Part shown: one piece after another, positions 1 to 64,000 of the stretch | How the letters are laid out: each line of letters opens with the position of its first letter | Position numbering within the stretch: position 1 is the stretch's first letter | Source of the DNA: Chloranthus sessilifolius | Taxonomy: Eukaryota > Streptophyta > Magnoliopsida > Chloranthales > Chloranthaceae | Direction of reading: 5' to 3' | NCBI GenBank assembly: GCA_021018995.1 | Contig: CM037591.1 | Span: forward strand, 73,621,901-73,685,900 | Length of the DNA: 64,000 nucleotides | Notes under the pieces: model-generated | Seen by the model: the letters and a program-made list of their open reading frames with translations, nothing else | The model's database searches: none | What the model was told of the DNA's origin: nothing | Translations under genes and position numbers: made by a program

Positions 1-339
1 TGGGAAGCTAAGGATAAAAGATTTAAAATATTTTAAAATAATGAACATATAATGACTAACTGAATAATTAGTAATATACAAAAAATTAGTCTATATTTTA
101 AATTTGTAGTTTGGAAAAATATTTTGAAAAATTCAAAAATATTTGAAGTTTGTCGGTAACTTCTCTGAAAACTTTCAGGAGACTACAACTCCTCCACTAG
201 GGATCACCTAAGGGTTTAAACGCTTGTTGCATATGTTAAATGCAATCGTGCTCCCTACGAAAGTGGCATTTAAATTTAAGTTTTAAATATTTATGTTTCC
301 TTGTTTGCTAGGGACTAGCAAAACTTAAATTTGGGGATG

Positions 340-1794
340 TGATCAGTCACATAATTTACTATTTTATCATCCTTAACTTAGTGATACTAGGTCATAGTTT
401 GCTACTAACGAGTTATTGATGTGCAGATATTAAAGATAAGCAGTAAATTAGAGCCTAAGTGTTAATCTTTATGAAAATGAACTAAAAAAATAATAAGAAA
501 AATGATTGAGCGAAATAAACAATTTGCCGCTACTGAAAGTCAGAAAATCGTAATTTACGATTCTTCAAAAAGAGATAAAAAGAGAAAAGTGATAAAGCAT
601 AATCCAGAGAATAGTCAACTATGAGGAAGCCTACTGAAGATAGAAAATCGTGATTTACGATTTTCTAGAAAAGAAGCTATAAAGAAAAAAATCGCTATTT
701 ATGATTTCCCAAAAATAGAAGCTTTCCTACTATTATTGTTGTTGCTGATCATGTGAGAACTATCACCACCATATCTAGAATTAGAAGACTCCTGCAATTA
801 GAAGTCTGATGAACCATAGATCTGAGAAGATTGATAAAGATTTAAAGCCGAAGGACTCTACTGCTGCTACATAAAGAACATTCTAGAAGTGCATCAACTA
901 AAGATAAAATTAGGAATTAGAGTTATATTAGGATACTTTTGTTTTTAGTAGTTTCTTTTATTAGAACTAGATCTTTGTAAATCGACCCCTTATGATCTAT
1001 AAAGAAGAGGGTTCGGTATAGGAATAAGCATCGAAGAATTTTAGCATTAATTGACACCTGAGGTTGGATTTTCTTTTGATCAAAGTAGTGTATACTAGTT
1101 AGAGTAGATTAGATATCAGAGGTTTCTCAAGAGCAATTGACAACTACAATTGAGTGCTGAAGATTAGTGTAGATATCTGTAATTTCTCAGAAGCAATTGA
1201 CAACTGCGGATGAGGGGTGAAGGATATATTTTACTTTGCTTTCTAGTTTAGATTTTATTTGCTTTATAAACATCTCCAAGTTTTAATTTGAATTAACAAC
1301 TCAGGTTAGAATTTACAAATTAGTGTAACGTTTTGACTTTTCCATCTTCAGTTTGCTAGAGTTTGATTGACGCCCAAATTTCTGGTTAATTGTTGATTAG
1401 ATTAAATCTGTATTGATAGGACCTTAGACTTGATTGATGACCAATGCTAGGAAACTAGAAATATGGTGTAACGGTACTGTTTATTTTCATAAATATTCAA
1501 AAGCTGAAGATTAAGATTGACGACCTTAATCTGAAGGAGGATTAGGATTTATTTTTATGCACTTTAGTTTAGAAAATCATTCTTTTATTCATTTTTCTCT
1601 AGTAGATTAGGAAATCTTCAAGATAGATAAAAGTTTTTAAGATAGGGATTTAGATAGAAGATATGAACTAGGAATTAATAAGATAATAAACTTCCTCGTG
1701 AGAACGACCTTATGCTAGTACTATAATTTCCATTATACGCTTACAATAGGTTAAGACTTGAATTTAATATAATTATAATACACAATAACAATCA
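340..1794 (+). repeat. 3' LTR of element D
   Basis: The LTR starts TGATCAGTCAC directly after the polypurine tract TTTGGGGATG (330-339), the same arrangement as TTTGGGGGTG followed by TGTTATGCAC in element A. It ends near 1794 (AATCA). Length is about 1455 bases. It holds three palindromes at 543-709 and no clear open reading frame. The right boundary could be off by a few bases because only one LTR is visible. Confidence 0.65.
543..709. repeat. Three palindromes in the LTR of D (D-type)
   Basis: Copies lie at 543-565, 643-665 and 687-709. The best copy has left arm AAAATCGT, centre GATTT and right arm ACGATTTT; the flanking G and C extend the pairing to 9 bases per arm. The third copy is degenerate. 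Arm and centre lengths match the palindromes of elements C and B although the bases differ. Confidence 0.7.
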
Positions 1795-2800
1795 AGTCAG
1801 TAATCCCATTGCACTCCTTAAATCCTACTGTGGGGACATGTGCCAATACGGGGGGATGAGCGTTTGTTCATAAAGGTATTGCAGAAGAGCCTCAAAGGCC
1901 TAGCGTTAAGGTGGTTCACTTCCTTGGAACCTTCTATAATCAAAACGTGAAAAGATCTGACCATTTTGTTTTAAGAGCAATATGTCTATAACATAGATAT
2001 CGAACCCTGCAAGTCAGATCTAGCTCGCCTAAAATAGAAACCCGATGAGACGTTTAGCGACTACCTTGGGCGGTGGAGAGCATTGGTAGCTCAGGTCCGA
2101 AATAGAATACCCGATGATGAGCAGATCAATATGATCTTAAAAAGTACCCTGCCAGTCATCTCGGACTTCCTAGTGTACCAACAGCAGTCTAGCTTTGCTG
2201 ATTTGGTAGGGAATTCCAATCGTTGTGAAGATGCGATCAGAGAAGAGCGCTTGAGCAAGAATGTGTCTGGTGGGGCCAGTGGGGTTCGAAGGTTCACTGA
2301 ATAGAGGAACGATAGAAGAACTGGTGTAGATGTGCAAACTGTTGTAAATACACGACCCAATACCAGCATAACCCCATTCCAATTTAAAGCTGCACAGCCA
2401 GCTCCAGCCAGAAGCGAGCCAATACAAAGAACCAGAAATGGGCAAGGGGCACAGATAACCCTAGAATAGAGAAGGGCTCGTTTTGATCGGGTTTTCACTC
2501 CTTTAGGACAATCTTTGAACATCTTATTTCCCTTGCTAATTGAGAAAGGTTTGGTCACTGCACTCTAGCCACAACCTCCGCCAAATGCTTTTCCAAAGAA
2601 TTACGTTCCAAATACCCATTGTAATTTCTATCAAGGACCAGGCCACCCAACCGATCGTTGCTTCCCTTTAAAGCATGCGATACAGGACTTAATAGAGGCT
2701 AACAAGATCATTCCTCTAGCACTTCCCCAGGACAACCAACATGCCAACACATCAAGTGTCGTTATCGCCACATCCACCTGGTGGAGCAGGCCCAAGGCCG
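1795..2800 (+). pseudogene. gag: gag fossil of element C (capsid and zinc knuckle)
   Basis: Reading frames here match the Tat gag core: a stretch about low-complexity-free capsid with words such as CGDMCQY, LRWFTSLEP-like and FNDYLGRWRALVAQVRNRI-like, then a knuckle of the type C-x2-(H/Y)-x4-GH-x4-C at 2620-2661. The matching region of B is 36290-37260. Gag forms the particle that carries element RNA. The left part is cut off by element D. Broken in several places. Confidence 0.7.
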
Positions 2801-4365
2801 ACCATCAGCATGCTAGAGGAGGAGGACGAGGAGTTTGACCCATCAGATTACATCAGCACTCGGGAAGATTTTGTAACACCAAGGTAGAGAGATCGAGAGG
2901 ATAGAGGCATCAGAGTGATTGAGCCCTTGAATTTGGCCGATTACTTTCCTAATTCTGCACCACCAACAGAACCCTTAGATCTAAGGGTATATTTTCCATC
3001 ATCAGCTCCCGTCAACTATGTCCAAATCAATTCCTATCAACCATACACAGCAGCTCTTGCCAATTACCCCAAGGCTGATTTTTCCCCCCATCCCCTACCA
3101 ACACCAGTTAATTACCATTGGCCTTCCCCAATCACACCACCCCCGATACAGCCACTTACAATCCCCACTAACTTCACATGGCCCATTTTTTCCACTCCCC
3201 CAATCTACGCAACAAAGGTTAACAAAGTATTATCCACTCATCCCAATCCACCAATCCAAATACCTCAGAGACCTGCAGCTGCTCCATTTCAAATCCCAGG
3301 GCTAACCTACTACCCCCATCAGGTCCCACTTAGCTATGAACAAATGGATATCAATGTCGGTAACAGCAGAGTGGGGGCAGTGCATTTAGTCACTAGGCCA
3401 GGCAAGCAATTGGAAACACCAGCACTAGTCTGGCTGAAAGGAAAGAAGGAAACTACTACAGTAAACCCGTTTAAGAAAATGAGCAGAGAGCACATATTAG
3501 AAACTCAGCTGAAGAGAATACCGACCCATATCACAGTATGGGATCTGTTAATGACCTCCCCTCTCCATTTTCAAGCTTTGATGGATGCGTTAAAAAATAC
3601 ACATGTATCTATCCAAGTAAGCCCTGATGAAGTGGGACAGATAATTGGGCAAGTGCTGGCTCCTAATGCCATCTCTTTTTCAAATGTCAACCTGTCAGAG
3701 GAAGGAAATAATCATTCCAAACCCCTCATCATCACTGTAGAAGCCAGAAATTTGGTAATCCCATTGGTATTGATAGATAATGGATCAACCTTGAATGTGT
3801 GCTCACTCAAAACCGCAACCAAGATAGGGGTGGACCCCTCCGCATTCAAACCCGTAAGAACAAGTGCCTAGGATTTTTTAACACCAGAAGAGAGGTAATT
3901 GGGGAAGTTGACCTTGAGTTCGTCATCGGGCCAATAACCTTCTCCCTACCATTCCAAGTCATGGACATCAAATCTACTTTCAATATGTTATTAAGGCAAC
4001 CCTGGTTACATGAGGTTGGGGCAATACCTTCCACCCTACACTAAAAACTGAGATTTATAGCAGAGCAAAAGATTGTCACCATTCTGGGTGAAGGGCAAGA
4101 GGAAAGAGAAAAAGCTACACATAGTATGGAGAGACCCAAGGTATTGGATGTGCCGCACACTATCGAAGACACAGACCTCCATAGCTTTGAGTATGATGTA
4201 TTGACGGTAATCCCTAAGTCTCTCAAAAGAATCACTTTGAAAACTAGTGTAGGAATGGTCGCAACCATACCCATGCTCAAAAAATGGGGCTATCAGAAAG
4301 GAAAGGGACTGGGACCCCGATTGCAAGGCAGAAAGGAGCCAGTTAGGGCCAAGGGCTAACAACAA
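2801..4365 (+). pseudogene. Protease region with G-patch, element C
   Basis: A proline-rich linker (open from 2915, rich in PP, YFP and NYHWP) leads into an aspartic protease. The active-site word LIDNGS is near 3770-3787 and the typical Tat word RQPWLHEVGAIPSTLH follows near 3990-4040. A G-patch-like segment follows at 4249-4365 (KWGYQKGKGLGPRLQG), a glycine-rich motif that binds RNA or helicases in host proteins. The order linker, protease, G-patch is shared with B (37380-39000). The region is broken but the protease part is among the longest open stretches in C. Confidence 0.7.
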
Positions 4366-5155
4366 GTTAGATTTGGGTTAGGTTACAAGCCCACCGAAGA
4401 AGAAGTCCGAGAAGCTAAGGAAAAAGGCACGATCCATTGCTACATCAAAAGCTAAGAGAATAAGCGTAGAGGACGAACCCCGTCCTAGGCCTCACATCCG
4501 GAATACCTTCATAAGTGTAGGGATTATAAAGATTGATCATAATGGGGCAACACAAATAACCCCATACAAACCAGCAGCTCCTATTCACCCAACCAATCCC
4601 CAAATCATCCCCCAAACCTAGAAATAGACCTAGCCACTCTATCCATTTTTGTGGAGGAAATTTTAATACCTACACAATCTCCCCCTGTGGTAAACCACAA
4701 CAGGACCATGCTGACGTTTGAGGACAGAGTCCCAAACAAACCCAGGATCCACATGATGGAGGCTGACTCCCAAAGGCCATATCAATTAGCCTCCTCCATC
4801 CGAGCAGGTAAAGGGGTAGCACCGCATGTAAGGAATTGGGCATCCATGCCCCTAACTCTGAAAGTTTCAAGTGGCCTAAGATTCGACACCCGCTTTTAAA
4901 AAAAATAATAACCTATAAAAAGTAAGGTGAGCCCTTGGCAGCCAATGCCATGTGTATATAGGGACCTGCCATGCCAAGGGCCCATTTTCAAAGAAAAAGA
5001 AAAATCCAAAAAAATAAAAGAAATACCAAATAATCCATAAAAAATTATCTTTCAAAATTCCCAAGAAAATCAAAGAAATATGTGCCTTAATAGAAAAGCC
5101 CTTCCCACGTGAAATCGACCTCTTTCCTATAGAAATACAAGATGAGGTAGGAGTC
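4366..5155 (+). other. Linker between G-patch and reverse transcriptase, element C
   Basis: Weakly coding sequence that aligns with 38980-39780 of B. Words such as PTEEEVREAK just after the G-patch and MMEADS near 4755 are shared by both. Bases 4890-5060 are A-rich with no coding signal. Confidence 0.5.
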
Positions 5156-6663
5156 ATGAGTCTGGATGAGGATATCCCTTCTGAGGAGCTTCCTAATGAG
5201 ATCCTTGAACGGTACGCCGATTTTGAGCATGGCCCTACCCCGATCGTTGAAGAAACTGAGGACGTCAATCTAGGGACCGAGGAGGTTCCCAGAATCACCA
5301 AGATTGGAACATCACTATCTCCGAAGGAAAGAAAAAGCATGATTGATTTCCTTCGGTCATACGAAGATGTCTTCACATGGTCATATGAGGACATGCCTAG
5401 TTTGGGTACCGATTTGGTAGAGCATGAGTTGCTACTTTTCTCGAATGTTAGGCCAGTCAAGCAGAAGTTAAGATGTCTCTGACCTGAGTGGATGCTGAAA
5501 GTAAAAGATAAGGTTATCAAATAGTATGATGCAGGGTTTCTCATAGAATCCATGTACCCGCAGTGGCTAGCCAATGTAGTCCCGATACCGAAGAAAAATG
5601 GAAAGGTTCGAATGTGCATTGATTTATGAAAAACCAACAAAGCCAGCCCAAAGGACGATGTCCCATTGCCACACATCGATATCTTGGTCGATTACACTGT
5701 GAGGCATGGAATGCTCTCATTCATGGATGGATTCTCCGGATACAATCAGATCAAGATGGCGGAGGCGGACCACGATAAAACAAAGTTCATTACTCCATGA
5801 GAAACTTTCTGCTATCGAGTCATGCCTTTTGGACTGAAGAATGTTGGCGTAATATATCAGAGAGCAATGACAACACTCTTACATGACATGATGCATCGAG
5901 AGAAAACTACTAGGCTTCATTGTCAGCAGGAGAGGCATCGAGATTAACCCGATAAAGTAAAGGCCATCATCGAAATGCCACCGCCATCTATCGAGAAAGA
6001 GGTCAGAGGCTTCTTAGGCAGGATATAGTACATCAGTCAGTTCATTACATAACTCACTTCTATCTACACGCCGATCTTAAAGCTACTAAGGAAAAATTTG
6101 CTCATTGAATGGAACGATGACTGCCAAGCAGTGTTTGATAAAATCAAAGGTTAACTTCTCAACTCGCTGATATTAGTACCACCCGTACTCGGGAGACCAC
6201 TCTTAATGTAACTCTCCACAACAAAAATTTCGATGGGATGCATCCTAGGGCAGCAAGATGAGACAGGAAGAAGAGAGCAGGCCATCTACTATCTCAGCAA
6301 GAATTTACTGACTACGAGATGCTTTGTTCTCATCTGGAGAGAGCATACTTGGCTCTCATATGGGCTACACAGAGGCTCCGCCACTACTTGCTCTCTTAAG
6401 CCATTCTCCTACTTGCGTGAATGGACTCGCTGAAGTACCTATTCGAAAAACCAACTCTCACTGGTCGAACTACACGTTGGCAGCTCCTTCTATCAGAATT
6501 TGATATCACATATGTCACTCAGAAGTCGATTAAGGGGCAGGCACTTGCCGATCATCTTGCTGAGAATCCTTTACCTAACTATAAACCTTTGAGGACTGAA
6601 TTCCCAGATGTGGATATCTTGTTCATGACGGAGGATGACACAGCAAAAACGGAGGAGTTTTAG
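5156..6663 (+). pseudogene. Reverse transcriptase and RNase H fossil, element C
   Basis: The segment opens with the usual lead-in (SPKERKSMIDFLRSYEDVF, then MPSLGTDLVEHEL) and continues with RT words QWLANVV, KVRMCIDL, LSFMDGFSGYNQIKMAE and MPFGLKNV. RNase H follows near 6200-6600 (KVSMGCILGQQDETGR, then WQLLLSEFDITYVTQ). RT copies element RNA into DNA and RNase H removes the RNA strand. Similarity to B is high by eye over the whole segment. It is broken in many places and not functional. Confidence 0.75.
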
Positions 6664-7260
6664 GTAATGCACTTCGATGGGGCAGAAAATATTAAAGGTC
6701 AAGGAGTTGACGCCATTTTGATTTCACCAAAAGGGTCTCACATACCAGATTCCATCAAGCTTAACTTCCCGTGCATAAACAACATGGCCAAATATGAAGC
6801 CTACACAGCCAGCTTACAAGTAGCACTTGACCTGAATGTAACTCATCTCAGGGTACTTGGCGAGTCATAATTAATCATATGTCAGACAAAGGATGAGAAA
6901 CTGATCCCATACTATGAGCACTTCAAAGACCTAATAGCATGCTTTGAAGATATTAGCTTCTCCTATGCCCCACGAGCAAGAAATCGCTTCATCGATGCAC
7001 TGGCAATGTTGGCATCAATGTTATGGCGTTGAGATGAAGCTAATTATAATTGAGCAAAGAAATGAACCCGCCTTCTGCCTCCAGATTGAGGAACCCCCAA
7101 AGTTAGATGATGAGCCACCATGGTTCGCAGATATCAGAAACTTCCCCGAGACTAGTACTTTCCCTGAGGGGACATCCAAAGAAGACAGGCGGACCACCCA
7201 ATGCTTAGCAACCAACTACGTCATCTGCGGTGAGTGCCTCTACAAGCAATCATATAACAA
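6664..7260 (+). pseudogene. Second (archaeal-type) RNase H fossil, element C
   Basis: MHFDGAENIKGQGVDAILISPKG-type sequence begins at 6667, with NNMAKYEAYTASLQVALDL and LRVLGES after it. These are the conserved blocks of the extra RNase H that Tat-lineage elements carry after their own RNase H. A connecting stretch (7030-7260, AFCLQIEEPPKLDDEPPWF) leads to integrase. The same two parts occur at 41400-42018 in B. Broken. Confidence 0.75.
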
Positions 7261-8371
7261 TATCCTACTCTGATGCCTTACTGAAGGCAAGGCAGCCAAT
7301 ATCATGAAAGAGATTCACGAAAGAGTATGCGGGGCCCACGCCAATGGGCATATGCTCGCCAAGAAAATGCTACGACAGGGGTACTTCTGGACCACCATGG
7401 AAACTGACTGTTGCAAGCCCGTTTAGAAGTGTTGCAAATGCCAAGAACACTCTAGTCTGATACATGCTCCTACTATAAATCTACATTGCATGACCACTCC
7501 TTAGCCATTCGCCACATGGGGCCTCGACTTCGTCGGAAAGATCAACCCAAAAGCATAAAATGGGCATCAGTTCATCCTTGTCGCTATTGAGTACTTCACC
7601 AAATGGGTAGAAGCAGCGTCATATACGAATATCACGGCCAGTCACATCGAAAAGTTCATCAAGAATAATATTGTATGTCGATTCAATGTATCCAAGGACA
7701 TCATCACGGACAACGACACCAACTTCATAAATAAATACATAAGAGCCTCCTGCGAGCAGTACAAAATCAAACATCATCGCTCATCACCATATCGGCCGCA
7801 AACTAATGGGGCCATAGAAGCAGCTAATAAAATGGTCATCCACATCCTTGAAAAGATGGTTGTCACATATCGAAATTGGAGTGAAGTGTTTCCATTCACA
7901 TTATGAGCCTATCAAATGTCAATCTGTACCGCTACAGGGGCAACACAATTCTCCCTTATGTATGGAACTGAAGCAGTCCTGCCAGCCGAGGTTAAAGTAC
8001 CGTCACTCTGCATCCTCATCGAATCAGGCCTACCCGAGGCCGAAAGAGAGAGGTCCCACTTTGAGCAGCTAAACTTGCTGGATGAGAAAAGGCTCCTAGC
8101 CTTGTGTCATACCCAAGTTTATCAAGGGCGAATCGCACGCGCTTACCACAAACATGTTTGCGGCCGAGATTTGAAGGTGGGAGACACCGTACTCAAGAAA
8201 ATCTTCCCATCTCTCCATGCTAATCCGAGAGGGAAATTCAATCCTAACTCGGAAGGACCCTTTTTCATCCGAGACGTGCTCCCAGGGTACGCACTCTACC
8301 TTGCCACCATAGACGAAGATCAGTTTCCTGAGCCCATCAATGCTAGATACGTCCGACATTTCTATTCCTAG
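7261..8371 (+). pseudogene. Integrase fossil, element C
   Basis: The zinc-binding end is recognisable by HERVCGAHANGHMLAKK and CCKCQEHSS. The catalytic core shows WGLDFVGKIN, IITDNDTNF and GAIEAANKM, the expected D, D and E positions. The carboxyl end is open at 7916-8371 and finishes PEPINARYVRHFYS, as in B at 43100-43140. Integrase inserts the DNA copy into the host genome. There is no chromodomain, as expected for Tat. Broken in several places. Confidence 0.75.
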
Positions 8372-9016
8372 ATCTCCCATGGCAAGGTAAGTATTGATAA
8401 GATTGATACGTGACTGCTTAAGGACCCCCCATAAACGAGGCCATCATTTTAAAGCCAAGTAGCCAAAAGAAGCATCCTTGAATACTCATACCCTTGCTAT
8501 ACCTGTTGAGCCATTGGCCTTTCTTTCGCTAAACCCCTCCCTAGAAAGGAAGATGGAAAAAGTGTATATACCAAACAAAAAAAAGGAGAAAAAGAGTTAC
8601 CATGTAATATAAAAAAATTAGAAAAGCAAAATCCCAAAAAGAGGATGTCTAAAAAAAGCAAAAAGAATAAAAAATAGAAAAGAAAAAGTGGGGCATGTAC
8701 AGTCAAAATTCCCTAAGGAAGATGTGTACTATGGCAACTAGAACCCAATCAATTGAACCTTTTAACCCCAGAATACCTATAAAATTCTTAACCTATCCCT
8801 TTCAAACCCATGGCCAAGATACATCCCTGAAGAAATCCCTCTTTAAGGTTCACAAGCAATCAAAGTATCCGTTGAGTCAATGCAAGCCAAGCTGAGAGAC
8901 AACAAGAATTTCATCCCGCTAGTTATGACGGAATCGACGTCCATGTCGTGGCCTTCAGAAAAAGAAAATGAAGTAGAAAAGAAAAAAAAAAGAATACGAG
9001 CTCAAAGCAAGACAGA
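8372..9016 (+). other. A-rich non-coding sequence after integrase, element C
   Basis: AT-rich sequence with long A and AAG runs (8570-8690) and no supported gene. Short blocks align with 43140-43770 of B, for example the word GTGACTGCTTAAG just after the integrase stop, so this belongs to the element. Confidence 0.55.
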
Positions 9017-9210
9017 CATCGTGAAAACCAGAAAGGGCGCCACAGGTAAAAAGAGCGAGCTGGTGTGTACCAGGTAAAAACCTGCAAAAGGTGCCTGGGA
9101 TAAAAATGCTACTCACGAATGTAGTGAAACTCGAAAGGGCACTATGGGTAAAACGAGGGTAACAATGGGCATGGCAAAAGCCCATCTTGGGTGCTGTGAG
9201 TTAAAAAAGT
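9017..9210 (+). repeat. Imperfect repeats around GAAAGGGCGCC, element C
   Basis: Three to four imperfect units about 50 bases apart: each has GTGAAA or GTAAAA, then (C/A)GAAAGGGC or a relative, then a GG-containing word and GGTAAAA. Unit starts are near 9020, 9074, 9122 and 9175. The same units occur at 43770-43910 in B. Function unknown. Confidence 0.6.
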
Positions 9211-9499
9211 TGAAAAAGGAAAAAGAAAAAGAGAAAGTCATCAGTTACTCCCTTGGTTACAATTCCAATTTATTTGGTCGCCAATTAAGCCACTCATGTT
9301 AGCTCAATTCGGGTCTTGATCAGGTATACTTTTAGACCGCGCCGTCAAATGTATAACCTAGGGTAAGGATAAAAGGTCGATTCAATCTAAAGGGATGAGC
9401 ATTCCGACCTTGGTAAAAATTGCTGAACCTCACTGCCGACCACATAAACGGGTTCGGCTATGCTCAGAATGGGACTCACCATTGAGGCAACAAACAAAT

Positions 9500-9780
9500 G
9501 AAGAAAGGAGAGGACCACATTTGCAAAAGATAATAAATTTTTCTTTCCCATTTTCAGGCCGACCGGACCCCACTCCAGGATGATTGGTTCTATGATCGGA
9601 AGGACCACATTTGTAAAAAATAATAAATTTTCCTTTCGCATTTTCAGGCCAGCACTGTGCGCACCCCACTCCGGGATGATTGGTTCGATGACCGGAAAGA
9701 CCACATTTGCAAAAGATAATAAATTTTCCTTTCCCAGTTTTAGGCCGGCACTGTGTGCACCACATCCCAAAATGATGATC
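9500..9780 (+). repeat. Tandem repeat of 90-96 bases, element C
   Basis: Three copies marked by the word CCACATTTG at 9515, 9605 and 9701, each followed by AATAAATTTT(T/C)CTTTC and a GGCC(G/A) word. There is no counterpart in B, so the array arose in C or was lost from B. Confidence 0.75.
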
Positions 9781-9889
9781 AGCATAATACCCAATTTTCC
9801 CCTTTTCAAAAATAGAGAAAGTTAGAATTTATGTAAGATAATAAATTTCCCTTTTCCATTTACTTGTTTGTACCATGGGTTAAAATATA

Positions 9890-10115
9890 GGAAAAATGAT
9901 ACATATTGTCCAGCCCTAAAACTGATAGGTATTAGATGATACGTATCGGTATCAGATGATACATTCTAATGTATCATTTGATATTTTCAATTTATGCATG
10001 GGAGGCATCGATACGGTACTTTGAATGTACCTTATTGGTGAGGTCCAAAACCAATACGTTTCATTCGATACGTATCGGTATCAGACGATATTTTGACCAA
10101 TGGCCTATACTATAC
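9890..10115. repeat. Cluster of GATACGTATCGG repeats, element C
   Basis: The word GATACGTATCGGTATCAG is seen at about 9938 and again at about 10065, with related words (TGATACATT, ATGTATCATT, CATCGATACGG) between them in both orientations. It is absent from the matching part of B. It may be a small non-autonomous insertion or a local expansion of an inverted word; I see no clean terminal repeats or target duplication. Confidence 0.45.
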
Positions 10116-10297
10116 TTGCACCACATCTCAAAAAATAATCGGTGTGATGTCTAGCATCCGTTTCCTTTTTACAAAAGTTGAAAAAGACATAGAAACATAG
10201 AGAAAATATATATACCACAAAGATGTATCTGAACAGGAGTTTCTTATGCCCCCTTCTATGGTTTTGATCTATGCAAAAAGAAGTGTGCAGGATGGAA

Positions 10298-11818
10298 TCA
10301 ACGACCCAACTCACGCTTTAGGGCACAGATCTCTGTACGTAAAGCATTCTCTCGAACATCTGGCTCTGTCATCCAGTGGCCGTTAAGGATCTTATATCAT
10401 ATCCGGGAGACATCAGTAGCACCAAGAGTGCCACTCCAGGCTCCTTTCAGACAAAGAACCTCACACTCAGCTATGCCGGCTCGTGCTTCCGTCAACTCTG
10501 CTTTAACCTTTTATTTCTCTAATTGTTCGTGAAGGACTCACTTCTCATCTATCAGCAACTCAATACGGGTTAGAAGCATCCACTCCTTCTTTGGCCAAGG
10601 TCCCCCTGCATCACTACTCTTTGCTTGGTCCAAGTGACAAGTAGGAGGCCTCTCAGATAGTAGCTAAGCCTCATACTCTGGAGAAGATAAAATCAGATTC
10701 CCCTGCTCTAGATCGCACATGTGCATCGACTAACGTGTTTCTCAAAGAGCGGCTATCCTATCCAAGTCCTCAGAGGATCCCTGAGAAAAAATCAAGTCTC
10801 ATAGGGGTGGTTTTGTCACACAGGGCACTTGCTGAGAACAACCAAACTGGCGCAGCACCCGAAATGGGAAGTAGTATGTGCTGCTGGTTAAACCAAGAAG
10901 AGTGATTCCCTCATAATCTCTAGATTGAACTACTAGAAAAGACCTGTCGAATCAGGGAAACCTCCACACCAGTTCAGCCTCAGCCAGTCAAAGCTACAGC
11001 TCTTGTATATTCCCCTGCGGTAACCTATGGCATCGATCCAAAAGTAGCAAGCCGCCTCACCATGAACAACATAGAAGCGGGGCACGGGCCCTAAAATAGC
11101 GAAATGATCCCCAAGCTAGACCTGGAGCAGAATAGGACATCCCCGGAGGTACTCAATTTTTTCTCAAAGTAAAGGCGTCAAGGTAGCAGTAAAGCTCTGC
11201 CAAAACCAGATGCATTACTTAACGACCTCCCCCATGTTTCACCAGGACATCGCAAAGTGCAAGCGAGAAACTCTCTCCCCCAATATAGAAAAGGACCTCT
11301 GAGAGAAGACATAGAGCAAAAGCCTTTACGTTATGGATATTTCTAATCGGCAATTTCCACAGGCTCACATCGCCAAAAAGTTCTCTCAGGAATTTCATCG
11401 AACACCTGGTGGGCCAACCAACGAGGCTTTTCTCATAATCAGCTTTCTTCAAACCCAAAGTCGTGTGGACGGCTTTGGCGTAACCTGGTTTGAGCACTAC
11501 CCTGGCAAGGTTTCTATGCAACTTCAAACTCGACAGGATGGAGAGCTCCTCAAGAGTGAGAGTTAGCTCGCAGTTCCCAAAACGGAAGACATGGGTATCC
11601 ACTTCCCAAAAAGAAGTCGCCGCGTAAATGAGATCCCAAAGCGGAGGGACTCCAAGGAAATACGAGAGACGGGCCAATCCAAGCTGATCCAAATCTACAA
11701 GCTCGCTCTCGTTCAAGCTTTCAAGCCATTTCGTTAGAAAATTATACCCCATACCAGAAGAGGAAAGTATCAAGGTTTCGGACCCCCCATGCAAGGCAGG
11801 GTCGGAAAGCGGGTCCAT
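10298..11818 (-). pseudogene. Antisense gene 1 of element C (DUF7745-like)
   Basis: Runs against the element. The start MDPLSDPALHGG (11818) is shared with B (MDPLSNPPLRGG at 45329). An open stretch down to 11219 contains LNESELVDLDQLGLARL, then SFWEVDTHVFRFGNCEL and LTLEELSILSSLKLH. This pattern (a hydrophobic block, W/F-D-x-x-x-H-x-F-x-F, then P/LTLEE) resembles plant DUF7745-type proteins, a family name given from memory. Further down, VWLGDHFAILGPVPRFYV at about 11090 and a likely carboxyl end ALKRELGR near 10300 continue the gene. Its role is unknown; such extra genes are known in Tat-lineage elements. Broken. Confidence 0.6.
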
Positions 11819-11978
11819 GATCATACAAAGATGTTTTTGAAATTACAAATCAATGTAAGACAATGGACCCACCCTTGGGGAAGCAAAACATGACAGCAGA
11901 AAATACAAGACCCAATTAAAAGAAAGAGCAAAAGGTGCATTCTCGGGCCTAAAAGGCCCCACACTCCCCAAAAAGCAC

Positions 11979-12145
11979 CTAGCGTGTGTAATACACACGC
12001 TAGTGCAAAATTTCCCAGATTTTACGTGGTATGTCTATTACACACGCTAACCCAAAAATCCCTAGGGCATGCTTAGCATGTATAATATAAATGCTAGGCC
12101 AATTACCTCCCATAATTGCCTAGCGTATATATTACACATGCCAGG
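11979..12145. promoter_or_regulatory. Four C-type palindromes upstream of antisense gene 1
   Basis: Copies at 11979-12003 (perfect: CTAGCGTGTGTA, one base, then its complement), 12024-12050 (degenerate), 12072-12098 and 12119-12145. Core arms are AGCGTGTG and CACACGCT around TAATA; several copies carry CATGTA-type arms. They lie 160-330 bases upstream of the start of antisense gene 1. A TATA-like word (AATAAATAG on the minus strand, near 12235) lies just beyond them, so the copies may be in the promoter or the 5' leader. B has four copies of its own palindrome at the same place. Confidence 0.7.
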
Positions 12146-12592
12146 CCAGAAATGCCACCAAAAAGAGAGAGGAGGATTTAGGGAGATTATTTTTTTTACC
12201 GGCCCTCTAGCCAGCCCACCTACACTTTCTGCTATTTATTCAAAGCACCCCAGATAACGTGATGGGATACTAAAAATTTTTATTTAACTTATATACAGTT
12301 TTTCTTTCAGGAACCATCCGCATAGACATGCAAGGTTTGGCCAGTATTGAACCAAATGCATGGCCCAAAGGTCCTTTTTCAACAAAGCCTGAGTCCACCC
12401 TACAGATAAAAAAGTATATCACGGCCAGAAGGAAGAGATGGAGCAAACAATAGAAAGGGAAAGCACTAACATTAATTCTAAAGCAAACCATCCGAAGTGT
12501 ATTCTCATATCATCCATTACATCTTCCTAAAAGAGAAAAGAAAAATATCCTAAGAGTCTCAAATATTCATCAAAAATAGAAAAAAGCTGGTT

Positions 12593-14946
12593 CTAATCAA
12601 TGCCTTTGGCCTTCTTGCACCGGTGCGAGGTGCTTTGATATGTCCAAATGTCCCCCATCCTTGACCATGCCTGGGAAAGCCTGCCGAGCAACGAGCGCGA
12701 CTCCTTCTCACGAGCACGCTGTAGATCATACCCAAAAATCATCAGTTGAGGTCGATTAATAGGTAAAGGGCAGCAAAGTAATAATCAGAGTCAAGCGGTA
12801 TAACACTTACCACTTCCACATCCCGAAGACTGGTGATGTGGCTATTGTACTCTGCTTGATTAACAGCCGACTCGTAATTCTACAACAAAGAAAGAGTAAG
12901 AAAAGTCAGCTCTAGGTGCCATAATACAAAAGCAAGCATTTTCCTGAAAAGGAAATACGATGAAAAGAAAACTCACCCCTTAGACCAGCTAAGGAGGGGG
13001 GACTTGAATCGCCTCAGTAGATAGGCGGGCCCGCTCAATCACATCCGCACACAAGTTTGAGAGGAAGGCATCGTCAAAGTGCCTGAAGCCCCCCTGAGTC
13101 TCTACAATCGAACTCTTAGAAACCCCCGTACCAGAAGGGTTTGAGGGTTCAACACCTGGAGCCTGCATCATCCTCATAAGAATCATCTCCCTTATCAAAC
13201 TGTAGAAAGACGCAAAGGCCTAGGCCATTAGATCAAAATCAAATCAAAACCATCAGGAACCTACATAAAGGAAGAGGAGGATTACCTGAGATCGTGGACA
13301 GCCAAAGTCCAAAAAGTTGGCACCAGGTACAAAGTGCGAAAGGATGGACTGGTAGGGAAGGGACTATTACAACATCAAATACCCTCCTTGCTAAAAAAGA
13401 TCATCATCGGGGACCCTGTGGTGGAGGAGCTCAGTTGAGAGCTCCTCAATCGTACCCTCGGGAGATATGACATCCCCAAGAGGACCCCGTAACACAATAA
13501 AATAATCTCGGTACTGATGCACTACTCTCTCCCAAATAGTAGGCTCTGACCCAAGCACGGTAGAAAAGGATAACCTAACAGTCCACGAACAGTCGGGACT
13601 AGCCCACGAACAGTCGGGACTAGCCCACGGCAACTCGATTCCAAAAGGGAGAGCCGACGTAAGGATCAAAGGTGATCTGGCCAAATAAAGAGAGTCTTAT
13701 TAGTCAAACAAACATCACCAAAAACAAATCTTATTGAGAAAGAGAAAAGGGAAATATCCATACCTGCTCTGGGATCAGCAAACAAAATTGAGGCATCAAG
13801 CCCAACTCCAAATTCTTCATTCCCATGTCTCTACAACGGCTCTTATGCCAATTGCTCATGAAGGGATAGGTGAACTCATCTGAGAAAAGGAGGGGGCGGC
13901 CCGGTTGAAAATGTAAGTATCCCCAGATCTGAAAGGAGCAGGCATGAAAATAAAGGGAATAATAAATAATGAACCAAGAGGAGTAAAAGAGTCAGGGGTT
14001 ACCTCTATCACATGCCAAAAACTGAGAACAAAACCTAAGTCCCCAACAGAAGCTCGAGCCAAGTTGGCCATCAATATGGCGTATCCAGCGCCGCCCCAAT
14101 CATACCGATGCACATTATCCCAATTTCCCATAAGGTTGAGTAGGGACAATGAGACCCAGCCACAACTAGCAGTGGCAAAAAGATTCTTGCCTAGGAGAAA
14201 GAGGAGCGAGATACGAGCCAACATCAATGCACATTCTGACTTAATAATGATATCCATGTCCGAGTGGTTCTGATCCACCAATTCATTCTCTTCAAATAGA
14301 TCGGCCAACCAGGATAGCTTGACCTCGCAGCCGCTCATATCCCAGGAGGAGGGGTAATCCCCAATCAACTGAACCACCTCGTCTTGATCTGGTACACAAA
14401 GGCCAGCCATCGGTATACCCCCCATCCCGATCCTGTGGTCATCGACCAGTCGACTGGGGTGATGGTCATCCCGGCCATTGACATAAGGAAGGTCATGGTC
14501 TCGGGCCGAAATCGTTCTACCAGGGCCTTCACATAGGCCGAATCGCCCATCATGGTAGGGCACGAACGAAAGTCCTTGAAGCCAGCCTGGGCCAAGAGGA
14601 ACCTCATAACCATAGGGAGGAAGATATAAAGACATTGGAGGTCGTGCCAACCTCCACGAAACATGATTGAGGGCAAAGACGACTGTAAAATGAAGGAGGT
14701 GTTAGGTACTAGAACAAAGAAAGCTTGCATAAAAGGAACCAATAAAAGATTATTTCTTACCTGACCGGCGATCCCACAATTAGAAATGTGGGTGTACTAT
14801 TGGTGGTGTAACCCACTGCAGGCTACCTCGCCCTGCATCTCATACCAGATCTGGGATGAATGCTGCACCGGGATAAGCTGCTGCCCGAGAAAACCGTAGA
14901 TCACCTCAGGACCACCCTCATGACCTTGCTCCTCTTCACTTGACAT
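12593..14946 (-). pseudogene. Antisense gene 2 of element C: plant mobile domain (PMD) gene with introns
   Basis: The likely start MSSEEEQGHEGG is at 14946 and the end HRCKKAKGID at 12593, a basic tail as in B. The PMD signature is clear at 13856-14742: FRPETMTFLMSMAGMTITP, then ALMLARISLLFLLGKNLF, then MGNWDNVHRYDWGGAGYA. PMD proteins of the MAIN/MAIL family act in gene and transposon silencing in plants. Five minus-strand splice donors (GT complement at 12809, 12975, 13284, 13762 and 14759) match donors in B in place and context, so the captured gene kept introns. Broken as a protein. Confidence 0.75.
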
Positions 14947-15480
14947 CCTAAAAAGAGCACAAGCTGTGACTGTTAGGAGAATATCAGTATGGGGAAACCG
15001 ATTGCTACAGGTCTAAAGAAAGTAAGTATGCCCCCTTTTATTCATTATCAATCATGATCATCATCATTTTGGTAAGAACATCAAGAGGGGCGATCCCAAA
15101 GCGGTCCCCCACATTTAAAAAAAAAAAACAACAAATAAAACATATATAAATTAGTTTTCAAAAATCCATGTGTGGATACAAAAAAATAATCACAGAAAAT
15201 CATCTAGATCCAAAAGGCCCTAGTCACGCCAACAAATAGTCCAAGAAAATCTAAAAAAAAGAAGAAAGAATAAAAAAGAAAAGAATAGAGGGAAAAAGAA
15301 GAGTAGGGCACCATTCAATCAAGTTTTCCACTCAAATCAACGCCGATGCATAGAAAATCAATAAAATGGATCATAGACGATCATACTTATAGAGAAAATC
15401 ATTCATTTATGATCTAAAAAAGTAAGAATCCTAACCACAGTGAAAATAAAGCAAGACAAATCAAAAGAAATAGGGTTAAG
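14947..15480. other. Intron or spacer of antisense gene 2, element C
   Basis: A-rich sequence (notably 15100-15310) with no coding signal on either strand. It lies between the first coding exon of antisense gene 2 and a conserved leader block at 15490-15660, so it is probably the first intron of that gene. Confidence 0.4.
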
Positions 15481-15820
15481 AGATGATTACTTGGAAGAAG
15501 GAAATAAACCCTTGATCCGGCATAGAATATGCATAGGGTCGGTGAGAGTAGACGTCGGTGTAATGTCGAGGTTCAAATCGATTCAATGAAACCCTAGGAG
15601 GAGGTTCCGGTTCAGTTTAGAAAGAGGGGGAAGAAAATATTTTGAAAAGTGCCCTTTTTTGCTCGGACCCGATTGATTTAAAACCTTTGTCTGGTCTAAC
15701 ATATATAATATACACGTTAGGCTTGTTTTTTGCTAGATTTGGCCTGGCATGTATAATATACATGCTAGGCATAAACCTACTAGATTTGGCTTGGCATGTA
15801 TATTAAACATGCTAGGCTTA
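15481..15820 (-). promoter_or_regulatory. Leader and promoter region of antisense gene 2 with three C-type palindromes
   Basis: Bases 15490-15660 align with 49395-49590 of B (shared AACCCTAGGAGG word and purine-rich runs), with a possible donor at the left edge, suggesting a leader exon on the minus strand. Directly upstream on that strand are palindromes at 15695-15721, 15743-15769 and 15790-15817. The middle copy has arms GGCATGTA and TACATGCT around TAATA. B has two copies of its own type in the same place (49622-49690). Confidence 0.6.
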
Positions 15821-16034
15821 TTCCCCCTAAGGCACAAGAAATTACACATGCCCCCAAGGAGCGCATCAATCTCCATTTGACCTGTTCGGGAAGTTGTGCT
15901 AAAATAAATGGTTTAGGATCAATGAAAATCCCGAGCAAACAAAATAAATATAAAATAAAGGAGAAAAAAAAAACTACATATATAAAATATCAAAAAATAT
16001 ATATAAATATATATGTGTAACTTTCAAAAAGCAG
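15821..16034. other. AT-rich spacer, element C
   Basis: A-rich non-coding sequence with runs of AAATAA and ATATAT near 15950-16020. I see no gene or defined repeat. Confidence 0.5.
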
Positions 16035-16595
16035 CATGTACTCCTAAAAAGCGTTGCGACATCAATTCGCTCCACTCTGATAGCCATGCTAAATTAACTT
16101 TGGGATTGATGGGTTTGCCCAAAGACCTTGAACCTTGCCTCACGCAGGGGCACCCGTGCCTGGTCAAAAAGGGCAATCAATGCCTCATATGATTACACCT
16201 AAACTGTGGATCATCATGTTTTTATCTCGCGCCTGTCTTTAAGTACGGGTCGATCACCCTCTCGGTCACGAAGTTATTTTATTTAAAATGAAACTTGGAC
16301 ATCAAAAATCTTCAATCATCTCGAGAAGCAGACATTTTCGCAGCATATTGGGCTTTTACAACTCGCACCATCTTGGTTATGCCCAGTAATGTCGCTAAGC
16401 GCTTGGGGACCAATAGCCTTGAGGAACGGATATTTTTCTTGACATACAGGGCTTCCGTTTACTCACCATGTTACCACCTGATATATGAGGTTCATTTGGA
16501 ATACAATGGAGCCGTCAGGCTTGCCTTGGGCCTCTTCAAATGTCTCTTATCCTTGGCATTAGATCATTAGTGATCGGATACCGAAGAGGGGCATC
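16035..16595 (+). other. Conserved pre-LTR block and polypurine tract, element C
   Basis: About 560 bases that align well with 50765-51338 of B, better than the sequence on either side. It ends in a purine tract and GGGGCATC (about 16581-16595) just before the LTR. Both copies hold a short reading frame in the same register with shared words SSREA(D/N)IF, VMP(S/N)NVAKRLGT and LE(E/K)R (C: 16295-16570; B: 51026-51223). It may be a 3' untranslated region needed for replication, with the frame open by chance. Confidence 0.6.
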
Positions 16596-17011
16596 TTTAG
16601 ACATCCAAATTTGGCCTAAGGCCCAATTGAACATACTTCTAGAGGGGCACACACCTGAGCTTTCGATAACATCTCCCATACCCTTAGGAACCTTCCCAAA
16701 CCCTTAGAACCTTATCTAAACCCTTAGAAATTAACCCCAACCTATAGAACCCTCTTCAAACCTATTATTGACCCTCCTGGGCAGTGGTGGGGCGGAGGTG
16801 TGCCAAAGCTTGTGGGGACCTTTGCTGAAACTATATCATATACCATTGGAAAGTAGAGATTCCCAGCTTTCAAACAAGCTAAGAATCACCTTGATCTGAG
16901 TCCTACACCGAAAGTTATGGCAATCCAATGTTTTAGGCCTAAAAACTGCATTGGAGTGAACCCCTAGATAGGTTCTGAACCTCTCGAGAACCTCTAGAGG
17001 CTTTGGGTATG

Positions 17012-17211
17012 CTTAGCATGTAAATTATACATGCTAATCCATTTTTGATTGAAATATTTCCTAGCGTGTTTATTATACATGATAGGCCTTGTTTTTCACT
17101 GTTTTGGCTTGGCGTGTACTATACACACGCTAAGTTTGATGGCCCCCCTAGCGGGCTCTGAACTTCTCGAGCACTGTACATATGCCTAGTGTGTGTAATA
17201 CATATGCTGGG
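17012..17211. promoter_or_regulatory. Four C-type palindromes in the LTR of C
   Basis: Copies at 17012-17037, 17060-17086, 17108-17132 and 17185-17211. Arms are of the AGCATGTA or AGCGTGTG type with a TAATA, AATTA or TATTA centre. They lie in U3, several hundred bases upstream of the TATA box at 54014 once element A is set aside. B carries its own palindromes in the same part of its LTR. Confidence 0.7.
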
Positions 17212-17442
17212 CTTAGCTATAGTAATTCTTGGATTTTCCCCGAAAATGGATTTTAGGGTTTGACTTGTTGACCATCCCAATGTTTAGGGTGGGTTTCATT
17301 AGGACTGTTGCACCCTCATTTACCCTATTTATAACCCTCTAGTCATTTGAACCCCCACTCTATCATCTTCCATTGAACCCCTTTCCCACATATCTAAGCT
17401 CCCAAAACCCTAGGAAACCTTAGATTGGGGATTACCTAATTG

Positions 17443-17447
17443 CTAAT
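17443..17447 (+). repeat. Target site duplication of element A, left copy
   Basis: CTAAT directly before the LTR of A. The same five bases follow the 3' LTR at 53969-53973. The flanks join into LTR sequence of C that matches B (GATTACCTAATTGCTAA and CCCATTAGCTC). Confidence 0.9.
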
Positions 17448-17784
17448 TGTTATGCACTAAAAAGTACCTCTTTTCACCTCTTAACCTAGCCTTTGATGGA
17501 CCTTGAAGCCCACTAATAAACATTTGTTAAGTATATTTTGCAGTTAGTAATAAAATGTGCAGCTTAATACAAAATCCTGGCTTTTTGGCCCAAAGAGAGG
17601 AATACAACCAAAGATGATAGCTGAGCCAAAGTCTAATGGAACACCTTGGTAGTGTTCACCATGGTGACTCACTGTTGCTGATCATCATTGACCTAAAGTC
17701 TAGAAGATGACTAAAGTCAACTGAGAAGGAAGGATGCCGCAACAGCAGCAAGTGTAGTGCAACAGAGTGTCAAGAAATAGACCT

Positions 17785-18345
17785 CGCAGAGTTGAGAAGC
17801 CTCCTTGCAAAGCTAAAGATGCAGTGGAAGAATCTCTCATGCAGATAGGCCGCGCAGTCAAGAGGAGAGCTGTAAAGACATCGCGAAGATCTCGCATTGT
17901 AAAACCTTCAGAATTCGTGGTTACGAAGCTCTCGCGGAGATCAAGCCTCAAAGCAACCACACGAAGAACCCAATGAGTCAATATGCATAGAGAAAAAAAA
18001 GTCACCTCACAGAGTTCTCGCATAGCCCTGGAAGAGAGAGATGCCCAGAATTCCCCTCTCACAGATCTCGTGCACTCTGGAGCCTTATAAGTTACTACGC
18101 AAGCTCACCAGCCCACCTACTCGAGTACTTAGTGAGAGAGAGCTCTTGAAGCTCTACTGTGTGAAACACCCTGGCTCTCCAGATTATCTCCGTGACAACA
18201 CTTCGACGTGAAGCAACTGTGCGATTCACTAAAGGTTTATTATGCGAATGAGCCATTCCCATCAGCCAAAGGCAACTCCACGAAAGCAAAGCAACTGTGT
18301 GAGTAAACTAAAATAGCTGCCAGCCCCGCGAAGCGCGGGCTCTCC
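17785..18345 (+). promoter_or_regulatory. Cluster of CGCGA-type motifs in the LTR of A
   Basis: Some twenty words related to CT(N)(C/T)GCGA(A/G)(A/G) occur at 15-40 base spacing, for example CTCGCAGAG, CATCGCGAAG, CTCTCGCGGAG and CCCCGCGAAG. Copies in the 3' LTR (30145-30710) often differ exactly at CG (CG against TG or CA), as expected from loss of methylated C. The cluster ends about 170 bases before the TATA box. The same motif cluster precedes the TATA box of the second gene of A. Confidence 0.6.
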
Positions 18346-18516
18346 ACTTCTCAGTTTAACTCAGGGACCTTTTGGGAATTTCCTAAGGCTAGGGCACACT
18401 TCCTGAGGTGTAAATTTTAATGTGCACATATCGAGGCATTCAAGGGTTGTAATAGTGCCACATCTGCTAGAAAAATTAGAGTTAATTTCTTTAGATCCAA
18501 GGTCATTTTGACAAAG

Positions 18517-18524
18517 TATATAAG
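18517..18524 (+). promoter_or_regulatory. TATA box in 5' LTR of A
   Basis: TATATAAG in an AAAG-TATATAAG-CTGTAC context; conserved in the 3' LTR near 30880. It would set the start of the element transcript some 30 bases downstream. Confidence 0.6.
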
Positions 18525-20147
18525 CTGTACTTAAAGTTTATTATTTTTATCTTTCCTTCATCCTCTGCTGGCTGAGAGCTCTAGCAGGCTGGGATTAGGG
18601 TCTGATCACCTTTTTTTCCTATTTCTCTTCTCTCTTAGCTCATCACTTGCTGGCTAATCCCCCTGTAAGCAGCTAGGTCTAGTTTTGTTTCAGTCTTATA
18701 ATAGATTTTTGTATACATTGGGATCATGGATGAGCAGTTGTGTATGGACTATAGCCAAGAGACAGTTCATTGTAAGTTTTACTGTTATCAATGAACTGTT
18801 GTTTTAATGCTTAATCAAATCTATAGATCTTATGGTTTCTTTAGATGTCTATAGGATTCATGTATTTAGGATTAGCCCATTCAGTTTCTAGTAGGTCTCT
18901 TGTTTACCATCTGATTTCCCTTGGTTTGATAGACACATGGAAAGCAATGTTAAATCTGTAGTGAGATCCAGGGAGCTTAGAGGCCTGCAGACCATGGTGG
19001 TTGTAGCAGTTTTCATATTCTTTCTCAGGCCTCTGTGGGATGGACAGACCAATGGGATACCCTGTGACCATTCAAGTGGACAGAGTATAGTCCTAAGGTT
19101 GTGTCCATCTACATGTTTGAGTAGGATTCTTCTCCCCTACACATAAGCTTCTAGAGCCTTGTGAGGAGGTTTGTACAGTAACTGGCTCCCCTTTGTTCTA
19201 CCTAATCGATATCAGATGTTAGATTTGATCTCTTATTGTATTTGTAGCTTGAGGCTGAATCATTACAGGCTATTTTTAGCAATGAACAGCTGAGCTAAAG
19301 GCCTTATTCAACCTATTGCATGATCTTTTTTGCCGACACTAGTGAGCAGTAAGCCTTAGCAAAGCACTTAGGATCTTATGGGTTGGAATACCTATGTATG
19401 TCAGCCAGGTCTATGCGCAGATCTGGGGAGCTTGTAGCACTGGCATTACATAGTGCTGCAATAGTATTCATGGCTAGAGCTGGTCTAGTGGCTGTAGAAA
19501 TGATCAGTCCACTCTTCTGGATTAGACTAGCGAATTTCTGATTTAAATAATGGGATTTGACAGACTCTATCGGATACCCTGTGACCATTATAGTGGAAAG
19601 AGTATAGCCCTAAGAGCGCCCCAAATGGCATGAGTTAAACTGGGAGCTTATACCTTGTTGAGGCTATTAATAGCGTCTCAGCAAGGAGCACTGCAGAGAT
19701 AGACTAAATCTGAGTTACATTACTTTATCATTAACTCTAACTCAACCTGCTTATTTCTCATAATTTTTATATTTTATTTTGGCACACACTACCACCATCT
19801 TCTTCTAAACCCTTTCTTTAGGATAGGGCTACATTTTATTTCTCTATTTTTTTAGGATTAATTTAGTGTAGTCATGACACCCAACTGCCTTTCTTTAGGA
19901 TTGTCAGATTTGTAGCCAAATCTGGAGGCCTACTATTATGGCCCATTTTGGGTTCTAGATCAATTTCTCTATGGGATAAACTCTTACTTATCAAAACTTA
20001 CTACAATTGACCCTGAATCTTACAGGATTGTGCTTATTTCAAACTTGTTGTGCTGACCCATCTCCAATTCCCCACTCTTGATTTATTCTCTCCACTGTTC
20101 TTAATAAAACATGCAGCAAGAGTCTCGAAAAAATGACAACAAATTTT

Positions 20148-20165
20148 TGGTGCCATTTCCAGGGA
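20148..20165 (+). promoter_or_regulatory. Primer-binding site of element A
   Basis: TGGTGCCATTTCCAGGGA, six bases after the LTR end. It matches the usual Athila-type site (TGGCGCCGTTGCCGGGGA) with a few changes; from memory that site pairs with tRNA-Asp. Confidence 0.75.
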
Positions 20166-20447
20166 TATTGATCTTTTTAGTAGACCTGAGTTGTATTATA
20201 ACTTAGACTTACAAAATTCTTTGTAGTTGTGTTTAATCGAGAATTAAAGTATTACTGATTCTTTGTGGAATTTTGTAGAAATGGACGGCAGAAGAAGGGA
20301 AAAGCTAGAGCTGCAAGTGGAGTGTAGTTAGCTCTGTTTGTATTTTCTTTCCCCTAAATCTCGTGCCATTTATGTTGAATCCCCTGCTATTTTGTTTAGT
20401 GTAAATCGGTGTAGTTGTTACTTTTTTTTGTTTGAAATTCTTTCTGT

Positions 20448-21973
20448 GTGCTTGTAAGCATTTGCATTACTGTTGGTGAGTGTATGCTCGGTAGAAGGTC
20501 CTTAAACATTGACTTGAAACCCCCAAATTCAGAGGTGGAAAGGATCCTTAGACCTAGACACACCACCCAGGGCCTTGCTATTGAGACTGAACCAGCTACC
20601 ATGGTTGAGAGGCAGAGGACATTGAAAGAATACAATGCACCTGGGGAGTACACCTCTCCCTTCTACATTTAGTTTTCCTCGGTTGAGGGGAACTATGAAA
20701 TTCAATCCTCCACCATCAGTATGCTACCTTCATTTCATGGGCTGAGTAAAGAAGATCCCTACAAGCATATTGACCAGTTTTTAGCACTTTGCACTACCTC
20801 CAACATTGCTAGCTTGGGGCCTGAGGCCACTAAATTGAGGCTTTTTCCTTTTTCATTAAAGGACAAAGCCAGTATATGGCTATCAAAGCTCCCAGTCAAC
20901 AGCATACAGTCATTGAGTGACCTTCAAACCAAGTTCCTGGCAAAGTTTTTCCCTATGAACAAAACAAGCCAGATGAGGACAAAAATTCTTTCATTCACTT
21001 AGTCCTCAACTGATAATTTTAATGAAGCTTGGGAAAGATTCCAGGAGATGTTAAAATAATGCCCCCACCACTAAATCCCAATGTCGCAACTTGTCTAAGT
21101 ATTTTATTAAGGAATTAATGCCAAGAGCAGGGATATGGTGGATGCTTCTCGTGGTGGTAGCTACCTCCACAAGACAGCTGAGGAAGCTTGAGAGTTGTTC
21201 GACATAATAGGGGAGAATTCCATGCAGCAGGAGCCTCTGTCACGCAATGACAGTCAGATTCCAACTAAGATGGTGAAAGAGGCCACCAATAGAGCTAGAA
21301 TATATGAAGTGAAGGTGCAAGGTGATCTGGAGAGCAAGGTGATCTGGAGAGGAAGGTGGGCAACCTGAGCTTGAAGTTTGACAAATTGATGAATGTGATG
21401 CAGCCTTGGATGGTTGCACAGGTGGAGGAGGCATGTCTGATATGCCAATCCCCTACACATTATATTCATGATTGTCCATTTGCCAACTAATTTCTGAATT
21501 TTGTTATGGAGCATGCCAATGCAGCTCAAACCTTTGGGCAACAGCCTGCTAGGTATTCTTGGAGGAACCACCCAAATCTGAGGTGGAGACAAGACTCATA
21601 TGCTCAACCCCAGCAGCAGTAGATGGTAGCTCCCTACAGACCTCCACACCAGGTTAATCAAGGTTACCCACCAAGGTAAAATTTCCTACTACCTACCCCC
21701 TAGTCTAACCAGTTGGCTCTGCCCACACAACAGCCTAGGTTCTCTTCATTTGAAGAGCAGATGCTGGTTTCAATGAAGAATTTGGGGAAGTTGGTGCAGA
21801 CTATCAATTCTCATGGATAGAGCATAAAAAAGATTGAGGACCAGCTTGGCCAGATTTGTAATACTCTGAACAAGAGGGAGGAAGGAAAATTGCCTAGTCA
21901 GCCCCTGACAAACTTGAAAGGTCAGTTTATGATTGGTGATGCATCCTCTACTCAGGAGGAAGCTAGTGCCTAG
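20448..21973 (+). pseudogene. gag: gag fossil of element A (Athila type)
   Basis: After a leader, the frame shows LKPPNSEVERILRPR and then the Athila capsid core LPSFHGLSKEDPYKHIDQF, LFPFSLKDKASIWLSKLP and DLQTKFLAKFFPMNKTSQMR. Downstream are TAEEAxELFDIIGEN-like and proline/glutamine-rich parts, ending QEEASA. A C-x2-C-x-x-x-H type knuckle-like word (CLICQSPTHYIHDCPF-like) is near 21435-21480. Gag packages element RNA. It is broken in several places. Confidence 0.75.
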
Positions 21974-23930
21974 TGAGCCAAATACTGATAATAATTGTAT
22001 CATATGTATGAAAAATTTTATGTTGAATTATGTTCTTTAGATTTCTGTCATTTGTGTTTTGTGTGTTATGCTGGTTTGATTGTTTTGCTTTGTCTGTGCT
22101 TTAATTTTTTATGAATGAAAACATGTGCCTTTGTATCATCTGAATCGGCTGTATGTTTGTTGATGAATGGTTGAGATACCCTGATCCTGATTTGCATGAA
22201 AAGGAGCTGAAAAACTACTTTTACAATTCTGCAATGTTAATGAACAACTGATTAAAATGGATATAAGTTTTTCATGAGTGAAATGAAGCACCTGTCTAAG
22301 GCTTGGTGCTCATGTATTGTGGTTGGGTGCACAACAGCATGAGGCACCAACCAATGTGCTGCACTGAGATTAAAAGAGTGAAGGCTATTCAAGAAATACT
22401 ATCTCACTGAGTTGGAAGGCTTGAATTTGCTGTGCGAGCCATCTTTTGGCTTCCTTGCGTGCTAGAACAGCTAAGCCCTAATTGTGAAAGTGTCTCATGG
22501 AGTTGCTTTCTACTTCGCGAGCTAAATTTGTGTGGATGCTGTTGGGATCCTGCCTTGTGTTCAAAAAGGGGTTTAAAATCAGACAATTAAAGAGTCTATA
22601 GATAGCACACACCAAAGGCAGGCTTACACACAGTCCTGCAAGTATTCAGGGCATGTTGTAGCAAGTTTTAAAAGAACGTAAGGGTATGTCCACAGGGAAA
22701 TGTGTGTCAAAATTAGGCAAATCTCCAGATCTGTGGTAGATTTGGCACCCTTCCTACTGCTAAAATAGTAAAAGAAAGAGGAGAGGTTTAAGGGGTTGTC
22801 ACTTCTAAATTAAACTCCAAAAAATAAGTAAGATTGCAGAAATGGATAATAGGATTAAATCCAGAGTACAGATCTTGCAGTGAGGGGGAATTAAACACAG
22901 AAAATGGGGAGAAGCAGCTTGGAGTTTGGTCTTGCTACAATTAGGTTGAGCTGTTAGGGTTACAGAGAGTTTAGAGTACACCAATCCCTCATCTGGCCAT
23001 AGGCACAGCTGCAGGGTAGAAGAATCTACTCTAAACCAAAGGCTTGAACTGGTCTTAAGGGTATGACCTATCCACTTTAATAGTCACAGATCATCTTATA
23101 GACTTCCTCCAAATAAAAAGATTAAAGTAGAAGAATTCAATTTAGACCAAAGGTTTGAATTGATCTTAAGGCTATGATCTATCCACTTTAATGGTCACAG
23201 ATCATCTTAGGGATTTCCTTCAAATCAAAGGTTTCAATTAGAGAATTATAACCACTGCAAATGCTGCAATTATCAGGCCACAGACACAGAAAATTGCAGG
23301 AGCATCAGATCTAGGGAGATCAAATGGCATCCAAGAGGTCTACCAGTTATGTGGATGAGCTATTCTCATCTACACAAAGCCGATCGAGCACCAAATGAAA
23401 CCAAAGGAACTATAGATCTAATTACAATAATTAAACCAACATTACATTGAATTAAACTGACCATTTAATGAAATGTCCTTAAATTTACAGTCTGTGCATC
23501 ATCTAACCCTCAATAACACTCTCAGCTCTACCTAATTACAGATTCAACCTCACCCTTTTGCTACTCTCAAGAAATTAGCCAACCATAGTTGGGCTAAAGG
23601 AAAGAATTAGAGAATTTCGTTGCCCGCTCTGGTTTCCAGAATTGATCCCCTTTTTCAGACGACTTCCTCTCTTATAGCTTTCTCCTTCAGCCTCAGATCT
23701 AATTTTTCCCGCCAATTACAGCTTCCAGAATAATCTTGTTATTCCTGCCTTTATTCCCTTTCTAGATGGCTCTTTAGTTCGTTAGAGTTAGGGGAGAGCA
23801 CGTGGGTCGGTTAGGGTTTCCCAGGGCACTTCTAGAAGCCTCGCGCCGGTCACGAAGGTGCCTCGATTTGCCTGCAGTAGGTCACCAACTCGCCACGTGT
23901 GCACAACTTTTCTGGGAAGTGTTTAGATCA
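21974..23930. other. Non-coding internal region of A, with a possible antisense LTR-like block
   Basis: There is no pol here. A few CGCGA-type words occur at 22425-22535. Bases 22590-23880 read on the minus strand resemble the end of a plant gypsy LTR (CCCTGTGGACATACCCTTACG near 22700 is typical), so a reverse-oriented LTR fragment is possible, but I cannot find clean ends. Within it, about 105 bases are duplicated in tandem (23015-23125 and 23128-23232), each with CCACTTTAAT(A/G)GTCACAGATC. Confidence 0.4.
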
Positions 23931-24335
23931 ATTTTGATAGGTTGAAGAGGCTTTCGATAGGTTGAAATTGAGTACTTTGGTCCTTTCACTAAGATTCAGG
24001 ATCCTATCGAAAGGTTTCAATAGGTTATTCCTACCATTAGAGCTTCAGCATTTGCAGCCTTCATTTGATGCTTTCGATAGGTTGAAGGATCCTTTCGACA
24101 GGTTGAGCTCTTACGTAATTGATTTCGATAGGTTCTCAGACTTTTCAGTAGGTTCTCAGACTTTTCGATAGGTTATGTTCAAGCTCAAGCAACCATTTGA
24201 TAGGATGCTCCCTTGTTGTTTCCGACTGCACGATAGGTTCTGGATCCTGTCCAATTCTCCCCATCTTCACGATTTCTTCCTTTTTCAGCCTTCAGATCCT
24301 ATTGATTGGTTGCAATAACCTATCGACAAGTTGTT
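23931..24335. repeat. Cluster of TTTCGATAGGTT repeats in A
   Basis: Eleven or twelve copies of TTTCGATAGGTT or close variants, in both orientations, at irregular 15-60 base spacing, for example at 23951, 24071, 24122 and 24161; reverse copies occur near 24004 and 24318. The cluster lies between gag and the promoter of the second gene. Variants fall mainly at CG. Confidence 0.7.
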
Positions 24336-24619
24336 TTTAGCCTGTCTTTCCTTTTTTCAATGCTGCTTTATTGTAGCTACCTGCCCCAAGTGGGCATTGG
24401 TGTGGGGCCCTTCTGTGTGCCATAGTTGGGTCAGAGCTGTGGTGAGAGATGGACCTTCTTGTGGAACACTTTAGGGTGGATTTCTGTACTATGACTGCTT
24501 ATTACTACTATCTACAAAATATGCTCAATAAGCACTTATTAGTCTATTCACAGGTCTATAGAAGGTCAGGTTAAAGGGTGAAAAATGACACTTTTTACTG
24601 ATTAACAAATGCCTTATGG

Positions 24620-24822
24620 GTGTTCTACGCGAGAAAATTTCCTGAAGCATATCAAGGTCTCGCGCACTCCAGCCAAGGCCTCAGCTCCACGAAAGGCACT
24701 GTGAGGTAGTTTGTTCTACTATGCGATCGAACCTTTCACGGACTCATAAGCCATCTGCGTGACAATCCTACTCCGCGAGACCCTTAAGCCAACTCCGCAA
24801 ACCACGAGATTTACTCTATAAA
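24620..24822 (+). promoter_or_regulatory. Internal promoter of A: CGCGA-type motifs and TATA box
   Basis: Motif words TACGCGAGA, GTCTCGCGCAC, CTCCACGAAA, CTGCGTGACA, CTCCGCGAGA and CTCCGCAAAC lie at 24627-24805, and TATAAA follows at 24817-24822. A pyrimidine-rich leader follows, with a possible splice donor (TTGGGTAAGC, near 25050) and acceptor (CTACTTAG, near 25140) before the reading frame. The order motif cluster, TATA, CT-rich leader repeats the layout of the LTR. Confidence 0.6.
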
Positions 24823-25195
24823 CTCAGCGAAACCCCCTCATTTGCTTCATTTTCTCTCTCTGCCCTAGCTCTCTCTGCCCAAAAGCGAGCCCCTCTTTCT
24901 CTATTTTACTCTCCACAGCTTGAGCCACTCCATCTGAAGCTTTTTCCTCTCACAGTTTTGCTCCCCAGCTATTCCTGGTTACTTCGAGTATAGTTTGGGG
25001 GGATTTAAGCCACTGTGCACATTTATACGTGGAACCCTAGCTCGCATTGGGTAAGCTCTGCAACTCTCCCTCTGCGCTTTGATTAGTTTAGTAAATTAGA
25101 GAGAGAGAAGGTGAATTATGATATTTTTGGTGCCTACTTAGAGTAATCTACATTCTCTGAGATCTGTGAGCCCTGTTTTGAGAATTAGAGCACCT

Positions 25196-27874
25196 ATGGC
25201 CAAAAGTTCAAAATTCATTGATACATTGGTGGCTATGTTAAACCCTGCTCCTAGTGGTAGCCTTGTGGCCACTAGGAAATCTAGAAGGATTGCAGAGGCC
25301 TCCATATTGGAGACCTCTGAGGTACCCTCCCCTGGTGCTGAACCAATAATCTCAAAGAAAAAAAATAAATATGCCCCAAAGAAGAGGGCCAGAGAGCACC
25401 CACCTACTGAGGGCCCTGAAAAATCAAACAAGAAGTAGAAAAAGGGCAAGGTTGTGACCCCTGAGGTTGTGAAGGAAGAGAATACTGAATACCTCATGGT
25501 CACTTCTGAGTTTGTGTTGGCAATTCCGCTGGAGGTAAAAAGTATTTTTGATAAAGCCTACTTTGAGGAGCTACCAGAGACCTCTACCTCCATTGAAGGC
25601 AACTCTGCTGCCACTGTTGAGACCCTCATGCAGCTGGTGTTCCCAAGATTAGTCAAATTGTTTTATCAAAATATGAGGTTGAGGATTGGTGATGATGGGA
25701 ACCCAGCACTACTGGTACTAATTGATGATTTTGAAATGTTGTTTAACTAATCTGACATTGCAAGGGTACTAGGAATACTAGTTGGGTATGACCCTAAGTT
25801 TGGCTTGGCACCTCCCCTAACTGCCACCATTACAGAGATAGTCAGAGAACTAATTGGAGGAATCATGGCTTCAGGGGACTCAATCAGGAAAAGAGATCTG
25901 CACCCCAACCTCAGATTTATGGATGGGGTGCTGAGGAAAAATGTGTTTTGCTCGGGTCATGAGCAAGAGAGGAGGTCCCCCATAGCTGATGCCCTTCTCT
26001 CATTTCACATAAACCACTACTTAGATGCAACCAAGTTAGTTTTTAAAGGGATTAAGGACTTGTGAGAGAAAGTGAAGGTTAACAAGAAACCGCAAGCCCT
26101 TCCCTACTGCAGGCTAATTATTACATTGCTGAAAGATGGGAAATAACCCTTCAAAAGGGAGGAAGAGACAGTGGCCCTGAACCCCAAAAATAGTGGAAAG
26201 AAATAATGGGGTATCAGTGGCACAATGATGAGAAAGAGGGAGAAGAGGAAAAAATTATTGAGAGAAGCACCATTGAGGCAATGACCTCTCTTGGGCCAGC
26301 CAGGCCACCAACCTCTACACCCATTGCCCCACCACCTCCATCCTCATCCCAGCCCTCACAGCCCCACACAAGCCCAATATCCTTACCTGTGCCACCCCAG
26401 CCCATATCCATCATGGCCACCTTATCCACTACTACACCCTTACCCCCTTTTTCAGCCCATACCATCCCACCTATATAAGTTGCCTACACTAAGAAAAGAA
26501 AACTCTCAAAAGGCACAACCCCCATAGCACCCCATCCCACCTACACTTCCCAAACCATTCCAATCCCTGATACCACCTTCATTCTAGACCCAATTCCCAC
26601 AACCTATCCACCAGAACCCCATACCTTTGACACCCCCTAACAGTCCATTGAGACTTCCCCACCTTTTGTACCTATCCCTAGTGAGCCTGTAGACCAATCC
26701 ATTCCCTTATCCCATGATAGTGAGCCATTTTCAGGAGAGAAATTTTCCACTATGATGTCTACTATCCTAGGAGACATCAACCTTGAGTATACACCTCTCC
26801 CAGACTCACCTCCCTCACCATACTTTACACCACCATAGGCCACTACCTTCACTCATAGAACCTCATCTCTCTTCCAGCCAGTTTCACCCATCCAACTCAC
26901 ACCCAATACCATACTAGACCTCTTACCCTAAATCCTACAACTCCTATTGTCCCTCCAATCACAAATGTTAACCAATACCCAAACCCAATCATCCATAGAA
27001 ACATATATTAATTTTCTAACCTCCACCCTCCAAAACCAGACCTCCATAGAAACCAGCCTACAAGCCATCGAATCCACCTTAGCCACTTTACCCCAACCAT
27101 CACATTCACCCACTATCCCTACCTCCCAACCTTTACCTACTCCACCCCTTTCCACTTTCACTGATGCCATTACCCAAACTGAGGATGAACCTATTCCAGA
27201 GAGCCCACCTGCTGGAACTACCTCTGATGCTATGACAGATGTGGATGACCTAATACCCATCTCCTCCAAGTCAATCCAAACAGACTCGGATCTGGAGCCC
27301 CACCCTGAGCCTCCACACACCATTCCCCAGCCCACCGACCTTTCATTCTTAGCTGGCCCTTCTTCAACTGAGGACCTCCCCTTAATTCTTGCCTCTTCTT
27401 TTCCCAGTCCTCCATACTCCACCTCCTCCTTGCAATACAGTCCCATCCTTACATCAAAAGGGATGTGATTAAAGGAATGACTATTCTTAGAATGTCCTAT
27501 GAAGCACAGATTCAGCGCCTAAAATGGAATACCGAATAGCTGCTCAGGGACATAGGGAAGGGCTGGAAATAAATGTTACGTCTACATAAAGCCCAAGAGA
27601 GTTTGGCTGCAAAAGAGAAACTCAATGCTGAACAAGAAAAAATGGCTGCTGCAACAGAAAAGTTGAGAGCTGATGCATTAGAGAAAAGGTTGACTGCCTC
27701 TAAGGAAATCAGGGCACTCTTTATTGCCCTAGCTGAATTGGTTGAACAAAAGGCTGAAATCCTTGAGAGGCAACTAGCTGTAGAAATTGGGAGAGTACCC
27801 CCACCAGCAACTGTACAGCAGAAGAAAGACAAAGGAAAAGGGGTTAAAATTAAGAATGAACCAGCTGACCCTTA
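25196..27874 (+). pseudogene. Second gene of element A (putative plant transposon protein domain, proline-rich, coiled coil)
   Basis: The first ATG reads MAKSSKFIDTLVAMLNP, followed by a basic stretch (KKKNKYAPKKRAREH, a likely nuclear signal). A central domain (about 25600-26150) has FYQNMRLRIGDDGNPALLVL, then RSPIADALLSFHINHYLDATK and LPYCRLIITLL. This fits the family Pfam calls putative plant transposon protein, recalled from memory. Next come a long Pro/Thr/Ser-rich part (26280-27470) and a coiled coil (27573-27800, AAKEKLNAEQEKMAAATEK) with a Lys-rich end. It occupies the env-like position of Athila elements but shows no signal peptide or membrane span. Broken in several places. Confidence 0.6.
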
Positions 27875-29810
27875 GATGGTTAGCATAGTGCACATGTTTT
27901 GAGTTAGGAGTAGTGTCTTGTAAATACATTTTTTAAGATAATGAACTTTCTTTTTATTACTTTTGTGTACCTATTACTCTGTTTAATTTTTGTTTGTTTG
28001 TTTGTATGTTTGTTAATGTGTTGTGTGTCCATTTCTTGATTTTCTCTGCTTTAGTGTAGTGTTTTAGGTATCTCTGTTTGTTCACTGCTGCACACCCATT
28101 GCCCTTTGAATCAGTGAGGACACTGCTCCTCATAGGATTGGAGGTGTGATAGGTTCTGCGAATAGAATAGTTAACCTAAGTGTAGCACATTGAAGTGGGT
28201 AAGACAGAAATAGAACCATGTTCACGTAAGGATCATTAGAAAAATGAGAAATTTAAAATTTGGCAGACCTTTAGGCATTACAAGCTTTTAAATTTTAACT
28301 TTTTCATTATGTGAACACCAAGTAAATAGACCTGTATCAGTACTGAGTGAATCATTAAAGAGAGAAAAAGGTAAGGACATACTTAAAAGTTCAATGGAAG
28401 GCCATAACCAGTGAGAGTTGGGCCTACAAATTTTCCTTTGAGGAGTGACTGAGGCAATTCTTCTAGCTCTAAGGACTGGCTGAGGCAATGCCCTCAGTAG
28501 AAGTTAGGCACCTCCAAGTTAAAACAACTGACAACACTCATGAAACCTAAGAAAGGATCAAGGCCTTCTCTTGGACAGTTTGAGCTTAAACAGACCAAAT
28601 CCTAATCAGCTACCCTTGTGCATGCACTTGTTGAGCCTTAATTTCTAATTTTCTTCAAAATACACCTGAGTACTTGCACTTGAACCTATGGACCTGACTC
28701 AAACCTACCCTCACTCTGAGAATTCAGAAGGTAAAGTAAAGGAGGAGCTGAAGATAGACAAGATAAGGTCAACATTGGGTGAATGGAGAAGAGATACCTA
28801 AAGTTGAGTAGTGTCACAACTGAGGAAAGAGGTGGCAAGTCACAAAAAAATAAAAAAAAAATAAAACAAAAATAGACAGAAAAATGCAAGAAAAGAAAGA
28901 AAAATAATAATGAAGAGGAGTGAGAGAGGAGTCAAGAGGAACAGTTCATTGGAAAAATCATAATGAATAGGAGAAGCTGGCCACTTCAAGTCTGAAAATT
29001 TTGAAAGAAAATGAAAGGGACTGAACTACAAAGAGGCGAAGTCATGAATCACCTCCTTCACTTACTGATTTCTCAACTTTGAATCCCTTTTCAACCTTAC
29101 ATTTTTTATAACCCAATTCATAAGCCACATTACAACCCAGCTAAAAGACCTTATGATCCAAAGTTAAATGAGCTATCATGAAGAGACAAGGAGTTGTCCA
29201 ATCTATGGTAAGGACCTGCCAATGATGTTGTGACTTAAATGCTTGGCCTATGCTCATGCTTACAGACCCATTTGGGGGCTGTAACTGCTCTTGAGCTTGA
29301 GAGAAAATGAAACCCTCCAGATCCCTTGTGAGAGTATGCCCTGGTGAGCATTGGGTCTGATGTTGAATGTATTAGACATGGCCTATAACCTGATTTTTGA
29401 ATTAATGATGAGCTCAGTGCCGATATACATGTCTTGTCCCCCTTGTTGTGAGCTAATTGGGAATATTGTGCACTCAGGTAGAGTGTATGATAATTAAATG
29501 TCTGTACTTTTCATGTCCAAATTCCTCACATTTTTATTGAATCAAAGGTGAATTGATGCTCTGTTTCTTGATAGCTGACGTGAGAATGTTGCACCTTTGT
29601 TAACTGTTTCATTGAGAAGTTTATGGGTATCTTCACTGAAAACCCTCAGGAGACTTCACTCCTCCACTAGGGATCACCTAGGGGTCTAAAAGGCTTGGTA
29701 CATATGCTGAATGTATCCATGCTCCCTATGAAAGTGACATTTCAATTTTTAGAGTAATCGTTTTAATTTTTCCTTTGCTCAGGGACTAGCAAAGATTAGG
29801 TTTGGGGGTG
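27875..29810 (+). other. 3' untranslated region and polypurine tract of A
   Basis: About 1.9 kb with no supported gene; A-rich near 28845-28910. The last 190 bases align with 150-339 of element D. The polypurine tract TTTGGGGGTG at 29801-29810 directly precedes the 3' LTR and primes second-strand DNA synthesis. Confidence 0.7.
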
Positions 29811-31558
29811 TGTTATGCACTAAAAAGTACCACTTTTTACCTCTTAACCTAGCCTTTGATGGACCTTGAAGCCCACTAATAAACATTTGTTAAGTATGTT
29901 TTGCATTTAGTAATAAAATGTGCAGCTTAATACAAAATCCTGCCTTTTTGGCCCAATGAGAGAGAATACAAGCAAAGATGATAGCTGAGCCAAACTCTAA
30001 TGGAACACCTTGGTAGTGCTCACCATGGTGACTCACTGTTGCTGATCATCATTGACCTAAAGTCTAGCAGATGATTGAAGTCAGCTGAGAAGGAAGGATG
30101 CTGCAATAGCAGTAAGTATAGTGCAGCAGAGTGTTAAGAAACAGACCTCACAGAGTTTAGAAGCCTCCTTGTGAAGCTAAAGATGCAGTGGAAGAAGCTT
30201 TCACGTAGATAGGCCGCGCAGTCAAGAGGAGAGCTGTAAAGACATCGTGAAGATCTTGCAGTGTAAAACCTTCAAAATTCGTGGTCGCGAAGCTCTCGCG
30301 GAGATCAAGCGTCAAGGCAACCACACGAAGAACCCAATGAGTCAATATGCATAGAGAACAAAAAGTCACCTCGCAGAGTTCTCGTATGGCCCTGGAAGAG
30401 AGAGACGCCCAGAATTCCCCTCGTGCAGATTTCGTGCACTCTGGAGCCTTACAAGTTACTAGGCGAGTGCACCAGCCCACCTATGCAAGTACTTAGCGAG
30501 AGAGAGCTCCTAAAGCTCTACTGCGTGAAACACCTTGGCTCTCCAAATTATCTCCGTGACAGCACTGCGACGCGAAGTAACTGTGTGATTCACTAAAGGT
30601 TTATTGCGTGAATGAGCCATTTCCATCAACCAAAGGCAACTCTGCGAAAGAAAAGCAACTGCACGAGTAAACTAAAATAACTGCCAGTCCCGTGAAGCAT
30701 GGGCTCTCCACTTCTCAGTTTAACTCAAGGACCTTTTGGGAATTTCCCAAGGCTAGGGCACACTTCTCGAGGCACATATTTTGAAACACACTTCCCAAGG
30801 CATTCAAGGGTTGTAACAGTGCCACGTCTTCTAGAAAAATTAGGGTTAATCTCTTTAGAGCCAAGGCCGTTTTGACAAAGTATATAAGCTCTACTTAGAG
30901 TTTATTATTTTTATCTTTCCTTCATCCTCTGTCGGCTGAGAGCTCTAGTAGGCTAGGGTTAGGGTTTGATCACCTTTTTTTCCTATTTCTCTTCTCTCTT
31001 AGCTCAGCACTTGCGGGCTAATCCCCCTGTAAGCAGCTAGGTCTAGTTTTGTTTCAGTCTTGTAATAGATTTTTGTCTACATTGGGATTGTGGATGAGCA
31101 GTTATGTATGGGCTGTAGTCAGGAGATAGTTCATTATAAGTTTTGCTATTATCAATGAACTATTGTTTTAATGCTTAATCAAATCTATATATCTTATGAT
31201 TTCTTTAGATGTTTATAGGATCCATGTATTTGGGATTAGCCCATTCAGTTTCTAGTCGGTCTATTGTTTACCATCTGATTTCCCTTGGTTTACTAGACAC
31301 ATGGAAAGTAATGATGGATCTGTAGTGAGATCTAGGGAGCTCGGAGGCCTGCAGAACAATGTGGTTGCAACAGTTTTTATGTTCTTTCTCAGGCCTCTGT
31401 GGGATGGACAAACCAATGGGATACCCCGTGACCATTCAAATGGATAGAGTATAGCCCTAAGGTTGTGTCCATCCACATGTTTGAGAAGGATTCTTCTCCC
31501 CTACACATGAGCTTCTAGAGCCTTGTGAGGAGGTTTGTACAGTAATTGGCTCCCCTCT
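29811..31558 (+). repeat. 3' LTR of element A, left part
   Basis: Starts TGTTATGCAC like the 5' LTR and carries the same CGCGA-type cluster (30145-30710) and TATA word. It is interrupted after GGCTCCCCTCT by element B and resumes at 53020; the interrupted word matches the intact 5' LTR at about 19187-19195. Confidence 0.9.
31554..31558 (+). repeat. Target site duplication of element B, left copy
   Basis: CCTCT, repeated at 53020-53024 directly after the 3' LTR of B. Only one copy stands at this site in the 5' LTR of A (CCCTTTGTTC there, with one difference). Confidence 0.85.
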
Positions 31559-31982
31559 TATAGACCCAAATTTGGCCCAAGGCCCGATCGAAACACCTTT
31601 CGAGAGAGGTGCAATTCTAAGCTTTTGATGACATGTATGGAACCTTTAGGAACCCCCCTACAACCCTTAAGAACCTTTCCAAACCCTTAGAAATCACCCT
31701 AGATCCCTTAGGAACCCGACCCAAACCTTTAGAAATCAATCTTGACCCTTAGAACCCGTTCTGAACCTAAACCTAACCTTATCAAGTAAATGGTTGAGGA
31801 GAGGTGCACCAGAACTAGCTATGGCCCTTTACTATGATCAAATCTCATATCATTGAAAATTAGAGGTCGTCAGCTTTCCAACGGTCTAAGAATCGCCCCA
31901 ATCGGAGGTATACATCAAAAGATACGGCAAACCAAGCCCATAGGGCATAAGAGTTAAATTAAGTGGGCTCCCCTAAGGGTTT

Positions 31983-32088
31983 GGCGCAACTAATAGTTGT
32001 GCCATTGATAATTTTACCTGGCCCAACTATTAGTTACGCCAGGCCACTTCTCCTAGGATTTAAGCTTGGCGCAACTAATAGTTGCGCC
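31983..32088. promoter_or_regulatory. Three B-type palindromes in the 5' LTR of B
   Basis: Copies at 31983-32003, 32020-32040 and 32068-32088. The last is perfect: arms GGCGCAAC and GTTGCGCC around TAATA. They lie 350-450 bases upstream of the TATA box. Confidence 0.8.
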
Positions 32089-32431
32089 AGTATTAATTAT
32101 GGACCCTATCCTCGCGAGCTAACTTCCAGACATTGTTTAAACATTGTGTTACTGTACATTTGTACCTCTGAATTTTGCCCTGAAAATCGTGATTGGGGTT
32201 TGACTTGTTGACCACCTTAACCTTTGGGGTGTGTTTTACTTATTTTGTTGCACCCATTCCCTACCTATTTGCAACCCTTCAAGTGGCTTAAGGCCTCATC
32301 CCATCATCCACCATTGAAGGACTTTCTCACATATTTCAAGGCTCCAAAAACCCTAGAAAACCTTAGATTTGATATTACCTAATTGCTAAACCCATTTAGC
32401 TCCTAAGTGATCTCCTAATCCACCCATTTCC

Positions 32432-32440
32432 TATAAATAG
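32432..32440 (+). promoter_or_regulatory. TATA box in 5' LTR of B
   Basis: TATAAATAG after CCCATTTCC; conserved in the 3' LTR of B (52299-52307) and in the LTR of C (54014-54022). Confidence 0.7.
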
Positions 32441-33164
32441 AGACTCCCACCCCTTGGTTTAAGGGTTGAGAATTTTTCTTAAGAGAAAAAGAGCTCAAAG
32501 TGAAGTTTTTCCTCCCTTTTGTGCACCATTTTTCATCTAAATTCCAGAATTCCAAAACCCCTTTCCTAGCTTGTTCTTACATCCAAAACCCTTAGCCTAG
32601 GTGTGTGTGATCCTCTAGCCTCCCTTCTCCACCTCTTAGCTTTAAGTCTTAGGATTTAGAACCCTATTACACACCATACAAAGCCTTCAAGAGTTCATCA
32701 AAGCAAGCCACTTAAGGCTCTCCTACGGTGCTACAAGGGCCTGAGGGCTCCGACTCTCCCCTTTCTTCTCCTATCTCTTTCTAGCTGCCTCCATCCTCCC
32801 ATTTTTGCTGTTATGCCGCCGACGTTTTGGTAGGAATGGAGGGGCACAAATAGGATTCTAAGCCCTTTTGGGCAAGAGGAAGCTATTTTCTTCTCTTTTA
32901 CTTCATTTTATTTTTGGCCACTAGTAGAGGCCGCGTTAAGCGGGTTGATCGGGTGCCTAACACCTTCCTGATCAATAACCGAAGCCCCTACCCAAGAGCC
33001 TTTGGTGTGGATCAGATTTAGAGTCATATTTTTAGCACTTCGGTGCTCATAAAAATGAACTAGGTATCCCGGGACACCGAAAGTTCCAGGTTGCGACTCT
33101 ATATTTTTTCGATAGAGAGCGCATTGTCACGACGGGATCGTCTCGGATCCCACGGTTGCACATA

Positions 33165-33182
33165 TGGTGACTTTGCTAGGGA
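33165..33182 (+). promoter_or_regulatory. Primer-binding site of element B
   Basis: TGGTGACTTTGCTAGGGA, two bases after the LTR. It is close to TGGCGACTCTGCTGGGGA, the site common in Tat-lineage elements, which from memory pairs with tRNA-Arg. Confidence 0.75.
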
Positions 33183-34539
33183 GAGCTTGTAGAGCTTCTC
33201 CGTGAAATTTGGCCCTTTATTTTTTATTTTTCACAAATCATTTTTGCTATTTTTTTCACTGTTTTTAAAATTTTCTCACCCCTACTTTTCCGTCATTTAC
33301 GTGTCTTATCCGATTGGCGGGCCTACATGCGCATTGTCCTTTAAATTTCTTTACTTTTTTGTCATTTGAAGTGCCTTAGCCAATCCCAGGCCTACTTTAG
33401 TATTGTCGTTTAATTTCCTTACTTTCCCGTCATTTAAAGTGCCTTAGCCGATTGGCGGGCCTACTTGTACAAGCATATTCCAACAGTGGATGCCGGCCCG
33501 TAGTGGCGGCACAAGGTCATCACCCCGGGTCTTTGAACTAAAGAAAACTTCCAAAAAAAGAGAAAAGCTTTGAAAAAAATTAAAATTGAACTATGTTAGG
33601 GAGCTTAATTAATTTGTTTTTATGGGATAGATTTTAAAAGGGTGGGGATTGGGCAAACACACAAATACTCGGGTCTTAGTATAGCAGTAGCCCCTAGTGG
33701 TGATGATCCATAAAAGTCTCAGCCCACCTAGTATCTGAGAAGGCGCTTGCGCTGGAGGTATATCAGGTGGGTTTCCATTCCAAAGCTTAAAACTCTTGGG
33801 GTGCGCGCTAGCGAGTTATACCGGACTCAAACCCTTTAGGTGCGATGAGGAGAGAATCAATCACCAAAAAATAGCTTAATTCCCGAAAGCCTAGCTTCCA
33901 TAAAAACCAAAAAAAGAGACTCATTTTGGGCTGATGTCTCTGCTATTATACATTCTGGAACACCATTTTTTGTCTGGCGCAAGTATTAGTTACGCCAGTA
34001 TAAAAAAATTGGAATTTATAATTGGAGCAACTAATAGTTGCGCTAGCTTTAAAGTCCAAAGTTTTACCTTGGCGCAACTAATAGTTGCACCAGTGTAAAA
34101 AAGGTGTCCTGCAAACTGGGCGCATGTATTAGTTGTGCCAGGTCTGTTTAACACCACACCAGCCCGAATCTGTGGCCTTTTTCACCTCCCGAGTCCCCCG
34201 ATCAGTGTGTTTAGTGCCTTGCTTGGGCCTCGCCATCTCCGACACCCAATATGCCCTCGCCGGTCAAAAGAGGGCAACTTCTTTTTGGCCCATCCCAAAG
34301 GATTGGGTTGTTTGCCTCAATTTCTGTGCCTTCAATAGATCGAAGGTTCTCCTTTGATTCTTCTAAAGCACGTCGGAATCGTAGCCACGAGACTTGAATT
34401 AGGGTACGAGTGCCACCCGAGAAGGGAATTCTAAGGCCTCGGAACCTTTGTTTTTAAAAAAAATTTCTATAAATTTTTTTTTTTTTTAAATCAAAATCAA
34501 ATCAAAAACCAAAAAAATATAGGTTGTGGTGTCGGCACA
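33183..34539 (+). other. Leader of element B
   Basis: Non-coding leader between primer-binding site and gag. Bases 33270-33470 hold a threefold imperfect repeat around GTGCCTTAGCC or its variants with GGCGGGCCTAC (near 33305, 33380 and 33440). A B-type palindrome cluster lies at 33976-34139. A poly-T run is at 34475-34487. Confidence 0.6.
33976..34139. promoter_or_regulatory. Four B-type palindromes in the leader of B
   Basis: Copies at 33976-33996, 34024-34044, 34071-34091 and 34119-34139, spaced 47-48 bases, close to the 47-49 base spacing of copies elsewhere in B. The second has arms GAGCAAC and GTTGCGC around TAATA. The corresponding part of C lies outside the window. Confidence 0.75.
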
Positions 34540-35850
34540 ATGGCATCATCTTGCCCTCCGCCATCCCGTAGGAGAAGAAGGAGGAGGATTTTCGGGCCTT
34601 ATCCGAGGCACCCATACCCAACCCGATACCGAGACATGTCGTGGGTAGTGGACCCAGCTTACGCGATCCTGACTCATCCCCGCCACATTCTCCAACCCAC
34701 TCCCATTCGAGAGAAGTTTTTTCCACTATCCCCCTCACCCAATCATCCTTTGCAGTTACCGGCCCGTTTGGCGCCCCCATTTTCCCAACCACTACCTCTC
34801 AAAATATTCAAAGTCCAACCCCCCATTCTCCATCTTTTGTCCAAACCATACCCATGCCAAATCCAACCCATTTCCCATCCACATCCATACAAAACCCAAA
34901 CCCATTCTCCCAATCCACATCCATGCCCATCTTCCTCCCAATCTAACCCCCCACAAATCCCCCCATATACCCGGGTCATGCCCATTTCTACCGGGACCAT
35001 GCCCAATTTTGTTCAAGCATCCACCCCTAACATCCCTAATCCTTCAACATCCTTTGCCCCACCTCAACTCTCCAATCCACCCCATACCCTACCTCTTACC
35101 ATGGCCATGCCCGATCATACCAGGGCCATGCCCAATTTCCCCTCCATCCCATCTCCACCACCCACAGCCAATCCCCCCTCCATGACCATGATGGAGGAGA
35201 TGTTCCAAGCCTACTCCATATGGAAGGCTTCTCAAAACACCTCCCCTCCTCCACACCCCATATCCCTAAATCCATCTCACACCCTAGCCAATCTCCATGC
35301 TTCACTCCCCAATGACCCCCATCAATCCCCCATAATCCACACCATCCAAACCCCCATTACCCACATGCCCCAAGGCCCCATGGCCCAACCTCCCACTACC
35401 CATACACCCCAAGGCCAAATGGCCCAATCTCCAACCTCCCACATACCCCAAGACCCATTAGCCCAGACCCCCTTTTCCCACATATCCCAGGGCCCCATGG
35501 CCCAATACCCCACCACCCAAACCTACCCAGGGCCCATGGCCCAGACCCATCAAGGCCCATTGGGCCAAACCCATCAAAGGCCCACGACTCAAAACCACCA
35601 AGGGCCCATGGCCCAAACCTACCCAGGGCCCATAGCCAAAACCCATCAAGGACCCATGGCCCAAACCCATAAGTGGCCCCTGGACGAAAATGACCAAGGC
35701 TTCATGGCCCAAACCCAAATCCCACACTCATACCTTCCACAATACCCCCAGCATTTCACCCAACCTTCACAGTCGGGTCAAACCCATGCCCAATTTTCCC
35801 ATGGCCCCACACCCCAAGGCCATCTCCAAACCTTCCCCCATACCCATTAG
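34540..35850 (+). CDS. Proline-rich N-terminal gag-like open reading frame, element B
   Basis: An open frame of 436 codons starting MASSCPPPSRRRRRRR, an arginine-rich start that could bind RNA. It is followed by a Pro/Thr/His-rich part and a tandem peptide repeat GPMAQTHQ (about 35360-35690). It begins just after the leader and precedes the conserved gag core, so it is probably the amino-terminal part of gag. Low-complexity Pro-rich DNA can stay open by chance in several frames here, so the frame is uncertain. As part of a broken element it is not expected to be functional. Confidence 0.5.
   Translation: MASSCPPPSRRRRRRRIFGPYPRHPYPTRYRDMSWVVDPAYAILTHPRHILQPTPIREKFFPLSPSPNHPLQLPARLAPPFSQPLPLKIFKVQPPILHLLSKPYPCQIQPISHPHPYKTQTHSPNPHPCPSSSQSNPPQIPPYTRVMPISTGTMPNFVQASTPNIPNPSTSFAPPQLSNPPHTLPLTMAMPDHTRAMPNFPSIPSPPPTANPPSMTMMEEMFQAYSIWKASQNTSPPPHPISLNPSHTLANLHASLPNDPHQSPIIHTIQTPITHMPQGPMAQPPTTHTPQGQMAQSPTSHIPQDPLAQTPFSHISQGPMAQYPTTQTYPGPMAQTHQGPLGQTHQRPTTQNHQGPMAQTYPGPIAKTHQGPMAQTHKWPLDENDQGFMAQTQIPHSYLPQYPQHFTQPSQSGQTHAQFSHGPTPQGHLQTFPHTH
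35363..35690 (+). repeat. Tandem repeat around GGGCCCATGGCCCAAACC, element B
   Basis: About ten imperfect units of 24-33 bases, each with GGCCCATGGCCCAA or a relative followed by ACCCATCAA or ACCTACCCA, coding GPMAQTHQ-like peptides. Unit length stays a multiple of three in most steps. Confidence 0.65.
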
Positions 35851-37260
35851 CCCCATCAGGCCCCACCTCAAAACCAAATTCTCATCACCCAACAAACCTT
35901 CCCTCACCCCCAATGGGCTCACCCAACCCCTACTCACGTCATTCCCATTCAACCCGTACAACAACAACAAGAGAATCCTGCCCTCACTGCACATTATATA
36001 GAGCAACAATATGAGGAGGACGAGATTAGGAATAGCCGGGCCTATGCTGGGGCATTGACCAGCCTTAACCCTCCTTCCATAATTGCCCACCCCCATGTGG
36101 CCCAGAGTTAAGTCCAACTAACGACAGAGAAGCAACCCCTATATCAAAAGAGTCAGAGTAGCTGAAAGAATAGTTGGAAAAAATACAGAAGCAACTGATT
36201 AAAATCGGTGGTACCGAAATCCACGCCACAAACTTCACATATTTGTGCTTGTTCACTGAGGTGCCCCTACCACCCAAATTTAAATTGCTTGCCTTCGAAA
36301 AATATAATAGCACTGGCAATCCGATTGCGCACCTGAAGTCTTACTATGGGGACATGTGCCAATACAAAGGGGATGAAAGACTACTACTAAAAGTCTTTTA
36401 GAAGAGTCTGACCGGTCTGGCTTTAAGATGGTTCACATCTTTAGAACCATCTATGATAAAAATGTGGAGGGACTTGACACACCTCTTTCAAGAATAATAT
36501 GTCTATAATATAGACATTGAGCCGCGAAAGTCAAATTTGGCCAACTTGAAATAGAACCAGAACGTGACCTTCAATGACTATTTGGGATGCTGGAGAGCCC
36601 TAGTAGCTCAGGTTCGAAACAGAATACTGGATGATGAGTAGATTGAGATGATCTCAAAGAATACTCTGCCAGTGACATTGAACTTTTTAGTGTACCAGCA
36701 GTAGTCAGCTTTGCTGATCTGGTGAGAAATGCTAAGCAATATGAGGATGCCATCAGGGAGGGCCATCTGAGTAAGAACATGCCAAGTGGACCCAGTGGGG
36801 TTAGGAGGTTTTCAGAGCAAAGGAACGATAAGAGAACAGGGGCGATGTCCAGAACATTTCCAATACCAGGCCCAATAACAATACAACCCCATTTCAATTT
36901 CAGGCTGCCCCTCTAGCACAAGCTAGGCCTGAGCAAATGCAGAGAATAGGGAATGGGCAAGGAATGCAAATGACTCCGGAGTAGAGGAGAGCCCGCTACG
37001 ATCGAGTTTTCATGCCCCTAGGGCAATCGTTGAGTGTACTTCTGCCTTTGTTAGTGGAAAAAGGATTAGTCACTATTCGTCAATCGCAACCTCCTCCCCA
37101 TCCAATCCCAAAGAACTATGACCTGAATACACACTGTAATTTTCATCAGGGTCTGGGTCACCTGACTGATCACTGCTTCCCATTGAAGCACGCAATCCAT
37201 GATTTGATCAATGCCAAGAAAATCATTCCCCCTGCACCATGTCAGCATGCCAATATTCAT
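35851..37260 (+). pseudogene. gag: gag core fossil of element B (capsid and zinc knuckle)
   Basis: The conserved block starts near 36174 (MEKIQKQLIKIGGTEIHA) and continues with LPPKFKLLAFEKYNSTGNP, AHLKSYYGDMCQYKGDERL and LTGLALRWFTSLEPS, the standard Tat capsid. A zinc knuckle of the form C-x2-H-x4-GH-x4-C lies at 37135-37176 (CNFHQGLGHLTDHC). Broken in a few places. Confidence 0.8.
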
Positions 37261-38853
37261 CAAGTGCCACTAGCCCCACATCCTACTGGAGGAGCTGGTC
37301 CCAGACCCACCGTCAAAATGGTAGAAAGTGAAGAGGAGTTTGAATTCGATCCATCCGATTACATCAGTGATCGTAAGAGTTATGTAGTGCCATTGTCAAG
37401 AAATGTTGAAGAGAGGAATATCGGGGTAATTGAACCCCTGAATTTGTCAGATTATTTCCCTAACCCGACTCCGCAATTTGAACCCTTGGATCTCAGGGCA
37501 TACTTTCCACCACCCACTCTCGTCAATTATGTATATATCAATGCATACTAACCATATACAACCACCCCCACCAATTACCCAATAAACCAATGGGCTCTCA
37601 ATCCTCCCCCACCAATAAATCATCAATGGCCTGCCCCCACCCCATTTCCCCCAGTTCAACCACCTGCCTGATCTATCACTCCCATCAATTACCCTATGGC
37701 CCATCAAACCCCCAATCCTCCACCACCAATCAGCTACCAATGGCCTACTTTCACCCCTTTTCCCCCTGTGCCACCACCCTCAAGCTTCACCACTCCCATT
37801 TTGCCTAATTTTTCCACCCAACCCGCTACCATCGAAATAAATCAAGTGTTGCCCACACCTCCTGAGCCTGCAGTACAAGTGCCTCAAGTATCGACAGCCA
37901 TACCTTTCCAGCTCTCGAGACCAACCTATGATCCTCATCAGGTCCCGCTAAGCGTTAGCAGTATAGAGGGGACAGTGGATTTTATAACATAGTCTGGGAG
38001 GATATCAAAGCAACTAGAAGCACCGATAGCAGCACAAGCCCAACCAAAGGGGAAGAACGATAGCACAGTAAACCCCTTCGAAAAAATGAGTCGAGAACAT
38101 ATACTAGAGACTCAACTAAGGAGAATGCCCGCCCATATCACTGTGTGGGATCTGTTAATGACGTCCTCACTCCATTTCCAAGCATTGATTGGGGTGTTGA
38201 AAAATGCGCATGTGTCGGTCCAAGTTAGCCCTGATGAAGTCAGGCAGATAATTGGGCAAGTGATGGCTCCGAACGCCATTTCATTTTCTGATGTTGACTT
38301 GCTGAAAGAAGGAGGTAGCCACTCGAAGTCTCTGAATATAACAGTTGAGGCTGAAAATATGGTAATCCCCTTGGTTCTAATCGACAATGGGTCCGCATTG
38401 AATATATGCCCATTAAGAACCGCCACCAAGATCAGGGCCTATCCATGCAGGTTAAGGCCCACCAGAACCAGCGCTAGAGGATTTGACAATACCAGGAGAG
38501 AAATAATTGGAGAAGTTGATCTTGAGCTGTTGATAGGGCCAATGACCTTTTCTATCCTGTTTCAAGTAATGGATATCAAATCCTCATTTAATCTATTGTT
38601 AGTATGCCCGTGGCTGCACGAGGTCGGAGCCATACCTTCCACTTTGCACCAGAAACTCAAGTTTGCATCTGGGCACAAGATTATCACGATCGTTGGTGAG
38701 GGGCATAGCGAGAAAGAAAAGGCTGCCAATAGCATAAAAAAACACAATATGTTGGATGTACCGCACACCACTGAAGACGTCAACCTCCATAATTTTGAAT
38801 ATGAGGCATCGGCGATACTCCCGGAGCCCAAGAGGGCATCATGCCTAAAATAA
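37261..38853 (+). pseudogene. Proline-rich linker and aspartic protease, element B
   Basis: The linker (IEPLNLSDYFPN, YFPPPT and PP-rich words, to about 38000) is followed by MSREHILETQLRRMPAHIT at 38086 and the protease. The active-site word LIDNGSALN is at about 38376-38402. The flap and end are marked by GEVDLELLIGPMTF and WLHEVGAIPSTLHQKL. The protease cuts gag-pol. The 255-codon stretch 38086-38853 is open; the linker is broken. Confidence 0.75.
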
Positions 38854-39780
38854 GAGGCAGTATGGTAGCAGCAATGGCTATGCTCCAAAAGTGGGGCTAC
38901 CAGAGAGGCAGAGGGCTTGTGCCTAGATTATAGGGCAGAAGAGAGCCAGTTATTACCAAGGGACAGAAAGTAAGATTTGGGCTAGGTTACAAGCCCACAG
39001 AGGAAGAGGTTCGAGAGGCTAAAGAGAAAGCCAGGGTCGCTGTAGCTGCAAGAGCTCAAGGAATCAACATAGAAGAGAAACCTCGCCCTAGGCTGAACAT
39101 CAGGGAATCCTTTGCTAGCACTGGGGTCATAAAGATCGATCGAAATGGGGTAACCCATTTGACCCCACACAAACCCACAACCCCAATACATCCCACCAAT
39201 CCCCAGATCTCCCTTCTAAGCCAGGAAATAGATTTGGTTGCGTTGTCCCTCTTCGAGGAACGACAGCCAGCACCTGAACAAACACTCCCTGTGGTAAATC
39301 ACCACAAAATGGTATTGACATTTGAGGACATCATCTCGGACAAATTGGGGATCAATATGATGGAGGCTGACTCCAATAAGCCATATCAGTCAACACCCTC
39401 CATCCCAACAGGTAAAGGAGCGGCCCCTCAGGTACGCAACTCGACATCTTTGCCCCAAACTTTAGAAGCAGGGAGTTGCCTAAAGTTTGGCACCTGTTTC
39501 CCTAAAAAAAATAACCTATAAAAAGTGAGATAAGCCCTTGGCAGGCAATACCTTGTATAGCAACCCGCCTTGCCAAGGGTCCATCTCCGAAGAAAATAAA
39601 AATCTCAAAAACATGGAAAAAATACAAAATCCCAAAAATATTGCAAAAATCCAAAGTCCAAAAATATCATCATTTAAAATTCAAAAAAAAGTCCCATAAA
39701 GGGATGTCTTAATCGAAATACTTGTCCCACATCAAATCGACCCCTTCCCTATAGAAATACAATAAGAGGTAGGTGTTACG
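38854..39780 (+). pseudogene. G-patch and linker to RT, element B
   Basis: MLQKWGYQRGRGL followed by a glycine and RREPV, at about 38879-38955, fits the G-patch pattern, and VRFGLGYKPTEEEVREAK follows. The rest links to RT, with MMEADS words shared with C. Bases 39530-39720 are A-rich. G-patch after a retroviral-type protease is known from betaretroviruses. Confidence 0.6.
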
Positions 39781-41345
39781 AGTCTGGACGAGAATGGTCC
39801 TTTGGAGGATCTCTCCAATGAGCTCCTTGACCGGTTCTCCAACATTGAGCATGGCCCTACCCCTGTTGTCAAAGAGATAGAGGATATCAATCTAGGGACT
39901 GAGGAGATTCCCAGAATAACTAAGATCGGAATGTCACTATCTCTCGAAGAAAGAAAAAGCATGATTGAATTCCTTCGGTCATACCAAGACATTTTGCCTG
40001 GTCCTATGAGGACATGCCTGGTCTGGACACTGATTTGGTTAAGCATGAGTTGCCTCTCTACCCCGATATGAAGCCGGTTAAGCAGAAGCTGAGACGTCTC
40101 CGAACCGAGTGGATGTTGAAAGTCAAAGATGAAGTCATCAAGCAGTATGATGTGGGGTTCCTCATGGTATCCAAGTACCCACAGTGGCTAGCCAATATTG
40201 TGATGGTGCCGAAGAAGGATGGAAAGGTTCGTATGTGCATTGATTTATGCAATTTGAATAGGGCAAGCCCGAAGGACAATTTCTCACTACCACACATCGA
40301 CATCTTGGTCGATAAAACTGCTAAGCACGGGATGCTTTCATTTATGGATGGATTCTCAGGATACAATTAGATAAATATGGCAGAGGCTGATCGGGAGAAG
40401 ACTGCATTCATTACTCCTTGGGGAACCTTCTACTACAAAGTCATGCCGTTTGGGCTAAAGAATGTCAGTGCAACGTACCAGAGAGCTATGACTATGCTAT
40501 TCCATGACATGATGCACCAAGAGATTGAGGTGTATCTTGACGATATGATAGCCAAGTCACCGGAGCGAAGTGACCATCTCGTAAACCTTCAGAAGCTATT
40601 TGAGAGGTTGAGAAAGTACAGGTTACATCTAAATCCACAGAAGTGCGCTTTTGGTGCTATGTCCAAAAAATTGTTAGGATTCATCATCAGCAGGAGAAGG
40701 ATCGAGGTTGACCCAGTCAAAGTCAAAGCCATCACTAAATTGCCACCGCCGTTTACTAAGAAAGAGGTTAGAGGGCTCTTGGGTAGAATACAGTATATCA
40801 GTCGGTTCATTGCACAGCTAACTCTAATCTGCACGCCAATCTTTAAGCTATTAAGGAAGAACTCGCCCTTTGAATGGAACAATGACTGTCAGGCAGCGTT
40901 CGATAAAATCAAAAGCTACCTCCTTAACCCACCTGTGTTGGTACCACCCGAGCTAGGGAGATCACTCTTGATGTATCTTTCCAAGACAAAAGTTTCGATG
41001 GGATGTGTCTTACGTCAGCATGATGAGACCGGAAGAAGAGAGCAGACCATCTACTATCTGAGCAAGAAATTGACTGATTATGAGACATGCTATTCTCATA
41101 GGGAGAAAGCATGCCTAGCTCTTGTATGGTCTACTCAGAGGCTCCGCCATTACTTATTATCCCAAGCCGTTTTACTCTTACCCTGCATTGATCCATTGAA
41201 ATACCTGTTTGAGAAGCCCGCTCTCACTGGGCGGACTATACATTGGCAGCTCTTATTATCTGAGTTCGATATCACGTACATCACTTAGAAGTCGATTAAG
41301 GGGCAGGCACTAGCCGATCATCTTGCCGACAATCCTTTTCTAGAT
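39781..41345 (+). pseudogene. Reverse transcriptase and RNase H, element B
   Basis: RT words in order: MPGLDTDLVKHEL, KVRMCIDLCNLNRASPKD, LSFMDGFSGYN, MPFGLKNVSATYQRAM and the catalytic YLDD at 40533-40544. The thumb follows, then RNase H (KVSMGCVLRQHDETGRREQ, LSKKLTDYE, HREKACLAL) to about 41290. Long parts are open, including 304 codons at 40377-41288, but the whole is broken in a few places. Confidence 0.85.
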
Positions 41346-41399
41346 TATGAACCTTTAAGAACTGAGTTTTCAGATGAAGATATCTTGTTCATGACGGAA

Positions 41400-42018
41400 G
41401 ACGATACTGAGGAAGCAGAAGAATCATGGGTAATGCACTTCGACGGGGCAACAAATGCTGAGGGCCAAGGATTTGGTGCCATCCTGATTTCACCAAAAGG
41501 ATCCCACGTACCCGTCTCTATCAAGCTCAACTTCCTTGGAATATGAAGCTTTGGTAGCTGCGGCTCTCGATCTAAATATAACTCACCTTTGAGTGTTTGG
41601 TGATTCACAGTTAATCATATGCTAGACGAATGGTGATTAGAAGATGAAAGACAAGAAATTGATCCCTTATCATGAACACCTCATGGATCTGATAGCTTGC
41701 TTCCAAGACATGACATTCTCATATGTCCCCCAAATAAGGAACCATTTTTTCGATGCACTAGCAACTTTGGCATCAATGATAGAAATCCTATATGGTGCTG
41801 AGATGAAGCCGATCATGATCGAGCAGAGAAGTGAGCAGGCCTTCTGCCTCCAGATTGAGGAACCTACAAAGCCTGATGATGAGCCACCTTGGTTCTCAGA
41901 TATCAATAATTTCCTCGAGACGCTAACTTTCCCTGAGGGTACGTCCAAGATGGACCGGCGAACCATTCAACGTTTAGCGACAGGCTACGTCATTTGTGGG
42001 GAATGCCTTTACAAATGA
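41400..42018 (+). pseudogene. Second (archaeal-type) RNase H and connector, element B
   Basis: WVMHFDGATNAEGQGFGAIL opens the domain, with EYEALVAAALDLNITHL and VFGDSQLI after it. These are the D and E/D blocks of the second RNase H of Tat elements. The connector (AFCLQIEEPTKPDDEPPWF) ends near CGECLYK, just before integrase. Broken. Confidence 0.8.
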
Positions 42019-43140
42019 TCCTACAACAGCATTCTACTTAGGTGCCTTACTGAAAGTAAAGTGACCAACATCATGAAGGAGATCCATGAAGGAGTATGCG
42101 GAGCTCACGTCAGCGGTCACATGCTTGCTAAGAAAATTCTGCGGCAGGGATACTTTTGGACCACTATGGAATCGAATTGCTGCAAACATGTTCAGAAATG
42201 CTATAAGTGTCAGGAACACTCTAGTCTGATACATTCTCCTGCCATCGATCTACACTGCATGACCATTCCTTGGCCATTTGCTACCCGGGGCCTAGACATC
42301 ATCGAAATGATTAATCCAAAATCATCAAACGAGCATCGGTTCATTCTCGTCGCCATTGAATACTTCACCAAATGGGTGGAAGCAGCGTCATATGCCAATA
42401 TCACAGTCGGTCATGTTGAGAAGTTCCTCAATAATAATATTGTGTGCCGATTTGGAGTCCCCATAGATATCATCACAGACAACGGCACAAATTTTACAAA
42501 TAAGGGCATCCGAGCCTTTTGCGAGCAATACAAAATCAAGCACCATCGCTTGTCACCTTATCGACCTCAAACTAATGGAGCCGTAGAAGATGCAAACAAG
42601 ACGGTCATCTGCATCCTCAAGAAAATGCTCGTCACTTATCGAGATTGGAGCAAAATGCTGCCGTTTGCTTTGTGGGCCTACAGAATGTCAATCCGTACTG
42701 CTATAGGGATAACACCATTCTCCCTTGTGTATGGAACTGAGGCCATGCTACCAATAGAGGTTGAAGTACCCTCACTCTGAATCCTCATGGAATTAGGCTT
42801 ACCCGAAGAGGAGAGAGAAAGATCATGCTTTGAATAGTTGAACTTATTGGACGTGAAGAGACTCCTAGCCTTGTGTCACACTCAAGTTTACTAGGGGCGA
42901 ATCACAAGCGCTTATAATAAATGTATTCGCGGTCGAGATCTAAAGGTAGGAGACACTGTGTTGAAGAAGATCTTTCCATCCCTCCACCCCGATCCGAGAG
43001 GAAAGTTCCAGCCAAACTAGGAGGGGCCTTACGTCATTTGAGAAGTGCTACCGGGATACGCCATCCGCCTCGCCACCATGGACGAAGATCATCTTCCTGA
43101 GCCCATCAATGCCAGATACGTTTGACGATTATACTCTTAG
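42019..43140 (+). pseudogene. Integrase, element B
   Basis: HHCC zinc end: HEGVCGAHVSGHMLAKKI and CYKCQEHSS. Catalytic core: RGLDIIE, IITDNGTNF and GAVEDANK, the D, D and E positions. A 240-codon part is open (42061-42780); the carboxyl end continues to about 43140 (PEPINARYV). No chromodomain. Broken at the end. Confidence 0.85.
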
Positions 43141-43769
43141 TCTATTATGATAAGGTAAGTATTGGTGAAACAAATGCGTGACTGCTTAAGAATCACCCAA
43201 AAGAGGCCATCATTTCAAACACAGTAGCCAAAAAGTATCCTTAAAAAAGATGATTTCCTTTACTACCCCATTTCGAGCCTGGGCCTTTCTTTCAATAACC
43301 CCCTCTCCCAAAACAAAATGTATGTATGTACATACACAAAAAAAGAAAGAAGTGAAATTACCATCAAAATCTAAAAAATTAGAAAACCAAAACCTCAAAA
43401 AGAGATTGCCTGAAATAAAATGATAAGAATAAAGAATCACGAGGCATGTACAGTTGAACCCCCGAGGAAGAAAGTATGTTGAGAAAATTGAAGCCGTATC
43501 AAGGAAACCCTTTTAGCCCAACATACCTTCAAATCCTAACCTAACCCATGGCCAAGCTACACCCTGAAGGATGCCCTCTTTGTAGGTTCACAAGCAGTCA
43601 TAGCATCTGTTAAGTCAACACAAGCCGAGTTGTGAGACGACACCAGAACCCCATCCAGTCGGCTACAATGGAATCAACGTCTATGTCGTGGCTTTTTTTT
43701 TATAAAAAGAGAAGAAAGGAGAAATAAAAAGAAAAATAAAATAAAAATACAAGCTCAAAGCAAGATGGA

Positions 43770-43910
43770 CGTAGTGAAAACCCGAAAGAGCACTATGGGT
43801 AAAAATAGCGAGTTTGTGCGGACCAAGTGAAAACCCGAAAGGGCGCTTGGGGTAAGAAAGCTAAACCTATGGACGTGAAAACCTGAAAGGGTGCCACGGG
43901 TAAAAAAGGG
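43770..43910 (+). repeat. Three imperfect repeats around GTGAAAACCCGAAAGGGC, element B
   Basis: Units start near 43773, 43829 and 43874, each GTGAAAACC(C/T)GAAAG(A/G)G followed by a GG word and GGTAA(A/G)A. They correspond to 9017-9210 in C. Confidence 0.7.
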
Positions 43911-44246
43911 AGATAAATAAAAAGAAAAAAAAAAGAGAGAAAAAGTAAAAGAAAAGAGGGGTTTGGAACGAGTGAATGTTTAAGGAACCCTCTTTGTTAC
44001 TCTCCCTAACCTCTTTTAGGGGCCGCTCATGTTAGTTCGAATCAAGTCCAAACCAGAATTGTTTTCATGAAATTGCTTTGTCAAACGTATGACTCAAGGT
44101 AGGGAGAAAGGTTTGACTCGATCCAAGGGGATGGACGTTCCGGCCTTGGTAAGACTTTTGAAACTCTTTTAGAATCAACCAGTCAAAGAGGGGTTCGACC
44201 ATGCTCAAAAGAGGACCCAGGGTTTCACAAGGTGATTAAGGCACTG

Positions 44247-44249
<3 letters not shown>

Positions 44250-44305
<56 letters not shown>

Positions 44306-44306
44306 G
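44250..44306. repeat. TA microsatellite
   Basis: About 28 TA units with one interruption (TACATA) near 44286. Confidence 0.9.
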
Positions 44307-44499
44307 CACAAAACAAAAAGACCAAAAAGTCCATGTAGATATATATAATCTAACTACCTTTCATTTATAAAATGCACCGCTTACACCACATCCCAAAAAA
44401 TACCCGGTATGACGACTAGCGTGCTTTCCTTTTTACAAATAAACAAAAAATAGCAAAAACATGAAGAAAATATGTATACAAAAAAATGTGTATATCTGT

Positions 44500-45329
44500 A
44501 AAGGGGTTTCAAAGCTGACACATCGCCCTGTGGAAGCAACTGGCATCTACCCAGAAAGCACTGAACCACCTCACCTCGGGCAATATAAAAGCGGGGCACA
44601 GGCCCCAAGACAGCGAGGTGCTCACCCAACCAGACCTGAATCAACAATGGGCACCACCGAAGGCCCTCCACCTTGCCTAAAGCAAATGAATCAAGGCCTC
44701 AATACAGCTTGGCGAGCACCAAATGCATCATGGATCGGCCCGCCTCCAGGTCCGTCAAAATATCACAAATTGCCAATGAGAAGCTCTCCCCCCAGTAAAG
44801 AAGAGGATTTCAAAGATGGGACCGAGTGCTAGAGCTTTTACATTGAAAATATTCCTAATCGGCATCTTCGGAGGCTTTTGTCATCGAAAAGTTCTTTGAG
44901 GAATTTTAGCGAACACCTCGTGGGCCCCCCAATGAGACTTTTCTCATACTCGAGTTTCTTCAAACTGAGAGTAAGGTGAACGGATTTGGAGTAGCCTGGC
45001 CAGGGCATGACTCTTGCAAGGCCCCTGTGAAGCTTTAGGCCAGATAGATTGGATAGCTCCTCAAGGGTTGGGGTTAGCTCCCACTTCCCAAAATGGAATA
45101 CATGGGAATTCACATCCCAAAATGAAGCGACAGCGAAAAGGAGTTCCCACCATGGAGGAACCTCTAGAAAGGAAGGAAGGCGAAATATCCCAAGGTGGTC
45201 CAAGTCGGCGAGCTCACTCTCATTCAAGCTCCCAAACCAGGCTGTTAGAAATTTGCGCCCTAGGCCCAAGGAAGGGGGTAAATTGGCTCCAGGCCCTCCA
45301 CGTAAGGGAGGGTTAGAAAGCGGGTCCAT
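44500..45329 (-). pseudogene. Antisense gene 1 of element B (DUF7745-like), shorter than in C
   Basis: Starts MDPLSNPPLRGG at 45329 and shares LNESELADLDHLGIFRLPSF, SFWDVNSHVFHFGKWEL and PTLEELSNLSGLKLH with C. The frame is open upstream of this ATG, but the shared start argues for 45329. VWLGEHLAVLGPVPRFYIA near 44600 matches the downstream part in C. The stretch after that is shorter than in C. Family name from memory; role unknown. Broken. Confidence 0.6.
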
Positions 45330-45497
45330 GAACGTACAAAGATCTTCTGAGAAGACAAAAATTGATGTATGGTGATGGACCCGCCTTGGAAAAGCAAGAG
45401 CAAAAAGAACCGGTAAAAAGGGCCAAGTCAAACAAAAAAGAAGTGATTTTTGGACTAACTCGGGTAATAAGGACCCACTGCTCCCTAGGTTAAACAG

Positions 45498-45662
45498 GGC
45501 ACAACTTTTAGTTGCGTCAATGTTTTTCTCCCCTAGGTTGATCCTGGCGCAACTATTAGTTGTGCCAGCACATTTTGGTTCCCATTTATGCCTGGTGCAA
45601 CTAATAGTTGCGACAGTACATATTTTCTAGGATTTCAACCTAGCGCAACTAATAGTTGCGCC
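45498..45662. promoter_or_regulatory. Four B-type palindromes upstream of antisense gene 1
   Basis: Copies at 45498-45518, 45546-45566, 45594-45614 and 45642-45662: starts exactly 48 bases apart. They lie 170-330 bases upstream of the antisense start, the same distance as the C-type copies in C (11979-12145). Confidence 0.8.
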
Positions 45663-46027
45663 ACACTACAGTCCCCCTCTTTAGCCATCTCAGGACCCAG
45701 CTGTGGGGACTTACACCCCTTTTGTTTTTTCACACACCTCCTTTCACTAACAGTTTGGCAATTATTTTGTTTATTCATATGTAGGACTTATCCTACATCA
45801 AAGCATACACCCAAGGAGTCACTTTCTGGGAACATTTTGGGCAAACACATCCTGCAGAGAAACAGGTTCGATGCAAAGAAATCATGGCATAAAATCAAAG
45901 CAGAAATACTAAAAATATTTTCTAAAAATAATGATCCAAAGTATCACATCAACAATCCCCAAAATGATTAAACAAATCCAAATCAAATTCCAAAGAGTAC
46001 TGAGTTTTCAAAACAAAAACTAAAAGC

Positions 46028-48448
46028 CTATTCCTTGCTAGCGCCCTTTGATTTTTTTGCGACGGCGAGAGGAGCTCTGGAAGGTCCGAATGTCCCCCAC
46101 CCTGGACCATGCCTGCAAGATCCTACTGAGCAAAGAACGCGACTCCTTAGCACGGGCATGCTGTAAGGCACAGTCAAAGTCAAGAGTCAGGATCAGTTAA
46201 GGGACAAATGATAATGAAATGAATGAGAGGAGTAGAGCAGTAAGGTACTCACCATCTCCACCTCCCTAAGCTCTGCATGATGACGATGATACTCTGCATG
46301 TTCCATGGCTGAGTTGAAGTCCTACGTTCAGAATGATATAACATTAGTTATCAGGGTAATCTTAAAGCATGTGCAATAGGAGGCTGAAACGGAAAGAGAT
46401 TGGGCGTCAGCAGACTTACCCTTAGAACCACCTTAGGAGGAGGGACACGGGCTGCCTCAGCAGAAAGCTACGCTTGTTTATCCACATCAGCGCAGAGGCT
46501 CGAAAGGAAGCTATCGTCCAGGCGTCGGAAGGTCTCGTAAACCACAGGTGGATCACCACCAGGGATACCAGCATGAGAGGTACTTGACGGACCAGCACCC
46601 GAAGAGCCCTCGCCCGAGGGACCCGCACCAGAAGGACTAGCACCAGAGGGATCTACCCCTGACATATCAGCTACACTAGGGCCGCCTTCCCCATCCGAAT
46701 CATCCCCTAGAGCAAACTGTGAACAGAACGAAGATTCGCTTAGAAGGAATGAAGGACCAAACTAAAGCATAAAGGGAACTAATCTAAGCTAAGAAGAATT
46801 ACCTAACCGAGTGGGCTACCGAACATAAGAAAATTAGCGCTAGGTACAAAGTGCAGAAAGATAAACCGATACTGCAGACACTCGTACCAAAGATGATAGT
46901 CCCCGGGCACATGGAGAGCATGGATGGGAAGCCCATTGTTGAAGAAGGCTATGGTAAGCTCCTCGATACTGCCAATGGGATACCAAACATCCATCAGAGG
47001 GTCCACAAGTATGGCATAATAATCCAGGAATTGGGGCACCACTCGCTCTCCCAGATAATAGAATTTAGCCCATGCTCCATAGAAGAAAACGACGCGACGA
47101 TTGTTAAATAGGCAGAAAGTGCCTACAGCTGCTCGGTCCCAGGAGGGGGATGCAAGGTACAGGTCAGGGAGGATCTGCCCAAGTAAAAAAAAAGAATCCA
47201 AGCAATTAGCACATTAGTAAAAGGAGAATTTCGAGCTAAGAACAAACAAAGTTGAAAGAGAGTTTTACCTGCTCAGGAACCATCAAGTCGAGTTGGGACC
47301 TCAGACCCATCTCCAAGTGCTTTAAACCTACATCGCGATGCCGGGCCTGATTTCAGCTGCTGAGGAGGGGATAGGTGAGCACCTCTGAGAAAAGAAGCAG
47401 GTGCCCAGGGTGAAAGTGATGATATCCCCATACCTTAAAATGGGGCATTGCACAAGAGTGGGTCAGTAGCATATATGGATCATTCAAAAAAACAAATGGC
47501 AAAGGCAAAGGAGTGAGGAATTATCTCCAGGGCAGCCCAAAATCTAATAACAGACTTTGAATCCCCGGTCGTGACCCGAGACAAATTGTACATCAACCAC
47601 ACATACCCTACCCCTCCCCAGTCCTACCTGTGGACATCACCCCAGTTGTCCATCACCCTCAGCAAGGATAGGCTGACTCGGCCACCGCTCACATTGGTAA
47701 AAAGGGTCTTACTGAGCAGGACCAGGAGAGTGATGCAGGCTAGGGCGATCGCCGGCTCCGGCGTGATGTAGAGCACCCGGTCCGACTGACCTAGATCCAC
47801 TAACTCATCAGGTGTATAAAGTGAGGTCAACCAAGACATCTTGACCTCGGTGCCATGTGTCTGCCTGCGAGGAGGATAGGCCCCAATCAACCGAATGATG
47901 TCCTCTTGACTCGGCACCGCGAGATCGGATATCGGTATCCCCCCTATCCTGATGCCAATAATCATGGCCTAATCGACGGGCGTCAAAGTCATCTCTGCGT
48001 ACGACATGTGAAAGGTCATTGTCTCTTGGCGAAACTGTTCAATCAGGGCTTTCAGATAGGTAATGTCAGCCCTCATGGCGGGGCAAGATAGAAATTCTCT
48101 GAAGCCCACCTGTGCCAGAAGGACCTTTACTACGGGAGGGACGTAGAGGTAGAAATCTTGGAAGTCGAGCCACCCGCCACGGAATACAATGTTGGGCAGG
48201 TCTTGCACCCAAGAAAATGTGCATCAGATCACAAGGGCAAAGCAAAAACTACATAATGGAAATGAATTGAACCTCTCTTTTACCTTGCCCACTATCTCGA
48301 ACTTGGTGAAGGAGGCCGGCTCAGGCGGCCTTGCCTTGCATCTCGAGCCACGGGCCCGCTCTCCGATCTATCCAGATGAACTGCTCTCCCCGCGGGTCAT
48401 ATACAATCTTAGGCCCCTCTTGAAAATATGCTCAGCCTCACCCAACAT
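46028..48448 (-). pseudogene. Antisense gene 2 of element B: PMD gene with introns
   Basis: A likely start is at 48448 (MLGEAEHIF) and the end, KKSKGASKE, at 46028, a basic tail as in C. PMD blocks: FRQETMTFHMSYAEMTLTP, AIALACITLLVLLSKTLF and MDNWGDVHR (47624-48208). A Ser/Gly/Pro-rich part (GASPSGAGPSGEG) lies near 46600. Splice donors on the minus strand (GT complement at 46251, 46418, 46801, 47267 and 48283) correspond to those in C. Such a gene could interfere with the host MAIN/MAIL silencing pathway, which is inference. Broken. Confidence 0.75.
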
Positions 48449-48509
48449 TCTGGGGCAACAAGAAGCAATCACGTCAGAGCAGATCAATGATAAAGAGCCA
48501 TGATATTCT

Positions 48510-49193
48510 CTGCTACAAAAGGGAGGTAAGCATGCTCACCCTTCCCCTTTCTTTTCACATATTTTCATAAATGAGAGATACACATGCCTAAACAAAAAAA
48601 GAGATCCCTTTTAGGTTGAAAATGCAAAAAAAATCTTTCTTTAGAAAATGGCAAAAAAAATAAAAAAATTCCCCTTCCTATCTTTGAAAATGAAGCAAGT
48701 TAGAATCAAATAAAATCATTCTTTTATGTTTCTAAAAAATAATAAAAAAAGCCCTTCTTTTACACTTAGAAAAACAAAAAAAAATCCTCCCTTTATGTCT
48801 AGGAAAATAAAAGCAAAAAAAAAGGAGAGAAAGAAATCATCATCACGCTTCAAAACAAAAAAATCTTTCTCTTCTCCTTAGGTCCCAAGGAAAAAACAAG
48901 CAGCCATTTCTTCATGTTCCTAAACATAGAAAACCAAAAACAAAAAAAATTTCTTTCCTTTACCTTATTCACAAAAGTAAAAAAAATAAAAATTAAAATA
49001 ATAATCATTTACTTTGTTTGTCAAAATAAAAAGTAAAAACCAAAAATAAAAAATTCTCTTCACTTTACTTTGCAAATAAAAAAAAATCAACCAAAAATCC
49101 TTTGCTTTATTTTAATGAAAACAAAAACAAAAAAATTTCTTTGCAAAAAATATAAACCAAAAAATCCCTTTCCATATACACAAATAAAAACAA

Positions 49194-49224
<31 letters not shown>

Positions 49225-49240
49225 TAGGCACCAATAAATC
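48510..49240. other. A-rich spacer or intron, element B
   Basis: Very A-rich with AAAATAAAAA and pyrimidine words; a TA microsatellite lies at 49198-49222. It occupies the place of the probable first intron of antisense gene 2. No gene seen. Confidence 0.6.
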
Positions 49241-49394
49241 CATGAAATAACAAAATAGGACATGGTTCATGAAGAATCATCCACACTTCATCAATAAACA
49301 TACACACCATATAAATAAACCATTACTCATCAAAGAATACAGGATCATGATTAAATCTACAAGAAAAAGCAAGAAAAATCAAAGAAAATGGGTT

Positions 49395-49690
49395 TTAATG
49401 GTTACCTTTAGAGGGAAAAGGGGTCTTTGATCTAGTGTGACCCGACGATCGATCCACACAAGCAAAGCAACGTCAATGGGGCACACGTAGAGGCAATGTA
49501 AAGGAACCCTAGGAGGGGGGCAGTTTTCGGCTTCAAAGAGGAAGGAGGGGGAGAAAATTTTGAAATAAAGGCCCGGCCAAACTGTAACTAAATTGCTAAT
49601 TTCAAAATGTTTCCATTGCTTGGCGCAACTAATAGTTGCGCCAAGCGAAATGTTTCCCACCTTTTGCTTGGCACAACTATTAGTTACGCT
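49395..49690 (-). promoter_or_regulatory. Leader exon and promoter region of antisense gene 2 with two B-type palindromes
   Basis: Bases 49395-49590 align with 15490-15660 of C; a donor (AAAGGTAACC on the minus strand) lies at about 49403. Just upstream on that strand are palindromes at 49622-49642 (perfect, arms GGCGCAAC and GTTGCGCC) and 49670-49690, again 48 bases apart. Confidence 0.6.
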
Positions 49691-50764
49691 AGGCTATTTT
49701 GAGGCCCCTAGGCCGGGTCTTGGGCCTGGTACGGGCCAAATGGGAAGACCGGTCCCCCTACTCTTTTTATTTATTCTGTCGCTCCCCGCAGATGCACGCA
49801 CTCCCAAGGCGGCATTTCGATCATCCTTCGAGTTGCCAAGAGAGCCATGATAGAGTAAGAGTAGATCGAGATCAATGAGCATCCCAGTCCTACACAAGAA
49901 AATATAAAGAAAAATCCAAAAAAATCCCCACAGAGAAGCCGGAAGTAGTCACAAGAAAAATCCACATAAAATAATAGCTTCAAATTTCCAAAAACAATCA
50001 CATAAAATAATAACTTCAAAACTCCAAAAAAATCACATAAAATAATAGTTGAAAATTTCAAAAAATTGCATAAAATAATAGAAAAATCAAACACAGATTT
50101 GTATTCCCCACAGAGATGCACAAGCATAAGGCGGTAAAACGTCAATATTTTATCCGCAATGCAGTTGTGCCACACTAAAGTTCTGAGTCAGAGATTCACC
50201 TTGGATTTTTGGACCCTACTTTAAGGAAGGAGCAAGCGATATCAAGCATCCAATGTTTGATCGAGTCAACTCGCTAAATCTTTGCGATGAAGCGTTTGAT
50301 GTGAACTTAAGTGTCTTAATCTTTAGATTCTCTATTGGAAAAGGTCAATCGTTGGTTGAGACCAACCTGTTGAGAATGAGATTATGTGTCAATCAAACTA
50401 TGTGCAACCATGCATTCATAAGGGTTCATTTCCCTTTTTTTTTCTCTAGGCTTAAAACGGGTATGGGCAGTGGTATCCCTGTAAAGTGTACGCCATGCGT
50501 CTGGGTATTTATATGATGGTTGTTTATCCCCGTAAATTATACCTGGGTGGGTCTGGGTCAGGGCTTCTATCACCTTCGTTGTTACTTATTACCCCTGATG
50601 GGTGCATGATTATGCATAGTTAATTAATGTTTTTGATCATTGTCAGCAAAGACAAGGATTGGATGTCCCTTCATGGAGATACCCCAATATTTCGTTGGAT
50701 TTGTTCAAGGTAATCAAAGCTGGATGCTCTAGGCCATGTTAATCTAAGGCATGCTTTTGAAAAT
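49691..50764. other. Spacer, element B
   Basis: About 1.1 kb not found in C. It includes the 35-base tandem repeat at 49963-50085. I see no gene in the remainder. Confidence 0.5.
49963..50085 (+). repeat. Tandem repeat of 34-36 bases, element B
   Basis: Four copies of CACATAAAATAATAG or close variants start at 49963, 49999, 50034 and 50068, each followed by a TTCAAA and CCAAAAA-like word. Confidence 0.75.
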
Positions 50765-51338
50765 AGCACGCACTCCTAAAAAGCATTGTGAGATCTATTC
50801 ACTTTGCTCGGGCAGTCATGCTAAATAAACTTCAAGGTCGATAGGTTCGCCCAAAGACCTCGAACCTTGCTTTCAGCAGGGGCACCTACGAACTGTCAGA
50901 TGGGGCCATCAAATGCCTCGTACGATTGAACATAAACTGTGGAGCCTTGCGTATGCTTACTTCACACTTATCTTTGAATCTGAGTCGATCCCTCCCCTTT
51001 TACTCATGAAGCTGTTGCATTCAGAATGAATTTTAAACATCAGATACTTTCAAAATCATCCAGAGAAGCGAATATCTTTCCCGACTGTAGGGAGTTCGCA
51101 ACTCATTCCACCTCGGTTATGCCCAATAATGTCGCTAAGCGCTTGGGAACCGATTACCTTGAGAAACGAATGTTTAGCCTGGCATCCCAGGGCTTTTATT
51201 TTCTCATCGTGTTACTCATTTGATGTTTGAAGTTCATTCTGAATATAGCAGACCCGTCAGTAATGCCTTGGGCCTCTTCAGATGTCTCTTTTTCTTTGGC
51301 ATTTGATCATTAGTGATCGGATACCAAAAATGGGCATC
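50765..51338 (+). other. Conserved pre-LTR block and polypurine tract, element B
   Basis: Aligns with 16035-16595 of C (shared ACTCCTAAAAAGC, CGCCCAAAGACCT(C/T)GAACC and GTCGCTAAGCGCTTGG). It ends in CCAAAAATGGGCATC at 51324-51338, the likely plus-strand primer, directly before the LTR. Confidence 0.65.
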
Positions 51339-53019
51339 TGTAGAGACCCAAATTTGGCCCAAGGTTCGATCGAAACACCTTTCGAGAGAGGTGCAATTCT
51401 GAGCTTTTGATGACATGCATGGAACCTTTAAGAACCCCCCTAGAACCCTTAGAAACCTTTCCAAACCCTTAAGAATTACCTTAGATCCCTTAGGAATCTG
51501 ACCCAAACCTTTAAAAATCAATCGCGACCCTTAGAACCCATTTTGGACCTAAACCTAACCTCATCAAGAAAATGGTTGAGGAGGGGTGCATAAAACTAAC
51601 TACATCCCTCTACTATGATTGATTCTTATACCATTGAAAAAGTAGAGGTTTTCAGCTTTCCAACGGTCCAAGAATCGCCCAAATCGGAGGTATACATCAA
51701 AAGATATGGCAAATCGTGCCCGAAGGACATAAGAGTAAAATCAAGTGGCCCCCCTAGGGATTTGGCGCAAGTAATAGTTGTGCCAGGCTATTTATCCCCA
51801 GAAATGGCCTGGCACAACTAATAATTGTGCCAGTGATAATTTTGCCTGGCACAACTATTAGTTGCGCCAGGCCCCTTCTCCCAGGATTTAAGCCTAGCGC
51901 AACTAATAGTTGCGTCAGTATTAGTTGTGGACCCCACCCTCGCGAGCTAACTTCCAGGCACTGTTTAAACACTGTGTTACTGTACATTTGCCTGGCACAA
52001 CTATTAGTTGTGCCAGGCATATGAACAGTAACCTCTAGATTTTGCCCCAAAAATCGTGATTGGGGTTTGACTTGTTGACCACTTTGACCTTTGGGGTGTG
52101 TTTTGCTAGTTCTATTGCACACATTCCCTACCTATTTGCAACCCTTCAAGTGGCTTAAAGCCTCACCCCATCATCCACCATTGGAGGACTTTCTCACACA
52201 TTTTAAGGCTCTAAAAACCCTAGAAAACCTTAAATTTGAGATTACCTAATTGCTAAACCCATTTAGCTCCTTAGTGATCTCCTAATCCACCCATTTCCTA
52301 TAAATAGAGACCCCCACCCCTTGGTTTAAGGGTTGAGAATTTTTCTTAAGAGAGAAAGAGCTCAAAGTGAGAAGTTCTTCCTCCCTTTATGCACCATTTT
52401 TCACCTAAATTCCAGAATTCCAAAACCCCTTTCCAAGCTTGTTCTTACATCCAAAACCCTTAGCCTAGTTGTGTGTGATCCTCTAGCCTCCCTTCTCCAC
52501 CTCTTAGCTTTAAGTCTTAGGATTTAAAACCCTATTCCACACCATACAAAGCCTTCAAGAGCTCATCAAAGCAAGCCATGCAAGGCTCTCCTACGGTGCT
52601 ACAAGGGCCGGAGGGCTCCGACTCTCCCCTTTCTTCTCCTATCTCTTTCCAGCTCCCTCCATCCTCCCATTTGTGCCGTTATGCCGCCGACGTTTCGATA
52701 GGAACAGAGGGGCACAAATAGGATTCTAAGCCCTTTTGGGTAAGAGGAAGCTATTTTCTTCATTTTATTTTTGGCCATTAGTAGAGACCGCATTAAGCGG
52801 GTTGATCAGGTGCCTAAAACCTTTCTGATCGATAACCGAAGCCCCTACCCAAGAGCCTTTGGTGTGGACCGGATTCAGAGTTATATTTTTAGCACTACGG
52901 TGCTCATAAAAATGAACTAGGTTTCCTGGGACACCGAAAGCTCTGGGTGGCGACTCTATATTTTTTTGATAGAGAGCGCATTGTCGCGACAAGACCGTCT
53001 CGGATCCCACAGTTGCACA
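51339..53019 (+). repeat. 3' LTR of element B
   Basis: Starts TGTAGAGACCCAAATTTGG and ends AGTTGCACA. It is about 77 bases longer than the 5' LTR, mainly because it has two more palindrome segments. TATA box at 52299-52307. Confidence 0.9.
51764..52014. promoter_or_regulatory. Five B-type palindromes in the 3' LTR of B
   Basis: Copies at 51764-51784, 51811-51831, 51848-51868, 51896-51916 and 51994-52014. The second and fifth have no counterpart in the 5' LTR, where the flanking words are joined directly. Confidence 0.8.
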
Positions 53020-53968
53020 CCTCTGTTCTACCTAATCGATATCAGATGTTAGATCTGATCTCTTATAGTAATTGCAGCTTAAGGCTGAGTCATTGCAAGC
53101 TGTTTGTAGCAATGACAAGCTGAGCTAAAGGCCTTATTCAACCTGTTGCATGGTCCTTTTTGCGGGCATTAGTGAGCAGTAAGCCTTAGCAAAGCACTTA
53201 GGATCTTATAAGTTGGAATACCTATGGATGTCAGCCAGGTCTGTGCGTAGATCTGAGGAGCTTGTAGCACTGACATTACATAGTGCTGCAATAGTATTCA
53301 TGGCTGGAGTTGGTCTAGTGGCTGTGGAAATGATCAGTCAACTCTTATGGATTAGACTAGCAAATTTTTAGTTTAACTAATGAGATTTGACAGACTCTAT
53401 CGAATACCCTGTGACCATTATAGTGGACAGAATATAACCTTAAGATCGCCCCAAATGGCATGGGTTAAACTGTGAGCTTATACCTTGTTGAGGCTATTAA
53501 TAGTGTCTCAGCAAGGAGCACTGCAGAGACATACTAAATCTGAGTTACATTACTATATCATTAACTCTAGTTTAACTTGCTTACTTCCCATAATTTTTAT
53601 TTTTTATTTTGGCACACACTACCACCATCTTCTTCTAAACCCTTTCTTTAGGAAAGGGCTATATTTTATTTCTCTGTGTTTTTAGAATTAATTTAGTGTA
53701 GTCGTGACACCCAACTCTCTTTCTTTAGGATTGTCAGATCTGTAGCCAGATCTGGAGGCCTACTATTGTGGCCCATTTTGGGTTCTAGATTAATTTCTCT
53801 ATGGGATAAACTCTTATCAAAACTTGCTATAATGGACCCTATATCTTGCAGGACTGTGTTTATTTCAAACTTGCTATGCTGACCCATCTCCAATTTTCTC
53901 ACTCTTGATTTATTCTCTCCACTATTCTTAATAAAACATGCAGCAAGAGTCTTGAAAAAATGACAACA
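53020..53968 (+). repeat. 3' LTR of element A, right part
   Basis: Begins with the right target duplication of B (CCTCT, 53020-53024) and continues the LTR of A at TGTTCTACCTAATCGATATC, ending ATGACAACA at 53968 as in the 5' LTR. Confidence 0.9.
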
Positions 53969-53973
53969 CTAAT
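53969..53973 (+). repeat. Target site duplication of element A, right copy
   Basis: CTAAT, identical to 17443-17447. Confidence 0.9.
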
Positions 53974-54730
53974 CCCATTAGCTCTTAAGTGTCCCCTTAA
54001 CCACCCCTTTCTCTATAAATAGAGGCACCCCTCCCTTTACAAAGGCTTGAAAAAATTCCAAGAGAGAGAAAAAGATTAAGAGATCCCTTTCTCCCCTTTG
54101 GTGCACCAAATCCATACAAATTTCAGAATTCAAAACCATCATTTAGATCCCATCTTCCATAAAAAATCCTTCAGTCTAGGTGAGATCTACCCCCTAGCCT
54201 TCTTCCTCTACCCCTTAGCTACTAAGTTTTAGAGTTTAGAACCCATCTTCCAACCTTTCTAGCTATCGGAAGCCCCTCAAGTGCACCAACACGAAGGTCC
54301 ACAGCCGTGCTATAAGGGCTCGAGAGATCCGGCTCTCCCCTCTATTCCTCTACCTTCTTTGCTTTTCCTCTATCCTTGAATTTGCGTCGTTACGCAGCCG
54401 GAATTTCGGTGATTGCGGGGGGCAGAAATAGGATCGGAGTGCCTTTGGGCAAGAGGAAGTGCTATTTTATTTTTATTTTTTCTTTTTGGCCATAAGAAGA
54501 GACCACTTACGACCAAGTTGATCAGATGCCTAACATCTTCCTGATCGATAACCGAAGCCCATACCCAAGAGCCTTTGGCGTGAATCGGTGAATCAGAGTC
54601 ATATTTAGCACTTCGGTACATTTATTATTTATTTGAGGTTTCTCGGGACACCAAAAGCTCTGGGTGGCAACTCTATATTATTTGAAAAGGGCACATTGTT
54701 GCAACGGATCGATCAAGATCCTCGGTTGCA
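53974..54730 (+). repeat. 3' LTR of element C, right part
   Basis: Continues from 17447 after the insertion of A. It has the TATA box TATAAATAG (54014-54022), and CTGATCGATAACCGAAGCCC and GGGACACC words shared with the LTR of B. It ends near CTCGGTTGCA. The target duplication of C cannot be seen because its 5' end is outside the window. Confidence 0.8.
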
Positions 54731-56195
54731 CTCCATTGGTATGTATACAATGCATTATTTAGGGTGAATGCGAGGACCAATTGAGAGGGATTTAGCCTTG
54801 ATCCGTGTGAGTTTGCTCGTGAGGTTCCGACGTTAAGGTAGGGAAAAACTGTTGCCTGATTTGCTTGTTTTCTCAAATTCTTGTTATTGATGCATGTAGT
54901 ATATGTTTGATATGTTCTAGAACTAATATACGATAAATGTTGGCATGTTTTGAAGCCTTTAAATTGGATTTTGCACATGATTTGCATGTTTTAGTACACA
55001 ACATCTTGTTACATGACCTTATTTGATTCTACAAGTTTCAATCCTCCATATTTGAATGCTATCATTGCTATCTAATCTGTATGCGTGTTTGATCTTGTGC
55101 ACTCGTTGTGTCTCTGATCAAGTGACCCTGTTAACTTAGCTCAGGGGTTTAATGGTCTCAGTTCAAGTGACCCTGTTAACTTAGCTCAGGGGTTTGACGT
55201 TTCGGTTCAAGTGACTTTGTTAATGTAGCTCAAGGGCTTAATTTCTAGGCTCAAGTGACCCTATTAATGTAGCTTAGGGGCTTGACCTGTCTCATGTCAA
55301 GTGACCGTGTTAACGTAGATCAGGGGCTTGACTTCTTGGTTCTAGTGACCCTGTTAATGTAGCTCAGGGGCTGGACATTTGACCTCGCTTGTGATTCATG
55401 TTGCACATTCTTGTGATTTACTTTGCTTGAAATGCTTCCAAATCTTTGATACGCTTTGCTTGATCCAATATGCAACACTTTGACATGATTATTTGCATCC
55501 ATGAAAGCCTATGTTTGATATGATAACTGAAGTCTTTATTTCTTTAAATTGCTTTTATTTAAGCATTAAGATTCATGAATGAGAATGTTTAAAATAAGTA
55601 ATTTAGCATTGGTATTCTCTATTGAGCTTGGACTATAGCTCATTCCCTGACTATACGTCACAGCTGCAGGAGCTGATATCGCAAGGGATCCGGAGTAAGA
55701 GGAAGACTCGGATTATAACCCTAAAGATGAGGAGGAACCGCGTAAGGGGTTTTATTAGCAACTATTTTTGGTTGGGAGCTGAGATTGTTTTTGGGCTTTT
55801 GAGATATGGTATAGTACTTGTTAAACTAGATACGATTGAATACTGCGTTTCGCTGTTTAGGTGAAGGTCGGCCTTCATCGGTGGATTTATATTTTGGTTA
55901 TATGTGTGAATGGTGTATAGTTAACGGATACGTGTGTGAGATAGTTCTATTAGGTGATACTGCCATTGTGTTTCTGACTATAGCTTTATTTCTTTTCCGC
56001 TTTTCACACTTTACTTCTGCTTTTGTAAGCTTACCATTGTGAGATGGCCCGATCCTTCCTATTGCTTAATGTATGGAAAGATCGAGCTGTCAAAAAGTGA
56101 TGTATGCACTTCGATACCATAGTATCACTGTAATTTAGATCGCACGCGTGATCTGACGGCGTGGGTTTCATGGTAAGGAAATCTATGCCGTCACA
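54731..56195 (+). mobile_element. Element E remnant: right part of a chromovirus-like LTR split by C
   Basis: It has no LTR start but a clear end, GGTAAGGAAATC, then GTCACA at 56190-56195. It shares ordered words with the minus-strand LTR of F: AAGGTAGGGAAA (about 54837), then GAGCTTGGACT(A/G)TAGCTCAT and TCACAGCTGCAGG (55624-55672), then GGT(C/-)GGCC. The left part of this LTR should lie to the left of element C, outside the window. A tandem repeat sits at 55119-55375. Confidence 0.6.
55119..55375 (+). repeat. Tandem repeat of 44-46 bases in the E LTR
   Basis: Six copies marked AAGTGACCCTGTTAA(C/T) and TAGCTCAGGGG, starting at about 55120, 55164, 55209, 55253, 55299 and 55343. Confidence 0.85.
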
Positions 56196-57506
56196 GTATA
56201 TGAACTCTGAATTCGAACTTTGATCTCTAAATATGAACTCTGGATATGAATCTGAATAATACTCTGAACAAGACTCTAAATTTGAATATTATTATGAATT
56301 CTGAACTCTGAACTCTATATATGACTATGAACTATGAACTCTGTGTACTTTGGAACTCTAAACTCAGTGTACTTTGGAACTCTAAACTCTATATATGATT
56401 TTGAATATGTGAACTCCGAATGTGAATCTGAATATGAACTTCAAATAGAACTCTGAATCTGAATGTGATCATTGAATATGAACTTTGAAATTTGTACATT
56501 GCATCGACTTTGAACTCAGAATCTGAATTCTAAATATGTATTAGAACTGTATGATGATATGAGCAGATCCATGATTTGGACCGGCATGACGGTGAACCCG
56601 GCTCAGTCTCTTCAGTTATGATTTAAGTGAAACATTAAGTAAGAAGATGCACGTAAATGAGAAAAAGAATAAGTGAATCATAACCATATGAAATTTAGAA
56701 TCAATACTGTTAAACCATATTTGAAACCCCACCTTAGACTTGTGACTTTGAAAGTAATATCTTTTGAATACCATTTTAACATGAAAATGCTTTCAAAATT
56801 TAGACCTTTTGGAAATCTATTCCTGTTTGATTCTAAAATGCCTTTGAAATGGTTCTCCATTTTGATATGAAAAATGCATATGAAGTTTTGTCTCTATTTT
56901 TGGATTAGAAAAATGCCCTTTGAATTGAATATGAAAATGCCATTGAAACTTAGTTTTTTGTTTTTGCTTCGAAAATGCCTTTGAATTATAGTCATTGAAT
57001 CTGTGCATTGACTGATAAGATGTACATTGGTATTGATCTTTTCTCTACTGGGCTTAGACTGTTAGCTCATCCCGACATCATATGTCACAGGTGTAGATCT
57101 TGATCTTGGGCTAGAGGAGGATCCTGACTATGTTTTGGAGGCAGAAGAGGATCTTTTGCCTAAGGACTTTTGCCCATAGATTGTCGGTTTTTGGTCTGGG
57201 TACATGTTAGACTTTGTACATTTTGAACAAAACACCTTTTAGACTATGTGTATTCACATACCACTTTTTAGGTGATGGTCAGCCATCGTCGGTGGTGCTT
57301 GAGTTTTAGTTTATGTTTTATATTTAATGGAATCTCTGTTATTGCCATAACTTATTATCATGTGATATCTATATCTTTGATTTCCATAGATATATTATGA
57401 TATCGTCTTTGATTTCCGCACATCTGTTTAAGAAATCCGGTTTGATTTGATTTTTGGATGGTTCAGTCTTCCCAGAAATCCTTGTGGGGCAAATTAGGTC
57501 GTCACA
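56196..57506 (+). mobile_element. Second chromovirus-like LTR remnant with simple repeats
   Basis: Bases 56200-56560 are a degenerate TGAACTCTGAA simple repeat. From about 57030 the LTR words seen in E recur (GGGCTTAGACTGTTAGCTCAT, CATATGTCACAG, GATGGTCAGCCATCGTCGG), ending GGTCGTCACA at 57506. Integrase-like coding follows without a gap, so the joint may be an old recombination or deletion. No LTR start is recognisable. Confidence 0.5.
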
Positions 57507-58880
57507 CTTCCTGATTTTTCTATTTCTTCTAACGAAGCCTTATGTTTCTGAAGGATATCGTGTGTCCCGAGTGACGCTGAGTTGAGAAAGGAGATCTTGA
57601 CAGAAGCACATCATTCCAAGTATGTCGTTCACCCGGGTGGAACAAAGATGTATCATGACCTGAAAAGGAATTATTGGTGATCCGAAATGAAGAGGGACGT
57701 TGCTGAATTCATTCGTCAATGCATGGTGTGTCAGCGAGTGAAGGTAGAACATTAGAGGCTACTGGACCTTTACAGCCATTAGATATTCCCTAGTGGAAAT
57801 GGGAGCACACCACTATGGACTTTGTGTTAGGACTCCCTACGACCAGTACAGGTTACGATAAGATTTCGATAATTGTTGATCGCTTGACAAAACCAACACA
57901 TTTCTTGGCTACTAAGCATACTGCTCCACTTGAGCAATAGGTCGTTTGTACGTCTCCGAGATCGTATGACTCCATGGTGTTCCTTTGTCCATTATATCTG
58001 ACTGAAATTCCCACTTTACCTCATAATTATGGCGATCATTTTACCAAGCCTAGGGAACCAAGATTAAGGTGAGTATAGCTTACCATCCCCAGACTGATGG
58101 ACAGTCCAAACGGACGATCAAAATCCTAGAAGACATGCTGAGAGCCCGTTTTGTCGACTTTCAAGGAAGTTGGGACAAATACCTGTCTTTATGAGAGTTT
58201 GCCTACAATAGCAGTTATCAGTGAAACATTAAAATGACACCGTATGAAGCCCTATATGGGAGACCTTGTCGATCTCCGCTTTGCTGGAGTAAAGTTGGCG
58301 AGAGACAGATACTTGGCCTCGAGTTGGTCTAGGTTACTATCGAGAAGATTAAGCTAATTCGATCATGATTGATAGCCGTACAGGACCGATAGAAGAGTTT
58401 TACCGATAAGAAGAGGCAAATCATAGAATTTGAAGTTGGAGAAAAAGCTTTTATTAAAGTGTCCCCTACTATGGGTGTAATTTGGTTTGGTAAACGAGGC
58501 AAACTAAAGCCCCGTTATATGGGACCATATCCGATACTCGAAAGGATTGGAATCGTGGCGTGCCGGCTACAACTCTCTGAAGAGATGGCACATGTACATA
58601 ATGTTTTCCATATCTCGTCATTGCGAAGATATATTCTAGATCTGACTCACTTGTTTTTAAAAGAAATCGTCGAACTACGAGAAAACTTGACCTATACAGA
58701 GTGACCCGTGTAGATTCTATATCAGGAGGAACAACAGTTGCATTCTAAAACAATTCCCCTAGTGAATGAACTTTAGAGGAACCAGGACGTTGAAAGCATT
58801 ACCTGGGAGTTAGAATCTAAAACGCGAACAAAGTATCCCCATTTATTTGAAGGTACTAGCGTTACTCTAGAATTTTAACT
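57507..58880 (+). pseudogene. Integrase and chromodomain fossil of a chromovirus
   Basis: Conserved words of the plant chromovirus integrase are clear: EILTEAHHSKYVVHPGGTKM, EFIRQCMVCQRVK, then FEVGEKAFIKVSPTMGV-like and KLKPRYMGPYPILERIG with FHISSLRRYI. The end has ELRENLTYTE and TWELESKTRTKYPHLFEGT, which fits the chromodomain tail of the Tekay/Del type. The latter binds chromatin marks to guide integration. Broken in many places, so old. Confidence 0.75.
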
Positions 58881-59520
58881 ATAAATTCCGACTGCCTGAA
58901 TGTGACCTTGGTTGCTTAAACATCTATATAATTGCTTGCACATGATCCCGATTGCTTGATTTTGATTCTGAATTGCATGAATATGAATCTGAGTTCATGA
59001 TATGGTTTTGATTGCTTGATCTGATTTGGATACTTGATATTGTCATGATAATATTGAATTAATCTTGACTGCTAGATAATTTCTTGACCTGATACTGATT
59101 AGTTGAAATGGTATTAAGGACTTGAAACGAAATTGACCGATTGACATGAATCAGATTACTCGACTTCTTGATATTACTTGGCACCATTTGACTGATTGAT
59201 ATTGATTAGATATCTTGATATGGCTCATATTACTTGATCTTGTTTTGATCGATTGATATAGTCGTGATTCTTTTCTTGCATTACTTCTTTCCTGATATAA
59301 ATTGATTCTCTGGACATAACATGATTATGATATTGATCTTACTTGTATTGATATAGTTTGTGCTTGATAGGTGTGATTAGATTATTTGATGCCACCATAA
59401 AAGGTGTTATAGATTGATTGATTGACACTGACTGCTTGGAGTCGATTTGACACGATAAATGAAAGTCATAGATTGACCACATATTCGAGAGATTTTAATT
59501 AATAGGGTTTTCTCGATTGA
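58881..59520 (+). other. TTGAT-rich simple sequence
   Basis: Degenerate repeats of TTGATTGATTT, GCTTGAT and TGATATTG with no gene. It may be untranslated sequence of the chromovirus above. Confidence 0.5.
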
Positions 59521-59727
59521 TTGATAAAGAAGAATCATCACCTACCGACAAGCAAATTCCACCCTAAGTAAAAATCTTTAGGGTCTAGGCCGTAGGCGAT
59601 AACTATCAAGGTCAGTCAACCAATACCTCTTAAAACTTGGAAGGGAGACGAAATCACACCATTCGTCAACATTCAATTGAACATTGGCTTTTATCCTAAC
59701 CTTTCATTTGCCTGATGTAAATTTTTA

Positions 59728-59982
59728 GACAACCAAGACTTTGGGTCTAGAAAAGGAACGTGCAAACCTGAAAGCTGAGAAGTAGAAATGGAAATCTGAA
59801 CTTTTTGACGAAAAGTTAGCCTTAGAGCGAAATACTAAACTTAAGGCTTGGATCATTAGTGGCCTATTAGACGGCCATGATGTTAGCGAGGAGGACCAGG
59901 AAATTACTATCTTAATGATAAGGGATTGTAACAGAGATATTAGGGCAGCTAGAATCAGAACTGGCATGTTGAACGCAAGATA
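59728..59982 (+). pseudogene. Unrecognised coding-like remnant, charged and helical
   Basis: One frame reads as a plausible charged helical protein (LEKERANLKAEK, KLALERNTKLKAWIISGLL, DGHDVSEEDQEITILMIRD). It looks like the end of a coiled-coil protein. I do not recognise the family. It lies between the chromovirus integrase and element F and may belong to either or to neither. Confidence 0.3.
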
Positions 59983-60403
59983 GCCGAGATTTCTCAGGAA
60001 TTGATACGCATAAAAAACTTTCTTAAAAGATTGAGAGGTTAAGAGTGTTTGGGAAAAACAAAAAACTTTACTTTTCTTTCTTTTGGATTATGGTATTTTG
60101 GGATGCCTTGCCACCAGTTTTATGGCAAAGGCAGTTTTTTGGGAAACTTTGGGAAAATAATTGTTGATGCTTTTATTTTGGTTGTATGAAAAAGTGATTG
60201 CTTTGCCAAGTGGTTTTGACGACAAGAGCAAGGAATTTTGTGGGATTTTGCAGGAAAACTGGTTATAATTTATTTTGATGTTATAACAAAATTTCTTCTT
60301 GAAACTTTTGACCATCTTTATATTCTTGTATAGTCAATTTAAAATGACAATTATAACATCTCTTTTTGGAATTATTGATCACCCTCGTATTTTTGTCATG
60401 ATT
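59983..60403. other. AT-rich spacer
   Basis: T-rich non-coding sequence up to the edge of element F. No gene or repeat that I can support. Confidence 0.4.
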
Positions 60404-62905
60404 TGTGACAGCCCGGATTTCCTTACCCAAAATCCATGGCGCCAAATTGTAGAACACAATTTGATTACAAAGTTTTCTTTGGTATCAGATGCCTTGATAC
60501 CTTTGTGACAACTCAATCTTCCCCTAAAGAATAATTGGAACTACAATATAACCACCAGTGATGGCCGACCGTCATCTAAACAGTGGTTTAAACTATACAA
60601 AACTATACAAAACTATACAAAAGATTTAATCCAAAAAGACTATACCAAGGATCAAAATACACTGTCTACACTATATCCAATATCTAGAAAAGCTGACCAC
60701 GGGAAGTACTTGTCGGGTAACAACTCTTCCTCCTCTTTCGGGTTGTAGTCTGGATCCTCTTCTAATTCTGGATTCACTCCTGGTTCTACCCCTGCAGCTG
60801 TGACATATAGTCAAGGGATGAGCTACAGTCCAAGCTCAGTAGGGAGAAAAATCATTGCAACATCGCATTTATCATTCTACTTCACAAGTATTGATGCATA
60901 GATTTGAAACAGTTCTAAGTTCTCTTTGTATAAATTACAAAAATAAGATACTTAATTCAAAAGGATGATTCAAACATGTCATGTCATGATACTGAGTATG
61001 CGTAGGATAGATGTGTGGCAATATATAGAACGTATCAATTACAGAACATATATCGGAAAATGAAGTGCATCAGAGAAAAAATATGTCGGGTAACACATAT
61101 CCAAGAGTAGACATATCAGAAGGATTCACGCATCAGAATTCAGAACCTTAGAGCAAAGTATCTAGTAGCGGTAGTAGAGCATCCCATAGTGGGAACAAGG
61201 CTATAGCTCCGGGGACTCCACCCCTCTCTTGGAGACTCCACGCCCCTTTGCTACTAATATGTAGACAATTGGTCAAGCCCAAAGTATCCCGTAGCGGGAA
61301 CAAGGTCATAAAATCCCGGGGACTCCACCTCCCATTGGGACTTGATTTCGAAAATCAAAACACTTTGTATCGAAGTTCAAGGGTCGGGACATAATGGTCA
61401 AAGACTCAATGATTCAAACGAATAGATATATCAAGATTTGGAATGTAATTGATCATGCTCATGTTCTAACATAATCCAGTTAATAACCATTGAAAACAAT
61501 TTCAAATATATATGCATATACGGATTTTCTGAAATCACGACTCAAGTAAAATATCAAATACCATCAATGGCTATTAAACAGTATTAAAACGTAATCTTCC
61601 AAATGATAATTTCCCTACCTTAGTTATGGAGGTGTGCGAAAATGGAATGGAAATGAAACGGAGATCCCTTCTACGGTCTCTCACTCTCAACCTAGATCAT
61701 AGTGGGTTTATAACATACACATTAGTAATGAAAAATTTCATGACTCAAGGCTCTCGTAGCCTTCCCATATGCAAAGTTGATGTGGCCATAGATAGGTAAG
61801 GTCGCCAGGTCGAGGTCAAAGGTCGCCCGAGCGAGGCCTCCAGATTCCAAGGGCCACACACAAGCTCGGCCGGGCAATAATTACCTAGAAAATTTTGCCT
61901 GAAAACTCGCCCGAGCGAGTTTCATTTCGTTGGAGACTCCACGGCATCTCGCTTGGGCAACATTAAATTTGCCCCAGGGAGTCTGACAGTTTCAGAACTC
62001 GAATCCTCTTCTTATCCAAATCGAAGATTTCGAAATTCCAAGTACCGGCCCTCAAAATCATACGCAATCTACCTTGCGTTCATTCCTACTTCATCCATCA
62101 GTGATGCTATCTTGAAGATTTACACATGAAACCATTTGCGTAGATTTCGAGATTTGGATACCGGGAACATCGGTGCTCACATTTCTAACATTTTCAATTT
62201 CTGAAATCTTTGTATGTGATTCAATCATACATTATCCTAGGCCTAAATTTCTGCAATGAAGACGATCATGATAAGATAAAGGCATTTACCTTCGTAGATT
62301 TCGCACATGCGAGGCTTATAGTCTTTGGTGTCGGAAATTATCGGTGTTCGAATGCTCTCTCACGCGATCGATCAATTCTCGATTGCAATGGTGTTGCTGA
62401 TCAATGTTTCCTTGTGATCAAGATCATCACAAAGTTTCTCGCTAAGTGAAATAAGTGAAAGAGCAAGGAATTTATGGGACTCTACAAGGAGATCGGGAGA
62501 ACTCATGTCCTCTCGTGGGTTCTTCTTTCTCAAAAGAAACGAAACAAAACACATGCAGGGTAAATGCTTGTGAAGTAATCTCTATAACATGAGCACAAAT
62601 TTAGTGTGCAGTATGTACATCCAAGATAGTGTATGGTCTCTATATAGATAGCTTAAAAAGAAAAATGGTATAAGGCACTTAGCCCCTTTTGATATCTAGA
62701 CCTCTCACCTACAACTTAAGCTCTTAACTAGGGTGGTCTCCCGGAGCTTGTGTAACTAAGTATCATTAATACATATGTGTTATTTCGAAGGTGTTCCACA
62801 CACCTTAATGATTAGTCTTTAAATCCAAAGGCACAGATCACTCTCGACATTGGACACGTGTACCCTTCACGACGTATTCGGGTTCAGAGTTTCTAGGGTG
62901 TTACA
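60404..62905 (-). repeat. 3' LTR of element F
   Basis: About 2502 bases. It contains a two-copy repeat of about 105 bases around GGGAACAAGG and CCGGGGACTCCACC (61180-61240 and 61285-61350), comparable in place to the tandem repeat in E. Words CTGCAGCTGTGACATATAGTC and GGGATGAGCTACAGTCCAAG-like sequence (60790-60840) match E in reverse. Only one LTR is visible, so the ends rest on the TG and CA borders and the purine tract. Confidence 0.65.
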
Positions 62906-62921
62906 TCCCCCCGCCCCCCTT
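62906..62921 (-). promoter_or_regulatory. Polypurine tract of element F
   Basis: On the minus strand an unbroken purine run interrupted by one C, directly before TGTAACACCC. It primes plus-strand DNA synthesis and fixes the orientation of F. Confidence 0.75.
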
Positions 62922-63647
62922 AAAATAATTTTCGTCCTCGAAAATTCCGTATGGACTCTTGGAAAGCCTAATGGGGAGCATGTAGAAATTCCATCCAATT
63001 GGTGGATTAAACACACATGTTCATCACTAGCCTAGCACTATAATAACCGAAATAGTACTGGTATGAATCTAAGATTAATCCTTATTTAGTCGTAGCAAGA
63101 GAAATGTTTCTAACCACTTAACCATCTTCTATTCCAAAAGAAATCACAACCATCAGCTGAATTATTAACTACTTCATCATCATGATAAGGTTTCATCCAT
63201 TGAACAGTAAAATAACTTATTAAAAGAAGTATCTCCATGACAGGGTTAGGTGAACTAATGAACAAACTCTGATTCAAGTTGCCATCACAATGATACCTTT
63301 CTTCCTTCGTTTAGACATCAAGCGTAAGCGTGTTACCATACTTTGCAAGCGTCATTTAGTAAGTTATTTGTATATTGAAATAACCATCATCACAATAAGA
63401 ATTTTCAATTTATAACTACAATTAGCCACCGTTACAATTTGTGTCTGTCATAGCAAAATTTTTCACTCGAACAAGAACTACTGTCATGACCTATTTAATC
63501 CTTCAAAAGTTTACCATTGGTTCACAATCACTGTTAATCAAAAGTTTTACAGCCATGCATTCACAAATATTTACAAGGTAGATTTAATGACCCATAAGCA
63601 TGACTAACTACAGTTTAAAGCACTGCTGTGCCATAATATAAAGGAAG

Positions 63648-64000
63648 TGTGCGATCGTGGATCCTCTCGAACCCGTCGCGGCGATGCGCTCGCTTTTAAT
63701 GAAAATGTAGAGTCGCCACCCGAAGCTTTTAGTGACCCGGAAAACCTTCAAATCAATATTTTGAGCACCGAAGTGCGAAATATGACTCTGATTTACCGGT
63801 CCTTGCCAAAGGCTCTAGGGTGGGGGCTTCGGTTATCGATCGGGAAGGGTTTAGGCACCCGATCAACCCGCATACAGCGGTCTCTATCTATGGCCAAAAT
63901 AAAGTAAAAAGAAATAAAAATAAGGGCGGAGTTTCCCCTTGCCCGAAGGCAATATGGTCCTATCAAGCTTTGAGCCAAAACTGAAATTTCGGCGGCGTAA
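63648..64000 (-). mobile_element. Element G: edge of a Tat-like LTR, minus strand, cut by the window
   Basis: The reverse complement matches the right end of the LTRs of B and C: ATAACCGAAGCCCC, GAGCCTTTGGC-like, TCATATTT, AGCACTTCGGTGCTC and GGATCCACGATCGCACA. The border TGTGCGATCG lies at 63648, within the internal sequence of F. Only about 350 bases are present. The relation to B is clear but the CG-rich words are better kept here, so G may be younger. Confidence 0.7.

Follow-up and report, generated by a model that had tools for sequence, protein, structure and literature searches.

The 64-kb window, as we call the whole stretch of DNA analyzed, contains two related LTR retrotransposons, termed B and C (Table 1). 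Element B is bounded by a 5-bp target duplication (CCTCT, 31554-31558 and 53020-53024), and its Pfam domains follow the gypsy order, with RVT_1 and RT_RNaseH and then rve downstream. The 3′ LTR of C resumes at 53969-54731, past nested insertions, as judged by self-comparison. A second, archaeal-type RNase H (RVT_3), a marker of the Tat clade (PMC9289625), was matched at E = 3.5e-17 in the relative L061, and at E = 0.037, below the cut-off, in B itself. We infer that B and C are Ogre-like Gypsy elements, their Ogre placement being drawn from size and PMD-like genes.

Table 1. Features of elements B and C in the 64-kb window.
Feature	Position	Strand	Evidence or content
Element B, putative Ogre-like (Tat-clade) Gypsy, 21.5 kb	31559..53019	+	LTR pair and ends by self-comparison; Pfam RT/RNase H and integrase
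B 5′ LTR	31559..33162	+	sequence comparison
B 3′ LTR	51339..53019	+	sequence comparison
B reverse transcriptase, RNase H, weak second RNase H, integrase	40371..42777	+	Pfam
B antisense gene 1 (broken), PMD/DUF7745-like N-terminal part	44841..45338	-	Pfam, below cut-off
B antisense gene 2 (broken), pieces resembling the PMD-like protein of C	46806..48295	-	tblastn, 42-50% identity
B U3 cluster, 5′ LTR	31981..32090	.	3 CAAC-type palindromes, pattern scan
B leader cluster	33974..34141	.	4 CAAC-type palindromes, the fourth with one CATG half
B cluster upstream of antisense gene 1	45496..45664	.	4 CAAC-type palindromes
B cluster upstream of antisense gene 2	49620..49692	.	2 CAAC-type palindromes
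B U3 cluster, 3′ LTR	51762..52016	.	5 CAAC-type palindromes
Element C, part in the window	1802..17446	+	self-comparison; similarity to B starts at 1802, end is a break in the 3′ LTR
C antisense gene 1, 207-aa open frame, PMD-like	11222..11842	-	Pfam PMD E 3.5e-5, below cut-off
C antisense gene 2, PMD-like, at least 2 frames	13295..14796	-	Pfam PMD E 9.1e-5 and 3.9e-5, below cut-off; similarity to B
C cluster upstream of antisense gene 1	11979..12144	.	4 TGTR-type palindromes
C cluster upstream of antisense gene 2	15696..15815	.	3 TGTR-type palindromes
C U3 cluster	17013..17210	.	4 TGTR-type palindromes

The products of both antisense genes resemble PMD proteins, and the assignment is taken no further than PMD-like: the best PMD (PF10536) score, obtained with pieces of broken genes as queries, was 23.6 bits against a Pfam cut-off of 34.9. 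Antisense gene 1 of B matched DUF7745 (E = 8.3e-5) and PMD (E = 0.0047), both below cut-off. The gene 1 products of B and C are 63% identical across 161 aa, with dS ∼1.2, and the median dN/dS of 0.21 (all 210 pairs of the sampled family) shows that purifying selection acts on antisense gene 1 (dN/dS ∼0.2). In the antisense frames scanned, Pfam matched PMD/DUF7745 and returned neither a convincing known DNA-binding domain nor a VANC-type family. Searching with antisense protein 1 of B as the query yielded no match among 651 candidates, and a profile of that protein (B and C) gave nothing against PDB at E up to 5.

A pattern scan (≤5 mismatches in 21) placed 18 CAAC-type sites in B and 11 TGTR-type sites in C, with none of either type elsewhere in the window, in agreement with the numbers and matching places given in a preliminary description of this DNA. 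The same scan of three shuffled windows yielded 1, 0 and 0 B-type and 3, 2 and 1 C-type sites. A stricter frame finder recovered 23 sites in the window, every one of them within B or C, and none in any of ten Markov controls. CAAC made up 29 of the 36 half-sites of B (the rest being TAAC 3, CAAG 2, CAAT 1 and CATG 1), and TGTR 15 of the 22 half-sites of C (the rest being TATA 2, TGTT 2, TGTC, TTTA and TATG). The types had been reported not to cross, and indeed no CAAC half was present in the 11 sites of C and no TGTR half in the 18 sites of B, although minority halves do exist in both (7/36 and 7/22).

The unit is a 25-bp palindrome, CTNGC-N5-TAWTA-N5-GCNAG, with arms of at least 10 bases, and of 12 in many sites. 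The arms had been described as 8 bases long, but perfect 8-base arms occur in just 5 of the 29 window sites. The 5-base centre is present as described, except that TATTA is used as well as TAATA (one or the other in 17/18 sites of B and 9/11 of C). At matching clusters, the inner four bases are 6% identical between B and C and the outer six bases 62%, with the centre in common. Hence the arms are not "wholly exchanged", as had been stated: the swap is confined to the four inner bases of each arm, whereas outer frame and centre are kept.

Genome-wide, the frame was counted 21,056 times, compared with 333 in the reversed control. A frame one base shorter per arm (wrong spacing), which serves as a yardstick alone, gave 9 sites against 18 in its own reversed control. 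The core types counted were CAAC (9,336), TGTR (3,464), TAYR (18,639 vs. 18 in the control) and CATG (1,518 vs. 0). The motif strings were not found in the literature searched. Just 36 CAAC/TGTR hybrid palindromes exist in the whole genome, and CAAC-TGTR neighbours number 12 pairs compared to 9,136 for CAAC-CAAC; random mixing of these two types is thereby ruled out in the material examined. Mixing does occur between the sister types CAAC and CATG (e.g., L053/L062), and also among TATA, TATG and TACA. The apparent mixing at L040/L041, a CAAC-type LTR with TGTA sites outside its start, is best read as nesting. Among the neighbouring clusters listed for contig C1, where TAYR was treated as a single type, 22 of 22 agreed in type, whereas 2,000 shuffles gave a mean of 7.9 and at most 15. 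An element family thus mostly carries one four-letter core. The earlier idea of a recognition system that changes all at once stands to the extent that, at the cluster level, there is one type per element and several clusters change together, as the rare hybrids and the 22 listed neighbours indicate; the mixing within the CAAC/CATG and TATA/TATG/TACA sets goes against it.

Neighbouring sites are spaced at 37 bp (7 cases), 47 bp (34) or 48 bp (27) across loci, with none at 38-46 bp. Among 50 listed pairs, with 37-53 bp allowed, the spacing was 37-38 bp (6) or 46-48 bp (44); this tally takes the plus-strand rows from listed pairs, and one minus-strand row outside it gives 49. Half-site and spacing tables omit L003, L006 and L041, which overlap other loci. 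The two spacing classes differ by about one DNA helical turn.

Twenty loci were sampled (L001-L008, L039-L043 and L053-L059, the last set chosen for new arm types). At 19 of them, L054 being the exception, the sites lay in DNA similar to B or C, which rules out a dispersed repeat independent of these elements; palindromes equally common outside the elements, the finding that was to count against the preliminary description, were not what we observed. On the tree of antisense gene 1, arm type requires 2 changes, the minimum for three types, when 18 of the 21 rows are counted (L053, mixed, and L073 and L079, without sites, being left out), and 5 changes compared to a minimum of 4 when "mixed" and "none" are scored as states of their own. 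On the LTR tree (17 rows, omitting L003 and L006 as overlaps, L040 and L041 as partial, and L061+L058, whose LTR match is too short), TGTR and TATA each need at least 2 changes (gains or losses). Arm type tracks the phylogeny of antisense gene 1 and, broadly, that of the LTR. A comparison of arm types with the antisense protein tree had been suggested as a check; arm type does follow the gene 1 tree, but this is expected for any gene of the element, because plain descent gives it.

Of the 18 sampled copies of antisense gene 1, 16 had palindromes upstream and the other 2 had none within the 450 bp upstream. A cluster had also been assigned to the region upstream of antisense gene 2, and its position is as stated, but the detectable end of that gene lies ∼0.9 kb (C) or 1.3 kb (B) away. 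In the sampled element L061+L058 sites are present and neither antisense gene was detected, so that the sites do not depend on a gene in cis; the factor may be supplied by another copy.

We judge the chances to be about even that the palindromes serve as operators for a factor that acts as a dimer, is probably encoded by the element itself and changes its specificity all at once. Binding, dimeric state, promoter function, reader and effect are all predicted, whereas the sites, their positions and types, the scarcity of mixing, the spacing rule and the conservation of antisense gene 1 are observed. According to this model (i) each palindrome would be bound by a protein dimer, one subunit per arm, with the outer CTRGCG and the TAWTA centre contacted by unchanging parts of the protein and specificity carried by the inner four bases of each arm; (ii) the element would keep the same site near every transcription unit, namely in the U3 for gag-pol, in the leader and upstream of both antisense genes, so that a single factor could switch on, or keep unsilenced, the entire element; and (iii) the most likely reader would be one of the two antisense PMD-like proteins, as an activator or anti-silencing factor that also acts on its own promoter. 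As families diverged, the reader and every site would then have changed in concert, leaving each family to act on its own copies.

Host transcription factors could bind the palindromes instead, different element families having drawn on different members of a single family of host factors with a common dimer geometry, and purifying selection keeping the sites alike. LTR elements commonly rely on host factors, and the symmetry, the spacing classes one helical turn apart and the positions beside genes are the signature of a protein site; the persistence of sites in an element without detectable antisense genes also fits. We nevertheless consider host recruitment unlikely, at perhaps one chance in four, since several core types with one outer frame and centre coexist in the genome and the LTR tree requires two or more changes for TGTR and likewise for TATA, whereas a host factor would be expected to keep its preference, so that repeated switching of all sites would require repeated recruitment within the same frame. 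A hairpin role in RNA or single-stranded DNA has much less to recommend it and seems very improbable to us: the inverted repeats enclose a 5-base loop and hybrids are scarce, but pairing alone would let the sites drift by compensatory change, whereas one sequence is seen per element, and spacing classes one DNA turn apart fit duplex DNA.

Homogenization by another process, the alternative offered in the preliminary description, would here mean unequal exchange, conversion or template switching without a recognition function. Linker cores are indeed somewhat more alike between clusters than shuffled ones (0.41 vs. 0.35 in B and 0.46 vs. 0.38 in C; no shuffle among 500 came as high for either element). 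Of 171 linker pairs, a set that includes 5′/3′ LTR copies, 52 are similar at p ≤ 0.03. The 47-bp units probably have an old common origin, and the slight likeness of the linkers implies that this shared origin plays a part too. Copying of whole units is improbable, however, because the linkers, which should travel along, are nearly unrelated while the inner arms agree at 89% (B) and 77% (C); the matched changes on both arms, the fixed frame and the agreement of clusters kilobases apart would also be left unexplained. Least probable of all, in our view, is that each family merely inherited palindromes that already differed, with no maintenance since. Arm type does follow the phylogeny of gene 1 and, broadly, of the LTR, as inheritance predicts, but gene 1 of B and C has diverged to a dS of ∼1.2, a distance at which non-coding DNA free of constraint loses its sequence; the linkers nearly did, and the arms did not.

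Among known palindromic systems, the repeated-motif (RM) boxes of Sireviruses (Bousios et al., 2010, PMC2829016) come nearest to the putative operator sites. The palindromes of B and C, like those boxes, are family-specific and clustered in the LTR and upstream of an extra gene; the sections of that account we cite name no single binding factor for the boxes. In contrast to B and C, which have a gypsy pol, Sireviruses are Ty1/copia elements. Their boxes share a CGG-CCG core and vary in length, whereas the B/C motif has no such core, is fixed at 25 bp, holds the outer CTRGCG and TAWTA centre constant and varies at four bases per arm; further sites lie in the leader and upstream of each antisense PMD-like gene, at 47/37-bp spacing.

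The preliminary description had named VANC of the VANDAL transposons (Hosaka et al., 2017, PMC5735166; Sasaki et al., 2023, PMC10398659) as the nearest logic. As logic the analogy is fair, although the Sirevirus boxes, which it did not name, are nearer. Both VANDAL and B/C carry short element-specific motifs arrayed in non-coding element DNA that differ among related families and evolve together, and B and C thus share the VANC-type feature of clustered motifs changing between relatives. The VANC motifs as printed, however, are 8-9 bases long, non-palindromic and in one orientation, while the B/C sites are 25-bp palindromes. VANDALs are Mu-like DNA transposons with a VANC-family protein for which binding and demethylation were demonstrated; B and C are LTR retrotransposons, and their candidate protein is PMD-like.

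More tentatively, and with somewhat less than an even chance, antisense PMD-type proteins of giant Gypsy elements may be sequence-specific dimeric DNA-binding regulators that recognize a modular palindrome of 25 bp built from a constant frame and a four-base code, families speciating by switching code and reader, so that several mutually blind systems share one genome. If true, this would give retrotransposon PMD proteins a DNA-binding role and provide a retrotransposon counterpart of VANC. The palindromes of B and C also connect the boxes of Sireviruses with the motif arrays of VANC, two separate earlier observations that may be cases of one general strategy. Natural sites number in the tens of thousands, divided among several types that hardly mix, and permit a direct test of the antisense genes as recognition proteins, and the same genome lets one study how a transposon changes regulator specificity and all its sites at once.

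B and C resemble the Ogre lineage of Ty3/gypsy (Neumann et al., 2019, PMC6317226) in being very long elements with PMD-like extra genes, PMD being present in 57% of Ogre elements; the word stem "palindrom" is absent from the main text of that paper. Retand elements with the antisense gene TRP28 (Vicient, 2025, PMC11963269) resemble B and C in that antisense genes lie between pol and the 3′ LTR, a region that also holds tandem repeats, and in an antisense protein domain predicted to bind DNA, but TRP28 is not PMD and the elements are about half as long; the parts of that account covered here describe no palindrome family. Ikeda et al. (2017, PMC5418596) describe the PMD domain from both flowering plants and Gypsy elements, and PMD-A1 and PMD-A2 are described as exclusive to the latter (PMC5418596; PMC7156037). 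By weak Pfam match the antisense products belong to the same protein family as MAIN and MAIL1 (Ikeda et al., 2017, PMC5418596; Nicolau et al., 2020, PMC7156037), which differ in being host genes and whose own DNA binding is left open in the passages cited; some MAIN- and MAIL1-dependent genes have a promoter motif in common (PMC5418596; PMC7156037).

The genome scanned comprised 2.17 Gb in 32 contigs (the window being G000:C8:73621901-73685900). Self-comparison resolved a triple nest of elements C, D and B, in which C is the oldest, D sits in the 3′ LTR of C and B in the 3′ LTR of D. The LTR copies of D are ∼91% alike, and the frame finder returned zero palindromes in D, which makes it a useful negative control. 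As judged from its reverse transcriptase (RT), RNase H and integrase, B is a Ty3/gypsy element. The Tat clade is marked by a second RNase H, which is clear in the relative L061, with only a weak trace of it in B. Its 21-kb size and extra genes similar to the plant mobile domain (PMD), rather than a reference RT tree, suggest that B is an Ogre; PMD is reported in 57% of Ogre elements (PMC6317226). The RT family is large, with 95,894 first-look candidates in the genome, 129 of them scored.

Features located in the window, with the observation on which each rests
Feature	Position	Strand	Observation
Element D	17448-31558 and 53020-53968 (span 17448 to 53968, including B)		in the 3′ LTR of C; self-comparison
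Element B	31559-53019		target duplication CCTCT
Fourth leader site of B	34119-34139		one CATG half
Antisense gene 2 of B	46806-48295		recognised by similarity to C
Short tandem repeat array	55110-55376		near but beyond the LTR piece of C; self-comparison
LTR-like fragment	63648-63919	minus	resembles the ends of the B and C LTRs; may belong to another relative by the window edge

All palindromes of the preliminary description were recovered (18 of 18 B-type and 11 of 11 C-type sites), when a shuffled window gave 0–3 matches and ten Markov controls gave zero frame matches. The sites stood, but the proposed 8-base arms were too short: they extend to a 25-bp unit that reads CTGGCGCAAC-TAWTA-GTTGCGCCAG in B and CTAGCGTGTR-TAWTA-YACACGCTAG in C. 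Scanning the genome for the frame CTNGC-N5-TAWTA-N5-GCNAG gives 21,056 occurrences vs. 333 for the same letters reversed; with each arm one base shorter the count is 9 (18 in its own reversed control). Types are named by the inner four bases of the arm. The genome holds 9,336 exact 21-mers with core CAAC (B), along with 3,464 matches to the TGTR pattern (C), 18,639 to TAYR (18 in the control) and 1,518 to CATG (0 in the control), counts that are not comparable as shares because the patterns are unequal in length and strictness. The TAYR group is absent from the window; homotypic palindromes were seen for each of TATA, TATG and TACA, and hybrids among them made up 4 of 50 TAYR sites among the matches listed (by eye).

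Palindrome types rarely mix. Only 36 palindromes in the whole genome combine one CAAC and one TGTR arm. A CAAC site is followed by a TGTR site within cluster distance 12 times, and by another CAAC site in 9,136 forward matches. Hybrid CAAC/TGTR palindromes overlap 11 of the 12 mixed pairs, and in 11 of 12 the linker, with a TGTG half, resembles by eye the one preceding the fourth leader site of B. On contig C1, compared up to 69.36 Mb (114 sites in 79 clusters among the matches listed for four types, with TAYR treated as one type, exact cores required and decayed sites absent), neighbours within 200 bp were of the same type in 34 of 35 cases among the matches listed, the exception being CAAC beside CATG. 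At 0.5–5.5 kb, neighbouring sites agreed in 22 of 22 cases among the matches listed, vs. a mean of 7.9 and at most 15 in 2,000 trials when types were shuffled among clusters. Sites were of the element's own type in the GTATG element (5/5, two clusters) and in the GTACA element (L061+L058; 3/3, one cluster). At locus L055 the palindromes of both U3 and leader have TACA arms, with one TATG and one TACG half among them. The rarity of CAAC-TGTR mixing genome-wide supports the earlier expectation of one arm type per element, but strict purity is broken in the L053+L062 element, which mixes CAAC, CATG, CATC and other half-sites, and in C, which carries three TATA/TATG half-sites, one transition from TGTA/TGTG.

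Neighbouring sites at the loci start 37 bp (7), 47 (34), 48 (27) or 49 (1) apart, the next class being 78 bp or more. Fifty CAAC pairs among the matches listed on C1, where 37 to 53 bp was allowed, gave 37 (5), 38 (1), 46 (1), 47 (20) and 48 (23); these counts are not independent, the copies being related, though their linkers differ. The two classes lie about one DNA turn apart, as would be expected of proteins keeping rotational phase. A single distance of 29 bp was found in L054 (1987-2040), between two palindromes that keep the frame and have cores YCTC and CCTR; the DNA around the YCTC-core palindromes has no similarity to the window, and they perhaps represent an older or separate lineage.

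Homogenisation by another process had been proposed as an alternative to recognition. Compared across clusters, half-sites agree at their inner four bases by 89% in B and 77% in C; for linker cores the agreement is 41% (35% when shuffled) and 46% (38%), respectively, a level that none of 500 shuffles reached. From this modest excess in the linkers, an old common origin of the units is probable, with linkers since nearly decayed and arms retained. Gene 1, a minus-strand PMD-like gene, has a dS of about 1.2 between B and C, so unprotected DNA had time to lose sequence. We therefore argue that selection rather than copying probably keeps the arms alike. Arms described as wholly exchanged between B and C are so at the inner bases (6% agreement in matching clusters), but the outer six agree 62%. 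At the outer half-site positions, C-T and G-A differences account for much of the variation, a pattern that would fit decay of methylated cytosines.

In the gene 1 tree the three arm types need two changes, the minimum. The CATG rows form no supported clade, and mixed L053 falls between them and the CAAC clade, adjoining the latter, as would a transitional form. By LTR phylogeny the CAAC group, L062 included, separates with 100/100 support, and TGTR and TATA need at least two changes each, indicating repeated origin, loss or movement of similar codes. Palindromes lie upstream of gene 1 in 16 of 18 copies, 9 from each of two match listings (147, 150), picked non-randomly for identity spread and open frames. 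All 9 copies from the first listing had CAAC palindromes; of the 9 from the second, 4 had TGTR, 3 had CATG and 2 had no upstream palindrome. Median dN/dS of gene 1 was 0.21 (all 210 pairs of 21 copies), 0.20 for the 151 pairs whose labels differ (with "mixed" and "none" each taken as a label) and 0.35 within CAAC, where one pair reaches 1.17; the low values speak for a working protein for most of the family history. Pfam matches, from old, partly broken copies, fall below the cut-offs: PMD for C gene 1 (E 3.5e-5) and C gene 2 (E 9.1e-5 and 3.9e-5), and DUF7745 (E 8.3e-5) and PMD (E 0.0047) for B gene 1.

The symmetry of the sites, their fixed frame, the classes of spacing, their location next to genes and the way they change in concert make it likely that the palindromes serve a dimeric DNA-binding factor. 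Coexistence of several codes of one geometry in one nucleus favours a putative element-encoded factor, and one of the antisense proteins is the candidate reader, which might act in activation, autoregulation or anti-silencing. In the GTACA element, pol and palindromes are present and neither antisense gene was detected, so that action in trans, with this element perhaps dependent on other copies, or a host factor reading the palindromes is possible.

The preliminary description took VANC proteins as the nearest known logic. These are linked to YAGTATTAY or AGTTGTCC/AGTTGTAC motifs in tandem arrays (PMC5735166), but the nearest precedent is found in Sireviruses (Copia), whose LTRs carry element-specific palindromic boxes with a common CGG-CCG signature, in some also beside the ENV-like gene (PMC2829016); the palindromes here are thus no new category. 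That source identifies no single binder of the boxes. Retand elements are reported to carry antisense TRP28 genes with predicted DNA binding (PMC11963269). No description of the present palindromes was found in the mainly open-access literature searched. The centre GTATTAC of the TGTG, TATG and CATG types resembles the VANC21 motif YAGTATTAY, probably by chance.
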